Of a stretch of DNA of 64,000 nt, positions 1 through 64,000 are shown one piece after another (the stretch's first letter is position 1; every line of letters starts with the position of its first letter). The position numbers and the translations under genes were made by a program. The notes below the pieces were generated by a model. It was not told the origin of the DNA. It searched no databases and saw only the letters and a program-made list of their open reading frames with translations. The DNA comes from Phreatobacter sp. (lineage in GTDB: Bacteria > Pseudomonadota > Alphaproteobacteria > Rhizobiales > Phreatobacteraceae): NCBI RefSeq assembly GCF_027532945.1, contig NZ_JAPZTZ010000032.1:1-64000 (forward strand), read 5' to 3'.

Positions 1-136
1 GACGTTCCACCCGCGGCGGGATCAGACGCTACGCAACGTGAATAGCTACGCGTCTGCCCACGCCGCTCAACCCGCCCGACAGGGCCAAACCAACCGCCGG
101 GACGAACTCAAGGCTGGATAGAAACTGGGGGCAACG

Positions 137-793
137 TCACAAAAATACATCTTCATTGGGCGTTCCCCGGACGCTGTCACGCCCGGACACGAACGCTGCC
201 GCAGCTGCCGGCGACACTCCTGGCAGAGCCGTCAGCACAGCCGCATTGGAATACCATGGGTCGATCCCCGCGCTATCCACGTAGCTGGTGAAAGACCGGT
301 CGAGAGGGCCATCGGGATCACTGACATAAGCGGAGGCCGTGACACGCACTGAAGGACCGCCCCTTCGCCCCAACTCCGCCAGGACCCTGCGGAGTTCATA
401 GACCTGCACAGACCGTTCAGCGAGAAGGTTGGCGAGCCGCTCGAATAGGATGGGCGACCCACTGCGTAAACTGAGCTTTGAAGACTCGCTTTCCAGGGCG
501 ATCACCGAGTGTGGCTCAACATCTGCCAGCACAACCCTCCGGCCGTCCGGGATCAGCGAGTTGCGGAGAGGGTCCCCGACCCTAACCGCCGCCGCCGTGC
601 ATCTGTCGAGCCCCACCTCCGCCGCAGTCAATGCGGTGATGGACGAGGCTCGCAATGCAGCGCCCCTCGTCGAATTCTGAATCTGGTGCACTAGACCGAA
701 TGCGACCAGAGAGAGCATTGCGACCAGAACCAAGCCCTGAGTAGTTGCAAAGCCACGTTCTCTCAACTCTCCCGCAACTCGGACAAACCTCAT
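137..793 (-). CDS. GspK-like type II secretion minor pseudopilin, probably truncated
   Basis: The 218-residue product starts with a short basic segment ending RGF and then a hydrophobic helix (about residues 20-42), the layout of a pseudopilin-type leader. Two further stretches fit GspK: a segment like ESSKLSLRSGSPILF (the 'E-gK-lnLnta' element) and, near the end, AVLTALPGVSPAAAAAFVSGR, which resembles the helical 'L-ALPG-s--a--i--R' module. GspK is the tip subunit of the type II pseudopilus. It is shorter than usual family members and stops right after the second module. I chose the ATG at 793 because it puts the helix near the N-terminus; the frame is open to 997. No gsp neighbours are visible on the upstream side. 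GC and codon use look lower than in nearby genes, so transfer or decay is likely. The family call is moderate. Confidence 0.5.
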   Translation of the reverse strand: MRFVRVAGELRERGFATTQGLVLVAMLSLVAFGLVHQIQNSTRGAALRASSITALTAAEVGLDRCTAAAVRVGDPLRNSLIPDGRRVVLADVEPHSVIALESESSKLSLRSGSPILFERLANLLAERSVQVYELRRVLAELGRRGGPSVRVTASAYVSDPDGPLDRSFTSYVDSAGIDPWYSNAAVLTALPGVSPAAAAAFVSGRDSVRGTPNEDVFL

Positions 794-1385
794 GCGGGGC
801 CACCCGGTGTCCAGATTTCGACGCGGTTCGTGGAACCACCACACCAGCGCGTGTCTTATCCTCTGAGCGATAGGTCTTTCACTGGGAAGGAGCCGGTGCC
901 AGTTCATTCTCGTTCGCTGCGCACCGAGTTTCCGGCTTAATCCGATAGGGGCGAAAGCGCGGGATGGATCCCTCAGATCATCGTCGCGCCTCAACATTCA
1001 ACAGCTAGGCGCGGCGACGGCCAGATTGAACAGGTTGGTAGACAGCAGTCAATTTGCAATTGTGTCAGGGACCATCACCGGCCATCCCAGTCGCAGGGCG
1101 GCCAATAGCCGCCCTTTCCTTGCCTGACTGACGAGGACTTGACGCCCCGCCTCAAGCCGTTCTTTGGCCGCCGTTAATTGGGCGAACGGCACTCTTTCTG
1201 GAAGCAGACGCCATAGTCCAGCTGCTCATGCTCGGTGCGGCACATCCTGTTCGCCCAAAGCGCAACGTTTCCGAGCGTTCTTTGGCGGAGGCAGAAAATT
1301 GTATGCTTGAGGAACTTTTGTCCCCGCCCTGAGGAAATAAACACCCTGCCCGGACACCGTCGCTCCACAACCCCCTCCGTCGCGC
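794..1385. other. Intergenic region with no convincing gene
   Basis: This stretch between the GspK-like gene and nrdJ is poorer in GC than the surroundings. Short open frames occur, but none has a ribosome binding site plus recognisable protein features. The only clear structure is the hairpin at 1095-1115. Confidence 0.5.
1095..1115 (+). terminator. Hairpin, possible terminator
   Basis: An 8-bp perfect stem (AGGGCGGC / GCCGCCCT) with a 5-nt loop is followed on the plus strand by TTCCTT. It lies about 270 nt beyond the nrdJ stop, so it could end nrdJ transcripts read leftward, but the T-rich tract is on the other side. Confidence 0.35.
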
Positions 1386-4300
1386 TCAGCTGCAGCCGGT
1401 GGTGCTGCCGCAGGTGTCGCACTTCAGGCAGGTGCCGTTGCGCACCAGCGTGAAGTTCGAGCATTCGGGGCAGGCATCGCCCACATAGCCGCGGAGCTTG
1501 GCTTCGGCGCGCCGGTCGGCGGTGGAGCGCTCGGTCTTCGCTTCCGGTGCCGCCTCCGGCTGGTCGAACAGCGCGGTGAGGGCGGGGGAGACGGCGGCGG
1601 CCACCTCCTCCTTCAGCGCCGTGGCGCCGAGGGTGGCAGGCCCGCGGGCCATGGTCACCACCGTGCCGGAGCGGCCATCGCTCGACAGCGAGCCCGGGGT
1701 CGCAAGGCCGGACTGGCCGGTGACCACCGTGAACTTGTCGGTCTTGCCGCGCACCAGGCCCTTCGACAGCACCGCCTTGGCGACGCCCTCCGAGGCGCCC
1801 GTGCCGAGCGCGTCGTAGCGGCTCTCGCCGGGGTCGACATGGCCGAGGTCCGAGCGGCCAAGATAGCTCACGGCGAGTTCGCGGAAGACGTAGTCGAGGA
1901 TCGACGTCGCGTATTTGATGGTGTCGTTGCCCTGCACGGGGCCCGCCGGCTCGAAGCGGGTGAAGGTGAAGGCCTCCACATACTCGTCCAGCGGCACGCC
2001 GTACTGGAGACCCAGCGAGATGGCGATGGCGAAGTTGTTGAGGAGCGAACGGAGCGCCGCGCCCTCCTTGTGCATGTCGATGAAGATCTCGCCAATGCGG
2101 CCGTCATCATATTCGCCGGTGCGCAGGTAAACCTTGTGGCCGCCGACGACGGCCTTCTGGGTGTAGCCCTTGCGGCGATCGGGCATGCGCTCGCGCTCGC
2201 GCACCACCTGCACGCGCTCGACCACCTTCTCGACGATCCGCTCGGCCAGCGCCGCGGCGCGGGCGGCCTGCGGCTTCTCCAGCAGCTCCTCGACGCCGTC
2301 CTCGTCCTCGTCATCCTCGATCAGCTGGGCGTTGAGCGGCTGCGAGAGCTTCGAGCCGTCGCGGTAGAGGGCGTTGGCCTTCAGCGCCAGCTTCCACGAC
2401 AGCATGTAGGCGCTCTTGCAGTCCTCGACGGTCGCCTCGTTCGGCATGTTGATCGTCTTGGAGATGGCCCCCGAGATGAACGGCTGGGCGGCCGCCATCA
2501 TGCGGATGTGGCTGTCCACCGAGAGGTAGCGCTTGCCCTTGCGGCCGCAAGGGTTGGCGCAATCGAAGACCGCGTAATGCTCGGTCTTCAGGTGCGGCGC
2601 ACCCTCCAGCGTCATGGCACCGCAGACATGCTCGTTGGCCGCCTCGACGTCCTTCTTCGAGAAGCCGAGCCGCGGCAGCAGCTCGAAGCCCGGCGCGTTC
2701 AGCTCGTCGGCGGGGATGCCGAGGGTCTTCACCACGAAGTCCTCGCCCAGCGTCCACTTGTTGAAGACGAACTTGATGTCGAAAGCGGTCTTGAGCTGAC
2801 CCTCGACCTTGGCGATGGCCTCGTCGGTGAAGCCCTTGGCACGCAGCGTCGTCGGGTTGATCGCCGGGGCCTGGGCGAGCGAGCCGTGGCCCACCGCATA
2901 GGCCTCGATCTCCGCGATGTCGCTCTCGCGATAGCCGAGGGTGCGCAGCGCTTCCGGCACCGCCTGGTTGATGATCTTGAAGTAGCCGCCGCCGGCCAGC
3001 TTCTTGAACTTCACCAGGGCGAAGTCGGGCTCGATGCCGGTCGTGTCGCAATCCATGACCAGGCCGATCGTGCCGGTGGGCGCGATGACCGAGACCTGGG
3101 CGTTGCGGAAGCCATTGGTCTCGCCGAGGGCGAGAGCCTCATCCCAGGCACGGGTGGCATGGGCGACGAGGCCCGGCACCGGGCAATTGGCGTGGTCGAG
3201 GGGAACCGGGTTCACCGACAGCGTCTCGTAGCCCGCGCTCTCGCCATGGGCGGCGCGGCGATGGTTGCGGATGACGCGCAGCATGTGCTCGCGGTTCGGT
3301 GCATAGCCGGGGAAGGGCCCGAGCTCACCCGCCATCTCCGCCGAGGTCTTGTAGGAGATGCCGGTCATGACCGCGGTGAGCACGCCGGCGAGAGCCCGGC
3401 CCTCGTCGGAATCGTAGGGGATGCCCATGGTCATGAGCAGGCCGCCAATATTGGCATAGCCGAGGCCGAGGGTGCGGTACTCATAGGAGCGCTCGGCGAT
3501 CTGGCGCGAGGGGAACTGCGCCATCAGCACGGAGATCTCGAGCACGACGGTCCACAGGCGGCAGAGGTGCTCGTAGCCCGCGATGTCGAACTGCTTGGCC
3601 TTCGGATCGTAGAACTGCAGCAGGTTGGCCGAGGCCAGGTTGCAGGCCGTGTCGTCGAGGAACATGTATTCCGAGCACGGGTTCGACGCGCGGATCGGGC
3701 CGGCCGACGGGCAGGTGTGCCAGTCGTTCATCGTCGTGTTGAAGTGCAGGCCCGGATCGGCCGAAGCCCAGGCGGCATGGCCGATCTTCTCCCAGAGGTC
3801 ACGCGCCTTCAGGGTCTTGGTCACCTTACCCGTGGTGCGGGCGGTGAGCTTCCAGTCGCCGTCGGCCTCCACCGCCTGCAGGAAGTCGTCCTTCAGCGAG
3901 ACGGAATTGTTCGAGTTCTGGCCGGCCACCGTCAGGTAGGCCTCCGAATCCCAGTCCGTGTCGTAGATCGGGAAGGTGATGTCGGTGTAGCCCTGGCGGG
4001 CGAACTGCATGACGCGCTTGATGTAATTGTCCGGCACCATGGCCTTGCGCGCGGCCTTCACCTCGCGCTTCAGCGCCGGGTTCTGGTTCGGGTCGAAGCA
4101 GGCATCGCCATCGCCCTCGCAGTTCACGCAGGCCTTCATGATGGCCTTGAGGTGCTTGGCGACGACCTTCGAGCCGGTCACCAGCGCGGCGACCTTCTGC
4201 TCCTCGGTGACCTTCCAGTCGATATAGGCCTCGATATCCGGATGGTCGGCATCGACCACCACCATCTTGGCGGCGCGGCGCGTCGTGCCGCCCGACTTGA

Positions 4301-5102
4301 TGGCGCCGGCGGCGCGGTCGCCGATCTTGAGGAAGCTCATCAGGCCGGAGGAACGGCCGCCGCCGGCGAGCTTCTCGCCCTCGCCGCGCAGGTGGCTGAA
4401 GTTCGAGCCGGTGCCCGAGCCGTACTTGAACAGGCGCGCCTCGCGGACCCACAGGTCCATGATGCCGCCGTCGTTGACGAGGTCGTCCGCCACCGACTGG
4501 ATGAAGCAGGCATGCGGCTGCGGATGCTCGTAGGCCGACTGCGACTTGACCAGCTTGCCGGTCTCGAAATCGACGTAGTAGTGGCCCTGGCCGGGGCCAT
4601 CGATGCCATAGGCCCAATGCAGGCCGGTGTTGAACCACTGCGGCGAATTCGGCGCCACCATCTGGCGGGCGAGCATGAAGCGCAGCTCGTCGAAGAAGGT
4701 GCGGGCGTCCTCCTCCTGGTCGAAATAGCCACCCTTCCAGCCCCAGTAGGTCCAGGTGCCGGCGAGACGGTCGAAGACCTGCTGCGAGGTGGTCTCACCC
4801 ACCCAGCGATCCTTCTCCGGCAGGTCCTTCAGCGCCGCCTCGTCGGGCACCGAGCGCCACAGCCAGGAGGGAATGGTGCTCTCCTCGACCTTCTTCATGC
4901 GCGCCGGCACGCCGGCCTTGCGGAAATATTTCTGCGCGAGGATGTCGGCGGCCACTTGGCTCCACGCCTCCGGCACCTCGATGCCTTCCAGGCGGAAGAC
5001 GATCGAGCCGTCGGGATTGCGGATTTCCGACGTCGCTTGGCGGAAGGCGATCCCCTCGTAGGGCGACTGTCCAGCCTTCGTGTAACGCCTGTCGATGCGC
5101 AT
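1386..5102 (-). CDS. nrdJ: Adenosylcobalamin-dependent (class II) ribonucleoside-diphosphate reductase
   Basis: Reduces ribonucleotides to deoxyribonucleotides, with the thiyl radical made by adenosylcobalamin, so no oxygen is needed. The 1238-residue protein is of the large NrdJ type. The finger-loop motif NPCSE lies near residue 475; in this family it carries the thiyl-radical cysteine and catalytic glutamate, and a second active-site cysteine follows in ACNL. The C-terminus has CPEC and CLKC-DTC clusters (about 1212-1236), the zinc-binding, thioredoxin-reducible tail. The start ATG at 5102 has GAGGA 7 nt upstream. It is a single-gene unit. A pair of NrdR boxes and a TTGACG element about 375 nt upstream suggest NrdR repression and a long leader. 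Confidence 0.95.
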
Positions 5103-5475
5103 CGTCCGATCCTCGTATCGCGGCGGAGAGTGTGCTCCCTCGCCGACATTGGGTCCAGCGATCTGGACCTGCCCCGCCCGGTGTTATCCGGGCCCCATTT
5201 GTCGCCCCGGCCAGCTTGTCACCGCTCTCGACAGGGAGGGGCCGCCGGCTCGTTGTGAAAGTGTCGCCGTCCGGTTCGCGAACGGACCCCTCGCGGCACC
5301 CTGCACGGTCCCGTGAGCACCGCCGCAGCGGGCTCTCCCGAGGGAGCAGAGACACGTCTCCGGCACCAACGCATGAATGCGTCGGCCACCTTCAAAAGCC
5401 GTCTGGGGAAGGTCCGGCAGGGACTTGAAACGAACCGCCGGACCGAAGGCGAACCTATGCGGCAGGCACTGACGA
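5103..5475 (-). promoter_or_regulatory. Long nrdJ leader
   Basis: If transcription starts from the TTGACG element at 5481-5476, the nrdJ mRNA has a leader of roughly 340 nt with no convincing coding sequence. It contains several short inverted repeats, for example ACGCAT/ATGCGT near 5371-5384. I looked for the cobalamin riboswitch core (the B12 box and the GCTG..CCCGCAAC block) and did not find it. The function of the leader is unknown. Confidence 0.4.
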
Positions 5476-5481
5476 CGTCAA
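5453..5481 (-). promoter_or_regulatory. Predicted nrdJ promoter
   Basis: On the minus strand, TTGACG (5481-5476) is followed after 16-17 nt by CATAGG/ATAGGT (5459-5453). The -35 is good and the -10 is weak. The first NrdR box overlaps the -35, a usual arrangement for repression. Confidence 0.5.
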
Positions 5482-5519
5482 GATATAGTGGGCCCGAGTA
5501 AACGAGACCCTAAATGTGG
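5479..5519. promoter_or_regulatory. Tandem NrdR boxes
   Basis: CAAGATATAG at 5479-5488 fits the core of the NrdR box consensus (C-W-A-n-A-T-n-T-W-G) at every constrained position. A second copy, CTAAATGTGG at 5510-5519, fits with one mismatch. The boxes are 31 bp apart, three helical turns, which is the spacing known for paired NrdR sites. NrdR is the nucleotide-sensing repressor of ribonucleotide reductase genes, so nrdJ is the natural target. Confidence 0.7.
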
Positions 5520-5832
5520 TGTGTGTCGTCAAATTTTCCAGGGAGTGGCCTCTTGCGCCGAGCCAAGTGTCGGGAATCCCGAGGAGATTCGGCAAGGGGA
5601 TTCTGGAGCCGGCGGCGAGCCTCCGGCGATTCCCATCAAATCAAGGGAGAACTTGGCGCCTCATCCCCAGGCCGGCGCGGGGCCATGTGGCAGAATCGTG
5701 ACAACGACGGCGCCGCGTGATGCGTGGGGCGCGGGCACCCGCACCCGGCCTTCCCCAGCGTTTCCGGCTTTTTGCCGACTCACGGTCGAATCGCCCCGGC
5801 GGGCTAGGCGATCGAATCGGGCCCGAAACGGA
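5520..5832. other. Intergenic region upstream of the NrdR boxes
   Basis: About 310 nt between the NrdR boxes and the rne terminator. Small frames exist on both strands but none has supporting features. I see nothing definite here. Confidence 0.4.
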
Positions 5833-5858
5833 AAACGGCCGGGTTGCCCCGGCCGTTT
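5833..5858 (-). terminator. Rho-independent terminator of rne
   Basis: An 11-bp perfect stem (AAACGGCCGGG / CCCGGCCGTTT) with a 4-nt loop lies about 30 nt after the rne stop. Read leftward it is followed by TTCCGTTTC. Confidence 0.8.
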
Positions 5859-5888
5859 CGCTATTCGTGCAGGATCCGCGGGAGGGCG

Positions 5889-8750
5889 TCAGGCGCCCTT
5901 GCGGTTCCACCAGCCGGCGCGCCGCGGGCCAGCAGCGTCGGTGGACTGAACCACCTCCACCGGCTCCGGATCGGGCGTCCGGCGACGCTTCACCGGCTCG
6001 GGAGCCGGCTCAGGCGCGGCAGGCTCAGCCCCGACCGGCGCGGGCGCGGCCTGCTCCGCCACGCGGGCGGTGTTGAGCGGCTCGGCCGGCGGGGTCCGGC
6101 GGCGACGGGGGGCCTCCTCGGCCACCGGCGCCTCGGCCGCAACCGGGCCAGGGGCAGGGGCTTCGGCCCCATCCTCGGTGATCGCCACGGCGCGGGCGCC
6201 GCGTCCACGGCGGCCGGCATGGCGCGGCGCGGGAGCGGCTTCAGCCTCCTCGGCCACCGGGAAGGGATCGTCGCCGGCGGGCGCTTCCGCCTCGCCATCA
6301 GTCTCGCCCTCGCCGGAGGTCGCCTCGGCCGAACCCTCCTCGTCCTCGCGACGACCGCGGCGACCGCCACGGCGACCGCGGCGGCGGCGGCGACGCTCGT
6401 TCTCGGCGCTCTCCTCGTCGGAAACCTCGCCGTCACGGGCGCCGGCCTCGGCCTCCTCGGCCTCCTCGCCATTGTCCTCGCCGGAGCCGTCCTCGCCCTC
6501 GGCGCTGTCATCGTCGGAACCGTTGCCGGCCTCCAGGCCCTCTTCGCGCTCGCCATTGCGACCACGGCGGCGGCGGCGGCGGCGACGGCGGCGGCGCTCG
6601 CCGGCCTCGTCGCTCTCGCCACGCTCGCTGCGTTCGCCGCGCTCGCGGGAGCGCTCGCCGCCCTCAGCCTCGCGGCTGACGGTCTCGTCCTCCTCGGCCT
6701 CCTCGATCACCTCGTCCTCAACGAGATCTTCCGGCTCAACCGGAACGGGGAGGGCAGCCGGCGGCTTGTAGGCGGTCTCCGGCGTGTGCACCTGCGCGCC
6801 CTTCTCGATGGCGAACATATGCGTGCCGGTGATCGCCTCGTCGGCGGCGATGTCGATGCTCACGCCGAAGCGCGTCTCCAGCTCGTGCAGGTGGGCGCGC
6901 TTGTTGTTGAGCACGTAGAGCGCCACGGCCGTGCGCGTGCGCACGATGACGTCGTGGGTCGCGGCCCTGAGCAGCTGCTCCTCGACCGAGCGCAACAGGT
7001 GCAGCGCGACGGAAGAGACCGAGCGGACATGGCCGAGGCCGGCGCAGGTCGGGCAGGTCTCGGTCGAGCTCTCCAGCACGCCGGTGCGGATGCGCTGGCG
7101 GCTCATCTCGAGCAGGCCGAAATGCGAGATGCGGCCGACCTGGATGCGCGCGCGGTCGTTCTTCAGCGCATCCTTCATGCGCTTCTCGACGGCGCGGTTG
7201 TTGCGGCCCTCGTCCATGTCGATGAAGTCGACAACGATGAGGCCCGCGAGGTCGCGCAGGCGCAGCTGGCGCGCCACCTCGTCGGCGGCCTCCAGATTGG
7301 TGCGCAGGGCCGTGTCCTCGATATTGTGCTCGCGCGTCGAGCGCCCCGAGTTCACGTCGATGGCGACCAGCGCCTCGGTCGGGTTGATGACGATGTAGCC
7401 GCCGGATTTCAGCTGCACCGTGTTGGAGAACATGGCGTCGAGCTGCGCTTCAACGCCGCTGCGGGCGAAGATCGGCTGCGGTTCGCGATAGGGCCTGACG
7501 TTCTTCGCATGGCTCGGCATGAGCATGCGCATGAAGTCCTTGGCCTCCTTGTAGCCCTCGTCGCCGGCGACCAGGACCTCCTCGATGTCCTTGTTGTAGA
7601 GGTCGCGGATCGAGCGCTTGATCAGCGAGCCTTCTTCATAGACCAGCGTCGGCGCATGCGACTGCAGCGTCGTCTCGCGCACCGTCTCCCACATGCGAAG
7701 GAGATATTCGAAGTCGCGCCGCACCTCTGTCTTGGTGCGGTTGGCGCCGGCCGTGCGCAGGATGACGCCCATCCCCTCCGGAACGTCCAGCTCGCTGGCG
7801 ATTTCCTTGAGCTTCTTGCGGTCGGCGGTGTTGGTGATCTTGCGGGAGATGCCGCCGCCCCGGGCGGTGTTGGGCATCAGCACCGAATAGCGGCCGGCGA
7901 GCGACAGGTAGGTGGTCAGAGCTGCGCCCTTGTTGCCGCGCTCCTCCTTCACGACCTGCACCAGCATGACCTGGCGGCGCTTGATGACCTCCTGGATCTT
8001 GTACTGCTTGCGCGGACGGAACGAGCGGTCGGGCATGTCCTCGTAGGCATCGCCCGCGCCGACCGACTCGACCTGGTCCTCCTCGGAGGCGCCGTTCTCG
8101 CCCTCGTCCTCGTCGTCATCCTCGTCGTCGTGGTCGTCATCGCCGGCCTCGCGGCCCTCGGACGGCTCGTCGCTCGTGGCCGGCGCTTCGGCAGCTTCGC
8201 TCGCCTCGGCGGCGACAGGAGCCTCGTTGCCGACCTCCGTGGCCTCGGTAGCGACGGTCTCGTGGGTCTCGGCGGCTTCGCCGGCCTCTGTGGTGGTCTC
8301 GGTCTCGAGCTCTGCCTCGCCGCTCACCGCCTCGGAGGTGCGGGCCTCCGCGGCCTCGTTGCGCGGACGCCGCTCGCCGCGCCGGCGTCGGCGGCCATTG
8401 CCGCTCTTGCCGCGGTCGGAGCGACGGCCGCGGCCGTTCTCTTCGTCGTCCTCGTCGCGGTGTTGACGCGCCTCTTCGGCGAGCAGCGCCTCGCGGTCGG
8501 CGACCGGGATCTGGTAATAGTCGGGGTGGATTTCCGAGAAGGCGAGGAAGCCGTGGCGGTTGCCGCCGTACTCGATGAAGGCGGCCTGCAGTGAGGGTTC
8601 GACCCGCGTCACCTTCGCCAGATAGATATTGCCGCGTAGCTGTTTGCGGGATTGGCTTTCGAAATCGAATTCTTCGACACGATTACCGCGGACCACCACA
8701 ACCCGGGTTTCTTCCGGGTGGGCGGCATCGATGAGCATCTTGTTGGCCAT
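5889..8750 (-). CDS. rne: Ribonuclease E
   Basis: Endoribonuclease that starts mRNA turnover and processes rRNA, and scaffolds the degradosome. The 953-residue protein begins with the RNase E/G N-terminal domain and an S1 domain. The S1 domain is split by a long insertion (about residues 93-235) rich in Asp, Glu and Arg, typical of alphaproteobacterial RNase E. The catalytic DNase-I-like part has AIDVNSG and IVVDFIDM, which supply the metal-binding aspartates. CPTCAGLG gives the zinc-link cysteines. After about residue 650 the protein is low-complexity Arg/Glu/Ala sequence, the disordered scaffold region, ending with a Trp-Trp basic tail. It is monocistronic, with a terminator just downstream and a long 5' leader. 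Confidence 0.95.
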   Translation of the reverse strand: MANKMLIDAAHPEETRVVVVRGNRVEEFDFESQSRKQLRGNIYLAKVTRVEPSLQAAFIEYGGNRHGFLAFSEIHPDYYQIPVADREALLAEEARQHRDEDDEENGRGRRSDRGKSGNGRRRRRGERRPRNEAAEARTSEAVSGEAELETETTTEAGEAAETHETVATEATEVGNEAPVAAEASEAAEAPATSDEPSEGREAGDDDHDDEDDDEDEGENGASEEDQVESVGAGDAYEDMPDRSFRPRKQYKIQEVIKRRQVMLVQVVKEERGNKGAALTTYLSLAGRYSVLMPNTARGGGISRKITNTADRKKLKEIASELDVPEGMGVILRTAGANRTKTEVRRDFEYLLRMWETVRETTLQSHAPTLVYEEGSLIKRSIRDLYNKDIEEVLVAGDEGYKEAKDFMRMLMPSHAKNVRPYREPQPIFARSGVEAQLDAMFSNTVQLKSGGYIVINPTEALVAIDVNSGRSTREHNIEDTALRTNLEAADEVARQLRLRDLAGLIVVDFIDMDEGRNNRAVEKRMKDALKNDRARIQVGRISHFGLLEMSRQRIRTGVLESSTETCPTCAGLGHVRSVSSVALHLLRSVEEQLLRAATHDVIVRTRTAVALYVLNNKRAHLHELETRFGVSIDIAADEAITGTHMFAIEKGAQVHTPETAYKPPAALPVPVEPEDLVEDEVIEEAEEDETVSREAEGGERSRERGERSERGESDEAGERRRRRRRRRRRGRNGEREEGLEAGNGSDDDSAEGEDGSGEDNGEEAEEAEAGARDGEVSDEESAENERRRRRRGRRGGRRGRREDEEGSAEATSGEGETDGEAEAPAGDDPFPVAEEAEAAPAPRHAGRRGRGARAVAITEDGAEAPAPGPVAAEAPVAEEAPRRRRTPPAEPLNTARVAEQAAPAPVGAEPAAPEPAPEPVKRRRTPDPEPVEVVQSTDAAGPRRAGWWNRKGA

Positions 8751-9155
8751 CGGATGAGCTCTTGTACGTTGGGACGGCCGCTCGCGCCGGCCCGACAGGG
8801 CCCCGCTCGGCTGAAAAAGCCGGGGCGGCGCCGACGAGGCGCCGGCGCACGGCCGTCAATGCGGTGGAAGGGGAGGGTGCAGGGCCGGACGGAAGGCCGA
8901 CGGCAGGGCGGCGAGCGACGATGGCAGCGCCATCCGATCGTCCAGACCCGATTGAAACCGTCGATGCCGGCATGCCGTACACCCGTGAACGAGAGGCGCC
9001 GCACAGAGGATGCGGCGTCGGCGCAAGGTGTCCTGGTCCGGAAATGGAGCCGTGACGGGGCGCGTGTCGGGCGGGGAAGTCGTGATGCCGGACCGCGCGC
9101 TTCGGCGGTCGACGCGACTCGCCACCTTCGGGGCCCGCGAACCTTGCGGTATGGT
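8751..9155 (-). promoter_or_regulatory. Long rne 5' leader
   Basis: About 400 nt without a credible gene separate the predicted rne promoter from its start codon. It is rich in short GC inverted repeats. RNase E is known in other bacteria to control its own level through its 5' untranslated region, so this is the likely site of autoregulation here; that is inference. Confidence 0.4.
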
Positions 9156-9184
9156 TTGTAGCGGTGTGACGACCTGATTGGCAA
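9156..9184 (-). promoter_or_regulatory. Possible rne promoter
   Basis: On the minus strand TTGCCA (9184-9179) and CTACAA (9161-9156) are separated by exactly 17 nt. The match to sigma-70 consensus is partial. Confidence 0.35.
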
Positions 9185-9249
9185 GCCATCACAGGAGGAG
9201 GGGGCTATGCGCCAGGGCGATCCGCCCCCTCGGCTCCGTGATCGGGGGC

Positions 9250-9897
9250 TCAGCCCGGGATGACCACCACCGGCGTGCCGATGCGGACGCGGTCGTGAAG
9301 ATCGATGATGTCGTGGTTGAACAGGCGGATGCAGCCCGACGATACCGCGGTCCCGATGGACGACGGCACATTGGTGCCGTGCAGGCGGTACATCGTGTCC
9401 CGGTTGCCGCGATAGAGATAGAGCGCGCGGGCGCCCAGCGGGTTGCCGAGGCCACCCGGCATGCCGCCGGCATAGCGGGCGTTGCGGGGGTCGTAGCGGA
9501 TCATGTTCGCCGTCGGCGTCCAGTTCGGCCACTGGCCCTTGCGGCCGATAGTGGCGCGGCCGTGCCACAGCGCGCCCTGGCGTCCGACGCCGACGCCGTA
9601 GCGCATCGCCGTGCCGCGGCCGGTCACGAGATAGAGGTGCCGTTCGGAGGGGCGAACCACGATCGTGCCGACGGCCTCGCTGCCGCGATACTCGACCGTC
9701 TGGCGCAGCCAGCGCGGGTCGATGCCGGTGGTGTCCATGGCGGGCATGGTGATCCGGCCGTCATTCACAACGCCATATGAGCCGGTACCAGCGGTCGTGC
9801 AGGCCGCCGTGAGCACCGCCGGGGCGGCGAGGACGAAGAATCGGCGGGAGAGACCGCCGATGTCGGGGGACGCGGCACTGTCGAGATCGTTCTGCAT
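9250..9897 (-). CDS. L,D-transpeptidase (YkuD family), Tat/lipoprotein-like signal
   Basis: Predicted periplasmic enzyme that makes 3-3 crosslinks in peptidoglycan or attaches proteins to it. From the ATG at 9897 the product is 215 residues. The N-terminus carries LSRRFFVLAAP, a twin-arginine-like signal, followed by TAAC, a weak lipobox. The YkuD domain fills residues 70-215, with the catalytic H in LHGTNVPSSIG and the nucleophilic cysteine in SSGCIRL. The same frame is open up to an ATG at 9993, but that start would bury the signal 48 residues in. It is a single gene. Confidence 0.88.
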   Translation of the reverse strand: MQNDLDSAASPDIGGLSRRFFVLAAPAVLTAACTTAGTGSYGVVNDGRITMPAMDTTGIDPRWLRQTVEYRGSEAVGTIVVRPSERHLYLVTGRGTAMRYGVGVGRQGALWHGRATIGRKGQWPNWTPTANMIRYDPRNARYAGGMPGGLGNPLGARALYLYRGNRDTMYRLHGTNVPSSIGTAVSSGCIRLFNHDIIDLHDRVRIGTPVVVIPG

Positions 9898-10156
9898 CAC
9901 TGCGGCTGCCCTGCGATGACCATGAGGAAGGCGAGGCTCTAGACGTGACTGCTTCGCGAAAAAGCCGCAATCACGAACCCGCGATACGACCATCCAATGT
10001 TACAAAGTGTGGGTCCCTGTTGCCCAATTCACACAGTTTCCCGGCTTCCGCCGCGTCGGGGACTCATTGACGTTGCAGGGAACCCTCGACCCTGTGCCGC
10101 TGCGGCGCGACAGAAGGCCGTCTCGGGCCCGGCCCCGGCCGCCACCATGGAGCGTT

Positions 10157-10642
10157 GTGAACGTGATCAGGCTGACCCTCGTGCCCCATGACGGCGTCGG
10201 GCCGCTGAAGCTCGGCGCCCCGCGCGATGCCATCCGCGCCGCCGCCCGGCAACTCGGCCTCGCCGCCGGTCCCACCCATGCCGAATCGGACACCTTTGCC
10301 GACGAAACCGTGCAGATCGACTATGACGATGCCGGCCGCACCCGCTTCATCGGCATCGCGCCGCTGCCCGATGTCCACCGCCTGACGGTCGCCGGCCTTG
10401 ACTGCGCCGATACGCCGGCGACGGAAGTCTTCCGCGCCATTGCCGCGGCCGAAGGCGGCGACCATGCCTTCGACGCCGAGGGCTATCTCTTCCCGCGCCA
10501 GATCATTGCCCTCTGGGCTGCCGACGAGGAGAACGACGCCATCGCCCCCGCCGGGCGCAAGCGGCCCATCTGGGGCCAGGTCGGTGTCGGCACGCCCGCC
10601 TATCGCGCCCTCGTCGATCGCATTCGGGCGCGGGAGACGTGA
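10157..10642 (+). CDS. Hypothetical protein
   Basis: A 161-residue acidic soluble protein with no signal peptide or membrane segment. The N-terminus reads IRLTLVPHDGVGPLKLG and the middle has a VQIDYDD strand followed by Arg-Phe-Ile-Gly. The alternation suggests a small alpha/beta fold in which an early glycine loop ('G-G-L-LG') recurs, as in some immunity-protein-like families, but I do not recognise the family with confidence. GTG at 10157 and GTG at 10163 are both possible starts; GGAG lies just before them, inside ATGGAGCG. It stands between a divergent L,D-transpeptidase gene and amiC. Confidence 0.65.
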   Translation: MNVIRLTLVPHDGVGPLKLGAPRDAIRAAARQLGLAAGPTHAESDTFADETVQIDYDDAGRTRFIGIAPLPDVHRLTVAGLDCADTPATEVFRAIAAAEGGDHAFDAEGYLFPRQIIALWAADEENDAIAPAGRKRPIWGQVGVGTPAYRALVDRIRARET

Positions 10643-10682
10643 AGCGCCCCGTGGCCGCCGGGCAACGCCCCGCCGGATATGC

Positions 10683-10698
10683 TTAACGACGGGTTAAC
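10683..10698 (+). promoter_or_regulatory. CtrA-type binding site upstream of amiC
   Basis: TTAA-CGACGGG-TTAAC matches the alphaproteobacterial CtrA consensus TTAA-N7-TTAA exactly, including the trailing C. It lies 75-90 nt before the amiC start. CtrA is the cell-cycle master regulator, which suits a cell-separation amidase. Confidence 0.65.
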
Positions 10699-10772
10699 CG
10701 CGCCACGCTAATGGCTTATCGCAGGACTATCCGGCCGGTCGGTCGCGATTCACGGGGGATCCGTCGCAAGCC

Positions 10773-12083
10773 ATGGGAGCGGGGCGCGCCATCGCTGTCG
10801 TCTTTGCCGCGCTCGGATGGGCCGTGGTCACGTCCGCGTCTGCCCAAACGACCGGCAGCCTGACGGCAGGCACCGCAGCCCGTGCGACGCCGGCCGCCGC
10901 CGATGCCGCCCGAACCACGCTGCCAGCCGTCGTCATCGCCGCCCATGTTGGCGTCGAGGGCCAGCGCACGCGCCTCACCTTCGACCTCACCCGGCCCGTC
11001 GAGATGCGCGCCTTTGCGCTCGCCGACCCCTACCGGGTCATCGTCGACCTCGACGAGGTGAACTTCCATATTGCCCCGCCCCCGGCCCACAGCCGCGGCC
11101 TGGTGAAGACCTTCCGTTTCGGCCTTTTCGCTCCGGGCAAATCGCGCATCGTGATCGAGCTCGCCGGGCCCGCCACGATCGAGCGGGCGCTCACCATTGA
11201 GGGAGGGGAGGGGACGCCGCCGCGCCTGCATCTCGACCTCGTCCGCACCGATGCCGATGGCTTCCGTCGCGCCCTTGCCGATCGTGCTGTAAGCAACATT
11301 GCCCGCCGCGGCGACCGCGAGACCCTGGGGCCGCGCCTGTCGCCCCGCGTCGAGGAGGATGGCGGCCCGCCGCTGATCGTCATCGATCCCGGCCATGGCG
11401 GCATCGATCCTGGCGCCATCGCCCCCTCGACGGGCGACGAAGAGAAGATGATCGTCCTCGACTTCGCAAAGGTGCTGCGCGACAAGCTCGCCGCCGGCGG
11501 CCGCTACCGGGTGGTGATGACGCGCGACCGCGACATCTTCGTGCCGCTTGGCGATCGTGTGCGGATGGCGCGCGACGCCCGCGCCCAGCTGTTCATCTCG
11601 GTCCATGCCGATTCGATCCGCGGCGCCAACGAGAATGCCCGCGGCGTCACCGTCTATACGCTCTCCGACCGCGCCTCCGACGCCGATTCCGAGCGCCTCG
11701 CCGAGCGCGAGAACAAGGCCGACGCCATTGCCGGCCTCGACCTGTCGGAGGAGCCCTCCGAGGTCGCCGACATCCTCATCGACCTGACCCGTCGCGAGAC
11801 GCGCATCTATTCGGCCAATTTCGCCCGCACCCTCGCCGGCGAGATGCGCCAGGTGACGCGGATGCACACGCTGCCGCTGCGCTCCGCCGGCTTCCAGGTG
11901 CTGCGCGCCCACGATATCCCCTCGGTCCTCGTCGAGCTCGGCTTCGTCACCAGCCGGCGCGACGTGGAGATGCTGACCTCCGCGATCTGGCGCGAGCGCA
12001 CGGCGGATTCGGTGTCGAAGGCGGTCGACCAGTTCTTCGCCGCCCGCAACCGGGCTCCCGTGGCCCCCGCGGCACGGCGGTAG
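10773..12083 (+). CDS. amiC: N-acetylmuramoyl-L-alanine amidase with AMIN domain
   Basis: Periplasmic zinc amidase that cuts the stem peptide from muramic acid so that daughter cells can separate. The 436-residue protein starts with a Sec signal peptide (residues 1-28, ending SASA). An AMIN domain follows at about 50-150 (LTFDLTRPVEMRAFALADPYRVIVDL), which targets the septum. The Amidase_3 domain fills 205-425, with zinc ligands in IDPGHGG and SVHAD and a catalytic Glu in VLVELGF. A CtrA-type site sits upstream, and the PBP1A gene follows 240 nt downstream on the same strand. Confidence 0.93.
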   Translation: MGAGRAIAVVFAALGWAVVTSASAQTTGSLTAGTAARATPAAADAARTTLPAVVIAAHVGVEGQRTRLTFDLTRPVEMRAFALADPYRVIVDLDEVNFHIAPPPAHSRGLVKTFRFGLFAPGKSRIVIELAGPATIERALTIEGGEGTPPRLHLDLVRTDADGFRRALADRAVSNIARRGDRETLGPRLSPRVEEDGGPPLIVIDPGHGGIDPGAIAPSTGDEEKMIVLDFAKVLRDKLAAGGRYRVVMTRDRDIFVPLGDRVRMARDARAQLFISVHADSIRGANENARGVTVYTLSDRASDADSERLAERENKADAIAGLDLSEEPSEVADILIDLTRRETRIYSANFARTLAGEMRQVTRMHTLPLRSAGFQVLRAHDIPSVLVELGFVTSRRDVEMLTSAIWRERTADSVSKAVDQFFAARNRAPVAPAARR

Positions 12084-12325
12084 GCCGCGCAGCGCCGGGT
12101 CGCGAACGGGCCACAAGCCCGCCACTTTCGGCGCGCAAGCGTCGGTGATGGTGCCGCGCGTGGCAGCAGGCGTGCCCGCGTCCCGCTCCGGCGGCCGCTC
12201 AAGGGTGGGCCGGCGTTGCGGTTCGTGGTAGACTGATTGGACGTTTGGATGAGATGTCCTCCGCCCGGCGCCTGCCGGGAATGGAGGGCCAGAGGCGCAG
12301 CCCCGGTGGGGCGCGATGGAGCCGG

Positions 12326-14776
12326 ATGAAGCTGGTTTTCCGATTTTTCGGTTGGGCGTTCGGGCTGGGGACGATCGCGTTCCTGCTCGGTGCCGCCGGC
12401 GTGGCCGTCTACATCTCGCAGGTGACGAAGGAACTGCCCGACTACAACACGCTGCGCAATTACGAGCCGCCGATCATGAGCCGCGTCCATGCCTCGGACG
12501 GCCAGCTCATGGCGGAATATGCCCGTGAGCGTCGCCTCTATCTGCCGATCCAGGCTGTCCCGAAGCTGGTGGTCAACGCCTTCCTGTCCGCCGAGGACAA
12601 GAATTTCTACAGCCACAACGGCATCGATTTCACCGGCGTCGCCCGCGCCGCACTCACCAACCTGCAGAACCGCGGCTCGAACCGTCGCCCGCAGGGCGCC
12701 TCGACCATCACCCAGCAGGTCGCCAAGAACTTCCTGCTCTCTGGCGAGCAGACGGTGGACCGCAAGGTGCGCGAGGCGCTGATCGCCATGCGCATGGAGG
12801 CGGCCTTCTCGAAGGATCAGATCCTCGAGCTCTACCTCAACGAGATCTATCTCGGCTTCGTCATTCCCGGCTATGGCGCCTATGGCATCGCCGCCGCCGC
12901 GCTCGTCTATTTCGACAAGTCGGTCCACGAGCTGACCATCCCCGAGGCGGCCTATCTCGCCGCCCTGCCGAAGAGCCCGACGCAGCTCCACCCCTTCCGC
13001 AACCGCGACCGGGCTGTCGAGCGTCGCAACTACGTCATCGCGCGCATGGTCGAGGACGGTCACATCACGGCTGCCCAGGGCGAGGCCGCCCGCCGCACGC
13101 CGCTGACTGTCAACCCCCGCTCGCCCCGCCAGCAGACCTTCGCCGCCGACTTCTTCGCCGAGGAAGTCCGCCGCGAGATGACCGATCGCTTCGGCGACAA
13201 GAAGCTGCTTGAGGGTGGCCTGTCCATCCGAACCACGCTCGACCCGCGGCTCCAACTCGCCGCCCGCGCCGCGCTGACCGGCGGCCTGATCCGCTTCGAC
13301 GAGCAGCGCGGCTGGCGCGGTCCCGTCACCCGCATCGAGGACATGCGCGGCGACTGGGGCCAGCGCCTCGCCGAGATCCGTGCCTTTGGCGACACCGGCT
13401 GGCGCCTTGCGGTCGTCATCGACGCCCAGGGCGAGACGGCCCGTATCGGTCTTCAGCCCGGCCGCGAGGCCTCGGGCCAGATCACCTCTGCCCGCGACAT
13501 CGGCCTCATCACCGCCGAGGGCGCGCGCTGGACGCGCCGGCCGGTCAACCGCCTCTTGAATGCTGGCGATGTCGTCTATGTCGAGCCGATGGGCGGCCGT
13601 GACGGCCAGTTCCGCCTGCGCCAGATCCCGGAAGTCTCCGGCGGTCTCGTCGCCATGGACCCCTATACCGGCCGCGTGCTGGCCATGGTCGGCGGCTTCT
13701 CCTTCGACCAGAGCCAGTTCAACCGCGCCACCCAGGCGCGCCGCCAGCCCGGCTCTTCGTTCAAGCCCTTCGTCTATGCGGCGGCGCTCGACAACGGCTA
13801 CACGCCCTCGACCGTCGTGATGGACGCGCCCTTCGAGCTGAACACCGGCAATGGCGAGGTCTGGCGGCCGGAAAACTATTCCGGCCAGTTCTACGGGCCG
13901 CAGACCCTGCGCTTTGGCATCGAGCGGTCGCGCAACGTCATGACCGTGCGCCTCGCCAACGATGTCGGCATGCCGCTGATCGCCGAATATGCCAAGCGCT
14001 TCGGCGTCTATGACGACATGCCGGCCTTCCTGTCCTATTCGCTGGGCGCCGGCGAGACGACGGTCATGCGCATGACCTCGGCCTATTCGATGTTCGCCAA
14101 TGGCGGCCGCCGCATCCGCCCGACGCTCATCGACCGCATCCAGGACCGCACCGGCGCGACGATCTTCCGCCACGACGATCGCCAGTGCCAGGGCTGCACC
14201 GCGCCGCGCTGGCAGAACCAGGACGAGCCGATCCTCATCGACCGGCGCGAGCAGGTGCTCGATCCGATGACGGCCTACCAGATGACGTCGATGATGGAGG
14301 GTGTCGTCCTGCGCGGCACCGCCACCTCGCTGCGCGCGCTGGGCAAGCCGATCGCCGGCAAGACCGGCACCACCAACGACGCCAAGGACGCCTGGTTCGT
14401 TGGCTTCTCTCCCGACCTCGCGGTGGGCGTCTATGTCGGCTACGACAACCCGCGCAGCCTTGGCGCCAGCGCCACCGGCGGCGCCCTCGCCGTGCCGATC
14501 TTCCACGACTTCATGAGGGTGGCGCTGGCCGACCGGCCGGCCGTGCCGTTCCGCGTGCCGACCGGCATCAAGCTGATCCGCATCGATCCGCGCACCGGCC
14601 TGCGTGCCGGCGCCGGCTCCACCGGTGCGATCCTCGAGGCCTTCAAGCCCGGCACCGCACCGCCGGACAGCTACCAGCTCATCAACCCCTTCGACTCGGC
14701 CTCGGCCAATGGCCGTCGCGGCCCATCGAACGAGAGCAACCGCGCCATCGGCACGGGTACCGGCGGGCTCTACTGA
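12326..14776 (+). CDS. mrcA: Penicillin-binding protein 1A
   Basis: Bifunctional peptidoglycan glycosyltransferase and transpeptidase anchored in the inner membrane. From the ATG at 12326 (GGAG 6 nt before) it has 816 residues. A transmembrane helix spans 8-30. The glycosyltransferase domain has EDKNFYSH, with the catalytic Glu, and QGASTITQQ. The transpeptidase domain has SSFK (the acylated serine), SRN and KTGTT. A cysteine-containing loop (RQCQGCTAP) near residue 625 is a feature of alphaproteobacterial PBP1A. The frame is open to 12245 but without a better ribosome site. amiC lies upstream on the same strand, and a strong terminator follows. Confidence 0.95.
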   Translation: MKLVFRFFGWAFGLGTIAFLLGAAGVAVYISQVTKELPDYNTLRNYEPPIMSRVHASDGQLMAEYARERRLYLPIQAVPKLVVNAFLSAEDKNFYSHNGIDFTGVARAALTNLQNRGSNRRPQGASTITQQVAKNFLLSGEQTVDRKVREALIAMRMEAAFSKDQILELYLNEIYLGFVIPGYGAYGIAAAALVYFDKSVHELTIPEAAYLAALPKSPTQLHPFRNRDRAVERRNYVIARMVEDGHITAAQGEAARRTPLTVNPRSPRQQTFAADFFAEEVRREMTDRFGDKKLLEGGLSIRTTLDPRLQLAARAALTGGLIRFDEQRGWRGPVTRIEDMRGDWGQRLAEIRAFGDTGWRLAVVIDAQGETARIGLQPGREASGQITSARDIGLITAEGARWTRRPVNRLLNAGDVVYVEPMGGRDGQFRLRQIPEVSGGLVAMDPYTGRVLAMVGGFSFDQSQFNRATQARRQPGSSFKPFVYAAALDNGYTPSTVVMDAPFELNTGNGEVWRPENYSGQFYGPQTLRFGIERSRNVMTVRLANDVGMPLIAEYAKRFGVYDDMPAFLSYSLGAGETTVMRMTSAYSMFANGGRRIRPTLIDRIQDRTGATIFRHDDRQCQGCTAPRWQNQDEPILIDRREQVLDPMTAYQMTSMMEGVVLRGTATSLRALGKPIAGKTGTTNDAKDAWFVGFSPDLAVGVYVGYDNPRSLGASATGGALAVPIFHDFMRVALADRPAVPFRVPTGIKLIRIDPRTGLRAGAGSTGAILEAFKPGTAPPDSYQLINPFDSASANGRRGPSNESNRAIGTGTGGLY

Positions 14777-14807
14777 CGCGCCGCCCGATCGGGCTGGAAA
14801 AATGCAC

Positions 14808-14831
14808 AAGGGCGGCCTTCGGGCCGCCCTT
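14808..14831 (+). terminator. Terminator after mrcA
   Basis: A 10-bp stem (AAGGGCGGCC / GGCCGCCCTT) closed by the stable TTCG loop and followed by TG-T. It lies 32 nt after the mrcA stop. Confidence 0.8.
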
Positions 14832-14966
14832 TGTCATGTGCGGCTGAGGCTTTGGGGCGGAGCGGGTGAACGACTGCGGGCAGGGGCCTTGTGCCGTCGC
14901 CCCCCAACGACAACGGGCGGGACGATCGCTCGCCCCGCCCGCCTGATGTCGCCGTGAAAAAGACCC

Positions 14967-16280
14967 TCACGCCTCCGGCTGGGGATCCTTGAGCAGGTGG
15001 TAGAGGATGATCGCCCCGAAGGTGGCGGTGCCGATGCCGTCCAGCGTGAAGCCGGCAATCGTCAGCTTGAAATTGCCGGCGCCCAGCACCAGCGCCACTG
15101 CCACGGTGATGAGGTTGCGTGGGTTGGAGAAGTCGACCTTGTTCTCCACAAAGATCCGCCCCGCCGTTGCGGCGATGAGGCCGAACACGACGATGGCGAG
15201 GCCCCCGAGGACCGGCACGGGAATCGTCAGGATCAGCGCGCCGAATTTCGGCGAGAAGCCGAGCAAGATGGCGATGAGGGCGGCCGCCACGAACATCAGC
15301 GTCGAGTAGATGCGGGTCACCGCCATGACGCCCATGTTCTCGGCATAGGTGGTGACGCCCGTGCCGCCGGCCGAGCCGGAGAGCATGGTGGCGATGCCGT
15401 CACCGACGAAGGCGCGGCCGATATAGGGGTCGAGGCTGCGGCCGGTCATCGCCGCGATGCCCTTGAGATGGCCAAGGTTTTCCGCGACCAGGATGATCGC
15501 GACGGGCGCGATCAGCACCATGGCCTTCGCGTCGAAGACCGGAGCGGAGAAGTTCGGCAGGCCAAAGAGCGGGGCTGCCGCCACTTTCGAGAAGTCGATC
15601 GGCGCGCCAAGGCCCAGGCTGTTGGCCAGCACCAGATAGAGCGCGTAGCCGGCAATGGCGCCGAGGAGGATCGGCAGGCGCCGCCACATGCCCGGCGCAT
15701 AGACGGCGAAGGCGCCGACCGCGACCACCGTGAACAGCGCGATCCAGCGCGAGAAGGCCGAGCCCTCCGCATTGGTCGGGCCCGTGCCGGAGGCCATGCC
15801 GATGGCGATGGGGGCCAGCACCAGGCCGATGGCGGCGACGATGGCGCCGGTCACCACCGGCGGCATGACCTTCTCGACCCAGCCATGGCCAATCACCATC
15901 ACCACCAGGCCGATGACGGTGTAGAGCGCGCCGGCCGCGATGATGCCGCCGAGCGCCACGCCGATATTGGGCGCAGCACCCGCCGTTGCCCCCGCCGCGA
16001 TGGCGGCGAGTACCGGGCCGATGAAGGCGAAGGACGAGCCGAGATAGCTCGGCACCCGGCCGCCGGTGATGACGAAGAAGATCAGCGTGGCGATGCCGGA
16101 GAAGAGGATCGCGACATTCGGGTCAAAGCCCATGAGGATGGGCGCGAGAACCGTCGCGCCGAACATGGCGACCACGTGCTGCAGGCCAACCACGACGGTC
16201 TGGCCGAGCGGCAGGCGCTCGTCGGGCATGACGATGCCGCCGCTCTTCTCGGTCCACTTCGGAAAATAGCCTTCAGCCAT
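14967..16280 (-). CDS. Uracil/xanthine permease, NCS2 family
   Basis: Inner-membrane nucleobase:proton symporter of the NCS2 (UraA/RutG/xanthine permease) family. The 437-residue product has about 12-14 hydrophobic segments starting at residue 24. It keeps the family's QHVVAMFGATVLAP opening and the later AENLGHLKG and GSAGGTGVTTYAENMG motifs, which carry substrate- and proton-binding acidic residues in UraA. The closest character is UraA/RutG rather than the purine branch, but specificity is not certain. I chose the ATG at 16280, 6-7 nt after GGGGG; an upstream in-frame start at 16340 adds a Pro/Arg-rich stretch with no support. It is not within a pyrimidine operon here. Confidence 0.88.
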   Translation of the reverse strand: MAEGYFPKWTEKSGGIVMPDERLPLGQTVVVGLQHVVAMFGATVLAPILMGFDPNVAILFSGIATLIFFVITGGRVPSYLGSSFAFIGPVLAAIAAGATAGAAPNIGVALGGIIAAGALYTVIGLVVMVIGHGWVEKVMPPVVTGAIVAAIGLVLAPIAIGMASGTGPTNAEGSAFSRWIALFTVVAVGAFAVYAPGMWRRLPILLGAIAGYALYLVLANSLGLGAPIDFSKVAAAPLFGLPNFSAPVFDAKAMVLIAPVAIILVAENLGHLKGIAAMTGRSLDPYIGRAFVGDGIATMLSGSAGGTGVTTYAENMGVMAVTRIYSTLMFVAAALIAILLGFSPKFGALILTIPVPVLGGLAIVVFGLIAATAGRIFVENKVDFSNPRNLITVAVALVLGAGNFKLTIAGFTLDGIGTATFGAIILYHLLKDPQPEA

Positions 16281-16400
16281 GATGGGCCCCCGTAATGTGC
16301 CGCCCGGTCGTGCTGCCGGTTTCGGCCGAAAGCCTGACAATAGGCGTCTTGTCGCAGCGACTACAGGCCGCGGGTGGGGTCATCCACCGGAAATGCGGCG

Positions 16401-16886
16401 TCAGGGCAGGTGGCTGAGGCCGAGGGCCGACAAGGCAAAGGCCACGAAGGCCGCCACGGTCCGCACCTGATGCCAGCGGTTCCAGGGGCCCGCGAAGGCC
16501 GCCCAGTCCAATTCCGGCGTCCCGGATGCATCTCCGGCCCGCTCCAGCGCGTCGTTGAGCGGGATGTTGAAGACGATCGTGACGCCGAATGTGCCGATCC
16601 CATAGGCGCCAGCGGCCGCCGCGAACCAGCCGGCGGCCCGGTCGGCGCCGACCCACCACGCGAGAAGGGCTGTGGCCGGCAGCAGCACCAGCGCGCCGAG
16701 AAAGGCCGCAAGGAAGGGCGGGTTGACGATGACCACGTTGATACGCCGCATGACCGTGATGGCGGTCGACGGCGGCACCGAGCCAAGGGCCGTCATGACC
16801 GAGCACCAGAAGCCCAAGAACAGGCCGGCGATGGCACCGGTTGCCAGCAGGGCGAGGAGGCCGGTGGCGAAAGGCACGATCATCAC
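16401..16886 (-). CDS. DUF1772 (anthrone-oxygenase-like) membrane protein
   Basis: A 161-residue integral membrane protein with four predicted helices. It carries the family hallmarks: GFWCSVM in the first helix, MRRINVVIVNPPF, then the TIVFNIPLND motif and W-RWHQVRT near the end. DUF1772 proteins resemble the fungal anthrone oxygenases, but their bacterial role is not established. Start is GTG at 16886 or ATG at 16883; GAGGAGG lies 6 nt before the GTG. It is convergent with none of its neighbours and appears to be a single gene. Confidence 0.8.
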   Translation of the reverse strand: MMIVPFATGLLALLATGAIAGLFLGFWCSVMTALGSVPPSTAITVMRRINVVIVNPPFLAAFLGALVLLPATALLAWWVGADRAAGWFAAAAGAYGIGTFGVTIVFNIPLNDALERAGDASGTPELDWAAFAGPWNRWHQVRTVAAFVAFALSALGLSHLP

Positions 16887-17087
16887 GCAGATCCTCCTCG
16901 AGGTCGGCGGGCCGGCCTCCGCGCGCTGGCCTGCCCGACCGCTGGCATCATGGCATGGGGCGGCGACGCTTGCCTGTCAGCAGAGGCGCAGGACCCGCAG
17001 GGAACCGCATGTCCGTCCTGCCGCACTCTCGCCCCATCCGGCCTCTTCGGCGGCCAGCCACAGCGCCATTGAGCCCGCCAAACCGCA

Positions 17088-17115
17088 TTGACATGGGGGC
17101 GCGCGCGACTAGGGT
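17088..17115 (+). promoter_or_regulatory. Predicted prfB promoter
   Basis: TTGACA (17088-17093) is a perfect -35, and TAGGGT (17110-17115) a fair -10 after 16 nt. The region also forms a short GCGCGC inverted repeat followed by CTTTTT. That could read as a weak terminator, but the position 40 nt before the start favours a promoter. Confidence 0.55.
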
Positions 17116-17153
17116 GCGCGCTCTTTTTCGTCCACCCCGAAGGGAAGTGCCCC

Positions 17154-18285
17154 ATGCGTGCCGACATCGTCGCCACGGCCGAGGCCATCAAGGAGTCTGT
17201 CGGGCTCCTGAGGAGGCATCTTTGACTGGGATGTCTCGGTCAAGCGCCTCGCCGAACTGAACGCCCTCGCCGAGTCCAACGATCTCTGGAACGATCCGGA
17301 CAAGGCGCAGAAGGTCATGCAGGAGCGCAATGCGCTCGACGCCCGCATGACCGCGCTGACCACGATCAGCCGTGACCTCACCGACAATCTCGAACTCGCC
17401 GAACTGGCCGAGGCCGAGGATGATGCCGCGACCCTCGACGAAGCCGCCAAGGCCCTGATCGAGACGCGCGCCAAGGCCGCGCGCCTGCAGCTCGAGGCCC
17501 TGCTGTCAGGTGAGGCCGACGCCAACGACACCTATCTCGAGGTCCATGCCGGTGCCGGCGGCACCGAGAGCCAGGACTGGGCCCTCATGCTCATGCGCAT
17601 GTACACGCGCTGGGCCGAGCGCCGCGGCTTCAAGGTCGAGGTGGTCGAGGAGAGCGAGGGCGAAGAGGCCGGCATCAAATCGGCGACCCTGCTCATCAAG
17701 GGCCACAATGCCTATGGCTGGCTGAAGACCGAGGCCGGCGTGCACCGCCTGGTGCGCATCTCGCCCTTCGATTCGAATGCCCGCCGCCACACCTCCTTCG
17801 CCTCGGCGACGATCTATCCGGTGATCGACGACAAGATCGACATCCAGATCAACGAGAGCGACGTGCGTATCGACACGATGCGCTCGGGTGGCGCCGGCGG
17901 CCAGCACGTCAACAAGACCGAATCGGCCGTGCGCCTCGTCCACAATCCGACGGGCGTCATGGTCGTCAGCCAGGGCTCGCGCTCCCAGCATGCCAACCGG
18001 GCGGTGGCCTGGCAGATGCTGCGCGCCAAGCTCTACGAGCGCGAGTTGAAGATCCGCGAGGAGGCGGCCGCCGCCGACTTCGCGGCAAAGACCGATATCG
18101 GCTGGGGTCACCAGATCCGCTCCTACGTGCTGCAGCCCTATCAGCTCGTGAAGGACCTGCGCACCGGCAAGACCTCGGGCGTGCCGTCGGACGTGCTCGA
18201 CGGCGACCTCGACGGCTTCATGGAGGCGACCCTCGCCATGCGCGCCTATGGCACCAAGGCCGGGGATACCGACGACGTGGACTGA
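17154..18285 (+). CDS. prfB: Peptide chain release factor 2, with programmed +1 frameshift
   Basis: Releases finished proteins at UGA and UAA codons. Codons 1-23 run from the ATG at 17154 and meet an in-frame TGA at 17223-17225. The sequence there is AGGAGG-CAT-CTT-TGA-C: a Shine-Dalgarno-like element, a slippery CTT and a weak TGAC stop, the classic autoregulatory site. Skipping T17223 restores the main frame ([13 protein letters not shown]...) to 18285, giving 376 residues, normal for RF2. The [14 protein letters not shown] loop holds the GGQ motif that triggers hydrolysis. When RF2 is scarce, frameshifting makes more of it. This is not a damaged gene. Confidence 0.95.
17217..17226 (+). promoter_or_regulatory. 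prfB programmed frameshift site
   Basis: CAT-CTT-TGA-C preceded by AGGAGG. The ribosome shifts +1 on CTT to read GAC instead of stopping at TGA. Confidence 0.92.
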
Positions 18286-18325
18286 AGGCGGTCCTCCGCT
18301 GCCAGACTGCAACAGCCGATAGAGA

Positions 18326-18351
18326 AAAGGCCGCCCACCGGGGCGGCCTTT
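18326..18351. terminator. Bidirectional terminator between prfB and the puc operon
   Basis: An 11-bp stem (AAAGGCCGCCC / GGGCGGCCTTT) with a 4-nt loop, flanked by A-rich and T-rich bases. It serves prfB rightward and can end the puc operon leftward. Confidence 0.8.
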
Positions 18352-18385
18352 GTCGTTGCGACCATGCAGGTCGAAGCAGCGGCGG

Positions 18386-18991
18386 TCAGCCCGCGCGCTC
18401 CGCCCGGCGCGTCAGCATCGGCAGGCGGAACAGCGAGGAGAACGGCGTCCCGGACCGCGTGAGCGTGGGCAGGCTGAGCATCCGCGAGAAGGGGGCTGCG
18501 GCCTCGCTCAGCATCGGCATCAGCTTGGATGTGAACACGCGCGGCGTCCGGGTCAGCGACGCAATGCCCGAGAAGGTTTCGGCGGGATAGCGCACCTTCT
18601 CGGTCAGCAGCGGCAGTTCGAACGTGCTCGAGAACGGGGTGTGGATGCTGTAGACGAAGCGGCTCGGCACCGGCGGCTTGGGAATGGCGTCGGGCAGGGG
18701 ATCGAAGCTCTTCAGCGTGTTGATCGCCCGCACTGCGCTGCCGAAAATCGCGTGGACGCTGACGAGGCTCGCGCCCCTGGCGAGGTGGGTCGCGTAGATC
18801 TCGGCGTCGGACTTGTAGATGTGGGCGGCCATGATGGCCCGGGTCGTCTCCGGATCGGCGGCGGCATCGGACGCGCCGGGCTCGGCGCCTAGCACCAGGA
18901 ACACTTGTGTGTAGCCCCCGGCCTTCAGCGCCTCCGCTGCAGCCGTCGCCTGGGCCTGCGTACCGAAAAGTTTGGTGATGGTCTGTCGCAT
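18386..18991 (-). CDS. Unrecognised protein of the puc operon with C-terminal PFS-LP-LT repeats
   Basis: A 201-residue protein without signal peptide or obvious transmembrane helix, starting 36 nt after pucC stops, so it is very probably co-transcribed. The first 100 residues look like a small alpha/beta domain: KLFGTQAQATAAAEALKAGG followed by a hydrophobic strand recalls general-stress-protein-17M-like folds. The C-terminal third is different: three clear copies of [TA]PFS[SR]-x3-LP-x-LT at residues 118, 166 and 182, with two weaker copies between them (near 139 and 153), spaced 13-20 residues apart. I know no function. Its position suggests a role in assembly, stability or regulation of the light-harvesting complex. 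Confidence 0.75.
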   Translation of the reverse strand: MRQTITKLFGTQAQATAAAEALKAGGYTQVFLVLGAEPGASDAAADPETTRAIMAAHIYKSDAEIYATHLARGASLVSVHAIFGSAVRAINTLKSFDPLPDAIPKPPVPSRFVYSIHTPFSSTFELPLLTEKVRYPAETFSGIASLTRTPRVFTSKLMPMLSEAAAPFSRMLSLPTLTRSGTPFSSLFRLPMLTRRAERAG

Positions 18992-19027
18992 GTCCCTGTG
19001 TCCCGGTTCGACGAGCGCGGCGCGCCC

Positions 19028-20425
19028 CTAGCCTGCCATGCCCTGCGCGCCTTTGGGCCGAAGCAGCGAAGACATCACTGCAAAGGTTGCCAGCAGCAAG
19101 ATGATTTCCGTTATGTAGACCGTCATGTAACCGAAGGCCGGGCCAAACTGTTCCGCAGCTCCCGCCGTGACCGCAAGGTCGCGCATCACTCCGCCAAGGG
19201 CAATACCGATGCCGGCCGCGGTGGCCTGCGTGGCGCCCCAGGCGCCGAGCGCGAGGCCCACCTGGCCCTCTGGCGCGCCGTTCATCGCGGCGGTGAGCGT
19301 CCCATGGCCGAACAGCCCGCCGCCGAGCCCGACGAGGATGACCCCCATCGCGAACAGCGTGGTTGAGCCGACGGGCGAAGCCGCGATGACCAGCGCGAGG
19401 CCAAGGCTGCCGACCAGCGCCCCGCGCCCTGCCATGACATAGGCGTCCGCCCCGCGACTGAGCAGGTGAGAGGCCGTGCCGAAGCCGATGAGTCCGCCGG
19501 CCGCAAGGGCTGCGGTGAGTTTGGTCGTATCGGCGACGGCAAGGCCGAGGATCTCGCCGCCATAGGGCTCGAGCAGCACGTCCTGCATTCCGAAGGCCAT
19601 GGTGCCGAGGCCGACCGCGACGAGCCGCCGGAGCGCCGCCCCGTCCTGCATGTAAAGCGTGATGGAATCGCCGAAGCGGGGGCGCGGCGCGTCGAGCTCC
19701 GCTGGCGTCATCCGCTTGAGGCCCTCCTGCTTCCACAACGCGATGCCGTTGAGGACCAGGGTAAGGACTGCCGTGCCCTGGATCACCTGGATGAGCCGGC
19801 CGGGCGTGAAGTCCTCGAGTAAATGCCCGAAGACCAGCGCGCTCGCGATGGAGCCTGCGAGCAGCGACACATACATGAGCCCGACCACCTTGGGGCGGCG
19901 GTCGTCGCTGGTGAGGTCGGTGGCGAGCGCAAGGCCGACGGTCTGCGTGATGTGGATACCAGCCCCGACCAGCAGGAACGACAGGGCCGCAGCGGCCTGT
20001 CCGACCCAGTGCGGATAGGCGTGCGACGCGCCGCCGCCCGACAGGACGAGCAGGGCGAAGGGCATGATCGACAGCCCGCCGAACTGGACCATGGAGCCAT
20101 TGAAGAGGAAGGGCACCCGTTTCCAGCCGAGCACCGACACATGCGTGTCCGAGCTCTGGCCGATATAGGCGCGCAGGGGCGCGAAGAGCACGGGCAGCGC
20201 GATCATGGTCGAAACCAGCGCGGCTGAGATGCCAAGCTCGACGATCATCACCCGGTTCAGCGTGCCGACCATCAGCACCAGCGACATGCCGACCGAGACA
20301 TGCACCAGCGAAAGCCGGAGCAGCCGCGACAGCGGCACCTCCGCTGAGGCGGCATCGGCAAAGGGCAGGAATCGGGGGCCGAGGCCCACCCACGCCCGCA
20401 TCGCTCTGTGACTGATCGGGTTCAT
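19028..20425 (-). CDS. pucC: PucC/BCH-family light-harvesting assembly transporter
   Basis: Twelve-helix major-facilitator-type membrane protein, 465 residues, of the PucC/LhaA/BCH2 family. Members assist assembly of light-harvesting complexes, probably by delivering or guarding bacteriochlorophyll. Family features visible are LNRVMIVELGISA in the first helix, the GQSSDTH loop, GWKRVPFLFNG and ATDLTSDDRRPKVVGLMY. It lies downstream of pucB and pucA on the same strand with a 208-nt spacer that holds a hairpin. The genes support calling it pucC rather than lhaA, which usually sits with puf or puh genes; none of those is in view. Confidence 0.9.
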   Translation of the reverse strand: MNPISHRAMRAWVGLGPRFLPFADAASAEVPLSRLLRLSLVHVSVGMSLVLMVGTLNRVMIVELGISAALVSTMIALPVLFAPLRAYIGQSSDTHVSVLGWKRVPFLFNGSMVQFGGLSIMPFALLVLSGGGASHAYPHWVGQAAAALSFLLVGAGIHITQTVGLALATDLTSDDRRPKVVGLMYVSLLAGSIASALVFGHLLEDFTPGRLIQVIQGTAVLTLVLNGIALWKQEGLKRMTPAELDAPRPRFGDSITLYMQDGAALRRLVAVGLGTMAFGMQDVLLEPYGGEILGLAVADTTKLTAALAAGGLIGFGTASHLLSRGADAYVMAGRGALVGSLGLALVIAASPVGSTTLFAMGVILVGLGGGLFGHGTLTAAMNGAPEGQVGLALGAWGATQATAAGIGIALGGVMRDLAVTAGAAEQFGPAFGYMTVYITEIILLLATFAVMSSLLRPKGAQGMAG

Positions 20426-20633
20426 CTGTCGAAACCGCTCATCGCGTCCGAAACCCCGGATTAGCCCGCCAGGTGCCGTACCGCATCTCGTCCAGCCAGC
20501 GGTTCAGCTGGCCTGCGCGGCCTTGGGCATCCGACGGCGGCAGCCGCATGACCCTCCAGCCGGATCCAAGAGTCCGGTCAGGAGCCATGCGACCACCTTG
20601 TCGTTCCCGCCCGCGACGGGCGGGATCAGGCCG
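20426..20633 (-). promoter_or_regulatory. pucA-pucC spacer with stabilising hairpin
   Basis: A hairpin at 20605-20625 (8-bp stem CCCGCCCG / CGGGCGGG plus a T-A pair, 3-nt loop) starts within 10-30 nt of the pucA stop and lacks a T tract. In purple bacteria such intercistronic hairpins stabilise the pucBA part of the message and lower pucC expression. That role is inferred here. Confidence 0.55.
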
Positions 20634-21032
20634 TCAGTCCGTCTTGGCCAGGGCGAGACGTCCCGGAGGACTGTCCACCACGCGCGGCGGGGCCTCCGCG
20701 GCGCTCGGGGTGACCTGCGGGCTGTCCGCCACGCTGGCCGTCCCCTGCGGCGTCACCGTCACCACGATCTGCTTCACCGCATCGCCGTTGCCGGCGGGAG
20801 CGACGTTGAGCACGAAGGTGGTGTTGCCGTCGGCGCGCAAGGCCACCGGGGCGACCGGCGCGGTGTCAGCGCGCGCCGCCGTCCGCGACTTGCCCTTGAA
20901 GAAGTCGCCGACCCACGTCGTGTTGTTCAACACGGCGAAGTGCACCGTGAACGAGATCAGCGCGACGCTGCCGAGGAAGAGGGGCAACCCGACCGTCGGG
21001 TTGACCACGCACCAGATCCTACCGTTGTTCAT
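20634..21032 (-). CDS. pucA: LH2 alpha subunit with long C-terminal extension
   Basis: Peripheral antenna alpha polypeptide. The first 48 residues align without gaps to known LH2 alpha chains: MNNGRIW start (the Met ligates B800), NP at 11-12, G-L-P, and His31 (the B850 ligand) in the single membrane helix. At positions 44-45, where B800-850 proteins carry Tyr-Trp, this one has Phe-Phe, as expected for a blue-shifted B800-820 (LH3-like) complex. After residue 48 there is an extra tail of about 84 residues rich in Ala, Val, Pro and Thr; normal alpha chains end near 50-60. The tail should be periplasmic. A GGGAGGA ribosome site lies 5-6 nt before the start, 12 nt after pucB. Confidence 0.92.
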
Positions 21033-21044
21033 CTGGTCCTCCCG

Positions 21045-21206
21045 TCACTTGAGCCAGGGGGAGTACATGTAGGCGAGCAGGTGCGCGAACAGGGAAATCG
21101 CAAAGAAGATGCGTGCCCCGTCGATGACGTGCTTATGCAGCGCCTCCGACTCCTTGATGGTCAGGCCTGTCGGCCAGACCCTGTTTGGATCATCCAAGCT
21201 GTCCAC
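21045..21206 (-). CDS. pucB: LH2 beta subunit
   Basis: A 53-residue antenna beta polypeptide read from GTG at 21206, with GGGAGAAAG just upstream and an in-frame stop closing the frame 12-15 nt before it. The core LTIKESEALHKHVIDGAR matches LH2 beta chains: His24 is the cytoplasmic-side histidine and Arg32 the conserved arginine. His42, within the helix IFFAISLFAHLLAY, is the B850 ligand. The chain ends SPWLK, like the usual TPWLH. pucA follows 12 nt downstream; the pair builds the LH2 ring. Confidence 0.92.
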   Translation of the reverse strand: MDSLDDPNRVWPTGLTIKESEALHKHVIDGARIFFAISLFAHLLAYMYSPWLK

Positions 21207-21248
21207 TTTCTTTCTCCCTCAGTGAGACAAGACCGCTCCCGTTGCGGA

Positions 21249-21268
21249 ATCCCGAGCTTTGTCGGGAT
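21249..21268 (-). promoter_or_regulatory. Hairpin in the pucBA leader
   Basis: A 7-bp perfect stem (ATCCCGA / TCGGGAT) with a 6-nt loop lies about 40 nt before the pucB start. It could protect the 5' end of the message. Confidence 0.4.
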
Positions 21269-21463
21269 CCCCTACGCGCCGCAGTCGAACAGCGCGCAGA
21301 GCCTACCGGTGCCGACGCACCGGAAATTGATCCTTCGAGCGGACGGCCTGCCGAGGCGGCACAGCTGTCATTCGGCGAAATTGCTACCGAGAGGGGGGTA
21401 TCGAACCTCTTGGGAAGGCTCGCGAACGATAGCAAAACGTCAAGTGAGATGGACGTATTGAAG

Positions 21464-21481
21464 TGTAATAGTACCTTTACA
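21464..21481. promoter_or_regulatory. PpsR/CrtJ-type site
   Basis: TGT-N12-ACA is present exactly (TGT 21464-21466, ACA 21479-21481) in the divergent region between pucB and the outer membrane protein gene. PpsR/CrtJ binds this motif to repress photosynthesis genes under oxygen. A TTGACG element for leftward transcription lies about 20 bp closer to pucB (21443-21438). I found only one good copy, where paired sites are usual. Confidence 0.55.
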
Positions 21482-21754
21482 AACATGCGTCAAGACGCCG
21501 CGCGCCAGTGGCCTCTGGGCCGTCTGTTGAGGAGCTTCGTCGGAAGGCGCGCGCTCTCTCCGAGCGTGGGGTCGCCGAGGCGGGTGAGGCGCCCGCGGGG
21601 AATTCACGTGCAACCCATGCGTGTTGCGTCGCAGCAACGGTTGGCGTCGCCTACGTGGCGCCCCGCGGCTTCGCCATATTCCGGAAACATCCAGAAGCGA
21701 ATCCGATTGTCACCACAGTCCGGGGGGCCGGACGCAATGAATCGAGGGCAAAAC

Positions 21755-22483
21755 ATGCGGTTTCGGGTTGGAATGATCGTGGCGATGGTCGTGGCGGCGT
21801 CAGGAGCTTCCGCGGCCGATCTTGGCGCGCCCCGCCAGCCGGTCGCCGGCGCCGTCACCGCGGCAGCGACCACCTGGACAGGCGTCTATGGCGGCGTCCA
21901 TCTTGGCTATGGCTGGGGCCAGCAGCGGGTGGCCGACGACAATCCGGCGGTCTTCTACACGGTCAATCCGCGCGGCGTCTTCGGCGGTTTCCAGATCGGC
22001 TACAACTACCAGATCGACCGGATCGTCCTCGGCGTCGAGGGCGACCTGAGCTTCGGCAGCATCACCCAACGCCGACCCAACGTTCTCCTGGGTGTCGATG
22101 AGGTCGCCAAGACGACCAATGTCTTTGCGACGGCCCGCCTGCGCGGCGGTGTCGCTTTCGGGGATGCGCTGCTCTATGCGACGGGCGGCCTCGGCTATGC
22201 CAGCTCCCGCGACATGAACTATATCGGCGGCGCTGCCTTCGGGCCGGGCTTGCGGAACGACCGCCTCGGCTGGGTGGCGGGCGTCGGCATCGAATATGCC
22301 GTCAACGCCAATCTCTCCGTTAAGCTTGAGTACCTGCGTTACGATTTCGGTTCCTGGCGCCGCACCGGGGTCGTCTTCTGGGGCATCGGCAACGACTTCT
22401 TCCGGGCCAGCATGGACACGGTGAAGGTCGGTCTCAACTACCGGTTCTCGACGGGTCCCTCGGCCGTCGTCGCCCGCTACTGA
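21755..22483 (+). CDS. Omp25/Omp31-type outer membrane beta-barrel protein
   Basis: A 242-residue outer membrane protein. A signal peptide ends ASGASA before ADLG. The body alternates as in an eight-stranded barrel, with the GVYGGVHLGYGWG and FGGFQIGYNYQ repeats and VLGVEGDLSF seen in rhizobial Omp25/31 proteins. It ends in a strand with a C-terminal aromatic (ARY). I chose the ATG at 21755 because AGGG lies 7 nt before it; an ATG at 21737 in frame is also possible. It is divergent from pucB; a link with photosynthesis is not implied. A strong terminator follows. Confidence 0.85.
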   Translation: MRFRVGMIVAMVVAASGASAADLGAPRQPVAGAVTAAATTWTGVYGGVHLGYGWGQQRVADDNPAVFYTVNPRGVFGGFQIGYNYQIDRIVLGVEGDLSFGSITQRRPNVLLGVDEVAKTTNVFATARLRGGVAFGDALLYATGGLGYASSRDMNYIGGAAFGPGLRNDRLGWVAGVGIEYAVNANLSVKLEYLRYDFGSWRRTGVVFWGIGNDFFRASMDTVKVGLNYRFSTGPSAVVARY

Positions 22484-22504
22484 CGGCTGTACCTAGCCAC
22501 ACGG

Positions 22505-22532
22505 AAAAGGCCGCCCGAAGGCGGCCTTTTTT
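22505..22532 (+). terminator. Terminator after the outer membrane protein gene
   Basis: An 11-bp stem (AAAAGGCCGCC / GGCGGCCTTTT) with a CGAA loop, continuing into TTTTTT. Confidence 0.88.
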
Positions 22533-22558
22533 CTTTGGCGGCATGGCGATCCTTGCCC

Positions 22559-24538
22559 TCAGCACCGGGTCGGATAGGCCCTCGGCCCGGTGACCTCGAA
22601 GTCCTTCCACAGGGCGTTGACCGAGCGGATCATCTCGCCGGCCATGGCGCGCGGAAAGCGGGCCTGGACGAGGTAAACGACGCCGGGCTCGCTGCGCCGC
22701 TGCGCAACGAGGTCATAGTACTCAAGGTCGGTGCGGAAGCGGTCGGCCTGGAGCACGCCGCGGCCGCGCACCGTGAAGCCGCGGAACCTGGCCTCGCCCT
22801 GGGGTAGGGCGGCATCGCCCGTCACCTCGCCTCGGCGGGGGCGGGATCCCTCGACGATGTTGTCCCAGTACCAGGCCTGCGGCGTGCAGGCGCCGCGCGC
22901 GGCATTGGCGCTGACCACCACCACCGCGTCGCGGTTCTGCTCGTGGACGAGAACGGAGTTCACCGGCCCCGGCAGGTCGTTGTCGCTGTCGAGGCGGAAG
23001 CCTGGCGGAATGGCGAAGGACCAGCGGTCGCGCCGGTGGCGATAGGGACCGTCCACCGCCGGCGGCGGGGCAGGGGGCACCGAGCCGGTCACCTCGCCCT
23101 CCGGACGGGTGGGCGGCAGCGGGGCGGCGGAGGGCGTCGCGGACTGGGGTTGTGACGCGGCAGCCGGGGCCGGCTGCGGCTCGGCGGTGCCGACTGCGGG
23201 ACGCGGGCGCACCGAGCCGGTGGTGACCGCCGCATCGGCCGCGGCCGTCGCGGTTTCGCGCAGTGCCAGGACCTCCTGCTCGAGGCCAGCGACGCGGGTC
23301 GCCGCCTCCTGCGCCTTGCGCTCTGCGCTGGCGAGCGCCTGCTGGGCCGTCTGCAACTCGCCCTGGAGGCGACGGGTCGAGCCGGTCGCCTCGCTCGCCT
23401 GCGTCTGGCGCTGGATCAGTTCGGTCTGGCTGTGGGCGAGCTGCGTGCGCGCATTGCGCAGGTTCGCCTCCGCCGTCTCGGCGCGGCGTGCGGCGGCGCG
23501 AGCCTGCTCGCGCAGGCGCGCGAGTTCCGCCGAGGCCTGGGCGGCCGTCTCCGCCCGCTCGGTGGCGGCGCGGGCAAGGCCAGCGATGCGCGGATGGGCG
23601 TCGCCGCGGAACGGCCCGACGAACTCGGTGAGCGTCGCGGCTCCCAGCGATCCCACCACGAAGGCGGCCGCGGTCATGCCGATCCAGGCCCATGGCCGGT
23701 TGCCATTCGCCGCCGCGGGCGGGGGCGTGACGCGGGCGCGGTCGAGCGCAGTTTGCAGCCGCTCGTTGTCGGCCGCGAGGCGGGCGACGCTGTCGCGCAG
23801 CGCCGTCGCACCATCGGCTATGGCCTCGCGCGGGTCGGGCGGCTGCAAGGCCGCGTCCTTGCGCGCCGCCTGCAGATAGGCCGGGAAGGCCTCGAGCGAC
23901 GCCTTCAGCCGGTCCTGCGCCCCCTGGTGGCGCTCCATCAGCACGCCATGGGCCTTGCGGAAGGCGTCGGCGAAGCGCGCGCGCTCGGCCGTCTCGAACC
24001 GCTCCCAGATCGCGGCGCTGGCCGCGTCCTCGCCATGGCGGCGGGCGAAGGCGAGCTGGGCCGCGCCGGTCCCCGCGCCATCCGCCGCGACGGCGATGGC
24101 GAGTTCGCCGAGCACCGGACGGCCGAGGATGCGGCCGATGGCGACCAGCAGCGACTGCCATTCGGGGGCGCCGGCCGGGCGGGTCTCCCCGGAGAGCCAG
24201 GCGGACAGGTCCGGCGTCGGCAGGCTGTCGAAGGGGGGCTCCAGCTGGTCGACCGCCAGCGGCGCGAGCCGGGCAGCGACCAGCCGGCCGTCGACATGGG
24301 CGGTGCGCGCGAGGCCATAGAGCCCGGCATGATTCTGCGTCGGGTCGAGGATCTCGGCCGGCCACAGCGTCAGCACGACCCGGGCCGCGGCGGCTGCGTC
24401 ACGGATGGCCTTGGCCGCACCGCGCCCCTTCGGCTCGATATCGGCGGCGATGGTGAGGCCGAGCGCCAAGAGCGACTGGCGGATGATGTCGACGCGCTCC
24501 TTGTCGGCGCGCCGGTAGGCGATGAACAGGTCGGTCAC
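22559..24538 (-). CDS. Membrane-anchored TIR-domain protein with coiled coil
   Basis: A 659-residue protein. Residues 1-95 form a TIR-like domain (DLFIAYRRADKERV start, then ARVVLTLWP). A predicted helix spans the membrane at about 283-305. A coiled coil runs about 320-430, then a Pro/Ala linker, and a C-terminal domain of about 160 residues (500-659) that I do not recognise. The TIR part should face the cytoplasm and the rest the periplasm. Where TIR NADases have their catalytic glutamate, this one reads YGLARTA, with Leu aligned to Glu, so it may be a scaffold rather than an NAD-cleaving enzyme. It is not next to other defence genes. It lies 66 nt downstream of an M23 peptidase gene on the same strand. 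Confidence 0.75.
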   Translation of the reverse strand: MTDLFIAYRRADKERVDIIRQSLLALGLTIAADIEPKGRGAAKAIRDAAAAARVVLTLWPAEILDPTQNHAGLYGLARTAHVDGRLVAARLAPLAVDQLEPPFDSLPTPDLSAWLSGETRPAGAPEWQSLLVAIGRILGRPVLGELAIAVAADGAGTGAAQLAFARRHGEDAASAAIWERFETAERARFADAFRKAHGVLMERHQGAQDRLKASLEAFPAYLQAARKDAALQPPDPREAIADGATALRDSVARLAADNERLQTALDRARVTPPPAAANGNRPWAWIGMTAAAFVVGSLGAATLTEFVGPFRGDAHPRIAGLARAATERAETAAQASAELARLREQARAAARRAETAEANLRNARTQLAHSQTELIQRQTQASEATGSTRRLQGELQTAQQALASAERKAQEAATRVAGLEQEVLALRETATAAADAAVTTGSVRPRPAVGTAEPQPAPAAASQPQSATPSAAPLPPTRPEGEVTGSVPPAPPPAVDGPYRHRRDRWSFAIPPGFRLDSDNDLPGPVNSVLVHEQNRDAVVVVSANAARGACTPQAWYWDNIVEGSRPRRGEVTGDAALPQGEARFRGFTVRGRGVLQADRFRTDLEYYDLVAQRRSEPGVVYLVQARFPRAMAGEMIRSVNALWKDFEVTGPRAYPTRC

Positions 24539-24604
24539 GGTCGTCTCCCGGATCCGGGCTCGAGACAGGCATGCGACCCGGCACCGTTGCCGGGGGAGGA
24601 AGCG

Positions 24605-25987
24605 TCACTCGGTGGCGGCGAGGCGCAGGCCTGCCCGCAGGAAGCGCATGGGATCGACGGCCTCCCCGTTGATGCGGGTTTCGTAATGCAGATGCGGACC
24701 GGTCGACCGGCCAGTGGACCCGATGCGGCCGACGCGCTGGCCGACGCCGACGAGGTCGCCCTCGCGAACCTCGATGCGCGACAGATGGGCGTATCGCGAG
24801 CTCAGGCCGTTGCCATGATCGATCTCGACCAGCAGGCCAAAGCCGCCGAGCGAGCCGGCGTGGACGACGCGGCCCGAGGCGGCGGCGAAGACCGGCTCGC
24901 CGGTGGCGCCGCGGAAGTCGATGCCGGAATGCATCGCCCAGGTCCGCAGGAAGGGATCGAGCCGGGCGCCGAAGCCGGAGGAGAGCTCCAGCTCGCCGCC
25001 ATGCGGCCGCGCCACCGGGATGCTGTCCACCAGCTGGGTCAGCCGGTCATGGTCCCGGATGACGGTCTGGAGGCGGAACACCTGTCGCTCGAAGGCCGAG
25101 GCGTCGGCAGCAAGGGCGGGGAGGGGGATGAGCGGGCCGCCGGTGCCGGCCGTGCCGCGCGACTGCGCCACCGGCGCGATGCGGGTTTCGGCGAGGCCGA
25201 GTTCGGCGAGCATGGCGCGGATGCGCTTCGCCCGCCGCTCGGCGCGGGTCTCGAGGTTCTGGAGCAGCGCCCGCTGGTTGTGCTCGACCGTGTCGAGCGA
25301 GCGTTCGATCTGCTCCATCCGGTCGGTCTGGCCGGCCGCGGGAGCCGAGGCGAGGGCGAAGGTGGCAGGCGCGGCGCTGGCGAGCACGGTGCGCGATTCG
25401 AGCCGCGACTGCCGCTCGGGCGGCGGCGTCAGGCGAACCGTGTCGCCGACGGGCAGCGGACGGGCGGGCACCGTCTCCGGACGGGCGCCGGGAAGGACGG
25501 CGCGGGCGGGATTGGCGCCCTGGCCGACCGTTTCCTTCAAGGCGGTGACGATCGCCTGGCGGGTCTCCAGCAGCGCCTGGCGCCGCGCGACCTGGTCGAC
25601 CCGGCGTTCCAGTTCGGTCTGGTCGACCATCTGGCGGCTTGTCACCCGGTCGAGCTGGCCGCGCAACTGGCGGATCCGCTCCTCGTAGTCGTGCTGGATG
25701 GCAGCCTGGCGGCTCATCACGCCGCCCATGATGTCGTCCTTGAAGGCGAGGTAGCTGGTGACGGCGACGCCCCAGAGGCAGAGCGCCGCGGCTGGGGCTG
25801 CGACCAGCGCGATCAGGGCATAGGAAAGCGAAAGGGTGCGGGTGCCGTTGCGGCCGCGCCAGGCGAGCGTCAGGGCGCCGCCGGGCACCTGCGCACGCAG
25901 ATTGGCATCCTTGGCGAGCTGGGCTCGGTTGTAGTGCGGGCCGGGATGCGGCATCGGCGTCCATCCGTACGCGACGAGACGCCCCAT
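24605..25987 (-). CDS. M23 family metallopeptidase (peptidoglycan hydrolase or factor)
   Basis: A 460-residue membrane-bound cell-wall endopeptidase. A basic N-terminus precedes one transmembrane helix (about 52-76), a coiled coil (90-140, with a second around 215-260), and a C-terminal LytM/M23 domain. The zinc motif is intact: H in HSGIDF with D four residues on, and HLH in GPHLHYE. The catalytic residues being present argues for an active endopeptidase rather than an EnvC-like activator. The start at 25987 or the ATG at 25954 are both possible. The TIR protein gene follows on the same strand, so the two may form a unit. Confidence 0.88.
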   Translation of the reverse strand: MGRLVAYGWTPMPHPGPHYNRAQLAKDANLRAQVPGGALTLAWRGRNGTRTLSLSYALIALVAAPAAALCLWGVAVTSYLAFKDDIMGGVMSRQAAIQHDYEERIRQLRGQLDRVTSRQMVDQTELERRVDQVARRQALLETRQAIVTALKETVGQGANPARAVLPGARPETVPARPLPVGDTVRLTPPPERQSRLESRTVLASAAPATFALASAPAAGQTDRMEQIERSLDTVEHNQRALLQNLETRAERRAKRIRAMLAELGLAETRIAPVAQSRGTAGTGGPLIPLPALAADASAFERQVFRLQTVIRDHDRLTQLVDSIPVARPHGGELELSSGFGARLDPFLRTWAMHSGIDFRGATGEPVFAAASGRVVHAGSLGGFGLLVEIDHGNGLSSRYAHLSRIEVREGDLVGVGQRVGRIGSTGRSTGPHLHYETRINGEAVDPMRFLRAGLRLAATE

Positions 25988-26016
25988 TACCCCTGATTAA
26001 GGTTAACGAACCGTGC

Positions 26017-26081
26017 GTGCCGCTGCGGAAGGTGCAGCGGCACCCGGTGATGCCGAAACCGCCGCGGCAGGTGCCGCGGCG
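26017..26081 (-). terminator. Two adjacent hairpins after bcp
   Basis: Two back-to-back 10-bp perfect stems: GTGCCGCTGC / GCAGCGGCAC (26017-26043) and CGCCGCGGCA / TGCCGCGGCG (26060-26081). They sit just downstream of the bcp stop with no T tract, so they may end or protect the bcp message. Confidence 0.45.
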
Positions 26082-26088
26082 AGGGCGC

Positions 26089-26553
26089 TCAGAGCGCCTT
26101 GGCCGCGGCCAGGACCTCGGCGGCGTGGTCCTTCACCTTCACCTTCGACCAGATGTGCGCGACCTTGCCGCCCGCATCGATGAGAAAGGTCGACCGCTCG
26201 ATGCCCATGTAGCTCTTGCCGTACATGCTCTTCTCGATCCAGACGCCAAAGGCCTCCACGACCTTGCCATCCTCGTCGGAGCCGAGCGCCACGCCGAGGT
26301 CGTACTTCGCCTGGAACTTGTCGAGCGCCTTCACCGGATCGCGCGACACGCCGATCACCGTCGTGCCGGCGGCCTCGAATTCGCCCTTGAGCGCGGTGAA
26401 ATCCTTGGCTTCCTGAGTGCAGGCCGACGTATCGGCCTTTGGATAAAAATAGACGACGACCTTGCGGCCCTTCAGTCCGGCGAGCGAGACGGAACCGCCC
26501 TGGTCCGTCGCCACCGTGAAGTTCGGAGCCGCATCCCCCACTGCCAAAGCCAT
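26089..26553 (-). CDS. bcp: Thioredoxin-dependent peroxiredoxin (Bcp/PrxQ)
   Basis: Cytoplasmic thiol peroxidase that reduces peroxides. From the ATG at 26553, with GGAAGG 6 nt before it, the protein has 154 residues, normal for Bcp. The peroxidatic cysteine is Cys45 in DTSACTQEAKDF, where the family often reads DTPGCT. The resolving cysteine that many Bcp proteins carry five residues later is a lysine here, so this is a one-cysteine type. A divergent CtrA-like site and the YhdP-like gene lie upstream. Confidence 0.92.
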   Translation of the reverse strand: MALAVGDAAPNFTVATDQGGSVSLAGLKGRKVVVYFYPKADTSACTQEAKDFTALKGEFEAAGTTVIGVSRDPVKALDKFQAKYDLGVALGSDEDGKVVEAFGVWIEKSMYGKSYMGIERSTFLIDAGGKVAHIWSKVKVKDHAAEVLAAAKAL

Positions 26554-26691
26554 CGGTGCCTTCCTTTCGTCAGCATTGCCTGCCACAACCGGAAACATAC
26601 GGCAAAGGGTGCCGTCCGGATCGTCCGCCCCGACCGGGGGAGGGGGTGGCGCTGCGGCGGGGAAAAGGCCATTGGTCGTGTGGAAACTTGC

Positions 26692-26706
26692 CTAACGCTT
26701 GGTTAA
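26692..26706 (+). promoter_or_regulatory. CtrA-like site
   Basis: CTAA-CGCTTGG-TTAA matches the CtrA consensus TTAA-N7-TTAA with one mismatch, 84 nt before the YhdP-like gene. Confidence 0.35.
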
Positions 26707-26789
26707 GGCAGTCGAGGCAGAGTGGCGCCGGAGCAAGGTCGCCGAACGAAGATCCCGGGCCGCGGGCCCAGGCGGGGGATGGACGAGGA

Positions 26790-29700
26790 ATGGATTGGCG
26801 CCCCGATCAGGGCAGGGCACCGGCGGAGGCGCCGGCGGGCGGACGTCGGTCGCGCGTTGCGTCCTGGTGGGCCAATCGCCGGATGCCGGCCCTGCTTGGC
26901 CGGGTTCTCGGCGGCGCACCCTCCTGCTGGTCGATCCGCCGCAGGGTCTGCGTCGGACTCGCCGTCGGCATCCTCCTCCTCGTCACGATCCCGCTCGGCC
27001 TGCTCTCCTGGCAGATCCGCAGTGGTGGCATGGGGCTCGACCTCGTCACCCCCTGGATCGCCCGCTCGCTCTCCGACCAGATCGGCGACGGCCGCACGGT
27101 GAGCATCGGCGCGGCCGTCATGGTCCGCGATCCCTCCGGCAAGGTCGAGGTCGAGGCGCGCGACGTCATCGTCCATGACGCCGACGGGCGGCGCGTCGTC
27201 TCCATGCCGCGGGTCGCCCTCGGTCTCGACTCAATCCCCATCCTCGGCCGCCCCTCCATCCGCCGCATCGATCTCGTCGGCGCCTCTGTCGCGCTGAAGG
27301 TCAGCGAGGATGGCCAGATCGCGCTCGCCGCGGGCCGGTTCCGCACCGCCCTGCCGGAGGATGCCGGCCAGCCGAACGCCGATCCGGCCCGGCCGGCCGC
27401 GGAGGTCTCCTCGTCGCTGCCGGAGCCCGAGCTCTCACCCTTCCGCCGCCTCGGCATCTGGCTCGACCTCATCGAGAAATCCGGCCTCGACGGCCACCGT
27501 CTCACCGGCCTCGGCCTGCGCAACGGCACGGTGATCGTCGACGACGTCCGCTCCGGCAAGCGCTTCGTCTTCGCCGGTATCGACTTCGACATGACCGTGC
27601 CGGCGAGCGGCGGTCTGTCGATCGACCTCGACGCGTCCGGTTCCGGCGCCCGCTGGACCTCGAACGCCACGGTCACGCCGCGCGATGCCCAGGGCCATCG
27701 CACCATCGACTTCGCCATGTCCGGCATGAGCCCGAAGGATCTGGCGCTCGCCGTGCAGGCGCCGCAGATGGTTTATGCCGACACACCCATCTCCGGCACG
27801 CTGCGCAGCGTCATTGGCGAGAGCGGCGATCCCGTCAGCCTGCAGGGCCGCGTCGCCCTCGGTGCCGGCACGGTCGGTGACCCAAACGACGAGGCCATGC
27901 GCCTTGCCATCGACAGCGTCTCGGCCGAGGTGCGGTGGCAGACCGGCGCGCCGGGTCTGGTCATCGACAAGGTCGAGATCCTCGCCGGCCAGAACCGCGC
28001 CACGCTGAATGGTGTCATCGTCCCGCCCGCCCATCACGGCGAGCCGACCGTGGTGCAGCTCAACAGCCTCAAGGCCGTGACCTCGGCCTTGAACCCGCAT
28101 GAGCCGCCGGTGCCGGTGAACGTCCGCTCTACCCGCTTCGTCTTCGACCCGGTCGCGAAGACCCTCACCGTCGACGGGCTCAGCGTCGACCAGGGCGCCG
28201 AGCCGCTCGCCCGCATCTCCGGCAAGCTGACCTTCGCCCCCGGCTCGCCGGCCGTCGATCTCGACCTCGCGGTGGGGCGCATGCCGCTCGCCACAGCCGT
28301 TTCCCTATGGCCTCGCCTCTCCAACCCCCATGTCCGCGACTGGGTCGCGGACAATATGCGCAACGGCATGGTGGAGGACGTCACCGTTCGCATGTCGGTG
28401 CCGGCCGGCGTCCTCGCCCAGCCGAATCCGGTGCTGGAGAAGGAGGGGCTCGCCGTGCGCGCCCGCGTCCGCGGCACCTCCATGCGCATGCTGCCCGGCG
28501 TCTCGCCCTTGAAGGAGGCCGATGTCGACGTCGTCGTCGATGGCCAGCTGGCCCATGTCGAGGTGTCGCGCGGCGTGATCGAGCCTCAGCCCGGCAAGCG
28601 CCTGTCGATCGTGCAGGGCAGTTTCGACATCGCCGACCATCGCATCCAGCCGGCGCAGTCGGTGAGCCGGTTCCGTATCCAGGGCCCGGCGGAGGCCGCT
28701 TTCGCGCTGCTCGGCGAAGAGGGCTTCAAGGGTGCCGCCGCGGGGCCGACGCTGCCGTCCGGCAAAGTGGAAGGACAGGTGACGGCTTCGGTCATCGTCA
28801 ATGTGCCGCTCACCGAGACCTACCAGGCGAACCTCGTGGACTACACGGTCGAGGCCGACTTCACCGGTTTCGCAGCCGACAATGCCTTCGGCGAGATGCG
28901 GATGGAGCGCGCGAGCTTCAAGGTCCAGACCACGCCGCGCAGCTTCGTGCTGCGGGGTCAGGGCGTGCTCGGCGGCGCCCAGGCGAATTTCGATTATCGC
29001 AAGCCGCGTCCCGACGCGAAGCCGGAGATCCGGCTGACCGCGACGCTCGACGATCGTGGTCGCGCCCGGCTCGGGCTCAATATCGGCTCGCGCATTGTCG
29101 GGCCGACTCCGGTCAAGGTCACGACCGTGGGTGAGGATTCCGGCCGCTACACGGTGGAGGTCGATCTGGCGCCAGCCACCCTCGCCGATCTGCTGCCCGG
29201 CTGGAACAAGCCGCGCGGCCAGGCCGCCAAGGCCCGCTTCGTCGCCGTCGAGGGCGAGGGCGGCTGGAAGCTCGAGGACCTCGTCATAGAGAGCCGCGGC
29301 GTGCTGGTCCGCGGCTCCGTCACCTTCGACGACAAGGGCGGCCTCGTCTCTGGCGTCTTCCCCGCCTACAACCTGTCCGACGGCGACCGCATGTCGATCC
29401 GCGTCGAGCGCGCCGGCAACGGCCACCGTGTCGTCGGCCGTGGCGAGATGATCGACGCCCGCCACCTCATCAAGTCGCTCTCCGATCCGCCGCAGCCTGG
29501 GCCCGCCGGGGCCGGTGCCGCCCCGCCCCAGACGGGCGAGCTTGAGGTCGACGTCAAGGCCAATGCCGTCGTCGGCAGCAATGGCGAGGTCATCCGCCAG
29601 TTCGAGATGCGCATGGTCCGCCAGGGCCAGGTGATCCGCACGCTCAGCGCCGGCGGCCGGGTCGGGCGGGACGCGAGCTTTGCCATGGACCAGCGCGGCC

Positions 29701-30353
29701 AGGGCGCCGCCCAGCGCATCACCGTCAGTTCCGGCGATGCGGGCGCGCTGCTGCGCTTCCTTGACCTGTACCGCTCGCTCCAGGGCGGCAATCTCGCGCT
29801 GATCATGACGCCGCCCCAGCCGAACGGCGTCATCCGTCAGGGGGCCGTGGAGATCACCGAATTCCGCATCCGCGGCGATCAGGCGATTTCAGGCATGGTT
29901 GCCGCCGCGGGCACCGGCCCCAATGCGCCGCGGCAGGCCGCCCAGCAGCCGAATGACGCCTTCGCCTTCTCGCGGCTGCGGGCCAACTTTGCCCGCAATG
30001 CCAGCAAGGTCAGCGTCACCGATGGCCTGCTCTGGGGCGCCGCGATCGGCGCGACTGTCGAGGGCGAGTTCGATCCCGGTCGCGACCAGCTCCTGCTCCG
30101 CGGCACCTACGTGCCGGCCTATGCGCTGAACAACATCTTCGCCCGCATCCCCGTCCTCGGCTTCTTCCTCGGCGGCGCGCCGGATGAGGGCGTCTTCGGC
30201 ATCACCTACCAGATCGCCGGGCCGGTCACCGCGCCGCGGCTGACGATCAACCCGCTCTCGGCCGTCACCCCCGGCTTCCTGCGCAAGATGTTCGAATTCC
30301 GTGGCGCCAATGGCGTCCAGCAGCCGCTGCTGCGCGACGAGGCGCTGCGCTAG
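26790..30353 (+). CDS. YhdP/AsmA-like envelope lipid-transport protein
   Basis: A 1187-residue protein with an N-terminal membrane helix (about residues 52-76) and a long, beta-rich periplasmic body made of repeated groove-like strands. This is the architecture of the AsmA/TamB/YhdP bridge proteins that carry phospholipid to the outer membrane. The middle carries a DUF3971-like part, and the end has the AsmA_2 region: VFGITYQIAGPVTAPRLTINPLSAVTPGFLRKMFEF. The ATG at 26790 follows GAGGA directly, so the exact start is uncertain; the frame is open from 26556. Its size fits YhdP rather than the smaller AsmA. It forms a single-gene unit. Confidence 0.85.
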   Translation: MDWRPDQGRAPAEAPAGGRRSRVASWWANRRMPALLGRVLGGAPSCWSIRRRVCVGLAVGILLLVTIPLGLLSWQIRSGGMGLDLVTPWIARSLSDQIGDGRTVSIGAAVMVRDPSGKVEVEARDVIVHDADGRRVVSMPRVALGLDSIPILGRPSIRRIDLVGASVALKVSEDGQIALAAGRFRTALPEDAGQPNADPARPAAEVSSSLPEPELSPFRRLGIWLDLIEKSGLDGHRLTGLGLRNGTVIVDDVRSGKRFVFAGIDFDMTVPASGGLSIDLDASGSGARWTSNATVTPRDAQGHRTIDFAMSGMSPKDLALAVQAPQMVYADTPISGTLRSVIGESGDPVSLQGRVALGAGTVGDPNDEAMRLAIDSVSAEVRWQTGAPGLVIDKVEILAGQNRATLNGVIVPPAHHGEPTVVQLNSLKAVTSALNPHEPPVPVNVRSTRFVFDPVAKTLTVDGLSVDQGAEPLARISGKLTFAPGSPAVDLDLAVGRMPLATAVSLWPRLSNPHVRDWVADNMRNGMVEDVTVRMSVPAGVLAQPNPVLEKEGLAVRARVRGTSMRMLPGVSPLKEADVDVVVDGQLAHVEVSRGVIEPQPGKRLSIVQGSFDIADHRIQPAQSVSRFRIQGPAEAAFALLGEEGFKGAAAGPTLPSGKVEGQVTASVIVNVPLTETYQANLVDYTVEADFTGFAADNAFGEMRMERASFKVQTTPRSFVLRGQGVLGGAQANFDYRKPRPDAKPEIRLTATLDDRGRARLGLNIGSRIVGPTPVKVTTVGEDSGRYTVEVDLAPATLADLLPGWNKPRGQAAKARFVAVEGEGGWKLEDLVIESRGVLVRGSVTFDDKGGLVSGVFPAYNLSDGDRMSIRVERAGNGHRVVGRGEMIDARHLIKSLSDPPQPGPAGAGAAPPQTGELEVDVKANAVVGSNGEVIRQFEMRMVRQGQVIRTLSAGGRVGRDASFAMDQRGQGAAQRITVSSGDAGALLRFLDLYRSLQGGNLALIMTPPQPNGVIRQGAVEITEFRIRGDQAISGMVAAAGTGPNAPRQAAQQPNDAFAFSRLRANFARNASKVSVTDGLLWGAAIGATVEGEFDPGRDQLLLRGTYVPAYALNNIFARIPVLGFFLGGAPDEGVFGITYQIAGPVTAPRLTINPLSAVTPGFLRKMFEFRGANGVQQPLLRDEALR

Positions 30354-30355
30354 AC

Positions 30356-30452
30356 CGGTTTCCGATCTGACTGCATCAGGTCGGCCGCTCTATCTCGTTG
30401 TTTTTGTCGCATCATCTCATCCATCAACCGGTGCCCACGTGATGGGATGATG
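30356..30452. repeat. Extragenic palindromic element (REP-like)
   Basis: After the YhdP-like stop come ACCGGTTTCCGAT and, 50 nt on, the pair GCATCATCTCATC ... GATGGGATGATGC (30410-30452, 13-bp stem with one T-G pair). Between them is AACCGGTGCCCAC. These pieces (ACCGGTTtcCGA, AACCGGTxCCCAC, a GCATGATC-like terminal stem) resemble the dispersed palindromes common between rhizobial genes. Only one copy is in this window. Confidence 0.5.
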
Positions 30453-30464
30453 CGCTAGCGGCCC

Positions 30465-30782
30465 TCAGCCCCGCTCGAAGCCGTGGCCGGCCATCGCCCA
30501 GGCCTTGAGGCCTCCGGCAAGGTGGCTGTCATAGGGCAGACCCGCCGCCTGCGCCGCCTCGCTCGCATGGATGGAGCGCACCCCGGCAGCGCAGAGGAAC
30601 ACCACCGTCTTTCCCTGCGGGTCCGGGATCGCCGCGGGGTCGAACTGCGACAGCGGCAGGTTCACCGCCTCCGGGATGCGCGCCATGGCGAGCTCATGCG
30701 GCTCGCGCACATCCACGAGCAGGATGCGATCCTCGGCCAGCGCCTGGGCGACGTCGTCGGGGGTGAGGTCATGGACGGGCAT
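30465..30782 (-). CDS. Single-domain rhodanese (sulfurtransferase)
   Basis: A 105-residue cytoplasmic rhodanese-fold protein that moves sulfane sulfur between acceptors. Visible are LLVDVREPHELAMARIPEAVNLP in the N-terminal half and the active-site loop CAAGVRS (C-x5-R), with the catalytic cysteine near residue 63. GGAG lies 8 nt before the ATG. It resembles GlpE/PspE-like single-domain proteins; the sulfur acceptor is unknown. It is a short gene between a palindromic element and a chemoreceptor gene. Confidence 0.9.
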   Translation of the reverse strand: MPVHDLTPDDVAQALAEDRILLVDVREPHELAMARIPEAVNLPLSQFDPAAIPDPQGKTVVFLCAAGVRSIHASEAAQAAGLPYDSHLAGGLKAWAMAGHGFERG

Positions 30783-30836
30783 GGGCGTCTCCGCAGCGGG
30801 GGGGCGCCGCCACGTTAGCCTTTTTCTACCGGTTGG

Positions 30837-32783
30837 TCAGGCCGCTACCTCCGCGAGGAATTTACCGACCTCGCGGTCGAGTTCGCCGGCGACCTCGCCG
30901 AGGCGGCGCGTGGCGTCCAGCACCTGGTTGGCGGCGACCCCGGTCGCGGCCGCACCTTCGCGCACCACGTCGATGCTGGAGGAGACCGTGCGGGTGCCGG
31001 TAGCGGCCTGCTGCACGTTGCGGGAGATCTCGCCGGTCGCCGCGTCCTGCTGCTCCATCACTGCGGCGATCCCGGTGGTGATTCCGTTCATGTCCTCAAT
31101 GGTCCGTACGATCCGCCCCAGCGCCTCGACGGCGTCGCGCGTCTCGGACTGGATGCGGCCGATCTGGGCGTTGATCTCGCCAGTGGCCTTGGAGGTCTGA
31201 GCAGCCAGTGTCTTCACCTCCGTTGCGACCACGGCGAAGCCCTTGCCGGCCTCGCCGGCCCGGGCGGCCTCGATCGTGGCGTTGAGGGCGAGGAGATTGG
31301 TGCGGTCGGCGATCTCGCTGATGATGTTGACGACGCTGCCGATGCGCTCCGTTCCGGTCTGAAGCGTCTGAACCACGGCCTCGGCATGGCCGGCGGCCTG
31401 GACGGCGTCGCCCGCGACCTGTGCGGAGCGGTCGACCTGGGTCACGATCTCCGAGATGGCTGCCGAAAGCTCTTCCGTCGCCGAGGCGACGGTCGCGACA
31501 TTGGAGGTCGTGGTCGCCGCGGCATCGGCGACGCTGGATGACTTGTCCCGCGTCTGCACCGCGATGGTCGACATGGACTGCGCTGCGCCCGAGAGTTGAG
31601 CTGTGGCCGCGCCGAGATCGGCAACGAGGGCGGAGGCTGAGGAGCGGAAGCGGGCGGCCGCCTCCTCGTGGCCGTGGGCGCGGGCGAGCTTCGCCTCGGC
31701 CTCGGCGGCGGCCGTCGCCTCGGCGGCGATGCGGGCGACCATGGCCTCGCGGAAGACCTCCATGGAGCGCGCCATGGCTTGTACCTCGACGACCCGGCTG
31801 GAGGCATCGACCGTCACGTCATGGCGCCCGGTGGCAAGCTCGCTCATGGTCTCGGTCATGGCCGACAGGGGGCGTGCCATCACCCGCTCGAGGCGCCAGG
31901 CGATGACGATGCCGAGCAGGAGCATGACGACGAGGCTCACCAGCGCGGTGATCATGGCCGAGCGCCACAGCGCGTCGAGCGCCGTGCGGTCGACGGCAAC
32001 GACGAGCACGCCGATCGTGTTGCCGGCGAAATCGCGCAGGGGCTGGCCCTGGAGGGCCCAGCTCCGGTCGGCGAAGGCGGCGGTCGCACCGTTCGCCTCA
32101 CCGCGCCGGGCGGCGGCCAGCATGGCGGGGTCGAGGGTGACGTCGCCGGGAAGGGTCGAGGCATGGGAGCGCAATGCGCCATCGGCGTCGAGCAGGATGG
32201 CGAGGCGCGAGCCGGTGGCAGCGGTGAAAGCGTCGACGAAGGGCTTGCCGAAGGTCAGGCCGACCTCGACGGAGCCGACGTGGCGGCCGGCGAGCCGGAC
32301 GGGCGTGACGCCGCGGATGCCGATTCCGGCACGGCCGCCCTCGAGACCGAAGACGGATTTCTGATCGCGGTTGGCGAGGACGACGGTGTGGCGGAAGGCG
32401 GAGAGGTCGTCGCCAAACTGCTGCGGGCTATGGACCCGCAGGAAAGAGGTCGCGGGCGGCAGGTGGTACTGGAACTGGTTGACGCCCTGGCTCTTCAGAA
32501 CCTCGAAAGCCGGCATGACCAGCGCCGATAGGCGGTCGCGCTGGCCCGCCGCGAGGGCTTCGGCCACGCCGGGGATCGCTGCCATGGCTTCAGCAACCGT
32601 GATGGCGCGCCGTGCCTCGTTCTGCACCTGCTCGACAATCCTGGTGCTGTCGCTGGTGAGATGCTGCCTCAGGTTCTCGTCGATCAGGCGGGTGGTGAAG
32701 ATCCATCCCGCTACGAGGAAGGTCGCCGCCGTCGCCGCGATGCCCACCATGAGATTGAGGCGCAGGATGCTACGGAGGCGCAT
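30837..32783 (-). CDS. Methyl-accepting chemotaxis protein with periplasmic Cache-like domain
   Basis: A 648-residue chemoreceptor. It has transmembrane helices at about 10-32 and 275-297, and between them a periplasmic sensor domain (about 35-270). That domain resembles a double-Cache_3-type fold, including [17 protein letters not shown] and a [15 protein letters not shown] strand. HAMP follows at about 297-350. The signalling domain carries the conserved tip ([20 protein letters not shown]), which binds CheA and CheW. The C-terminus lacks a tethering pentapeptide. It is a single gene; a degenerate CtrA-like site lies upstream. The ligand is unknown. Confidence 0.92.
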
Positions 32784-32823
32784 GGGAGGTCCCTCGGATC
32801 CCCCTATCGTTACGGCAATCGCG

Positions 32824-32839
32824 GTTAGCCCCGGGTAAA
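32824..32839 (-). promoter_or_regulatory. Degenerate CtrA-like site upstream of the chemoreceptor
   Basis: On the minus strand this reads TTTA-CCCGGGG-CTAAC, two mismatches from TTAA-N7-TTAA, about 40-55 nt before the chemoreceptor start. Chemotaxis genes are common CtrA targets, but the match is weak. Confidence 0.25.
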
Positions 32840-32847
32840 CATCGCAG

Positions 32848-33939
32848 TCAGACTGCGAGAATTCCGCCCGTCATCGGCGCCGGGACGCCGGTGGTGGAGG
32901 GATAGGTCAGCGGCAGGCTCTTCATCGACCGCACCGCCAGAAAGGCGAAGGCCTGGGCCTCCAGGAAATCGGAGGACCAGCCGACATCCTCGCCCGTCTT
33001 CACCTCTGCGCCCGTCGCCTGCGCCAGCAGTCCGAGGAGCGTCGGGTTCTTCGCCCCGCCGCCGCAGACGACCCAGAGGGCCGGGGGGGCTTTGAGGAAA
33101 TCCGCGCCACGGGCAATGGAGCGCGCCGTGAAGGCGGCAAGTGTCGCCGCCCCGTCCTCCGTCGCGACATTGCCGACAATGCGGTGGGCGAAGGCATTGC
33201 GGTCGAGCGATTTCGGCGGCCGCCGCGCGAAATAGGGATGGACGAGGAGCCAGGCAAGGATGGTCTCGTCCGGGCGCCCCCGCGCGGCCGTCGCGCCGCC
33301 GGCATCGACCGCCGTGCCGGTGCGCTCGGCCATCCAGTCGTCGAGGAGCGCGTTGCCCGGCCCGGTGTCAAACGCGAGAAGGCCTCCATCGGCATCGATG
33401 AACGTGATATTGGCGACGCCGCCGATATTCACCACCGCCAGCGGCCGCGGCAGGCCGGCCGCATCGGCCAGCGCCCGGTGGAAGACCGGCACCAGTGGCG
33501 CGCCCTGGCCGCCGGCGGCAACATCGGCCTGGCGGAGGTCGTGGACGACCGGGATGCCGAGGCGCTGGCGCAGCGCGAGCCCATCGCCGATCTGCACGGT
33601 GAGTTTCAGCTCGGGGCGGTGCAGCACGGTCTGGCCGTGAAAGCCGACCACGGCCACATCGGAGCGTGCCAGCCCGTTGCGGTCGAGAAAGAGCTCGACC
33701 GCCTCGGCATGGGCGCGCGTGACGAGGTCCTCGGCCTTCGCCAGCAGGGGCGTGCGCGCCGTGCGGTCGGTGAGGAGCGCGCCCTCTTTCAGCGCGGCGC
33801 GCAGCAACGAACGCTCGTCCTCGCTATAGGCGCGGTAGCCGGTCGGCCCGAAGCCTGTGACCGTCTCGCCGTCGGTATCGAGGAGGGCGACGTCGACACC
33901 GTCCATCGAGGTTCCCGACATGAGGCCGATGGCGCGCAT
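32848..33939 (-). CDS. anmK: Anhydro-N-acetylmuramic acid kinase
   Basis: Phosphorylates and opens 1,6-anhydro-MurNAc from recycled cell wall to give MurNAc-6-phosphate. The 363-residue length and the N-terminal [15 protein letters not shown] loop are typical. GFHGQT, the [13 protein letters not shown]-binding strand, [13 protein letters not shown] and [10 protein letters not shown] complete the hexokinase/actin-like fold of AnmK. It is divergent from tyrS, with about 100 nt between the starts, an arrangement frequent in this bacterial group. Confidence 0.95.
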
Positions 33940-34041
33940 GGTGTCCTGCCGATTCGACGGATGAAATTGCAGCCCGCCTCTGCTACACCGCGCCTCCGCC
34001 GGGCGCGAGTGCCCGGCACTTCAGCCCGAACCGGAAAGACC

Positions 34042-35295
34042 ATGGCCGCCCCTCAGTCCGACTTCCTGCGCATCCTCACCGAGCGCGGGTTCATCCACCA
34101 GTGTTCCGATCTGCAGGGTCTCGACGCCCTGGCGGCCAAGGGGGATGTCGTCGCCTATGTGGGCTATGACTGCACCGCGCCCTCGCTGCATGTCGGCCAT
34201 CTCCTGTCGATCATGATGCTGCACTGGATGCAGAAGACCGGCGCCGGCAAGCCGATCACGCTGATGGGTGGCGGCACGACCCGCGTCGGCGACCCCTCCG
34301 GCCGCGACGAGACGCGCAAGATCCTGTCGATCAACGACATCAACGCCAACAAGGATGCGCTGAAGGGCGTCTTCGCCAAACTGCTCACCTATGGCGAGGG
34401 CAAGACCGACGCGGTCATGCCCGACAATGCGGAATGGCTGACGAAGCTCAACTACATCGAGATGCTGCGCGACATCGGCCGGCATTTCTCGGTGAACCGC
34501 ATGCTGACCATGGACTCGGTGCGCCTGCGCCTGGAGCGCGACCAGGAGCTGTCCTTCATCGAGTTCAACTACATGATCCTGCAGGCCTACGACTTCGTCG
34601 AACTGGCCCGGCGCTACGGCTCGAACCTGCAGATGGGCGGCTCCGACCAGTGGGGCAACATCGTCACCGGCATCGACCTCGGCCGGCGCATGGGCACGCA
34701 CCAGCTCTACGCCCTGACCTGCCCGCTGCTGACCACATCGTCCGGCGCCAAGATGGGCAAGACGGCCGCCGGCGCGGTCTGGCTCAACGCGGACATGCTG
34801 TCGAACTACGATTACTGGCAGTTCTGGCGGAACACCGAGGACGGTGACGTCGCCCGATTCCTCAAGCTCTTCACCTTGCTGCCGCTGGACGAGATCGCCC
34901 GCCTCGCGGCGCTCCAGGGCGCCGAGATCAACGAGGCGAAGAAGGTGCTGGCGACGGAAGCGACGGCGCTGGTGCGTGGCCGCGAGGCCGCCGAGGCCGC
35001 AGCCGAGACGGCAAAGAAGACCTTCGAGCAGGGTGCGCTCGGTGATGACCTCCCCGTCGTCACCGTGCCCGCGGCGGAGCTCGCCGCCGGCATTGGCGTG
35101 CTGGCGCTCTTCGTGCGGGCCGGCCTCGTCGCCTCCAATGGCGAGGCGCGCCGTCAGGTCGCCGGTGGTGGCCTGAAGCTGAACGACGAGACCGTCACCG
35201 ATCCGCAGGCGACGGTGACCGAAGCCGCGCTGAAGGATGGCGTTGCCAAGCTGTCCTTCGGCCGCAAGAAGCACGTGCTCGTGAAGGCAGGGTGA
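34042..35295 (+). CDS. tyrS: Tyrosyl-tRNA synthetase
   Basis: Charges tRNA-Tyr. From the ATG at 34042, with GGAAAG 3 nt before it, the product has 417 residues. The class I signature is PSLHVGHL near residue 50, and the KMSKS-equivalent is KMGKT near residue 237. The Tyr-pocket elements [10 protein letters not shown] and GGSDQWGNI are intact. A C-terminal S4-like RNA-binding segment starts near residue 350. GST lies 4 nt after the stop, so the two are probably co-transcribed. Confidence 0.96.
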
Positions 35296-35299
35296 GACC

Positions 35300-35917
35300 A
35301 TGACTTGGAAGTTCTTCTACGGCCCGAAGACCTGCGCGCTGGCCTCGCGCATCGCGCTGGAGGAAGCGAACGCCGCCTATGAGCCCGTCCGGGTCGACTT
35401 CGCCTCGGGCGAGCAGACCAAGCCGGCCTTTCTCGCCGTTAATCCCAAGGGCCGCGTTCCCGCGCTGGTTACCGACCGCGGCGTTCTCACCGAGAATGTC
35501 GCGATCCTCGCCTTCGTCGCCCAGAGCCATCCCGAGAAGAACCTGGCGCCGCTGAGCGATCCCTTTGCCTTCGCCGAGATGCAGGCCTTCAACGCCTATC
35601 TCGCCTCGACGGTGCACGTGAACCACGCGCACAAGCATCGTGGCCACCGCTGGGCGACCGAGGAGAGCTCCTTCCTCGACATGCGCCGCAAGGTGCCGGA
35701 GACCATGACGGCGAGCTTCCGCCTCATCGAGAACGACTTCTTCTGCGGGCCCTGGGTCATGGGCGAGGCCTATACGGTCGCCGACGCCTATCTCTTCACG
35801 GTGACCCGCTGGCTGGAGGGCGACGGCGTCGACGTGGCGCAGTTCCCGCGCGTTGCCGACCACCTCGCGCGGATGGGCGAGCGCCCCGCCGTTCAGCGGG
35901 CCCTGGCGGGGGAGTGA
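35300..35917 (+). CDS. Glutathione S-transferase family protein
   Basis: A 205-residue cytoplasmic GST with a thioredoxin-like N-terminal half (residues 1-77; NPKGRVPALV and LTENVAIL form the glutathione site) and an all-helical C-terminal half. In the N-terminal loop TCALASRIALEE the usual catalytic Ser/Cys position is occupied by Cys12 in 'TCALASR', as in beta-class enzymes. Its start is 4 nt after tyrS. The substrate is unknown; housekeeping detoxification is most likely. Confidence 0.88.
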   Translation: MTWKFFYGPKTCALASRIALEEANAAYEPVRVDFASGEQTKPAFLAVNPKGRVPALVTDRGVLTENVAILAFVAQSHPEKNLAPLSDPFAFAEMQAFNAYLASTVHVNHAHKHRGHRWATEESSFLDMRRKVPETMTASFRLIENDFFCGPWVMGEAYTVADAYLFTVTRWLEGDGVDVAQFPRVADHLARMGERPAVQRALAGE

Positions 35918-35947
35918 TGTAGCCGGCGCTACGCGCCTGCTCGGCCT

Positions 35948-36529
35948 TCAATCGCGGCGTGGCGCCGCCCAGGGGCGCTCGGCCACATCGCGCGCCGTGA
36001 AGGCGGCAATGCTGTCCGCCTCGGCGAGCGTCAGGTCGATGTCGTCCCAGCCGTTGAGGAGCTGGGTGCGCCAGACCGGATCGATGCGGAACGGCACGAC
36101 GACATTGCCGCAGGCGATGGTCTGCGCCTCCAGGTCGACGGTTGCGGGGAGGGCTTCGATGCCGAGAAGCCGCTCGGCGTCCTCCTCGCTGACGGTTGCA
36201 GGCACCACGCCGTTCTTCACGCAATTCGAGGCGAAGATGTCGCCGAAGCTCGGCGCGATCACCGCCCGGAAGCCAAAATCGGCAAGGGCATAGACCGCCG
36301 CCTCGCGCGACGAGCCACAGCCGAAGTTCCGCCGCGCGACGAGGATCGTCTGGCCCGGTGCGGGGGCAGGGGCGGTTCCCTCCGCGACGAGGTCGCGGAG
36401 CAGGAAGCGGCCATAGCCCTCGGGCCTGCGCGGCTCCTTCATGAAGCGGGCAGGGATGAGCTGGTCGGTATCGACATTGGCGACGGGGAGCCGCATCAGC
36501 GCGGCGCTCTCGCGGGTGAACGGGGTCAT
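35948..36529 (-). CDS. leuD: LeuD-type hydro-lyase small subunit
   Basis: Small swivelling subunit of an aconitase-superfamily hydratase. The 193-residue protein carries DTDQLIPARF near residue 20 and RRNFGCGSSREAA near 66-78, the substrate-binding loop of LeuD. Its ATG overlaps the stop of the large-subunit gene (ATGA), so the two form one unit. Length and motifs match 3-isopropylmalate dehydratase. The setting, divergent from a catabolic operon with its own GntR regulator, suggests a paralogue used for a different diacid, such as a maleate- or dimethylmaleate-like substrate. Confidence 0.88.
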   Translation of the reverse strand: MTPFTRESAALMRLPVANVDTDQLIPARFMKEPRRPEGYGRFLLRDLVAEGTAPAPAPGQTILVARRNFGCGSSREAAVYALADFGFRAVIAPSFGDIFASNCVKNGVVPATVSEEDAERLLGIEALPATVDLEAQTIACGNVVVPFRIDPVWRTQLLNGWDDIDLTLAEADSIAAFTARDVAERPWAAPRRD

Positions 36530-37923
36530 GCGAACTGCCTCACATCGGTGAGTTTGCCCGTTACGGCCGCAGCTGCGACCATGGCGGGGGACATCAGGTG
36601 CGTCCGCGCGCCCGGTCCTTGGCGGCCCTTGAAGTTGCGGTTGGTTGTGGAGGCGCAGCGCTCGCCCGCCGGCACAGTGTCGCCGTTCATGCCCACGCAC
36701 ATGGAGCAGCCCGAGGCGACCCATTCGAGACCGGCTTCCGTGAAGATGCGGGCGAGGCCCTCCTCCTCGGCCTGCTGCTTCACCAGCGATGAGCCCGGCG
36801 AGACCATGCCCGGCACCCTCGCCCTGTGGCCGGCAAGGACCTTGGCGGCGGCCCGCAGGTCCTCGATGCGGGAATTGGTGCAGGAGCCGATGAAGACGCG
36901 ATCGACGGGCACCGAGGCGAGCGGCTGGCCGGGCGTCAGGCCCATATAGGCGATAGCGTCGCGGGCGGCGGCCGCCTTCACCGGATCGGCCATGGCCTCG
37001 GGGTCGGGCACGGCGGCGGTGATGGGCAGCGCCTGTTCCGGGCTCACACCCCAGGTCACGGTCGGGGCAATCACAGCGGCCTCCAGCGCCACCTCGCGGT
37101 CGAAGACGGCGTCGGCATCGCTCGCGAGCCCGGCCCAATCCTCCTGCGCCCGGTCCCACAGCGCGCCGTCGGGCGCGAAGGGGCGGCCCTTCAGATAGGC
37201 GACGGTCGTTCCATCAGGGGCGACCATGCCGCAGCGCCCCCCGGCCTCGATCGACATGTTGCAGAGGGTCATGCGTCCCTCCATCGACAGGGCGCGGATG
37301 GCCGTCCCGGCATATTCGATGGCGTGGCCGGCAGCGCCATCCGCGCCGATCGTGGCGATGATGGTCAGCATGATGTCCTTGGCGGTGATGCCGGGCGCGG
37401 TCGCGCCCTCGACGCTGATGCGCATCCGCTTCGGCTTCTTCTGCCACAGCGTCTGGGTCGCCAGCACATGGGCGACCTCCGAGGCGCCGATCCCGAAGGC
37501 ATAGGCGCCGAAAGCCCCGTGCGTTGAGGTGTGGCTGTCGCCGCAGACGACCGTCAGGCCGGGGAGCGTCAGGCCCTGCTCCGTCCCGGTGACGTGGACG
37601 ATGCCCTGCCGCGGGTCGTCGAGGCCGAACAGGGTGATTCCATGGGCCGCCGTATTGGCCGAGAGCTGGTCGACCATGCGGGCGATGGAGGCGTCGGGCA
37701 CCGGGCCGCCGCGGCCACGGGTCGGCACGTAATGGTCAGCGACGCCGAAGGTGAGGTCGGGACGGGCGACCTTCGCGCCCCGTGCGGCGATCTGTCCGAA
37801 GGCGTGATGGGAGCCCTCATGGACGAAATGGCGGTCGATCCACAGCAGCGAGAGGCCGTCTTCGCGGCGTTTCACCACGTGTCGGTCCCACAATCGGTCG
37901 AACAGGCTGGCAGGGCTGTTCAC
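36526..37923 (-). CDS. leuC: LeuC-type iron-sulfur hydro-lyase large subunit
   Basis: Large [4Fe-4S] subunit, 465 residues, close to biosynthetic proteobacterial LeuC in length. The cluster cysteines are visible as GSCTN and CSMC-containing GCSMCVGMN, and substrate residues in VCGDSHTSTHGAFGA. The enzyme adds or removes water across a double bond of a dicarboxylate; leucine biosynthesis is the default function. The start is GTG at 37923, with GGAG about 9 nt before it. It diverges from gntR across a region with two operator-like repeats, so the regulator probably controls it. Confidence 0.9.
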   Translation of the reverse strand: MNSPASLFDRLWDRHVVKRREDGLSLLWIDRHFVHEGSHHAFGQIAARGAKVARPDLTFGVADHYVPTRGRGGPVPDASIARMVDQLSANTAAHGITLFGLDDPRQGIVHVTGTEQGLTLPGLTVVCGDSHTSTHGAFGAYAFGIGASEVAHVLATQTLWQKKPKRMRISVEGATAPGITAKDIMLTIIATIGADGAAGHAIEYAGTAIRALSMEGRMTLCNMSIEAGGRCGMVAPDGTTVAYLKGRPFAPDGALWDRAQEDWAGLASDADAVFDREVALEAAVIAPTVTWGVSPEQALPITAAVPDPEAMADPVKAAAARDAIAYMGLTPGQPLASVPVDRVFIGSCTNSRIEDLRAAAKVLAGHRARVPGMVSPGSSLVKQQAEEEGLARIFTEAGLEWVASGCSMCVGMNGDTVPAGERCASTTNRNFKGRQGPGARTHLMSPAMVAAAAVTGKLTDVRQFA

Positions 37924-37960
37924 AGGGCATGCTCCGAAGATGCTTGACGCAAAAACATTG

Positions 37961-38006
37961 TATCATAGGATAGACAAGTCTCGCATTTTTGCTATCCCTA
38001 TTGATC
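37961..38006. promoter_or_regulatory. Paired inverted operator-like repeats between leuC and gntR
   Basis: TATCATAGGATAG (37961-37973) and CTATCCCTATTGATC (37992-38006) are inverted relatives of one another; each contains TATC-N4/5-GAT. Their centres are 31-32 bp apart. The first overlaps a possible leftward -10 (TACAAT, minus strand 37962-37957). They are good candidates for the binding sites of the adjacent GntR/HutC-type regulator. Confidence 0.5.
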
Positions 38007-38105
38007 GTACAGGCCAAAAGACAAATGCATGTTGCCACTGCACTCATCACGAGGCCGGCGCCCCCGCGGCGCCGCGTGGCGACGGGCCTGCGAGGGAGTG
38101 AAGGC

Positions 38106-38912
38106 ATGGCTGAAGCGATCGAGACGTCGAAGACGCGAAGGGTCTATCTCACCCTGCGCGACCGAATATCCTCCGGCGAACTGACACCTGGCACCCGGCT
38201 GCCCTCCGAACCCGATCTTGCCGAGCTCCACGACGTCTCGCGCGTCACCATCCGCCGGGCCCTGGCCGAGCTGGAGCGCGAGGGCCTGATCTCGCGCCGT
38301 CCCGGCGCCGGCACCTTCATCACCGCGCGGATGATCAAGCGCCCGATCGTCGCTGACCTGTCCAATGCGCTCGCCCACCTCGTCGAGATGGGCCGCTCCA
38401 CCGACGTCCGGCTGCTGCAGTTCGGCTATGTCGATCCCTCCCCGGAAGTGGCCGAGGCTCTGAAGCTGGACGATGGCGAGAAGGTGCAGCGCTCGGTGCG
38501 CGTGCGCATCATCGACGGCGAGCCCTTCTCCTATCTGGTGACCCATGTGCCCCAGCGCATCGGCACGACCTATTCGGAGGCCGAGCTCGGGGTCCAGCCG
38601 CTGCTGACGCTGATCGAGCGGTCCGGCGTGAAGGTCGACCGCGCCACCCAGACCATCACCGCGACGCTCGCCGGCCCGGATGTCGCCGAGGCCCTCGGCA
38701 TCGACATCGGCGCCCCGCTCCTCGCCCTGACCCGCGTGGTGTCGGACGTGAAGCGCCGCGGCATCGAGCACCTCGCGGCCTTCTACCGGCCCGACCGCTA
38801 CTCCTTCCAGATGGACCTCGTCCGCATCGATTCCGGCGGCGACCGCCTGTGGTCGCCGGTGGAGCGCCTGCGCATGGGCGTCGGTCTCAACGGAGCCACC
38901 GCCAACGACTGA
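38106..38912 (+). CDS. GntR-family regulator, HutC subfamily
   Basis: A 268-residue DNA-binding repressor with a winged helix at about 10-75 (LPSEPDLAELHDVSRVTIRRALAELEREGLI, then GAGTF) and a UTRA effector domain at about 95-250, with DLVRIDSGG at its end. HutC-type regulators sense small metabolites of the pathway they control. It is the first gene of the rightward catabolic cluster and diverges from leuCD. The operator-like pair in the divergent region fits control of both arms. A hairpin follows its stop. Confidence 0.92.
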   Translation: MAEAIETSKTRRVYLTLRDRISSGELTPGTRLPSEPDLAELHDVSRVTIRRALAELEREGLISRRPGAGTFITARMIKRPIVADLSNALAHLVEMGRSTDVRLLQFGYVDPSPEVAEALKLDDGEKVQRSVRVRIIDGEPFSYLVTHVPQRIGTTYSEAELGVQPLLTLIERSGVKVDRATQTITATLAGPDVAEALGIDIGAPLLALTRVVSDVKRRGIEHLAAFYRPDRYSFQMDLVRIDSGGDRLWSPVERLRMGVGLNGATAND

Positions 38913-38938
38913 CACCCCGCCGTGACCGCGGCGGGGTG
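38913..38938 (+). terminator. Hairpin between gntR and the binding-protein gene
   Basis: A 10-bp perfect stem (CACCCCGCCG / CGGCGGGGTG) with a 6-nt loop starts at the gntR stop. There is no T tract; it may be a partial terminator separating regulator from transport genes. Confidence 0.55.
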
Positions 38939-39018
38939 CCAACAACCCGAGACGATAGATCACGAGAGCCGGCGGAAAAGCCGGCCCCTTCCAGAGAGCA
39001 ACAGACGGAGAACGGACA

Positions 39019-40236
39019 ATGACGGCCTGGACCGAGCCCACACGACGCAGTCTTCTCGCCACCGGCGCCGCCGGCGCGGCACTCCTCGCCAGCCCTGGCC
39101 TGCTACGCGCCCAGGCGCCGGCGGTGAAGCTCGGCATCCTCCAGCCGGTGACTGGTGCGCTCGCCCAGGATGGCGAATACGGCCGCATCGGCGCACAGCT
39201 CGCCATCGACGAGATCAACAAGGCCGGCGGCATCAAGTCCCTCGGCGGCGCCATGATCGAGATGGTCTTCGGTGACGCGCGCTCGAACCCGGAGGCCGGT
39301 TCTCAGGAGGTCGAGAAGATGCATGCCGAGGGCGTCTCCGCCATCGTCGGCGGCTTCGCCTCGCCCATCTGCCTTGCCGCCTCGCAGGCCGCCTCGCGCT
39401 ACGACATCGCCTATGCGGTCGATGTCGGCGTGTCGGACCAGATCGTGTCGCGCGGCCTGAAGAACACCTTCCGCTTCGGCCCCGGCTTCGGCACGGTGAC
39501 CCGCACCGCCATCGAGAACCTCGTGAAGCTCAATGACGCCGCGGGCAAGCCGGCCAAGACCGTCGTGCTGGTTCACGAGGACGGCCTCTTCGGCTCGGGT
39601 CTCGCAAAGCTGATGAACGAGCGCCTCTCGGCCCTCGGCTTCCAGATTCTCGAGACCATCGCCCATCCGACGCCGGCCCGCGACATGTCCAACGTCGCGC
39701 TGCGCATCCGCGCGCTGAACCCGGATCTGGTGATCCCTTCGAGCTATTATGGCGAGTTCGTCCTGCTTGCCCGTACACTGCAGCAGCAGCGCATCCGGCC
39801 GAAGGGCATCTACGCGGTCCTCAACGGCGCGGCGTCCAACTTCCGCTTCGTGCGCGAGTTCCCGGATGCGGCCAACAACGTCATGGACTGCAACCACTGG
39901 GCCGATCCGCGCAAGCCGAAGACGGCCGAGCTGCGCAAGCAGGTCGAGGCCATGGGCCGGTTCTGGCTCTACAACGTGCCGCTGAACTATTCCTCGGTGC
40001 GCCTTGTCGCCGACGCCATCGACCGTGCCGGCTCGCGCGACCGCGTGAAGATCATCGAGGCCATGGCCTCCTCGACCTTCGCCGATCACATCATGCCCTA
40101 TGGCCCGACCAAGTTCGAGAACGGCCAGAACGTCAACGCCGCGCCGGTCAACACCCAGGTGCAGGGCGGCGACATCAAGGTGATCTTCCCCGACACCTTC
40201 GCCGACGCGAAGCCCGTCTTCCCCGTCACCGGCTGA
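39019..40236 (+). CDS. Branched-chain-type ABC transporter substrate-binding protein
   Basis: Periplasmic binding protein, 405 residues, of the Leu/Ile/Val-type family (Peripla_BP_6). It begins with a twin-arginine-like leader (TRRSLLATGAAGAALLAS, cleavage near RAQA), so export may be by Tat. The mature part opens VKLGILQPVTGALAQDGEYGRIG and has the hinge element ARSNPEAGSQEVEKM. Ligands of this family include amino acids, amides, urea and aromatic acids; this one is unknown. GGAGA lies about 8 nt before the ATG. It is the transporter's first gene. Confidence 0.92.
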   Translation: MTAWTEPTRRSLLATGAAGAALLASPGLLRAQAPAVKLGILQPVTGALAQDGEYGRIGAQLAIDEINKAGGIKSLGGAMIEMVFGDARSNPEAGSQEVEKMHAEGVSAIVGGFASPICLAASQAASRYDIAYAVDVGVSDQIVSRGLKNTFRFGPGFGTVTRTAIENLVKLNDAAGKPAKTVVLVHEDGLFGSGLAKLMNERLSALGFQILETIAHPTPARDMSNVALRIRALNPDLVIPSSYYGEFVLLARTLQQQRIRPKGIYAVLNGAASNFRFVREFPDAANNVMDCNHWADPRKPKTAELRKQVEAMGRFWLYNVPLNYSSVRLVADAIDRAGSRDRVKIIEAMASSTFADHIMPYGPTKFENGQNVNAAPVNTQVQGGDIKVIFPDTFADAKPVFPVTG

Positions 40237-40280
40237 TCGTTTCTCCCGGGCCGTCCGCAGCCCGGCCCACCGCTCCCGCC

Positions 40281-40304
40281 CGTGGCCGCAATCCAGCGGC
40301 CACG
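40281..40304 (+). promoter_or_regulatory. Intercistronic hairpin between binding protein and permease genes
   Basis: A 9-bp perfect stem (CGTGGCCGC / GCGGCCACG) with a 6-nt loop. Hairpins here commonly let the binding protein be made in excess over the membrane parts. Confidence 0.5.
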
Positions 40305-40333
40305 CGGCATCGCATTTGCCGAGAGGCTCCGAC

Positions 40334-41215
40334 GTGTTCAGATCCTATCCGCCGCAAATCGTGCTGGAGGCCGTGCTCAACGGCCTCCTCACCGGCGCCG
40401 TCTATGCGCTGGTGGCGCTGGGCCTGACCCTGGTCTACGGGGTCCTCCACATCATCAATTTCGCCCACGGCGCCATGCTGACCCTCGCCATGTTCGCGGT
40501 GCTGGTCGTGCATCTCGGCCTCGGGCTCGATCCCTATCTCGCCATCCTGCCGCTGACGCCGCTCTTCTTCGGTATCGGCTACGCCATGCAGCGTTTCGTC
40601 ATCTCGCCGGCGAGCCGCAACGATGATGGCGCGATCCTCCTGGTGACACTCGGTCTCTCCATCGTGCTGGAGAATCTGCTCCTCGCGATCTTCCGCTCCG
40701 ATACGCGCTCGCTGACCCTCGACTATTCCTTCTCGGTCGTGGATCTCGGCTTCGCGCTGCTGTCGCTGCCGCGCGTCATCGGCTTCGGTGTCGCCATCCT
40801 CGTCGCCGCCGCGCTCTGGGCGATCCTGGCGCTCACCGACACCGGCAAGGCGATCCGCGCCGTGGCCCGCGAGAAGCTCGGCGCTTCGCTGGTCGGCATC
40901 GACGTGAACCACATCTACGCGGTCACTTTCGGCCTCGGCGCCGCGACGCTGGCGGTCGCCGCCTGCCTGCTCATGCCGTCCTTCTACGTCAATCCGCGCG
41001 TCGGCAACGCCTTCGTCCTCGTCGCCTTCACCGTGGTGGTGCTGGGCGGCATGGGGTCCATCCCCGGCGCGCTGGTCGGTGGCCTGTTCATCGGCGTGGT
41101 GGAAAGCCTTTGCGGCCTCTATCTCGGCGAGAGCCTCGGCCAGATCGGCATCTTCCTGATCTTCATCCTGGTCCTGCTCTTCCGCCCGACCGGCCTGTTC
41201 GGAGCCAAGGCATGA
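40334..41215 (+). CDS. ABC transporter permease, LivH type
   Basis: Inner-membrane permease of 293 residues from GTG at 40334 (GAGAGG 7 nt upstream). Eight or so hydrophobic segments are seen, with the LivH hallmarks GLLTGAVYALVALGLTLVYGVLHIINFAHG at the start and GGMGSIPGALVGGLFIGVVE near the end, which contacts the ATPase. It pairs with the LivM-type permease, whose start codon overlaps its stop. Confidence 0.92.
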   Translation: MFRSYPPQIVLEAVLNGLLTGAVYALVALGLTLVYGVLHIINFAHGAMLTLAMFAVLVVHLGLGLDPYLAILPLTPLFFGIGYAMQRFVISPASRNDDGAILLVTLGLSIVLENLLLAIFRSDTRSLTLDYSFSVVDLGFALLSLPRVIGFGVAILVAAALWAILALTDTGKAIRAVAREKLGASLVGIDVNHIYAVTFGLGAATLAVAACLLMPSFYVNPRVGNAFVLVAFTVVVLGGMGSIPGALVGGLFIGVVESLCGLYLGESLGQIGIFLIFILVLLFRPTGLFGAKA

Positions 41216-42234
41216 AAGCCTATCGCTCCCTCCTCGTCGTCATCGCGGCCCTCGCGGCCCTTCCGCTCGCCGTGCCGCTGCTCGTCGGCGCCGGCCTCTT
41301 CGCCGGGCCCAACACCTTCTACAACCTGATGATCTTCATCCTGATCATCACGCTGGCCGCGCAGGGCTGGAACATCGCCGGCGGCTATGGCGGCCAGTTC
41401 TCCTTCGGCCACGCCGCCTTCTTCGGCACCGGCGCCTATGTCCAAGCGGTGCTCCAGACGCGCTACGGCGTCAACGCCTGGGTGGCGCTGCCGCTGGCGG
41501 CACTGCTCGGCGGTCTCGTGGGGGCCGCGATCGGCACGCTCGCCTTCCGCGCCCGCCTGCGCGGGTCCTATTTCGCGCTGGTGACGCTCGCCTTCGCCGA
41601 GGTCTTCCGCATCCTCGCCAATGCCACCCCGATCACCGGCGGCGCGGCCGGCACGCTGGTGCCGCTGAAGATCGGCCTCGGCCAGATGCAGTTCGCCTCG
41701 TCGACGACGTTCTTCTACCTGGCGCTTACCTTCGTCGCGGCCGTGCTCCTGCTCAACCGCGCGCTCGAACGCTCACGCTTCGGTGCCTGGCTGGTGGCCG
41801 TCCGCGAGAACGAGGACGCCGCGCGCGCCCTCGGCGTGGACACGCTGAAGGTGAAGCTCAAGGCCATCACGCTGTCGGCTGCCATCACGGCCGTCGCTGG
41901 CGCGCTCTACACCCAAAAGTTCCTCTATATCGATGCCAACATCGCCTATGGCGCCTGGATCTCGGTCGAAGCGCTGCTCGCCCCCATCGTCGGCGGCATC
42001 GGCACGGTGCTCGGGCCCTTCATCGGCGCCGTGGCGCTGATCGGGCTCGGCGAGGCGGCGAAGACCGCCATCCATGCTGTCTTCGGTTCGGCGGTGCCGG
42101 GCGTTGACCTCGTCGTTTACGGCGTACTGCTCATCGTCGTCATCGCCTTCGCGCCGCGCGGCCTTCTTGGCCTCTTCGGCAAGTTCGACCTCTTCGCCAG
42201 GTTCGGGATCTTCGGAAAGAGGGGAGGGCGCTGA
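41212..42234 (+). CDS. ABC transporter permease, LivM type
   Basis: Second permease, 340 residues, with about nine membrane segments and the LivM signatures GYGGQFSFGHAAFFGTGAY and LRGSYFALVTLAFAEV. The conserved ATPase-coupling loop is VRENEDAARALGVD. It overlaps the preceding gene by 4 nt (ATGA) and the next by one (TGATG). Confidence 0.92.
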   Translation: MKAYRSLLVVIAALAALPLAVPLLVGAGLFAGPNTFYNLMIFILIITLAAQGWNIAGGYGGQFSFGHAAFFGTGAYVQAVLQTRYGVNAWVALPLAALLGGLVGAAIGTLAFRARLRGSYFALVTLAFAEVFRILANATPITGGAAGTLVPLKIGLGQMQFASSTTFFYLALTFVAAVLLLNRALERSRFGAWLVAVRENEDAARALGVDTLKVKLKAITLSAAITAVAGALYTQKFLYIDANIAYGAWISVEALLAPIVGGIGTVLGPFIGAVALIGLGEAAKTAIHAVFGSAVPGVDLVVYGVLLIVVIAFAPRGLLGLFGKFDLFARFGIFGKRGGR

Positions 42235-42966
42235 TGCTCGACGTCCGCTCCGTTACCAAGCGCTTCGGCGGCCTCGTCGCCGTCAGCGATGTCAGCCTCA
42301 CCGTGCCGGAGGGCTCGATCACCGGCCTGATCGGCCCGAACGGTGCCGGCAAGACCACGCTGTTCACGCTGATCTCCGGCTTCCAGGTGCCGACGGCCGG
42401 TGAGGTCCTGTTTCGCGGCGAGGACATCACGGGACGCGCACCCGAGCGCCTCGCCGTCATGGGCATCGCCCGCACCTTCCAGATCGTCCAGCCCTTCGCC
42501 GGCCTGTCGGTCGCCGAGAACATCGCGGTCGGCGCCTATCTCCGCCATGCCGGGCGGGCCGAGGCCATGGCCCGGGCGGAAGCGGTCGCGGCGATGGTCG
42601 GCCTCGCCGATCTCGACCGCCCCGCCTCGTCCCTCACTGTTGCCGGCCGCAAGCGGCTGGAGCTCGCCCGCGCGCTCGCCACCGAGCCGCAGCTCCTCCT
42701 CCTCGACGAGGTGCTCGCGGGCCTCAACCCCTCCGAGATCCGCGACATCATCCCGGTGATCCGCGCCATCCGTGATGCCGGCGTCACGATCCTCATGATC
42801 GAGCATGTCATGCAGGCGGTGATGAGCCTGTGCGAGCACGTGCATGTGCTGGCGAACGGCCGCCTGATCGCCGCCGGCACGCCGGCCGAGGTCGTCGGCA
42901 ATCCCGCGGTCGTCGAGGCCTATCTCGGCCATGGCGCCGCCGGCCGCCTGCAGAAGGGTGCCGCGA

Positions 42967-42974
<8 letters not shown>
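42234..42974 (+). CDS. ABC transporter ATPase, LivG type
   Basis: ATP-hydrolysing subunit, 246 residues. The Walker A is GPNGAGKTT (about residue 34-42) and the Walker B LLLLDEVLAGLNPSE. The signature motif reads LTVAGRKRLELARAL instead of the common LSGGQ; such a variant is known in part of this family. The last 20 residues form the LivG-type extension. It overlaps the next ATPase gene by 8 nt. Confidence 0.92.
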
Positions 42975-43680
<706 letters not shown>

Positions 43681-43691
43681 GGGGAAGCGCC

Positions 43692-45095
43692 ATGGCCATT
43701 GTCACACCCGGCGTGAAGACCGCCACCGAACTCGCCGCCGAGCCCCGCTCGCCCTGGCTCGCCGAGTTTTCTGCCTTCGCGGCACGCCTCACCTTCGAGG
43801 ACCTGCCGGCCGAGGTGGTCGAGCGCACCAAGCGCGTGATCGCCGACAGCATCGGTGCGATCGCAGCGGGCATGGCGGAGCCGGAGATGCGGGCGCTGCT
43901 CGACCGCCTGGCGCGGCTCGAAGGCACCGGCCCGGCACCGGTCATCGGTGCGGGGGTGAGCCTGTCGCCCTCCAACGCCGCCTTTATGGGCGGCATCGCC
44001 GGCACCATGCTGGAGCTGGACGAGGGCAACCAGTACGCCCGCGGCCATCCCGGCATCCATGTGGTCCCGGCCGCGCTCGCCACCGCCGTCCGCTGCGGCG
44101 CGGATGGTCGTGACCTCATCGTTGCGGTCGCGCTTGGCTACGAGATCGGCGCGCGCATCGGCATCGCCTCGAAGCTCGTCGTCACCATGCACCCGCACGG
44201 CACCTGGGGCACTGTCGGTGCGGCCCTGGCGGTGGCCAAGCTCCACAAGGCGGATGCGGCCGATATGGCCGCGACCATCAACATCGCCTCCTCGCTCGGC
44301 CTCACCACCAGCCGCAAGACCATGCTGGAAGGGGCGACGATCCGGAACAGCTATGCCGGCTTCTCCAACAAGCTCGGCCTCTGGGCCTGGGAGATGATGT
44401 CCTCCGGCCTCACCGGCGAGCGCGACGGCGTCGCCACCGTCTATGACACGGTCGCCGCCACCGATTTCCGCCCCGAGGCGATGGTGGAGGAGCTCGGCAC
44501 CCGCTGGGAGATCGCCCGCAACTACTTCAAGCGCCACGCCGCCTGCCGCTACACCCATGCGGCGCTCGATGCGCTCGGCGAGATCCTTGAGGCAAGCGGC
44601 CCGGTCGACCCGCGCGACGTGCTCGGCATCGATGTCGAGACCTATGTCTGGGCCGCCCAGCTCGACGATCCCGAGCCGCGCTCCATGCTGGCGGCGAAGT
44701 TCTCGCTGCCCTTCGCGCTGGCCACCACCCTCGTCAACGGCGCGGCCACCATCGCCGCCTTCCGCGACGAGGCCCGCGGCGACCGGGTCACCCGCGCGCT
44801 CGCGAACCGCGTCGCCGTCACCGAGGATCCGGCGCTCACCGCCATGCTCCCCGCCGCCAGGCCCGCGCGGGTGACGCTGCGCCTCGCCGACGGCCGCAGC
44901 TTCACTGCCCTCGCCACGACCAATCGCGGCGACACCGAGAATCCCTATTCGGCCTCCGACGTGGAGGCGAAATTCGTCGAGATCACCGCCCCGGTCTGGG
45001 GCGAGGCCCATGCCCGCCGCATCTGGACGGCGGCCGGGGCCCTCGATGGAGACATGGACCCGGCGCGCCTCGTGGCGCTCGCCGTGGTCGCTTGA
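43692..45095 (+). CDS. MmgE/PrpD family protein
   Basis: A 467-residue protein of the family that includes 2-methylcitrate dehydratase (PrpD), cis-aconitate decarboxylase and iminodisuccinate epimerase. Family marks are EFSAFAARLTFEDLPAEVVERTKRVIADSIG at the start, the MHPHGTWGTVGAA substrate loop and FKRHAACRYTHAALDA near residue 275. These enzymes act on carboxylic acids by proton abstraction. It lies between the transporter and a C-C lyase, so a dehydratase, isomerase or decarboxylase step on a diacid or triacid is plausible. GGGGAAG lies 5-6 nt before the ATG. Confidence 0.88.
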   Translation: MAIVTPGVKTATELAAEPRSPWLAEFSAFAARLTFEDLPAEVVERTKRVIADSIGAIAAGMAEPEMRALLDRLARLEGTGPAPVIGAGVSLSPSNAAFMGGIAGTMLELDEGNQYARGHPGIHVVPAALATAVRCGADGRDLIVAVALGYEIGARIGIASKLVVTMHPHGTWGTVGAALAVAKLHKADAADMAATINIASSLGLTTSRKTMLEGATIRNSYAGFSNKLGLWAWEMMSSGLTGERDGVATVYDTVAATDFRPEAMVEELGTRWEIARNYFKRHAACRYTHAALDALGEILEASGPVDPRDVLGIDVETYVWAAQLDDPEPRSMLAAKFSLPFALATTLVNGAATIAAFRDEARGDRVTRALANRVAVTEDPALTAMLPAARPARVTLRLADGRSFTALATTNRGDTENPYSASDVEAKFVEITAPVWGEAHARRIWTAAGALDGDMDPARLVALAVVA

Positions 45096-45106
45096 GGAGA
45101 CATGCC

Positions 45107-45997
45107 ATGAGTTCCACCAGTCCCGCCGCGCGGCTCAAGCAGCGCCTGGACCAGCGTCCGGTCCTGCTGGCCCCCGGCGCCGTCGATCCGCTGACGGCCC
45201 AGATCGCGGTCTGCGCCGGTTTCGAGGCGCTGTACCTCACGGGCGCCGGCATCGCCTACACACGGCTCGGCATGCCGGATATCGGCCTCACCACCATGAA
45301 CGACGTCACCGACGTCATCACCCGCATCGCCGATAAGGTCTCGGTGCCGCTCATCGTCGACGGCGATACCGGCTTCGGCAATGCCCTCAACGTCCAGCGC
45401 ACGGTGCGCAACTTCGAGCGCGCGGGGGCAGCCGCGATCCAGCTCGAGGACCAGACCTTCCCCAAGCGCTGCGGCCACCTGCGCGGCAAGGCCGTGGTCC
45501 CGACCGATGAGATGGTCGGCAAGATCAAGGCGGCGGTGGATGCCCGCCAGAACGGGCTTCTCGTCATCGGCCGGACCGATGCGGGCGCCGTCGAGGGCTT
45601 CGAGCGCGCCTTCGAGCGGGCCGAGATCTATGCCGAGGCCGGCGCCGACATCATCTTCGTCGAGGCCCCGCGCACCCGCGAGGAGCTGTCCTCCGTGCCG
45701 CAGCGGCTCGGCAAGCTGCGCCCGCTCATGGCCAACATGGTGGAGGGTGGCCGCACGCCCATGACCCCGGTCGCCGATCTCGAGGCCATGGGCTTCAGCC
45801 TCGTCGTCTTCTCCGCCGGCGTCGTCCGCGCCATGGCCAAGACCGCCCGCCGCTTCTACGACACGCTGCGCACCGAGGGCACGACCGACCCGATCCGCGA
45901 GGACATGTACGACTTCGACGAGCTCGCCGACATCGTCGGCACCAGCGACCTCCTCGCCATCGGCAAGCGCTACGACACGACCGGGGGTGAGGCGTGA
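45107..45997 (+). CDS. Isocitrate lyase/PEP mutase family C-C lyase
   Basis: A 296-residue TIM-barrel enzyme of the isocitrate lyase/phosphoenolpyruvate mutase superfamily. The magnesium site DGDTGFGNALN lies at 85-93, EDQ at 114-116, and the active-site loop KRCGHLRGK at 120-128 contains the catalytic cysteine that marks true lyases. Its size fits 2-methylisocitrate lyase or 2,3-dimethylmalate lyase rather than full-length isocitrate lyase. Such enzymes split a substituted malate to pyruvate or glyoxylate plus an acid. GAGGAGA precedes the start. It shares a GTGA overlap with hyuB. Confidence 0.9.
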   Translation: MSSTSPAARLKQRLDQRPVLLAPGAVDPLTAQIAVCAGFEALYLTGAGIAYTRLGMPDIGLTTMNDVTDVITRIADKVSVPLIVDGDTGFGNALNVQRTVRNFERAGAAAIQLEDQTFPKRCGHLRGKAVVPTDEMVGKIKAAVDARQNGLLVIGRTDAGAVEGFERAFERAEIYAEAGADIIFVEAPRTREELSSVPQRLGKLRPLMANMVEGGRTPMTPVADLEAMGFSLVVFSAGVVRAMAKTARRFYDTLRTEGTTDPIREDMYDFDELADIVGTSDLLAIGKRYDTTGGEA

Positions 45998-47646
45998 GCC
46001 TCGATCCGGTCACGCTCGCGGTCCTCAAGGGCCGGCTTGAGCAGATTGCCGACGAGATGGACGCGACGCTCTATCGCTCGGCCTTCAACCCGATCATCGC
46101 CGAGGCGCGCGACGCCTGCCACGGCCTCTATCACCGGGAGACCGGCGACACGCTCGTCCAGGGCACCAAGGGTCTGCCGATCTTCGTCGGCGCCATGGCC
46201 TTCGCGGTGAAGGCGGTGATCGAGAAGGTGAAGGCGCAAGGCGGCCTCAAGCCCGGCGACACCTTCATCTTCAACGACCCTTACGCCGGCGGCACCCATC
46301 TCAACGATTTCCGCCTGGTGCGGCCGGTCTTCCGCGATGGCGCGCTGTTCTGCTGGCTGGCCTCCGCCGGCCACTGGCTTGATGTCGGCGGCAACGTGCC
46401 GGGCGGCTACAACCCGGTCGCGACCGAGAGCTTCCAGGAGGGCGTGCTCATCCCAGTGGTGAAGCTCATAGCCGGCGGCGAGACGCGCCAGGACGTGCTC
46501 GACATCCTCGCGGCCAATTCCCGACTGCCGAATTCCAACTGGGGCGACCTCAACGGTCAGCTCAATGCCCTCGACCTCGGCGAGAAGCGCCTTCAGGCCC
46601 TGCTCGGCGACTATGGCCAGGCGGTGATCGAGGAGGCCTTCGACGCCTTCTCGGCCCGCGCCGAGGCGCTGATGCGCGAGGCCATCGCCGCGCTGCCCGA
46701 CGGCACCTATGCCTTCGAGGACTATCTCGACAATGACGGCATCGTCGACGAGCGGCTCACCGTCGCTCTCGACCTGACGATCTCCGGCGAGACCATGGTG
46801 CTCGATTTCTCGCGCTCCTCGCCGCCCTGCGCCGGCCCGATCAACATCTCGACGCCGACCACCATCGCCGCCTGCTACGTGGCGCTGAAGCACGTCTTCA
46901 CCGATGTGCCGGCCAATGCCGGCTGCCTCAAGCCCATCACCTTCGTGGTCCCCGATACGACGCTGCTGGGGGCCAAGGCGCCGAAGCCCATGGCGGGCTA
47001 CACCGAGACCATCCTGCGCCTCATCGGCGTCGTCTTCGGCGCGCTTGCCAAGGCGGTCCCGGAGCGGGCGACCGCCGGGCCCTTCGGCACGATCAATGCG
47101 CTGTCCATGGCCGGCCACCGCGCCAATGGCAGCCGCTGGGTCATGTTCAACTTCTTCGGCGGCGGTCTCGGCGGCAATCCCGAGAGCGACGGCCTCAACC
47201 ACGCCAACAACCCGATCTCGACGGCCACCATGCCACCGGTCGAGATCCTCGAGGCAGCATATCCCATCATGTTCACGCAGTGGGCGCTTCGCCCGGATTC
47301 CGGCGGCGAGGGGGCCCATCGCGGCGGCCTTGGCGCCATCTATGAGATCGAGGTGCTGGACGCGCGCGGCGCCGAAGTCTTCCTTCTCGGCGAGCGCGGC
47401 CGCTATGCGCCCTTCGGCGTCAATGGCGGCGGGGCAGGGGCGCTGAACCGCTTCTCCTGGACGGATGGCAAGACCACCGGAACCCCGCCCATGGCCTCAA
47501 AGGTCACCGGCGTGAAGTTGGCCCAGGGCGGCCGCGTCCGCCTGGAAACGCCCGGTGGCGGCGGCTTCGGCGATCCCGCCACCCGTGACCCGGCCGCGAG
47601 CGAGCGCGACCTGCGCCTCGGCTATGTGACGGGAGCCAAGGCATGA
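45994..47646 (+). CDS. hyuB: Hydantoinase B / oxoprolinase family subunit
   Basis: A 550-residue subunit of an ATP-dependent cyclic-amide hydrolase (hydantoinase B, 5-oxoprolinase or acetophenone-carboxylase type). Family motifs include YRSAFNPIIAEARDACHGLYH near the start, NDPYAGGTHLNDFRLV near residue 90, and FNFFGGGLGGNPESDG. It starts at GTG overlapping the preceding stop and ends overlapping the HyuA gene, which indicates a coupled complex. The ring opened is not known. Confidence 0.92.
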   Translation: MSLDPVTLAVLKGRLEQIADEMDATLYRSAFNPIIAEARDACHGLYHRETGDTLVQGTKGLPIFVGAMAFAVKAVIEKVKAQGGLKPGDTFIFNDPYAGGTHLNDFRLVRPVFRDGALFCWLASAGHWLDVGGNVPGGYNPVATESFQEGVLIPVVKLIAGGETRQDVLDILAANSRLPNSNWGDLNGQLNALDLGEKRLQALLGDYGQAVIEEAFDAFSARAEALMREAIAALPDGTYAFEDYLDNDGIVDERLTVALDLTISGETMVLDFSRSSPPCAGPINISTPTTIAACYVALKHVFTDVPANAGCLKPITFVVPDTTLLGAKAPKPMAGYTETILRLIGVVFGALAKAVPERATAGPFGTINALSMAGHRANGSRWVMFNFFGGGLGGNPESDGLNHANNPISTATMPPVEILEAAYPIMFTQWALRPDSGGEGAHRGGLGAIYEIEVLDARGAEVFLLGERGRYAPFGVNGGGAGALNRFSWTDGKTTGTPPMASKVTGVKLAQGGRVRLETPGGGGFGDPATRDPAASERDLRLGYVTGAKA

Positions 47647-49688
47647 CCACGCTCGTTGGCGTCGATGTCGGTGGCACCTTCACCGACCTGTTCTTTCTCG
47701 ACGAGGCGGCGGGCACGTTCCGCACCGCCAAAGTCCCCTCGAACCGCGGCGACGAGGCCGTCGGCTTCCTCGAGGGCCTGAAGACCTTCGGGGCGCTGTC
47801 CGCGCTCGGCTCCATCGTCCATGGCACCACGGTCGGCACCAATGCGCTGCTGGAGCGCAAGGGCGCCCGCATCGGCGTGATCACCACGGCCGGCTTCCGC
47901 GACGTCCTGGAAATGCGCCGCCGCGACCGCGCCAATACCTGGGGCCTGTGGGGTGACTTCATCCCCGTCGCCGACCGCGACCTGCGCGTCGAGGTGGCCG
48001 AGCGGACGCTGGCGGATGGCACGGTGCGGCAGGCGGTTGACCCGTCGGAGGTCGCTGCTGCCGCCAGGCGTCTGGTCGAGGGGGGCGCCACCGCTCTCGC
48101 CATCCTCTTCATCAACGCCTATGCCAACCCCGCCAACGAGCGCGCGGCGGCGGCGGCGGCCCGTGCCGTCTGGCCGAACGACCACGTCTCGGTCTCATCC
48201 GAGATCCTGCCCGAGATCCGCGAGTTCGAGCGGGCCTCGACCACGGCGCTCAACGCCTATCTCCAGCCCGTCGTCGGCTCCTACCTCGCCAAGCTCGAGG
48301 CGGCGCTCGCCAGCGAGGCCTTCACCGGCGCCTTCCACATCGTCCAGTCGAATGGCGGCGTCATGTCGACGGCGACCGCGCGGCGCCTGCCCGTGCGCAC
48401 GGCGCTGTCGGGACCTGCGGCCGGCGTCATCGCCGCGGCGGCGATCTCCACCGCCGCCGGCTATCCCGACATCATCACCGGCGATCTCGGCGGCACCTCC
48501 TTCGACGTGTCGCTCATCGCGGGCGGCGAGGCGGCGCTGGCGGCCCAGACCACCATCGATTTCGGCCTCGTCATCCGCTCGCCGATGATCGAGATCACCA
48601 CGATCGGCGCCGGCGGCGGCTCCATCGCCCGCGTCGACCGCGGCGGCTTCCTCGAGGTCGGCCCGGAAAGCGCCGGCTCCCGCCCCGGTCCGGTCGCCTA
48701 TGGCCAGGGCAATGACCGCCCGACGCTCACCGACGCCAATATCGTCCTCGGCCGCATCAATGCCGACCGCCCCATCGGCGGCAAGCTCAAGCGGCTCGAT
48801 GTCGAGGCGGCCCGGCAGGCGCTGGCGAACCATGTCGGCGATCGCCTCGGCCTGTCGCCGGAAGAGGCGGCGGAAGCCGTGGTGCGCGTCGCCGATGCCC
48901 GCATGGCTGGCGCCATCCGCCTCGTCTCGGTGGAGCGCGGCCATGACCCCGCGCGCTTCGCCTTCGTGCCCTTCGGCGGCGGCGGTGCCCTCCATGCCGG
49001 CGCGATGATCGCCGATATAGGCCTGAAGGCGGCGCTCGTGCCGCGCTTCCCCGGCGTGACCTCGGCCATGGGCTGCGTCATGGCGGACATCCGCCACGAC
49101 CAGGTGCAGACCCTGAACCTCACGCTCGACGGGCTCGATGCGAGCGCCCTCGACCGCCGCATGGCGGAGGAGGGGGCCGCCGCCCATGCGGTGGTTGCCG
49201 GCGCCGGGCTCACCGTCGGGCGGATCGACGTCACCTACGAACTCGACATGCACTATCTCGGCCAGACCCATACGGTGGCCGTGCCGCTGCCTGTCACACT
49301 GGCGAACGGCACGACGGGTGTGACCGAGGCCGTCGTCCGCGCCGCCTTCGAGGCCGCCTATTCGCGCGCCTTTTCGCGGCTCCTGCCGGGCCTTGGCATC
49401 CGCATCGTCAACCTGCGCACCACCGCCATCGGCCGTCGCCCGCCCATCGACCTGACGACGCTCGCTCCCGCCGCCGCGGCGACGCTGGAGGGCGCCCGCA
49501 CCGGTTCCCGCAAGGTCTGGTTCGGCGGCTGGCGCGAGGCTGCCGTCTTCGCCCGCCTCGACCTTCCCGTCGGCGCGGTGGTGGAGGGCCCGGCCGTGCT
49601 CGAACAGCCGGACGCGACCATCCTCGTGCCGCCCGGCCAGCGCGGCCGCGTCGATGCCTTCGGCAACATCGTCCTGGAGCGCGTCTGA
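47643..49688 (+). CDS. hyuA: Hydantoinase A / oxoprolinase family ATPase subunit
   Basis: A 681-residue partner of HyuB, with an actin-like ATPase fold. It starts VGVDVGGTFTDLFFLDEA, has HGTTVGTNALLERKGARIG near residue 60 and ALSGPAAGVIAAA near 265, then GGTSFDVSLI. ATP is used to activate the amide or carbonyl. Together with HyuB it probably opens a lactam, hydantoin or imide ring. It is overlapped by four nucleotides upstream and one downstream. Confidence 0.92.
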   Translation: MTTLVGVDVGGTFTDLFFLDEAAGTFRTAKVPSNRGDEAVGFLEGLKTFGALSALGSIVHGTTVGTNALLERKGARIGVITTAGFRDVLEMRRRDRANTWGLWGDFIPVADRDLRVEVAERTLADGTVRQAVDPSEVAAAARRLVEGGATALAILFINAYANPANERAAAAAARAVWPNDHVSVSSEILPEIREFERASTTALNAYLQPVVGSYLAKLEAALASEAFTGAFHIVQSNGGVMSTATARRLPVRTALSGPAAGVIAAAAISTAAGYPDIITGDLGGTSFDVSLIAGGEAALAAQTTIDFGLVIRSPMIEITTIGAGGGSIARVDRGGFLEVGPESAGSRPGPVAYGQGNDRPTLTDANIVLGRINADRPIGGKLKRLDVEAARQALANHVGDRLGLSPEEAAEAVVRVADARMAGAIRLVSVERGHDPARFAFVPFGGGGALHAGAMIADIGLKAALVPRFPGVTSAMGCVMADIRHDQVQTLNLTLDGLDASALDRRMAEEGAAAHAVVAGAGLTVGRIDVTYELDMHYLGQTHTVAVPLPVTLANGTTGVTEAVVRAAFEAAYSRAFSRLLPGLGIRIVNLRTTAIGRRPPIDLTTLAPAAAATLEGARTGSRKVWFGGWREAAVFARLDLPVGAVVEGPAVLEQPDATILVPPGQRGRVDAFGNIVLERV

Positions 49689-50284
49689 TGGACCTTGCCC
49701 GCACCGCCCTCCTGATCTGCGATCTGCAGAACGACTTCCTCCACCCCGATGGCGCCTATGGCCGTGCCGGCCAGTCCGCGCCGGAGATCGCGGCGCTGCC
49801 CGCCCGCTTGAAGCCGCTGGCCGACAGGATCCGCACCGGTGGCGGCTGGATCGTGTCGACCCATTTCACCCTGGTCCCGGGTAAGGGCGGCGAGCCCTTC
49901 ATCTCCGACCATCTCAAGAAGCTCCGGCCGTTCCTCAGGAAGGGCGACTTCGTGCCGGGCTCCTGGGGCCACGACACTGTGGACGCTCTCCAGCCCATGG
50001 ACATCAAGGTGGAGAAGGTCGCCTATTCCGCCTTCTACATGTCGCGGCTGGAATGGGTCCTGAAGAAAGCCGGCATCGACCATCTCCTCGCCTGCGGCAT
50101 AGTCACCAATGGCGGCGTCGCCTCGACGGTGCGCGACGCCCATGTGCGCGACTTCCACGTGACGGTGATCGAGGACGGTTGCGCCGCCTTTTCCCCGAAG
50201 GTGCACGACGAGGCCATTGCGGGCCTCAGGCCGGTGGCGCGGATCGCGACCGTGGCAGAGTTGCTGGCGGAGATCGGGGGGTGA
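49688..50284 (+). CDS. Isochorismatase-fold protein lacking the usual nucleophilic Cys
   Basis: A 198-residue protein of the isochorismatase/cysteine hydrolase superfamily. The catalytic Asp is in LICDLQNDF (about residue 11) and the Lys in VEKVAYSAF (about 107-115). In amidohydrolases the next motif is G-x-x-T-N-x-C-V-x-x-T, but here it reads GIVTNGGVAST, with Gly at the cysteine position. True isochorismatases also have Gly there. So it is unlikely to be an ordinary Cys amidohydrolase; an acid-base hydrolase or a protein that has lost activity are the alternatives. It overlaps hyuA by one nucleotide. Confidence 0.85.
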   Translation: MDLARTALLICDLQNDFLHPDGAYGRAGQSAPEIAALPARLKPLADRIRTGGGWIVSTHFTLVPGKGGEPFISDHLKKLRPFLRKGDFVPGSWGHDTVDALQPMDIKVEKVAYSAFYMSRLEWVLKKAGIDHLLACGIVTNGGVASTVRDAHVRDFHVTVIEDGCAAFSPKVHDEAIAGLRPVARIATVAELLAEIGG

Positions 50285-50291
50285 GAGCGCC

Positions 50292-51689
50292 ATGTCCCGC
50301 ATCCTGACCGACGACCTGCCCTTCGACCTGACTGTCCCGGTCGCCATCGTCGGCGGTGGCGCCGCGGGCCTTTGTGCCGCGCTGGCGGCCAAGGAAGCCG
50401 GCGTCGAGCCGATCGTCTTCGAGCGCGACGCGCTGCCCCAGGGCTCCACCGCGCTCTCGGCCGGCCTCATCCCCGCCCCGGGCACCGCGGCCCAGCGGGC
50501 CGCCGGTATCGCCGACAGCGTTACCGCCTTCGCCGCCGACATCCAGGCGAAGGCGCATGGCGAGGCGGACCCGACCGTCCTCGCCGCCGTGGCCGAGGGC
50601 GCCGCCCCGGCCATCGACTGGCTGACCGAGCGCCACGGCCTCGCCTTTACCGTCATCGCCGACTTCTCCTATCCCGGCCATTCCGCGCGGCGGATGCATG
50701 GCCTCGCCTCGCGCTCCGGGGCCGAGCTCATCGACCGGCTGCGCGCCGCGGCCGAGGCGGCAGCGATCGACATCGTCACCGAGGCGCGCGCCACGGCCCT
50801 CATCGCCGGACCTGACGGCCGCGTCCGCGGCCTCGTGGTGACCCGGCCCGACGGCAGCGCGGACCGCATCGGCTGCGACGCCCTCGTGCTCGCCTGCAAC
50901 GGCTATGGCGGCAACAAGACCCTCGTCGCCGAGCACATCCCGGCGCTGAAGGACGCGCTCTATTTCGGCCATCCCGGCAACCAGGGCGACGCGGTGCTCT
51001 GGGGGCAGGCGCTCGGCGCGGAGCTGAAGCACATGGGCGGCCACCAGGGCCACGGCTCCGTCGCCCATCCCCACGGCATCCTCGTCTCCTGGGCCGTCGT
51101 CATGGAGGGCGGCTTCCAGGTGAACACGGCCGGCGAGCGCTTCTGGAACGAGGCCTCGGGCTATTCGGAGGCGGCCCTCGCCGTGCTCGGCCAGCCCGGC
51201 GGCATCGCCTGTGACATCTTCGACGCGCGCATCGCCGGCATCGCCCGGCAGTTCGAGGACTTCCGCCGTGCCGAGGCGGGCGGCGCTGTCCTTCAAGCGG
51301 AATCATCGGATGAACTGGCGGCGCGCCTCAGCATTCCGCCGCAAGTGATTCGCGCGACTCTCGAATCCGTCGCCGATCTCAAGCGCCGTGGAGGCCGCGA
51401 TTCCTTCGGGCGCGACTGGAGCGGCGCCGCCGATCTCGTGCCGCCCTATTGCGCGGTGAAGGTGACGGGCGCGCTGTTTCACACACAGGGCGGCCTTGCC
51501 GTCGATGCGAGCGCCCGCGTGCGCCGTCCCGATGGCTCGCTCCTGCCCAACCTCTTTGCGGCAGGGGGCGCGGCGGTGGGGGTGTCGGGACCCGATGCAT
51601 CCGGCTATCTTTCCGGCAACGGACTGCTGACCGCCGTGGTGCTCGGACGCATCGCCGGAGGGGAGGCGGCCCGGCTCGCCCGCGCCTGA
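50292..51689 (+). CDS. Fumarate-reductase-like FAD-dependent oxidoreductase
   Basis: A 465-residue flavoprotein of the fumarate reductase/succinate dehydrogenase/ketosteroid dehydrogenase family. The FAD fold is VAIVGGGAAGLCAALAAKEAG near residue 17, and the second FAD site LPNLFAAGGAAVGVSGPDASGYLSGNGLLTAVVLGRIAG at the end. ARRMHGLASRSGAELIDRL and LACNGYGGNKTLV lie between. No covalent-FAD or cytochrome domain is attached, so it needs another electron partner or acts as a dehydrogenase. Reduction or oxidation of the double bond of the pathway's diacid is likely. It starts 8 nt after the previous stop. Confidence 0.87.
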   Translation: MSRILTDDLPFDLTVPVAIVGGGAAGLCAALAAKEAGVEPIVFERDALPQGSTALSAGLIPAPGTAAQRAAGIADSVTAFAADIQAKAHGEADPTVLAAVAEGAAPAIDWLTERHGLAFTVIADFSYPGHSARRMHGLASRSGAELIDRLRAAAEAAAIDIVTEARATALIAGPDGRVRGLVVTRPDGSADRIGCDALVLACNGYGGNKTLVAEHIPALKDALYFGHPGNQGDAVLWGQALGAELKHMGGHQGHGSVAHPHGILVSWAVVMEGGFQVNTAGERFWNEASGYSEAALAVLGQPGGIACDIFDARIAGIARQFEDFRRAEAGGAVLQAESSDELAARLSIPPQVIRATLESVADLKRRGGRDSFGRDWSGAADLVPPYCAVKVTGALFHTQGGLAVDASARVRRPDGSLLPNLFAAGGAAVGVSGPDASGYLSGNGLLTAVVLGRIAGGEAARLARA

Positions 51690-51701
51690 CCCGAGTTTGC
51701 C

Positions 51702-53621
51702 ATGCCCGTCGATCTCAAGGCCCTGAAGCCCGTCCTCGCCCGTGTGCGCGCCACCCCGGCCGCCAAGGACCCCGGGGACTGGATGACGGCGGCCTGCCCC
51801 GGCGCGTCAGCGGCCGAACGCACGGCGATCGCCGCCGCCCTCGCCAAGGTGCCGGAGCCCTCCTTTGCCCGTGACGCTGCCCGCATCCCGGCGCTGCAGA
51901 AGCGGTTGAAGGCGCTGAAGCTCGCCGCCTTCCTCGTGCCACGCGCCGACGAGCACCAGGGCGAATACATCGTCGCCCGCGCCGAGCGGCTGAGATGGCT
52001 CACCGGCTTCACCGGGTCGGCCGGCTTCGTCATCGTGCTGCAAAAGGAGGCCGCGCTCTTTGTCGACGGCCGCTACACGCTCCAGGCGCCCGCCGAGACC
52101 GACGCCTCCGTCATCACCTGCCGGCACTTCAAGAAGCCGCCCGCGATCGAGTGGCTGGCGGAGAAAGTGGCCAAGGGCGACCGCGTCGGCTTCGACCCAC
52201 GCGTCACGCCGATGCGTGAGGCGGAGCGCTGGCGCACCGCCCTCGCCAAGGTTGGCGCGGAACTGGTCGCCGTCGACGAGAACCCCGTCGATTCCATCTG
52301 GAAGGACCAGCCGGGCGATCCCTTTGCGGCGATCCATGCCTATCCCGTCAGATTCGCCGGTGAGGCGAGCGCCGACAAGCGCGCCCGGATCGGCGCCGAC
52401 ATCGCGGCACGCGGTGCTGCGGCGGCCGTTCTGAACCAGCTCGATTCCATCGCCTGGCTGCTCAATGTGCGCGGTGGCGACACGCCGGCGACGCCGCTGG
52501 TCCAGAGCTTCGTGATCCTCGCGGCCGACGGTCACGCCACCTGGTTCGTCGACGAGGCGAAGTTCACGGGCGGCCTCACCGCCCATCTCGGCAACGGCGT
52601 CACGGTCAGGCCCATCGGCGCCTTCGCCGAGGGCTTGCAGGACCTTGCCGGCAAGGCCGTCACCATCGAGCCGGAAACGGCCACGGCCTGGATCGCCGAG
52701 ACGCTGAAAAACGCCGGTGCGACGCTGGTCGAGGGGCAGGACCCCTCCGTCCTGCCGAAGGCGCGCAAGAACAAGGTCGAGCTCGCGGGGACCCGCAAGG
52801 CGCATCTGCGCGACGGCGCGGCGATGGCGAAGTTCCTGCGCTGGATCGATACCAAGGCGGTGGGACAGGGCGAGCTCGCCGTCATGGCGAAGCTCGAGGA
52901 GATCCGCGGCGCCGATCCGCTGCATCGCGGCGCGAGCTTCACCACCATCGCCGGCGCCGGGTCCAACGGCGCCATCGTCCACTACCGCTCTTCGCCGGAG
53001 ACCGAAAAGGTCGTCGAGAAGGGCACCTTCCTGCTCATCGATTCCGGCGCGCAATATCTCGATGGCACGACGGACATCACTCGCACCATCGCGGTGGGCA
53101 GCGTGCCGAAGCGGCTGAAGGAGCACTATACCCGCGTGCTCAAGGGCCACATTGCGGTGGCCACCGCGCGCTTTCCCAAGGGCACCGGCGGCATCGCTAT
53201 CGACGGTTTCGCCCGGCGGGCGCTGTGGCAGGCGGGCCTCGACTTCGACCATGGCACCGGCCATGGCGTCGGCGTCTATCTCGGCGTCCATGAGGGGCCC
53301 GGCCGCATCTCGCCCCTGTCGCAGGTGCCGCTGGAGCCCGGCATGATCCTCTCGAACGAGCCCGGCTATTACGAGACGGGGTCGCATGGCATCCGGCTGG
53401 AGAACCTCGTGGTGGTCAGCGAGAGCGCCATGCCCGGTTTCCTTGAATTCGAGACGATCACCTTCTGCCCCTTCGACCGTCGGGCCATCGCCGTGGGACT
53501 GCTGACGGTGGAAGAGCGCGCCTGGCTCGACGCCTACCATGCGGATGTCCGGCGCAAGCTCGGGCCGCGCCTCACCGGCGCCGACAAGGCCTGGCTGGAG
53601 CGAATGACAGCGCCGTTGTGA
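51702..53621 (+). CDS. M24 family Xaa-Pro aminopeptidase
   Basis: A 639-residue enzyme with two creatinase-like N-terminal domains and a C-terminal pita-bread peptidase domain. The metal ligands are all present: LIDSGAQYLDGTTDITRT (two Asp), HGTGHGVG (His), NEPGYY (Glu) and IRLEN (Glu). Size and layout fit aminopeptidase P of alphaproteobacteria, which removes residues before proline. It starts 12 nt after the flavoprotein gene on the same strand, so it may be the last gene of the cluster, but it may equally be a housekeeping gene. Confidence 0.92.
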   Translation: MPVDLKALKPVLARVRATPAAKDPGDWMTAACPGASAAERTAIAAALAKVPEPSFARDAARIPALQKRLKALKLAAFLVPRADEHQGEYIVARAERLRWLTGFTGSAGFVIVLQKEAALFVDGRYTLQAPAETDASVITCRHFKKPPAIEWLAEKVAKGDRVGFDPRVTPMREAERWRTALAKVGAELVAVDENPVDSIWKDQPGDPFAAIHAYPVRFAGEASADKRARIGADIAARGAAAAVLNQLDSIAWLLNVRGGDTPATPLVQSFVILAADGHATWFVDEAKFTGGLTAHLGNGVTVRPIGAFAEGLQDLAGKAVTIEPETATAWIAETLKNAGATLVEGQDPSVLPKARKNKVELAGTRKAHLRDGAAMAKFLRWIDTKAVGQGELAVMAKLEEIRGADPLHRGASFTTIAGAGSNGAIVHYRSSPETEKVVEKGTFLLIDSGAQYLDGTTDITRTIAVGSVPKRLKEHYTRVLKGHIAVATARFPKGTGGIAIDGFARRALWQAGLDFDHGTGHGVGVYLGVHEGPGRISPLSQVPLEPGMILSNEPGYYETGSHGIRLENLVVVSESAMPGFLEFETITFCPFDRRAIAVGLLTVEERAWLDAYHADVRRKLGPRLTGADKAWLERMTAPL

Positions 53622-53715
53622 CATCGTAGGGTTGCATGACCTTGCGGAATATACCTGCCGTAGGGCGCATTTGCACACGAAGTGGTCGCCCCGTACCGTT
53701 TTGTTAACTGAATTC

Positions 53716-53751
53716 CCCCGATGGTTTTCGCGAAAAGTTGAACCATCGGGG
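53716..53751 (+). promoter_or_regulatory. Hairpin that covers the likely ribosome site of the next gene
   Basis: An 11-bp perfect stem (CCCCGATGGTT / AACCATCGGGG) with a 14-nt loop, itself holding TTTTCGCGAAAA. The 3' arm includes the GGGG that would serve as ribosome site for the chemoreceptor. It may control translation. Confidence 0.55.
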
Positions 53752-53813
53752 CTGACATACAGTTTCTCTCCCGCCTCCCTCTGGCCGCCAAGGTCGCCGC
53801 GCTTGCCGCGCTG

Positions 53814-55463
53814 GTGATTTCCGTTGTCGCGCTCGGGGCCGGCTTCTACGCCGTCACCCAGATCAACGCCCGCATGGCGGAGATCGTGGAAGGTCAGGTC
53901 CGTGACCGCAGCATTCACATGAGCCGGGCCGCCGAGCTCGCCCTTTCCGGCGGCAAGATGGAGCGCGCCGGTGGCAATTCCGGTCCGGTCCTGCGCATCC
54001 GCGCCACCGGCCTGCCGGCCCAGGGCGATCACAGCATCGTCGACCACGCCGCGGATGGCTCCTCGCTCTTCCAGCGCGATGCTGCCACCGGCGACCTCAT
54101 CCGCTACTCTTCCTCGGTGCGCGACCAGCAGGGCAACCGAGTCCTCGGCAATCGCATCCCCGCGACCTCGCCCATTGCCCAGGCCATCGGCCGCGGCGAG
54201 GTGCTCACCGACTACATCACCGTTGGCGGCATCGCCCGCATCGCCCGGTACGTCCCCATCGTCACCCCCGACAACCGCGTACTCGGCGCTCTCGGCGCCG
54301 GCGTGAGCCAGGCTGATGCCGATGCCTCGGCCGCCAACATGCGTGAGGGCGTCATCATCGCCATGGGCCTGCTCGCGTTCGTCGCGGCCCTCGGCGTCTT
54401 CTTCCTCCTCACCCACTTCCTCAAACCCGTCCGCGAGGCGGCCGCCGCCATCGACGGCCTTGCCGAGGACCGTCAGGTCGACATGTCGCGCCATGCGGCG
54501 CGCCAGGACGAGATCGGCCTCATTGCACGCGCCGTCGGCGGTCTCGCCCAGAGCCTCGCCGAGCGCGCCCAGATGCGCACCGCCGAGGACCAGCGCAGCG
54601 CCGCAGAGATGACGCGCCGCGCCAGCATGGAGCAGGCAGTCGCCCAGTTCGACCAGGCCATCGGCTCGGTGCTCGATCGCGTCGCCTCCCGCGCGGTCTC
54701 GGTCACCGGTGCCAGCGGCACGGTCGGCCAGGCGGGCGAGGCCGCCGAGGCCGGCGTCCGTGACACCGTCCAGGCCACCGAGGAGACGTTGCAGCGTGTC
54801 ACCGGCATCGCCGGCGCCACCGAGGAGCTGAACGCCGCCATCGTCGAGATCCGCCGTCAGACCGAGGAGGCCCTGAAGGTCTCCTCCGAGGCGACCCAGG
54901 CGGTCGATTCCGCCGCGACCGATGTGTCGGGCCTCGCCGCCATGGGCGAGAAGATCGGGGCCGTGGTCGAGCTCATCCGCGCCATCGCCGAGCAGACCAA
55001 CCTGCTGGCGCTGAACGCCACCATCGAGGCGGCCCGCGCCGGCGAGGCTGGCAAGGGCTTCGCGGTGGTCGCGCAGGAGGTGAAGCAGCTCGCCTCGCAG
55101 ACCGCCCGCGCCACCGAGGACATCGCCGGCCAGGTCTCGGCCATCCAGCAGGCCACCGGCCGCTCCGTTGCCTCCATGGGCGGCATCACGGAGACCGTGG
55201 AGCGGATGCGCCGCGCCAGCGAGGCGATCTCCACCGCCATCGACCAGCAGGCTATGGCGACCCGTGAGATCGGCATCAGCGTCGAGAGCACCGCCGCGGT
55301 CGCCCAGCAGGCCGGTCAGTCCATCGGCAACGTGTCGGAGCGCCTGCGCGCCACCGGTTCGGCCATGGGCGCCCTGAACGATGTGGCCAAGGGCCTGGAG
55401 ACCGACATTTCCGGCCTCCGCCAGGCGGTTGGCGCTTTCCTCACCAACGTCAAGGCCGCCTGA
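53814..55463 (+). CDS. Methyl-accepting chemotaxis protein, start codon uncertain
   Basis: Chemoreceptor with a periplasmic Cache-like sensor (about residues 20-180 counted from GTG 53814), a second membrane helix near 180-203, HAMP, and a signalling domain with [21 protein letters not shown]. The GTG at 53814 falls within the first transmembrane helix. The same frame continues upstream as [18 protein letters not shown] back to ATA at 53757, with no ATG, GTG or TTG before the stop at 53739. A normal first helix therefore needs ATA (or another near-cognate codon) as start; GGGG lies 5 nt before it. The full product would have 568 residues. A 12-bp hairpin ends the unit. Confidence 0.87.
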
Positions 55464-55490
55464 CGCGCCTCGACATCGTCCCAATCGTGA

Positions 55491-55516
55491 GATGCCCGGG
55501 CCCTGGCCCGGGCATC
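55491..55516. terminator. Bidirectional terminator between chemoreceptor and amidase genes
   Basis: A 12-bp stem (GATGCCCGGGCC / GGCCCGGGCATC) around a 2-nt centre, between two convergent genes, followed by ATCGTTTC. Confidence 0.75.
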
Positions 55517-55531
55517 ATCGTTTCAGGGGGC

Positions 55532-56833
55532 TCAGCCGCGGAACAGGGTCTCGACCGCCGCAGCCATGCGCAGCAGCCGGCGGTCCTCGCCGCCCAGCGC
55601 CGTCATCATGAAGCCGACGGGCAGTCCCTTCACGTCCGGGCAGGGCAGGGAGATGCCGGTGAAGGTGAAGATGTTGCCGACCGTGGTGTTGCGCAGCATC
55701 AGTCCGTTCGCCGTCCAGAACTTCTCGTCCGAGGCGGTGAGCTCGGAGATCTTCGGCGCACGGATGGGCGTTGTCGGCAGGATCAGCGCGTCGATGTCGC
55801 CAAGGCGGTCGCGCATCCGGGCGATCAGCTCCGCGCGCTTGTTGACGAGGCGGATGTAGTCGGGCGCCGCCGCCTGGGCGCCGACGCGGATGCGGGCGAG
55901 CACGCGCGGGTCAAAGTCGCGGGCGCGCTCCTCCATCCACTCCGCATGGACGGCGGCCGCTTCCATGGCGACGAAGGGGGCCCGCGCCATGGCATCGGCG
56001 AGTTCCTGTAGCAGGTCCTCGATGGAGATCTCGGTGACGCGCGCCCCGGCCTTGGTGAGGCGCTTCACCGACGCCTCGAAGGCATGCTCGACCTCCGGCT
56101 CAATCTGGCCGAACAGCCGGCCGCGCGGGATGGCGAGGCGGAGCCCTGCCAGCGGGGCAGGCGTCAGCGTCCAGGGCGCTTCGCCCGCGAGGATGGCGTC
56201 GGTCGCGGCACAGTCCGCCACCGTCTCGGCGAGCGGGCCGACCGAGTCGAGTGCATAGGAGAGCGGGAAGGCGCCCGTCGTCGGCACGCGGCCGGCGGTC
56301 GGCTTGAAGCCGACGCAGCCGTTGAGGGCGGCGGGGATGCGGATGGAGCCACCGGTATCGGTGCCAAGGCCCATGCGGGCGGTTCCCTCGGCGACCGAGA
56401 CGCCGGCACCGGAGGACGAGCCGCCGGGCACCCGGCTCTTGTCGGCGGCATTCCCCGGCGTGCCGTAATGCGGATTGATGCCGATGCCAGAGAAGGCGAA
56501 CTCGCTCATGTTGGTCTTGCCGACGATGACGCAGCCGGCCTGCCGCAGCCGCGCGATGGTCGGGGCATCGACCTTCGCGGCGGGCTGTGAGCGCAGGATG
56601 GTGGACCCGGCCGTCGTCACCTCACCGGCGACGTCGAACAGGTCCTTGATCGAGATGACCCAACCGTCCAGCGGCGACAGGCTCACGCCGGACTTCGCCC
56701 GCGCATCCGCCGTATCGGCCTCGGCCCGCGCCCGCTCCACATAGAGCTTGGTATAGGTGACCCGGCCGTCGGACTGCGGATCGTCGATGCGGGCGAGCGA
56801 GGCTTCGAGCGCATCGCGGACGGTGGTGGCCAT
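55532..56833 (-). CDS. Amidase signature family protein
   Basis: A 433-residue Ser-cisSer-Lys amidase. The catalytic lysine is K63 in ISIKDLFDV, the cis-serine lies in PGGSSSGAG (139-141), and the nucleophile is S163 in DTGGSIR. It hydrolyses small amides; the substrate is unknown. It is not part of a gatCAB set here. GGAG lies 8 nt before the ATG at 56833, and the frame is open much further upstream only by chance. It follows the M20 deacylase gene with a 73-nt gap on the same strand, so they may act on one acyl-amide compound. Confidence 0.9.
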   Translation of the reverse strand: MATTVRDALEASLARIDDPQSDGRVTYTKLYVERARAEADTADARAKSGVSLSPLDGWVISIKDLFDVAGEVTTAGSTILRSQPAAKVDAPTIARLRQAGCVIVGKTNMSEFAFSGIGINPHYGTPGNAADKSRVPGGSSSGAGVSVAEGTARMGLGTDTGGSIRIPAALNGCVGFKPTAGRVPTTGAFPLSYALDSVGPLAETVADCAATDAILAGEAPWTLTPAPLAGLRLAIPRGRLFGQIEPEVEHAFEASVKRLTKAGARVTEISIEDLLQELADAMARAPFVAMEAAAVHAEWMEERARDFDPRVLARIRVGAQAAAPDYIRLVNKRAELIARMRDRLGDIDALILPTTPIRAPKISELTASDEKFWTANGLMLRNTTVGNIFTFTGISLPCPDVKGLPVGFMMTALGGEDRRLLRMAAAVETLFRG

Positions 56834-56906
56834 GGCGGGACTCCGGGAATAAGGCGCCGGGACTGTCGGCAATGGCTGGGGTGGGGTCAAGGCCGGAGGC
56901 CAGGTT

Positions 56907-58190
56907 TCACACCGGCTCCGTCCCACACCACTCCGCCACGAACAGCGCCATGGACTTTGTCGTCTTGCGCAGGGACTCGATGGAGAACCGCTCGTCGAAG
57001 CCGTGGACGCGCTCGGCGGTCGGCCCGTAGTTGAGCGTCGGGATCTCGTCGAACAGCGCATAGACGCGGCCGTCGAGATAGGCGGGCGTCACCGCCTCCT
57101 GCATCGGCTCGCCCCAGGCCTTCTGGTGCGCCCGGCCGAGCACCGCCTCGGCCTCACAACCGGGCGCGAGGATGTAGCCTTCCGTCGTGAAGCCGTTGAA
57201 GACGACCTGCGGCGGGTTGTTGGCGAGGAACCGGTCCTCGCGCGCGGCCCGCGAAATGGTGTCCTCGATGGCCCGCATCATCGTCTCCGGCTTCTCACCG
57301 GGGAAGATGGAGATGCGGCAGTCGACCGTGCACCAGGCGGGCACCGAGGAGGCCCAGTCGCCGCCCTTGATCAGGCCGAAATTGAGGTTGATCGGGTGAG
57401 GCTCATCCTTGAACAGCGGATAGTCCGGGGTCTTGGTGTTCCAGAAGGCCTCGAGCTCGCGCAGCTTGCGCATGACGCCATAGGCCGCCTCGATGGCATT
57501 CTGGCCGGAGCCCGCCTCGCGCACGTGGACGGGGTGACCCTGCACGGTGAACTGGAACCAGACGACCCCCACATTGCCGCGGGTGATCTGGCCACGGCTC
57601 GGTTCGGGGATGAGGGCGGCCTCCGCCTTGTAGCCGCGCAGGTGGCACTGGAGGGCGCCGTTGCCGGTCGATTCCTCCTCCACCACCGACTGCACATAGA
57701 CCGTCGCCGCCGGCTGGACGCCTGCACGCCGCAGGGCGTCGAAGACGGCGACCATGGCGCCGTGACCGGCCTTCATGTCGCCGGCGCCGCGGCCATAGAA
57801 CCAGTCGCCGTCGATATGCGGCTCGTAGGGCGGATGGGTCCACATCTCCAAGGGCCCCACCGGCACGATATCGATGTGGCCCTGCATGATGAGGCTTCGG
57901 CCGGTCTCGGCCTTGGGGCGATGAATGCCGACGACGATGGGTGCGGTCGAATGGGTCGGCGAGAAGGGCGAGCCGCCGGGATGGCGCTTGATCGCCTCCT
58001 CGTCCATGGCGAAGCGCTCCATGGCAAAGCCGCGCTTGCGCAATTCCTGGAAGACGAAGTCCTGCGCCGCATGCTCGTCGCCGCGCTGGGTGGGAAAGCG
58101 AACCAGCGTCTTCAGATAGTCGAGCTGGGCGTCGAAGCCGTCATCGACGGCCTTGACGATACGGTCGGCGAGGGCGGGATCGAGGGTCAT
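56907..58190 (-). CDS. M20 family deacylase (ArgE/DapE type)
   Basis: A 427-residue zinc hydrolase. MQGHIDIVP holds the first metal His and the catalytic Asp, GRGAGDMKAG the bridging Asp, and VEEESTGNGA the catalytic Glu pair. The central dimerisation domain follows, and a Gly-His-His set ends the second metal site. Members remove N-acyl groups from amino acids or diamines. It precedes the amidase gene and is divergent from the HDAC-like gene, which suggests an acylated amine or amino acid as common substrate. GGAG lies 7 nt upstream of the ATG. Confidence 0.9.
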   Translation of the reverse strand: MTLDPALADRIVKAVDDGFDAQLDYLKTLVRFPTQRGDEHAAQDFVFQELRKRGFAMERFAMDEEAIKRHPGGSPFSPTHSTAPIVVGIHRPKAETGRSLIMQGHIDIVPVGPLEMWTHPPYEPHIDGDWFYGRGAGDMKAGHGAMVAVFDALRRAGVQPAATVYVQSVVEEESTGNGALQCHLRGYKAEAALIPEPSRGQITRGNVGVVWFQFTVQGHPVHVREAGSGQNAIEAAYGVMRKLRELEAFWNTKTPDYPLFKDEPHPINLNFGLIKGGDWASSVPAWCTVDCRISIFPGEKPETMMRAIEDTISRAAREDRFLANNPPQVVFNGFTTEGYILAPGCEAEAVLGRAHQKAWGEPMQEAVTPAYLDGRVYALFDEIPTLNYGPTAERVHGFDERFSIESLRKTTKSMALFVAEWCGTEPV

Positions 58191-58387
58191 GGCGGGCTCC
58201 TACGGCAGGGCCAGCCTAGCCGGCAGGGATGGGGGGACAACTGCCGGGTGCGCAGCGGTGATCCCCGGCGGACGGCGTATCGCGGAGCGGGAAGAGGAGG
58301 CAGCGCAAAGCTCCCCCTCCCGTGCCCGCCTTGCCTTCGCCCGTCCGACCCCGATCATGGCGGCACACGAATCCGGAAGGCCCCGCC

Positions 58388-59413
58388 ATGAAAGCCGTCT
58401 TCACCGACCTCCACCGCGGCCATGATCCCAAGCGCTTCATCCTGCGCGGGCAGTTCGCACAGGGCGAGGAGCGTCCCGAGCGCGCCGACCGGCTCAGCGC
58501 GGGCCTCAAGGCCGGCAAGCATGAGCTCGTCCGCGCCGAGAGCTTCGGCCAGGGCCCGCGGCTCGGGGTCCATTCGGTGGATTATCTGCGCTTCCTCGAG
58601 GAAGCTGCCGCCGAGTGGCAGACGCTCGCCAATGCCTCGGACGAGGTGCTCGGCAATGTCCATCCCGTGCGCCGCGGCGGCACCATGCCCGCCTCGATCG
58701 TCGGTCGCGCCGGCTGGTACATGCAGGACATGGCCTGCGGCATCGGCCCGGATACCTGGACCGCCGCGTCCTCGGCCACCGACGTCGCCATCACCGCCGC
58801 CGAACTCGTCATCGAGGGCGAGCGCGCGGCCTACGCACTCTGCCGCCCGCCCGGCCACCACGCCTATCGCGACGCCGCCGGCGGCCACTGCTTCCTCAAC
58901 AACACCGCCATCGCCGCGCAATACCTGCGCTCGGTCCACGACCGCGTGGCGATCCTCGACATCGACATCCATCACGGCAACGGCACGCAGGACATCTTCT
59001 ACGATCGCGGCGACGTGCTCACCGTCTCGGTCCATGCCGACCCGACGCGCTTCTATCCCTTCTTCTGGGGCTATGCGCATGAGCGCGGCGTCGGCGCGGG
59101 CGAGGGTGCGAACCTCAACCTGCCGATCCCCGTCGGCTCCGGCGACGATGCCTATGTCGCGGCGGTGGAAGCCTCGGCCAGGACCATCGCTGCCTTCACG
59201 CCCGGCACATTGGTGGTGGCGCTCGGCCTCGATGCCTCGGCCGACGATCCCTTCGGCGGCGCCAAGGTGACGGCCGACGGCTTCCGCCGCGCCGGCGCGG
59301 CCATCGCCCGGATGGGCCTGCCGACGCTCTTCGTGCAGGAGGGCGGCTATCTCTCGGACCAGCTCGGGCCGAACCTCACCGCCGTCCTCGGCGGCTTCGA
59401 GGCCGCGGCCTGA
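58388..59413 (+). CDS. HDAC-like acetylpolyamine amidohydrolase
   Basis: A 341-residue zinc deacetylase of the histone deacetylase superfamily, of the acetylpolyamine amidohydrolase type. Motifs are RPPGHHAYR (the catalytic His pair, near residues 157-158), ILDIDIHHGNGTQDIFY (Asp and His zinc ligands) and the later LGLDASADDPFGG (third Asp). The product would free an amine from its acetyl group. GGAAGG lies 8 nt before the ATG at 58388. It is divergent from the M20 deacylase and amidase genes, so the three may share a substrate class. Confidence 0.9.
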   Translation: MKAVFTDLHRGHDPKRFILRGQFAQGEERPERADRLSAGLKAGKHELVRAESFGQGPRLGVHSVDYLRFLEEAAAEWQTLANASDEVLGNVHPVRRGGTMPASIVGRAGWYMQDMACGIGPDTWTAASSATDVAITAAELVIEGERAAYALCRPPGHHAYRDAAGGHCFLNNTAIAAQYLRSVHDRVAILDIDIHHGNGTQDIFYDRGDVLTVSVHADPTRFYPFFWGYAHERGVGAGEGANLNLPIPVGSGDDAYVAAVEASARTIAAFTPGTLVVALGLDASADDPFGGAKVTADGFRRAGAAIARMGLPTLFVQEGGYLSDQLGPNLTAVLGGFEAAA

Positions 59414-59417
59414 GGCC

Positions 59418-59633
59418 TCAGCCCTGGCGCTTCGGCACCGGGCAGGTGGTCACGCCCATGAGCGTGTAGGCCGGGCACGAGCCCATGGCGGCGGTGACGA
59501 GCGGCACGATGCCGATCCAGCCGATCCAGTTGAAGCCGGTGGCGGGAATGCCGGTGATGGCGAAGAGCAGCAGGGCGAGGCCGCCGACGATGCGCAGGGC
59601 GCGGTCGATGGTGCCGATATTGGTGCTGAACAT
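59418..59633 (-). CDS. DUF2892 (YgaP-like) small membrane protein
   Basis: A 71-residue inner-membrane protein with two helices (about 12-30 and 33-53) and the DUF2892 pattern TNIGTIDRALRIVGG at the start and GSCPAYTLMGVTTCP near the end. Members often accompany or fuse to rhodaneses; none is adjacent here. Two cysteines (in GSCP and TTCP) are retained. The role is unknown. GGAG precedes the ATG. It is convergent with the HDAC-like gene, 4 nt apart. Confidence 0.85.
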   Translation of the reverse strand: MFSTNIGTIDRALRIVGGLALLLFAITGIPATGFNWIGWIGIVPLVTAAMGSCPAYTLMGVTTCPVPKRQG

Positions 59634-59815
59634 GGACGTCTCCTGATGGGCCTGTCGGGGGGCAGGACGACAGGGGGGACCCTAGCACGCACCGTGCGCC
59701 TTACGGAGGAAATCGGCGCCTTCCATTGGCCATCCCAGCCGTTGCGCTTGACACCCGCCCCATCAGCCGATCCCCTGACGGCAAGGCCGGGCTGACACGG
59801 CTGGAGGCGACGCAC

Positions 59816-61492
59816 GTGAGACCCGAGGGCAGGGGGCCGCTCGACTCCCTCTATTTCACCTATCCGCATTTCGAGGCCACGCGTGCACCCGAGCTCGATG
59901 GTGACCGCACCGGGCACACCGTCGTCATTGTCGGCGCCGGGCCCATCGGCCTCACCGCCGCACTGACGCTGGCCCGCTACGGCGTGCGCAGCCTCGTCCT
60001 CGACGCCAAGCCGACCTTCAACGACGGCAGCCGCGCCACCTGCATCGCGCGGTCCAGTTTCCACATTTTCGAGCGCGTCGGGGCGGTGGAGGCTTTCCTC
60101 GCCAAGTCGCTGGGCTGGACCACGGGCCGCAGCTACTTCCGCGGCCATGAGATCTACCGGCTGGAAATGCCGGACTCGGCCGATGAGAAATTCCGGCCGA
60201 TGTACAATCTCCAGCAGCAATACACCGAGCAGTTCCTCCACGATGCCTGCCTCGCCACCGGCCTGGTCACCATCCGCTGGCAGAGCGAGGTCGTTGCCAC
60301 CGTGCCCCGCGCGGATGGTGTCACGCTCACCATTGCCTCGCCCCATGGCACATATCCGCTTGCGGCCAGCTGGGTGCTCGCCGCCGACGGCGCGCGCAGC
60401 CCGATGCGCGGCCATCTCGGCCTGCGCCTGCGCGGCGACAATTACGAAGGCCGCTACGTCATCGCCGACGTGAAGATGGCCCATGCCTATCCGACCGAGC
60501 GGCGCGCCTTCTTCGATCCCGCCTCCAATCCCGGCGGCACCATCCTCATGCACAAGCAGCCCGACGACATCTGGCGCATCGACTACCAGCTGCGCGACGG
60601 CGAGAGCCCCGAGGAGGCGGTGCGCGAGGCGACGATCCGCTCCCGCGTCGGCGCGATCCTCGCCGATATCGGCCATCGCGGGCCCTGGGAGCTGGAATGG
60701 TGGTCGATCTACACCGCCAACACCCTCGCCCTCGACGAATACCGGCACGGTCGCGTCATCTTCATCGGCGACAGCGCCCATATCGTGCCGATCTTCGGCG
60801 TGCGCGGCCTGAACAACGGCCTCGCCGACGCCCACAATGCCGGCTGGAAGCTCGCTTACGTCCTCAATGGCTGGGCCGGGGAGGGGCTGCTCGACAGCTA
60901 CACGCCGGAGCGGCGCGGCGCGACGCTCGACGTCTTCGCCAATGCCACCAAGAGCACGCGCTTCATGACCCCGCCGACTAGAGGTCATCGCCTCATGCGC
61001 GAGGCGGCCCTCTCGCTCGCCATCGACGAGGATTTCGCCAAACCCTTCGCCAATCCCCGGCAGATGCAGCCCTACACCTATGCGGACAGCCCGCTGACGC
61101 CCTTCGCCCGTCGCGACGCGGAGTTCACCGCCGGCCCAGGAGCTGGTGCCGTCATCGCCAACCGCCGCACCGGCAACGGCTTCCTGTCCGACGCCATGGG
61201 CGATGGCTACACCGCGCTCGCCTTCGGTGCCGTGCCCGCCTTTGATGGGCTGGTGCAGGGTCTCGCGGCCCGCGATCCGCTGTTCCGCGCCGTGAGCGTC
61301 GGGGCGCCCGCAGCCCGGCCGCAGGATCTCACGCTGGAGGACACTGACGGCAGCCTCGCCGCGGCTTACGGCGCTGTCCCTGGCACGCTCTACCTCGTCC
61401 GCCCCGACCTGCATGTCGCCAGCCGTTGGAAGATTGTGGAGCCGGCCGAAGTGATCGCGACCCTCGAAGCGGGCCTTGGGAGGGCGGCATGA
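59816..61492 (+). CDS. FAD-dependent aromatic-type monooxygenase
   Basis: A 558-residue group A flavoprotein monooxygenase. The FAD fold VVIVGAGPIGLTAALTLARYG, the DG motif VLAADGARSPM and the GD motif VIFIGDSAHIVPIFGVRGLNNGLADAHN are all intact. It resembles MhpA/PheA-like phenol and phenylpropionate hydroxylases, with a C-terminal thioredoxin-like tail. Substrate unknown. I chose GTG at 59816 because GGAGG lies 8 nt before it; the frame is open to a TTG at 59726. Its stop overlaps the start of a DUF2783 gene (ATGA), a pairing seen with such monooxygenases. Confidence 0.88.
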   Translation: MRPEGRGPLDSLYFTYPHFEATRAPELDGDRTGHTVVIVGAGPIGLTAALTLARYGVRSLVLDAKPTFNDGSRATCIARSSFHIFERVGAVEAFLAKSLGWTTGRSYFRGHEIYRLEMPDSADEKFRPMYNLQQQYTEQFLHDACLATGLVTIRWQSEVVATVPRADGVTLTIASPHGTYPLAASWVLAADGARSPMRGHLGLRLRGDNYEGRYVIADVKMAHAYPTERRAFFDPASNPGGTILMHKQPDDIWRIDYQLRDGESPEEAVREATIRSRVGAILADIGHRGPWELEWWSIYTANTLALDEYRHGRVIFIGDSAHIVPIFGVRGLNNGLADAHNAGWKLAYVLNGWAGEGLLDSYTPERRGATLDVFANATKSTRFMTPPTRGHRLMREAALSLAIDEDFAKPFANPRQMQPYTYADSPLTPFARRDAEFTAGPGAGAVIANRRTGNGFLSDAMGDGYTALAFGAVPAFDGLVQGLAARDPLFRAVSVGAPAARPQDLTLEDTDGSLAAAYGAVPGTLYLVRPDLHVASRWKIVEPAEVIATLEAGLGRAA

Positions 61493-61728
61493 GCGTTGTC
61501 ACGCAGGATCGGCCTGCGCCGTTGCCCTTCGAGGCCATGGAACGGCTCTACGAGGATCTGGCTGACGCGGTGGACCGCGCCGGCCCTGCGCAGGAGGCGG
61601 TGTTCCTAACGAAGCTGGTGATGGTCATGGCTCATCGGGCCGGGGACACGCTGGATTTCGAATCCTGCCTTGCGGCAGCCCTGGGCAATCTTTCCTGCGA
61701 CGCCGCTCCCGATCCAGCCGCCTGCTGA
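61489..61728 (+). CDS. DUF2783 protein
   Basis: A 79-residue acidic soluble protein with the DUF2783 pattern: MERLYEDLADAVDRAG, then ETFLTKLV-like EAVFLTKLVMVMAHRAGD, and LAAALGNL near the end. It is translationally coupled to the monooxygenase. Function unknown; a partner or small subunit for the monooxygenase is likely. Confidence 0.8.
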   Translation: MSVVTQDRPAPLPFEAMERLYEDLADAVDRAGPAQEAVFLTKLVMVMAHRAGDTLDFESCLAAALGNLSCDAAPDPAAC

Positions 61729-61786
61729 CGCGCCTCGGAGCGCCATGGGATCACCTTTGCGGTCCGTTCTCCAAAGGGCCGCCCTT

Positions 61787-62461
61787 ATGACCATGACACT
61801 CTATTCCGGCCCGCTCAGCATGTTCGGCGCCAAGGCCGAGATCGCGCTGCGCGAGAAGGCCATGCCTTTCGATCTCGTGCTGGTGCCGTTCGACATGCAA
61901 CGTCTCTACGAGCCGAAACATCCGGAGGTCGGGCGGATCAATCCGAAGCGGCAGGTCCCCGTGCTCGTGGACGGTGCTGTCGAGATTTTCGATTCGACCC
62001 AGATCTTCGAATACCTCGAACATCTGCAACCTCACCCGCCGCTATGGCCCGCGTCGCCAGCGGAGCGCGCCCGCGCCCGATTGATCGAGCATCTGTCGGA
62101 CGAGGTCTATTTTCCGCCGGTCATCCGTCTGATGGGTCTCCAGGATCGGCCGGAGGACCCCATGGCCGTGGCCGCGCGCGATGCGGCGCGGGCCGCCTGC
62201 CACCGGTTCGAACAGCTGATCGGTGGGGGCGATTATCTCGCGGGCGCCTACTCCTATGCCGACATCGCCTTCTTCATGGCGCAGCTCTTCGGCGAGCGAA
62301 TGGGTGCGAGACTTGAACCCGACACGCCGCGCCTGATGGCGTGGCGCCAGAGGATGGGGCTGCGGCATGCCGTGCGCGCCGTGGTCGGCCCGATGCTCGA
62401 CTATCTGAGAGGGCAGGGCCGTCCGATCCCGCAGCCCTTCGAGGCCATCACGGCGGACTGA
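61787..62461 (+). CDS. Glutathione S-transferase family protein
   Basis: A 224-residue GST with N-terminal thioredoxin-like domain (LYSGPLSMFGAKAEIALREKAMPF; NPKRQVPVLVDG; IFDSTQIFEYLE) and a helical C-terminal domain. The catalytic position in SGPLSMFGAK is a serine. It follows the DUF2783 gene by about 60 nt on the same strand, so it may take part in the same aromatic pathway, for example as an isomerase or in dehalogenation, though no substrate is evident. ATGs at 61787 and 61793 are both usable. Confidence 0.88.
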   Translation: MTMTLYSGPLSMFGAKAEIALREKAMPFDLVLVPFDMQRLYEPKHPEVGRINPKRQVPVLVDGAVEIFDSTQIFEYLEHLQPHPPLWPASPAERARARLIEHLSDEVYFPPVIRLMGLQDRPEDPMAVAARDAARAACHRFEQLIGGGDYLAGAYSYADIAFFMAQLFGERMGARLEPDTPRLMAWRQRMGLRHAVRAVVGPMLDYLRGQGRPIPQPFEAITAD

Positions 62462-62473
62462 CAGGGCAGGCCC

Positions 62474-63199
62474 TCACTCGTCCGCCCGACTGCCTTCGAT
62501 GGCATCCGCGTCGCGGCCGCGGAAGCCCATGGCGAGCACGTAGAGCTCCTTGGAATCGGCCCGGCTCGCCTGCGGCTTGATGTGCTTCACCACGACGAAG
62601 TCGCGCTTGAGGTCGGAGAGCAGGTCGCCCTCCGTGCCGCCCTGCAGCACCTTGCAGAGGAAATGGCCGCCGGGCGCCAGCACCTCGCGGGCGAACTGGA
62701 TGGCAAGCTCGGCGAGATAGATGATCTTGATCTGGTCGGTCTTGCGGTGGCCGGTCGCATTGGCCGCCATGTCCGAGAGCACCACGTCGGCCTCGCCGCC
62801 GAGCATCTCCTTCAGCCGGTCCGGCGCGTCGTCGGTGGTGAAATCGCCCTTCATGAAGGCGACGCCGGGAACGGGGTCGATGTCGAGCAGGTCGATGCCG
62901 ACGATCTTGCCGCGGCCCTGTTCGAGGCCGATGCGCTTGGCCGCCACCTGCAACCAGCCGCCGGGCGCAGCGCCAAGGTCGACGATGCGCTGGCCGGGTT
63001 TGAGGAGCTTCGCCTTGTCGTCGATCTCGATCAGCTTGAAGGCGGCGCGCGAGCGCCAGCCCTCACGCTTGGCGCGGGCGACATAGGGGTCGTTGAGCTG
63101 CCGCTCCAGCCATTTCTGCTGGCTGGTCGTCCGCTTCTTGGCGGTCTTCAGCCGCACAGCGAGCTGGCGGCCGCCGCCACCACCGGATTTGCCCGTCAT
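62474..63199 (-). CDS. rlmE: 23S rRNA (uridine-2'-O-)-methyltransferase
   Basis: SAM-dependent methyltransferase that makes Um2552 in 23S rRNA, also named RrmJ/FtsJ. The protein has 241 residues from the ATG at 63199 (GGGGGA 5 nt before), starting with a Lys-rich tail. The SAM site is VDLGAAPGGW and the catalytic K-D-K-E tetrad is represented by the early Lys, SDMAAN, K in FLCKVLQGG, and the final Glu in SKELYVLA. Its start codon overlaps the end of the ppx/gppA gene (ATGA), so they are coupled. Confidence 0.95.
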   Translation of the reverse strand: MTGKSGGGGGRQLAVRLKTAKKRTTSQQKWLERQLNDPYVARAKREGWRSRAAFKLIEIDDKAKLLKPGQRIVDLGAAPGGWLQVAAKRIGLEQGRGKIVGIDLLDIDPVPGVAFMKGDFTTDDAPDRLKEMLGGEADVVLSDMAANATGHRKTDQIKIIYLAELAIQFAREVLAPGGHFLCKVLQGGTEGDLLSDLKRDFVVVKHIKPQASRADSKELYVLAMGFRGRDADAIEGSRADE

Positions 63200-64000
63200 C
63201 GCGGTCCCCCGTGGCCCTGCGGCCGCTGGTCGTGGTGGCGGTTGTGGAACGGCCGGCGCCAGACGCCGTCCTGCCGCATGAGGCTGACGAGGATGCCCTC
63301 GCGCAGGCCCCTGTCCGCCACCCTGAGGCGACGACAGGGGAAATGCCGCCGCATCCCCTCGAGGATGGCACAACCGGCCAGGACGAGGTCGGCGCGCTCG
63401 GCGCCGATGCAGGGATGGGCGATGCGGTCCTCGTAGGTCATGGCGAGAAGCTGGTCGAGGATGACGTCCACCTCGCCGGCGCCGAGCCAGGCGCCGTCCA
63501 CCCGCCGCCGGTCATATTTCGGCAGGCCGAGATGGACGCCGGCGAGCGTCGTCACCGTGCCGGAGGTGCCGAGCATGTGGAGGTGCTCGATCTGGCCGCC
63601 CACCTCGATCTCCCTGGCGAAGGGCTCGACCATGGCGGCGACCTCATCGACCATGCGGCCGAAGCTCTCAGCCGTCACGTGCTTGCCGTCATGGCGCTCG
63701 GCGAGCGTCACGACGCCGACGGGGAGGGAGGTCCAGCCGAGGATCTCCGCCGTCGGCGGGCCGCCATTGCGCCCCGGGCCGCGCGGCAGCAGCCAGACGA
63801 TCTCGGACGAGCCGCCGCCGATGTCGAAGAGGATGACGCCGCGCGAACGCGGATCGGCCAGCGGCACGCAGCCCTGGGCGGCAAGCTGCGCCTCGGTCTT
63901 GCGGTCGACGATCTCCAGCGCCAGGCCCGTTTCGTCCCGGACGCGGGCGATGAAGGCCTCGCCGTTCTCCGCCTGCCGGCAGGCCTCGGTGGCGATCAGC
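63196..64000 (-). CDS. Ppx/GppA family exopolyphosphatase, 5' end outside window
   Basis: C-terminal 267 or so residues of a Ppx/GppA phosphatase, which hydrolyses polyphosphate or pppGpp. The frame runs off the edge of the window as LIATEACRQAENGEAF. The actin-like fold marks are GVILFDIGGGSSEIVWL, HMLGTSGTVTTLAG and RADLVLAGCAILEG. The end is rich in His and Arg. rlmE follows with a 4-nt overlap, the usual pairing in alphaproteobacteria. Confidence 0.93.
   Translation of the reverse strand, partial: LIATEACRQAENGEAFIARVRDETGLALEIVDRKTEAQLAAQGCVPLADPRSRGVILFDIGGGSSEIVWLLPRGPGRNGGPPTAEILGWTSLPVGVVTLAERHDGKHVTAESFGRMVDEVAAMVEPFAREIEVGGQIEHLHMLGTSGTVTTLAGVHLGLPKYDRRRVDGAWLGAGEVDVILDQLLAMTYEDRIAHPCIGAERADLVLAGCAILEGMRRHFPCRRLRVADRGLREGILVSLMRQDGVWRRPFHNRHHDQRPQGHGGPR

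Follow-up and report, generated by a model that had tools for sequence, protein, structure and literature searches.

The window analysed here is the whole 64,000-nucleotide stretch of Phreatobacter sp. DNA. The question that it raises is whether the genes between 35948 and 51689, which combine a leuCD pair with a transporter and a row of putative catabolic enzymes, serve one pathway, and which compound that pathway would degrade.

Gene organisation and candidate operator

All of the genes that the first-pass annotation had listed at this locus were present at 35948-51689, in the order and on the strands that it gave:

35948-36529, − strand: leuD, LeuD-type hydratase small subunit (TIGR00171, 140.6 bits; cut-off 116)
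36526-37923, − strand: leuC, LeuC-type [4Fe-4S] hydratase large subunit (TIGR00170, 653.7 bits; cut-off 560)
37958-37977, no strand: putative operator TTGTATCATAGGATAGACAA, an imperfect inverted repeat in the leuC/gntR gap
38106-38912, + strand: GntR/UTRA-domain regulator (PF00392 and PF07702 above cut-off)
39019-40236, + strand: periplasmic binding protein, Liv/HAAT type, Peripla_BP_6 (PF13458, 158 bits)
40316-41215, + strand: LivH/UrtB-type permease
41110-42234, + strand: LivM/UrtC-type permease, start uncertain
42234-42974, + strand: LivG-type ATPase
42931-43680, + strand: LivF-type ATPase, start uncertain
43677-45095, + strand: MmgE/PrpD protein, optional member (PF03972 and PF19305)
45107-45997, + strand: isocitrate lyase/PEP-mutase-family C-C lyase with KRCGH loop and DxD (PF13714)
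45994-47646, + strand: HyuB, metal subunit of ATP-dependent lactamase (PF02538, 574 bits)
47643-49688, + strand: HyuA, ATP subunit (PF01968/PF05378/PF19278)
49688-50284, + strand: isochorismatase-fold protein (PF00857)
~50292-51689, + strand: FAD protein, flavocytochrome c/fumarate reductase fold (PF00890)

As had been described, the genes overlapped, by 1-4 bases at six of the 11 junctions with the starts used here, some of which are uncertain. The five Liv-type ABC genes spanned 39019-43680 (+), and the solved relatives of the binding protein were named mostly as Leu/Ile/Val-binding. The genes that follow at 51702-55463, for M24 peptidase and chemoreceptor, were rejected as members, the M24 gene being present in none of 80 distant loci (the best 80 of at least 228); it came after the operon in all eight genus-mates read that far.

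The regulator had been called HutC-type, a name that holds at the level of the fold and not as a HutC equivalog (113.6 bits, with 220 needed). The inverted repeat was kept as TTGTATCATAG in 10 of the 11 genus sequences compared, window included, and the eleventh carried a variant with the same ends. At up to three mismatches this pattern had its sole match in the 4.13 Mb genome here, and shuffles of the window gave no matches. It was absent from all loci examined outside the genus, four distant loci giving weak, loose TTGT..ACAA matches. A palindrome scan of the gap between gntR and the binding protein gene revealed none that was conserved.

Conservation of the gene set

Recurrence of the same genes in other genomes had been proposed as a check on their grouping. 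The set was kept in 10 of 11 genus-mates, that is, in all 10 in which the region was read (G004 and G010 up to HyuA plus the isochorismatase position; G001 was read for LeuC alone). Distant loci were the best 80 of at least 228 relatives of the isochorismatase-fold protein, which was the sole anchor. Among these best 80, HyuA and HyuB were both found in 72, the lyase in 59 and the flavoprotein in 49; within the stretch covered, 21 had no lyase and 35 had no hydratase. With the flavoprotein as anchor, the lyase was found in 10 of 12 other loci (L059-L070), at least three of which share genomes with the 80. With two genes of the PEP-mutase family in all 4.13 Mb of the window's own genome, the chance of meeting one in a given 20 kb is about 1%. 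The set is confirmed as a real conserved unit, beyond chance, and as more than branched-chain amino acid uptake alone, the explanation that the first-pass annotation had named as fatal to its proposal.

The gene set was also seen in two Betaproteobacteria. According to record titles and sources, hosts came from soil, plants, freshwater and the sea, and a search of viral contigs with the lyase revealed no relative. The window's own genome is phototrophic; a link of the cluster to phototrophy was rejected, as a search of 24 genomes, the window's own among them, found the reaction-centre family in just 10.

Enzymes of the gene set

The aconitase-type hydratase role given earlier to the MmgE/PrpD protein is less well supported than that of LeuCD, which the earlier pathway had left outside. 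The MmgE/PrpD gene is gone from the operon in four of 10 genus-mates (G002, G004, G008 and G010) and is thus optional, on which ground it was rejected as the essential hydratase. Its nearest solved structures belonged to the IDS-epimerase and cis-aconitate decarboxylase family, and it scored 26.6 bits against the 950 of the 2-methylcitrate dehydratase PrpD equivalog. LeuC retained the Fe-S cysteines Cys348, Cys406 and Cys409, which, together with TIGR00170 and TIGR00171 scores above cut-off, place LeuCD in the 3-isopropylmalate dehydratase family. LeuCD sits at the operon end in Azospirillum and Methylobacterium, and a distant archaeal-type LeuCD replaced it in 16 of the 80 loci and accompanied it in one (best 80 of at least 228); the one large and one small archaeal-type subunit scanned fell into the classes hacA_fam and LeuD/DmdB. 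As leuCD diverges at a genome-unique candidate operator and is joined to or exchanged within clusters elsewhere, LeuCD would be the better-supported hydratase of the two, and a chance neighbourhood was rejected on the same recurrence across taxa.

A LeuC ortholog was present in 11 of 11 genus-mates (split in two pieces in G010), and a further LeuC of ~55% identity in 10 of the 11, none being seen in G010 (85% complete). In the window's own assembly (97% complete) a second LeuC was not found; a second LeuD is encoded elsewhere in this genome, and the leuD at the locus is probably a dedicated paralog.

The catalytic Cys loop of the lyase was intact, as reported, with KRCGH present. DxD and K(R)CGH were found in all 17 cluster lyases, and the protein falls within the ICL/PEP-mutase superfamily. 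Its 296.1 bits lay below the 354.4 of the 2-methylisocitrate lyase prpB equivalog, so that the objection raised earlier against the proposal, a plain 2-methylisocitrate lyase, does not hold. The Arg of the PrpB MQTR motif, which we take to be a functional position in 2-methylisocitrate lyase, was replaced by Phe in 16 of the 17 cluster lyases and by Leu in one; the position aligned with Arg in the two methylisocitrate lyases whose alignment extends to that residue. The Phe suggests that the substrate side chain may have no carboxylate.

HyuA contained DVGGTFTD at 8, DLGGT at 281 and GSRPGP at 345, and HyuB contained Asp40, His102, Asp105 and His127. These correspond to the phosphate (DxGGTxTD and DxGGT) and adenosine (GxxPGP) motifs and the Asp-His-Asp-His metal site given for this enzyme type in PMC8453981. 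By the same source, the likeness to caprolactamase CapAB and N-methylhydantoinase extends from the motifs for ATP and metal to the composition of the subunits; the metal-site spacing was 62/3/22 compared with 58/3/22 in CapB. The proteins differ from CapAB in their other operon partners and in scoring 480.2 and 289.5 bits where the NCBIfam caprolactamase equivalog has a cut-off of 1000.

Three lineages encoded cyclic amidohydrolases of other families and no HyuAB in the stretch read (locus only). PuuE-like proteins with a Cys-type isochorismatase were found in G243 (L050 and L158) and in G480 and G792 (L063, L065), and an AllB/dihydropyrimidinase-like amidohydrolase in G765 (L067). None of these four genomes gave a match to the window-type isochorismatase at E 1e-30. 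The Cys-type partner P0009 best matched 4l07/4l08, followed by N-carbamoylsarcosine amidohydrolase 26st and 3ot4/3uao; we take 4l07 and 3uao to be maleamate amidases. The intact HyuAB motifs, and these other families where HyuAB was not seen, support the ring-opening role that had been assigned to HyuAB. The scanned PuuE- and AllB-like proteins scored under curated cut-offs, a point against the pathway proposed below.

The isochorismatase-fold gene lay beside HyuA in 76 of the 80 loci (best 80 of at least 228). Its product had Asp12, Lys110 and, in the block GIVTNGGVAST, Gly instead of the nucleophilic Cys. Asp12 and Lys110 were invariant in 13 of 13 sequences, and 91 of 94 motif reads were GIVTNGGV, with Gly where the Cys would stand, some genomes being counted twice; of the remaining reads two were variants, likewise without Cys, and one was unreadable. 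The Asp-Lys-Cys triad of the amidohydrolases NicF, CSHase and RutB was thus not found, and a half-amidase working by Cys chemistry was rejected. EntB and YecD share this Asp-Lys-Gly active site, and wild-type E. coli YecD does not hydrolyse the amides cleaved by its Cys variant (PMC12553813). The Gly makes a simple half-amidase role doubtful and, with the inactivity of wild-type YecD, leaves HyuAB-type clusters without an obvious amidase for nitrogen removal. We know of no physiological role for YecD. The protein here differs from the YecD/EntB group in its position beside HyuA and its conserved GIVTNGGVAST block.

The flavoprotein had been described as fumarate-reductase-like, which stands for the fold and not for the substrate-binding Arg pair. 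Tyr occupied the positions of Arg402 (20 of 21) and Arg544 (21 of 21), presumably the dicarboxylate-binding Arg residues of flavocytochrome c3, so that the protein does not qualify as a fumarate reductase/flavocytochrome c. Between the isochorismatase and LeuCD, Tistrella encodes a CoA-transferase of the CaiB type and an acyl-CoA dehydrogenase. The dehydrogenase supports a desaturation step; two flavoprotein homologs are encoded at a separate Tistrella locus (L048), so it is no clean replacement.

Proposed pathway and alternatives

From the gene set, its conservation, the candidate operator, the motifs and the exchange of modules, we tentatively propose, at somewhat less than an even chance, that the locus encodes the regulated breakdown of a five-membered cyclic imide bearing a substituent, or of a closely related cyclic amide. 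A substituted succinimide is the likeliest candidate; the substrate, each of the reactions and the sequence in which they follow are inferred. The Liv-type ABC transporter would import the compound and HyuAB would hydrolyse the ring amide with ATP. Nitrogen removal, aided by the isochorismatase-fold protein, would then yield a vicinal dicarboxylate, which the FAD protein may dehydrogenate to an ene-diacid. LeuCD would add water to give a substituted malate, to be split by the isocitrate-lyase-family enzyme into a 2-oxo acid and a carboxylic acid; MmgE/PrpD may be an accessory isomerase or hydratase, dispensable in many clusters. An imide is favoured since hydration and lyase would need a vicinal diacid, and opening an imide would lead straight to one. 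What is kept of the earlier pathway is a catabolic set that would open a ring, hydrate a diacid and cleave a C-C bond, with a different hydratase. Counting against the proposal are the loci without lyase (21 of 80) or hydratase (35 of 80) in the stretch covered (best 80 of at least 228) and the missing Arg pair of the flavoprotein. So do nine loci with a molybdenum hydroxylase large subunit behind the isochorismatase (two scanned), all nine without a lyase in the stretch covered.

A hydantoin or ureide substrate is unlikely, if still worth weighing. The flavoprotein would introduce a C=C beside the ring of a 5-substituted substrate, HyuAB would give an N-carbamoyl enamide, the Cys-less isochorismatase-fold protein would release a 2-oxo acid and urea, and LeuCD and the lyase would finish a carboxylate-bearing side chain. 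Enamide hydrolysis would parallel the action of isochorismatase on an enol ether, and the Asp-Lys-Gly site is that of EntB and YecD (PMC12553813). A hydantoin/allantoin-racemase-like gene neighboured 11 of 116 loci (one compared with solved structures), which points to a ring with a stereocentre. This gene and the PuuE- and allantoinase-like (AllB-like) openers fit hydantoin too and so count against the imide; the N-carbamoylsarcosine amidohydrolase match of P0009 points the same way. However, hydantoin alone yields no vicinal diacid for hydratase and lyase, and no HyuC-type N-carbamoyl amino acid hydrolase was found among the scanned proteins, which were part of the neighbours.

The first-pass annotation had suggested a maleimide-like pigment product. 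It is distinctly improbable that tetrapyrrole degradation supplies the substrate as a dialkyl maleimide, be it methylethylmaleimide or hematinic acid, which by analogy would pass through maleamate, dialkylmaleate and dialkylmalate to cleavage. The hydratase-lyase logic is that for dimethylmaleate in nicotinate fermentation, an old-yellow-enzyme gene adjoins some clusters, and the Phe in 16 of 17 lyases fits methylethylmaleimide while speaking against hematinic acid. Maleimide, however, offers a racemase no stereocentre in its ring and would make the desaturase needless, the cluster is not tied to phototrophy, and the matches listed in the literature on imide/maleimide catabolism gave no support.

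An unsaturated lactam, of which the tetrahydro-oxonicotinate formed in nicotinate degradation is an example, is no more probable a substrate than the maleimide; HyuAB would yield an enamine acid, to be hydrolysed by the Cys-less isochorismatase-fold protein. An acid-base-only active site would suit enamine hydrolysis, and the nine molybdenum hydroxylase loci are in keeping with it; yet none of the nine had a lyase in the stretch covered, and the reaction would end in an aldehyde acid, not expected as a LeuCD substrate. It is very improbable that these are ordinary neighbours, with leucine biosynthesis genes lying by a transporter for branched-chain amino acids and by a lyase of the propionate type unrelated to them: leuC and leuD score above the leucine-biosynthesis cut-offs, and are so annotated in public records, and no second LeuC was found in the own assembly, but the further LeuC of 10 genus-mates, the second LeuD and above all the co-occurrence data, in which LeuCD either joins the cluster or is swapped inside it in various taxa, contradict this view.

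Of known systems, nicotinate fermentation in Eubacterium barkeri uses dimethylmaleate hydratase and then 2,3-dimethylmalate lyase. The cluster resembles it in pairing a heterodimeric hydratase of the aconitase family with a lyase of the ICL/PEP-mutase family that would act next, on substituted malates, and in the archaeal-type LeuCD of some clusters, whose class name at NCBI includes DmdB; it differs in its additional HyuAB, flavoprotein and ABC transporter, and a scan of the operon found no genes for B12 mutase, methylitaconate isomerase, methyleneglutarate mutase or hydroxynicotinate reductase. Bacterial cyclic imide degradation proceeds by imidase and half-amidase to a dicarboxylate; the proposed route likewise opens the ring and then removes nitrogen, whereas its opener is the ATP-dependent HyuAB and its second enzyme has no amidase Cys. 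The methylcitrate cycle shares the PrpB superfamily of the lyase and the PrpD superfamily of the MmgE/PrpD protein, and is set apart by the scores and the Arg-to-Phe change given above and by PrpC, which is not in the set.

A literature search for the exact gene combination gave nothing on topic by title and start of abstract, and among the matches listed for imide/maleimide catabolism neither dimethylmaleate hydratase nor 2,3-dimethylmalate lyase was named. The gene set is widely conserved and apparently undescribed in the literature. With little confidence, we extend the proposal to a widespread proteobacterial route that would mineralise substituted cyclic imides from natural matter, for example pigment-breakdown imides, with a new C-N-cleaving activity in the Cys-less isochorismatase-fold enzyme and LeuCD recruited as a catabolic hydratase. 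If true, a common operon would turn out to encode a single route for catabolising a ring compound that contains nitrogen, annotations in many genomes would be corrected, a substrate used by many bacteria would be indicated, and the Cys-less branch of the isochorismatase superfamily would gain a function. In public records these genes are annotated under leucine biosynthesis, branched-chain amino acid uptake, 'cysteine hydrolase' and 'hydantoinase'.

Gene set and its conservation

ORF calls and HMM scans confirmed that each gene listed in the first-pass annotation was present:

35948–51689: leuCD (− strand), then on the + strand a GntR/UTRA regulator, five Liv-type ABC transporter genes, MmgE/PrpD, an isocitrate-lyase/PEP-mutase-family C–C lyase, HyuB, HyuA, an isochorismatase-fold protein and a FAD flavoprotein of the flavocytochrome c/fumarate reductase fold
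37958–37977: candidate operator TTGTATCATAGGATAGACAA, between leuC and gntR

HyuA and HyuB contained the ATP and metal motifs of the HyuAB-type enzyme family, as given in PMC8453981. The three Fe-S cysteines of LeuC were present, as were both DxD and KRCGH in the lyase. In HMM scans the MmgE/PrpD protein scored far below the PrpD cut-off (26.6 of 950) and the lyase fell short of the curated prpB threshold (296.1 of 354.4), the latter speaking against a plain 2-methylisocitrate lyase, an alternative raised in the first-pass annotation.

Within the genus, the whole set including LeuCD was conserved in G003, G005, G006, G007, G009 and G011; coverage of G001 was limited to its LeuC. In G002, G004, G008 and G010 the set was present without PrpD and the lyase directly followed the second ATPase. 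PrpD orthologs were absent from these four genomes, G004 encoding one 30% homolog elsewhere. The isochorismatase was in place in all four, and the flavoprotein was present in G002 and G008, the two covered further downstream. Behind the operon (51702–55463) there was a 639-codon M24 aminopeptidase-like ORF and a chemoreceptor gene. The M24 gene was found there in 8/8 genus-mates covered that far and in none of 80 distant loci, and the chemoreceptor gene in the two genus-mates covered furthest; both were rejected as operon members in favour of genus synteny.

An isochorismatase-fold protein alignment scanned against genome contigs revealed at least 228 relatives, the best 80 of which, mostly from Alphaproteobacteria, were analysed as loci. 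By identity thresholds, these best 80 encoded HyuA (76), HyuB (72), the lyase (59), the flavoprotein (49), the binding protein (44) and GntR (23), and, as hydratase candidates, PrpD (20), the LeuC type (18) and an archaeal-type LeuC (17). Many of these loci ended at contig ends; among the 55 of at least 20 kb, the lyase was found in 45 and a hydratase in 35. The flavoprotein, used as a second anchor, was found in 13 of 398 genomes including our own. The 12 other loci encoded the lyase in 10 cases and an aconitase-type hydratase in nine, if a LeuC of 44% identity at the L070 edge is left uncounted; at least three of these 12 genomes were also among the 80. The isochorismatase was present in 30 plasmid records, six of which were examined. 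Clusters with lyase and flavoprotein were found on Sulfitobacter, Azospirillum and Neorhizobium plasmid records, and part of the cluster on a Tistrella record. The betaproteobacteria Paraburkholderia and Variovorax encoded a cluster with archaeal-type LeuCD and without PrpD; in Paraburkholderia, the stretch examined showed no flavoprotein. The conserved co-occurrence for which a search had been proposed was borne out in genus-mates, distant loci and plasmid records. No published description of this gene set was found in the literature searched, which excluded most subscription journals.

Proposed ring opening and the isochorismatase-fold protein

HyuAB is the probable ring opener in most clusters. 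It was not found in the stretches covered of three lineages (G243; G480 and G792; G765), and the window-type isochorismatase was absent from these four genomes (E 1e-30). G243 (L050, L158), G480 (L063) and G792 (L065) encoded PuuE-like proteins and a Cys-type isochorismatase; in L063 two PuuE-like proteins, both PF01522, were adjacent, and the G243 cluster also retained PrpD. In G765 (L067) an AllB/dihydropyrimidinase-like amidohydrolase was present where HyuAB was lacking. Neither of the scanned examples reached its curated threshold, the PuuE-like one scoring 118.6 of 424.6 and the AllB-like one 214.9 of 357.85. This exchange with other cyclic amidohydrolase families is the best evidence here for the predicted ring-opening step. 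P0009, a Cys-type isochorismatase of the clusters without HyuAB, had TSGC at the nucleophile and among solved structures matched 4l07 best (99.9 bits), followed by N-carbamoylsarcosine amidohydrolase 26st (89.3), 3ot4/3uao (75.8) and 1nba (70.0); 4l07 and 3uao are maleamate amidases. A PuuE allantoinase above the curated cut-off (435.4 of 424.6) was encoded in a HyuAB-type cluster (L053:17535–18449), where it immediately followed the flavoprotein; L099 had a close relative.

Asp and Lys were invariant in 13/13 isochorismatase-fold proteins (window and relatives). Amidases of this fold have a Cys nucleophile, whereas the window protein and its relatives have Gly; the motif read GIVTNGGVAST in 85 of 94 reads, with close variants in eight, and Cys was at this position in none of 93 readable sequences. 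According to PMC12553813, E. coli YecD and EntB share this Asp-Lys-Gly set, and a Gly-to-Cys form of YecD gained an amide hydrolysis that the wild type did not have. Given the Gly and the behaviour of wild-type YecD as described there, the protein may catalyse either acid-base C–N cleavage, by analogy with isochorismatase acting on an enol ether, or have another role. The public-record label of this Cys-less protein, cysteine hydrolase (e.g. L167, L168), is misleading and probably wrong.

Candidate hydratase and lyase

The first-pass annotation had assigned hydration to MmgE/PrpD; the data favour LeuCD instead, on the basis of the divergent operator arrangement, its in-operon position or exchange elsewhere, and the four genus-mates without PrpD. 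The 182 bp gap between LeuCD and the divergent regulator contained TTGTATCATAGGATAGACAA, the first 11 bases of which were kept in 10/11 genus sequences compared (window included); the eleventh (G007) had a variant with the same ends. At up to three mismatches this was the sole match in the 4.13 Mb genome, and it is the presumed binding site of the regulator. In Azospirillum and Methylobacterium, LeuCD was co-directional at the operon end. Another group encoded a distant archaeal/homoaconitase-class LeuCD (large subunit about 37–39% identical) before the lyase, and among the best 80 of at least 228 loci only one of the 17 with archaeal-type LeuC had PrpD. As PrpD was without LeuC in 11 of the 20 PrpD loci among the same 80 (with LeuC in nine), it could serve as hydratase in some clusters.

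A further LeuC of about 55% identity, presumably the leucine enzyme, was present in 10/11 genus-mates. None was seen in G010, whose linked LeuC was split into two pieces, overlapping and out of frame with each other (C326:48967–50354), a frameshift or assembly error. Nor was it found in our own assembly, which encoded a second LeuD; the 10 kb around the further LeuC of G006 matched this assembly only at the window LeuC and in short weak stretches. An assembly gap is likely, but because of this absence the window LeuCD may take part in leucine synthesis. Public annotation of the cluster LeuCD in L167 and L168 as leucine biosynthesis is probably wrong.

Methylisocitrate lyase has an Arg where 16/17 cluster lyases have Phe. 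This suggests that the side chain of the substrate carries no carboxylate, a point against hematinic acid.

Proposed substrate, possible desaturation and accessory genes

We tentatively favour a substituted succinimide-type ring as substrate, since opening of an imide would directly give the vicinal diacid needed by the hydratase–lyase pair. A hydantoin or ureide is a less probable substrate. An unsaturated lactam is improbable, and a dialkylmaleimide equally so: a hydantoin/allantoin-racemase-like gene, found in 11/116 loci clustered (some genomes counted twice; one of the 11 compared with solved structures), argues for a ring with a stereocentre and hence against plain maleimide. Two reaction-centre genes (PF00124; G000:C6:141031–142696) identify our organism as a phototroph. 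As this family was found in only 10/24 genomes searched (5/12 within the genus, own included, and not in the other 7/12), photosynthesis is not required for the cluster.

The flavoprotein shared with flavocytochrome c3 its two His (20/21 and 21/21 sequences) but had Tyr at both substrate Arg positions (20/21 and 21/21). Together with its conserved YPGH..RMHG block, this sets it apart from standard fumarate reductases. In Tistrella, and in this genus only, an acyl-CoA dehydrogenase and a CaiB-type transferase lay between the isochorismatase and LeuCD, which suggests that desaturation is part of the pathway; two flavoprotein homologs were found at another Tistrella locus (L048).

A molybdenum hydroxylase large subunit was encoded in nine loci (L086, L106, L110, L115, L117, L119, L122, L128, L147), behind the isochorismatase or, in L147, behind the flavoprotein. 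In the DNA covered, the lyase was absent from all nine and the flavoprotein from eight. These loci may supply the same opener with another ring compound. Several loci encoded a tautomerase or SnoaL-like gene, and some clusters an old yellow enzyme.
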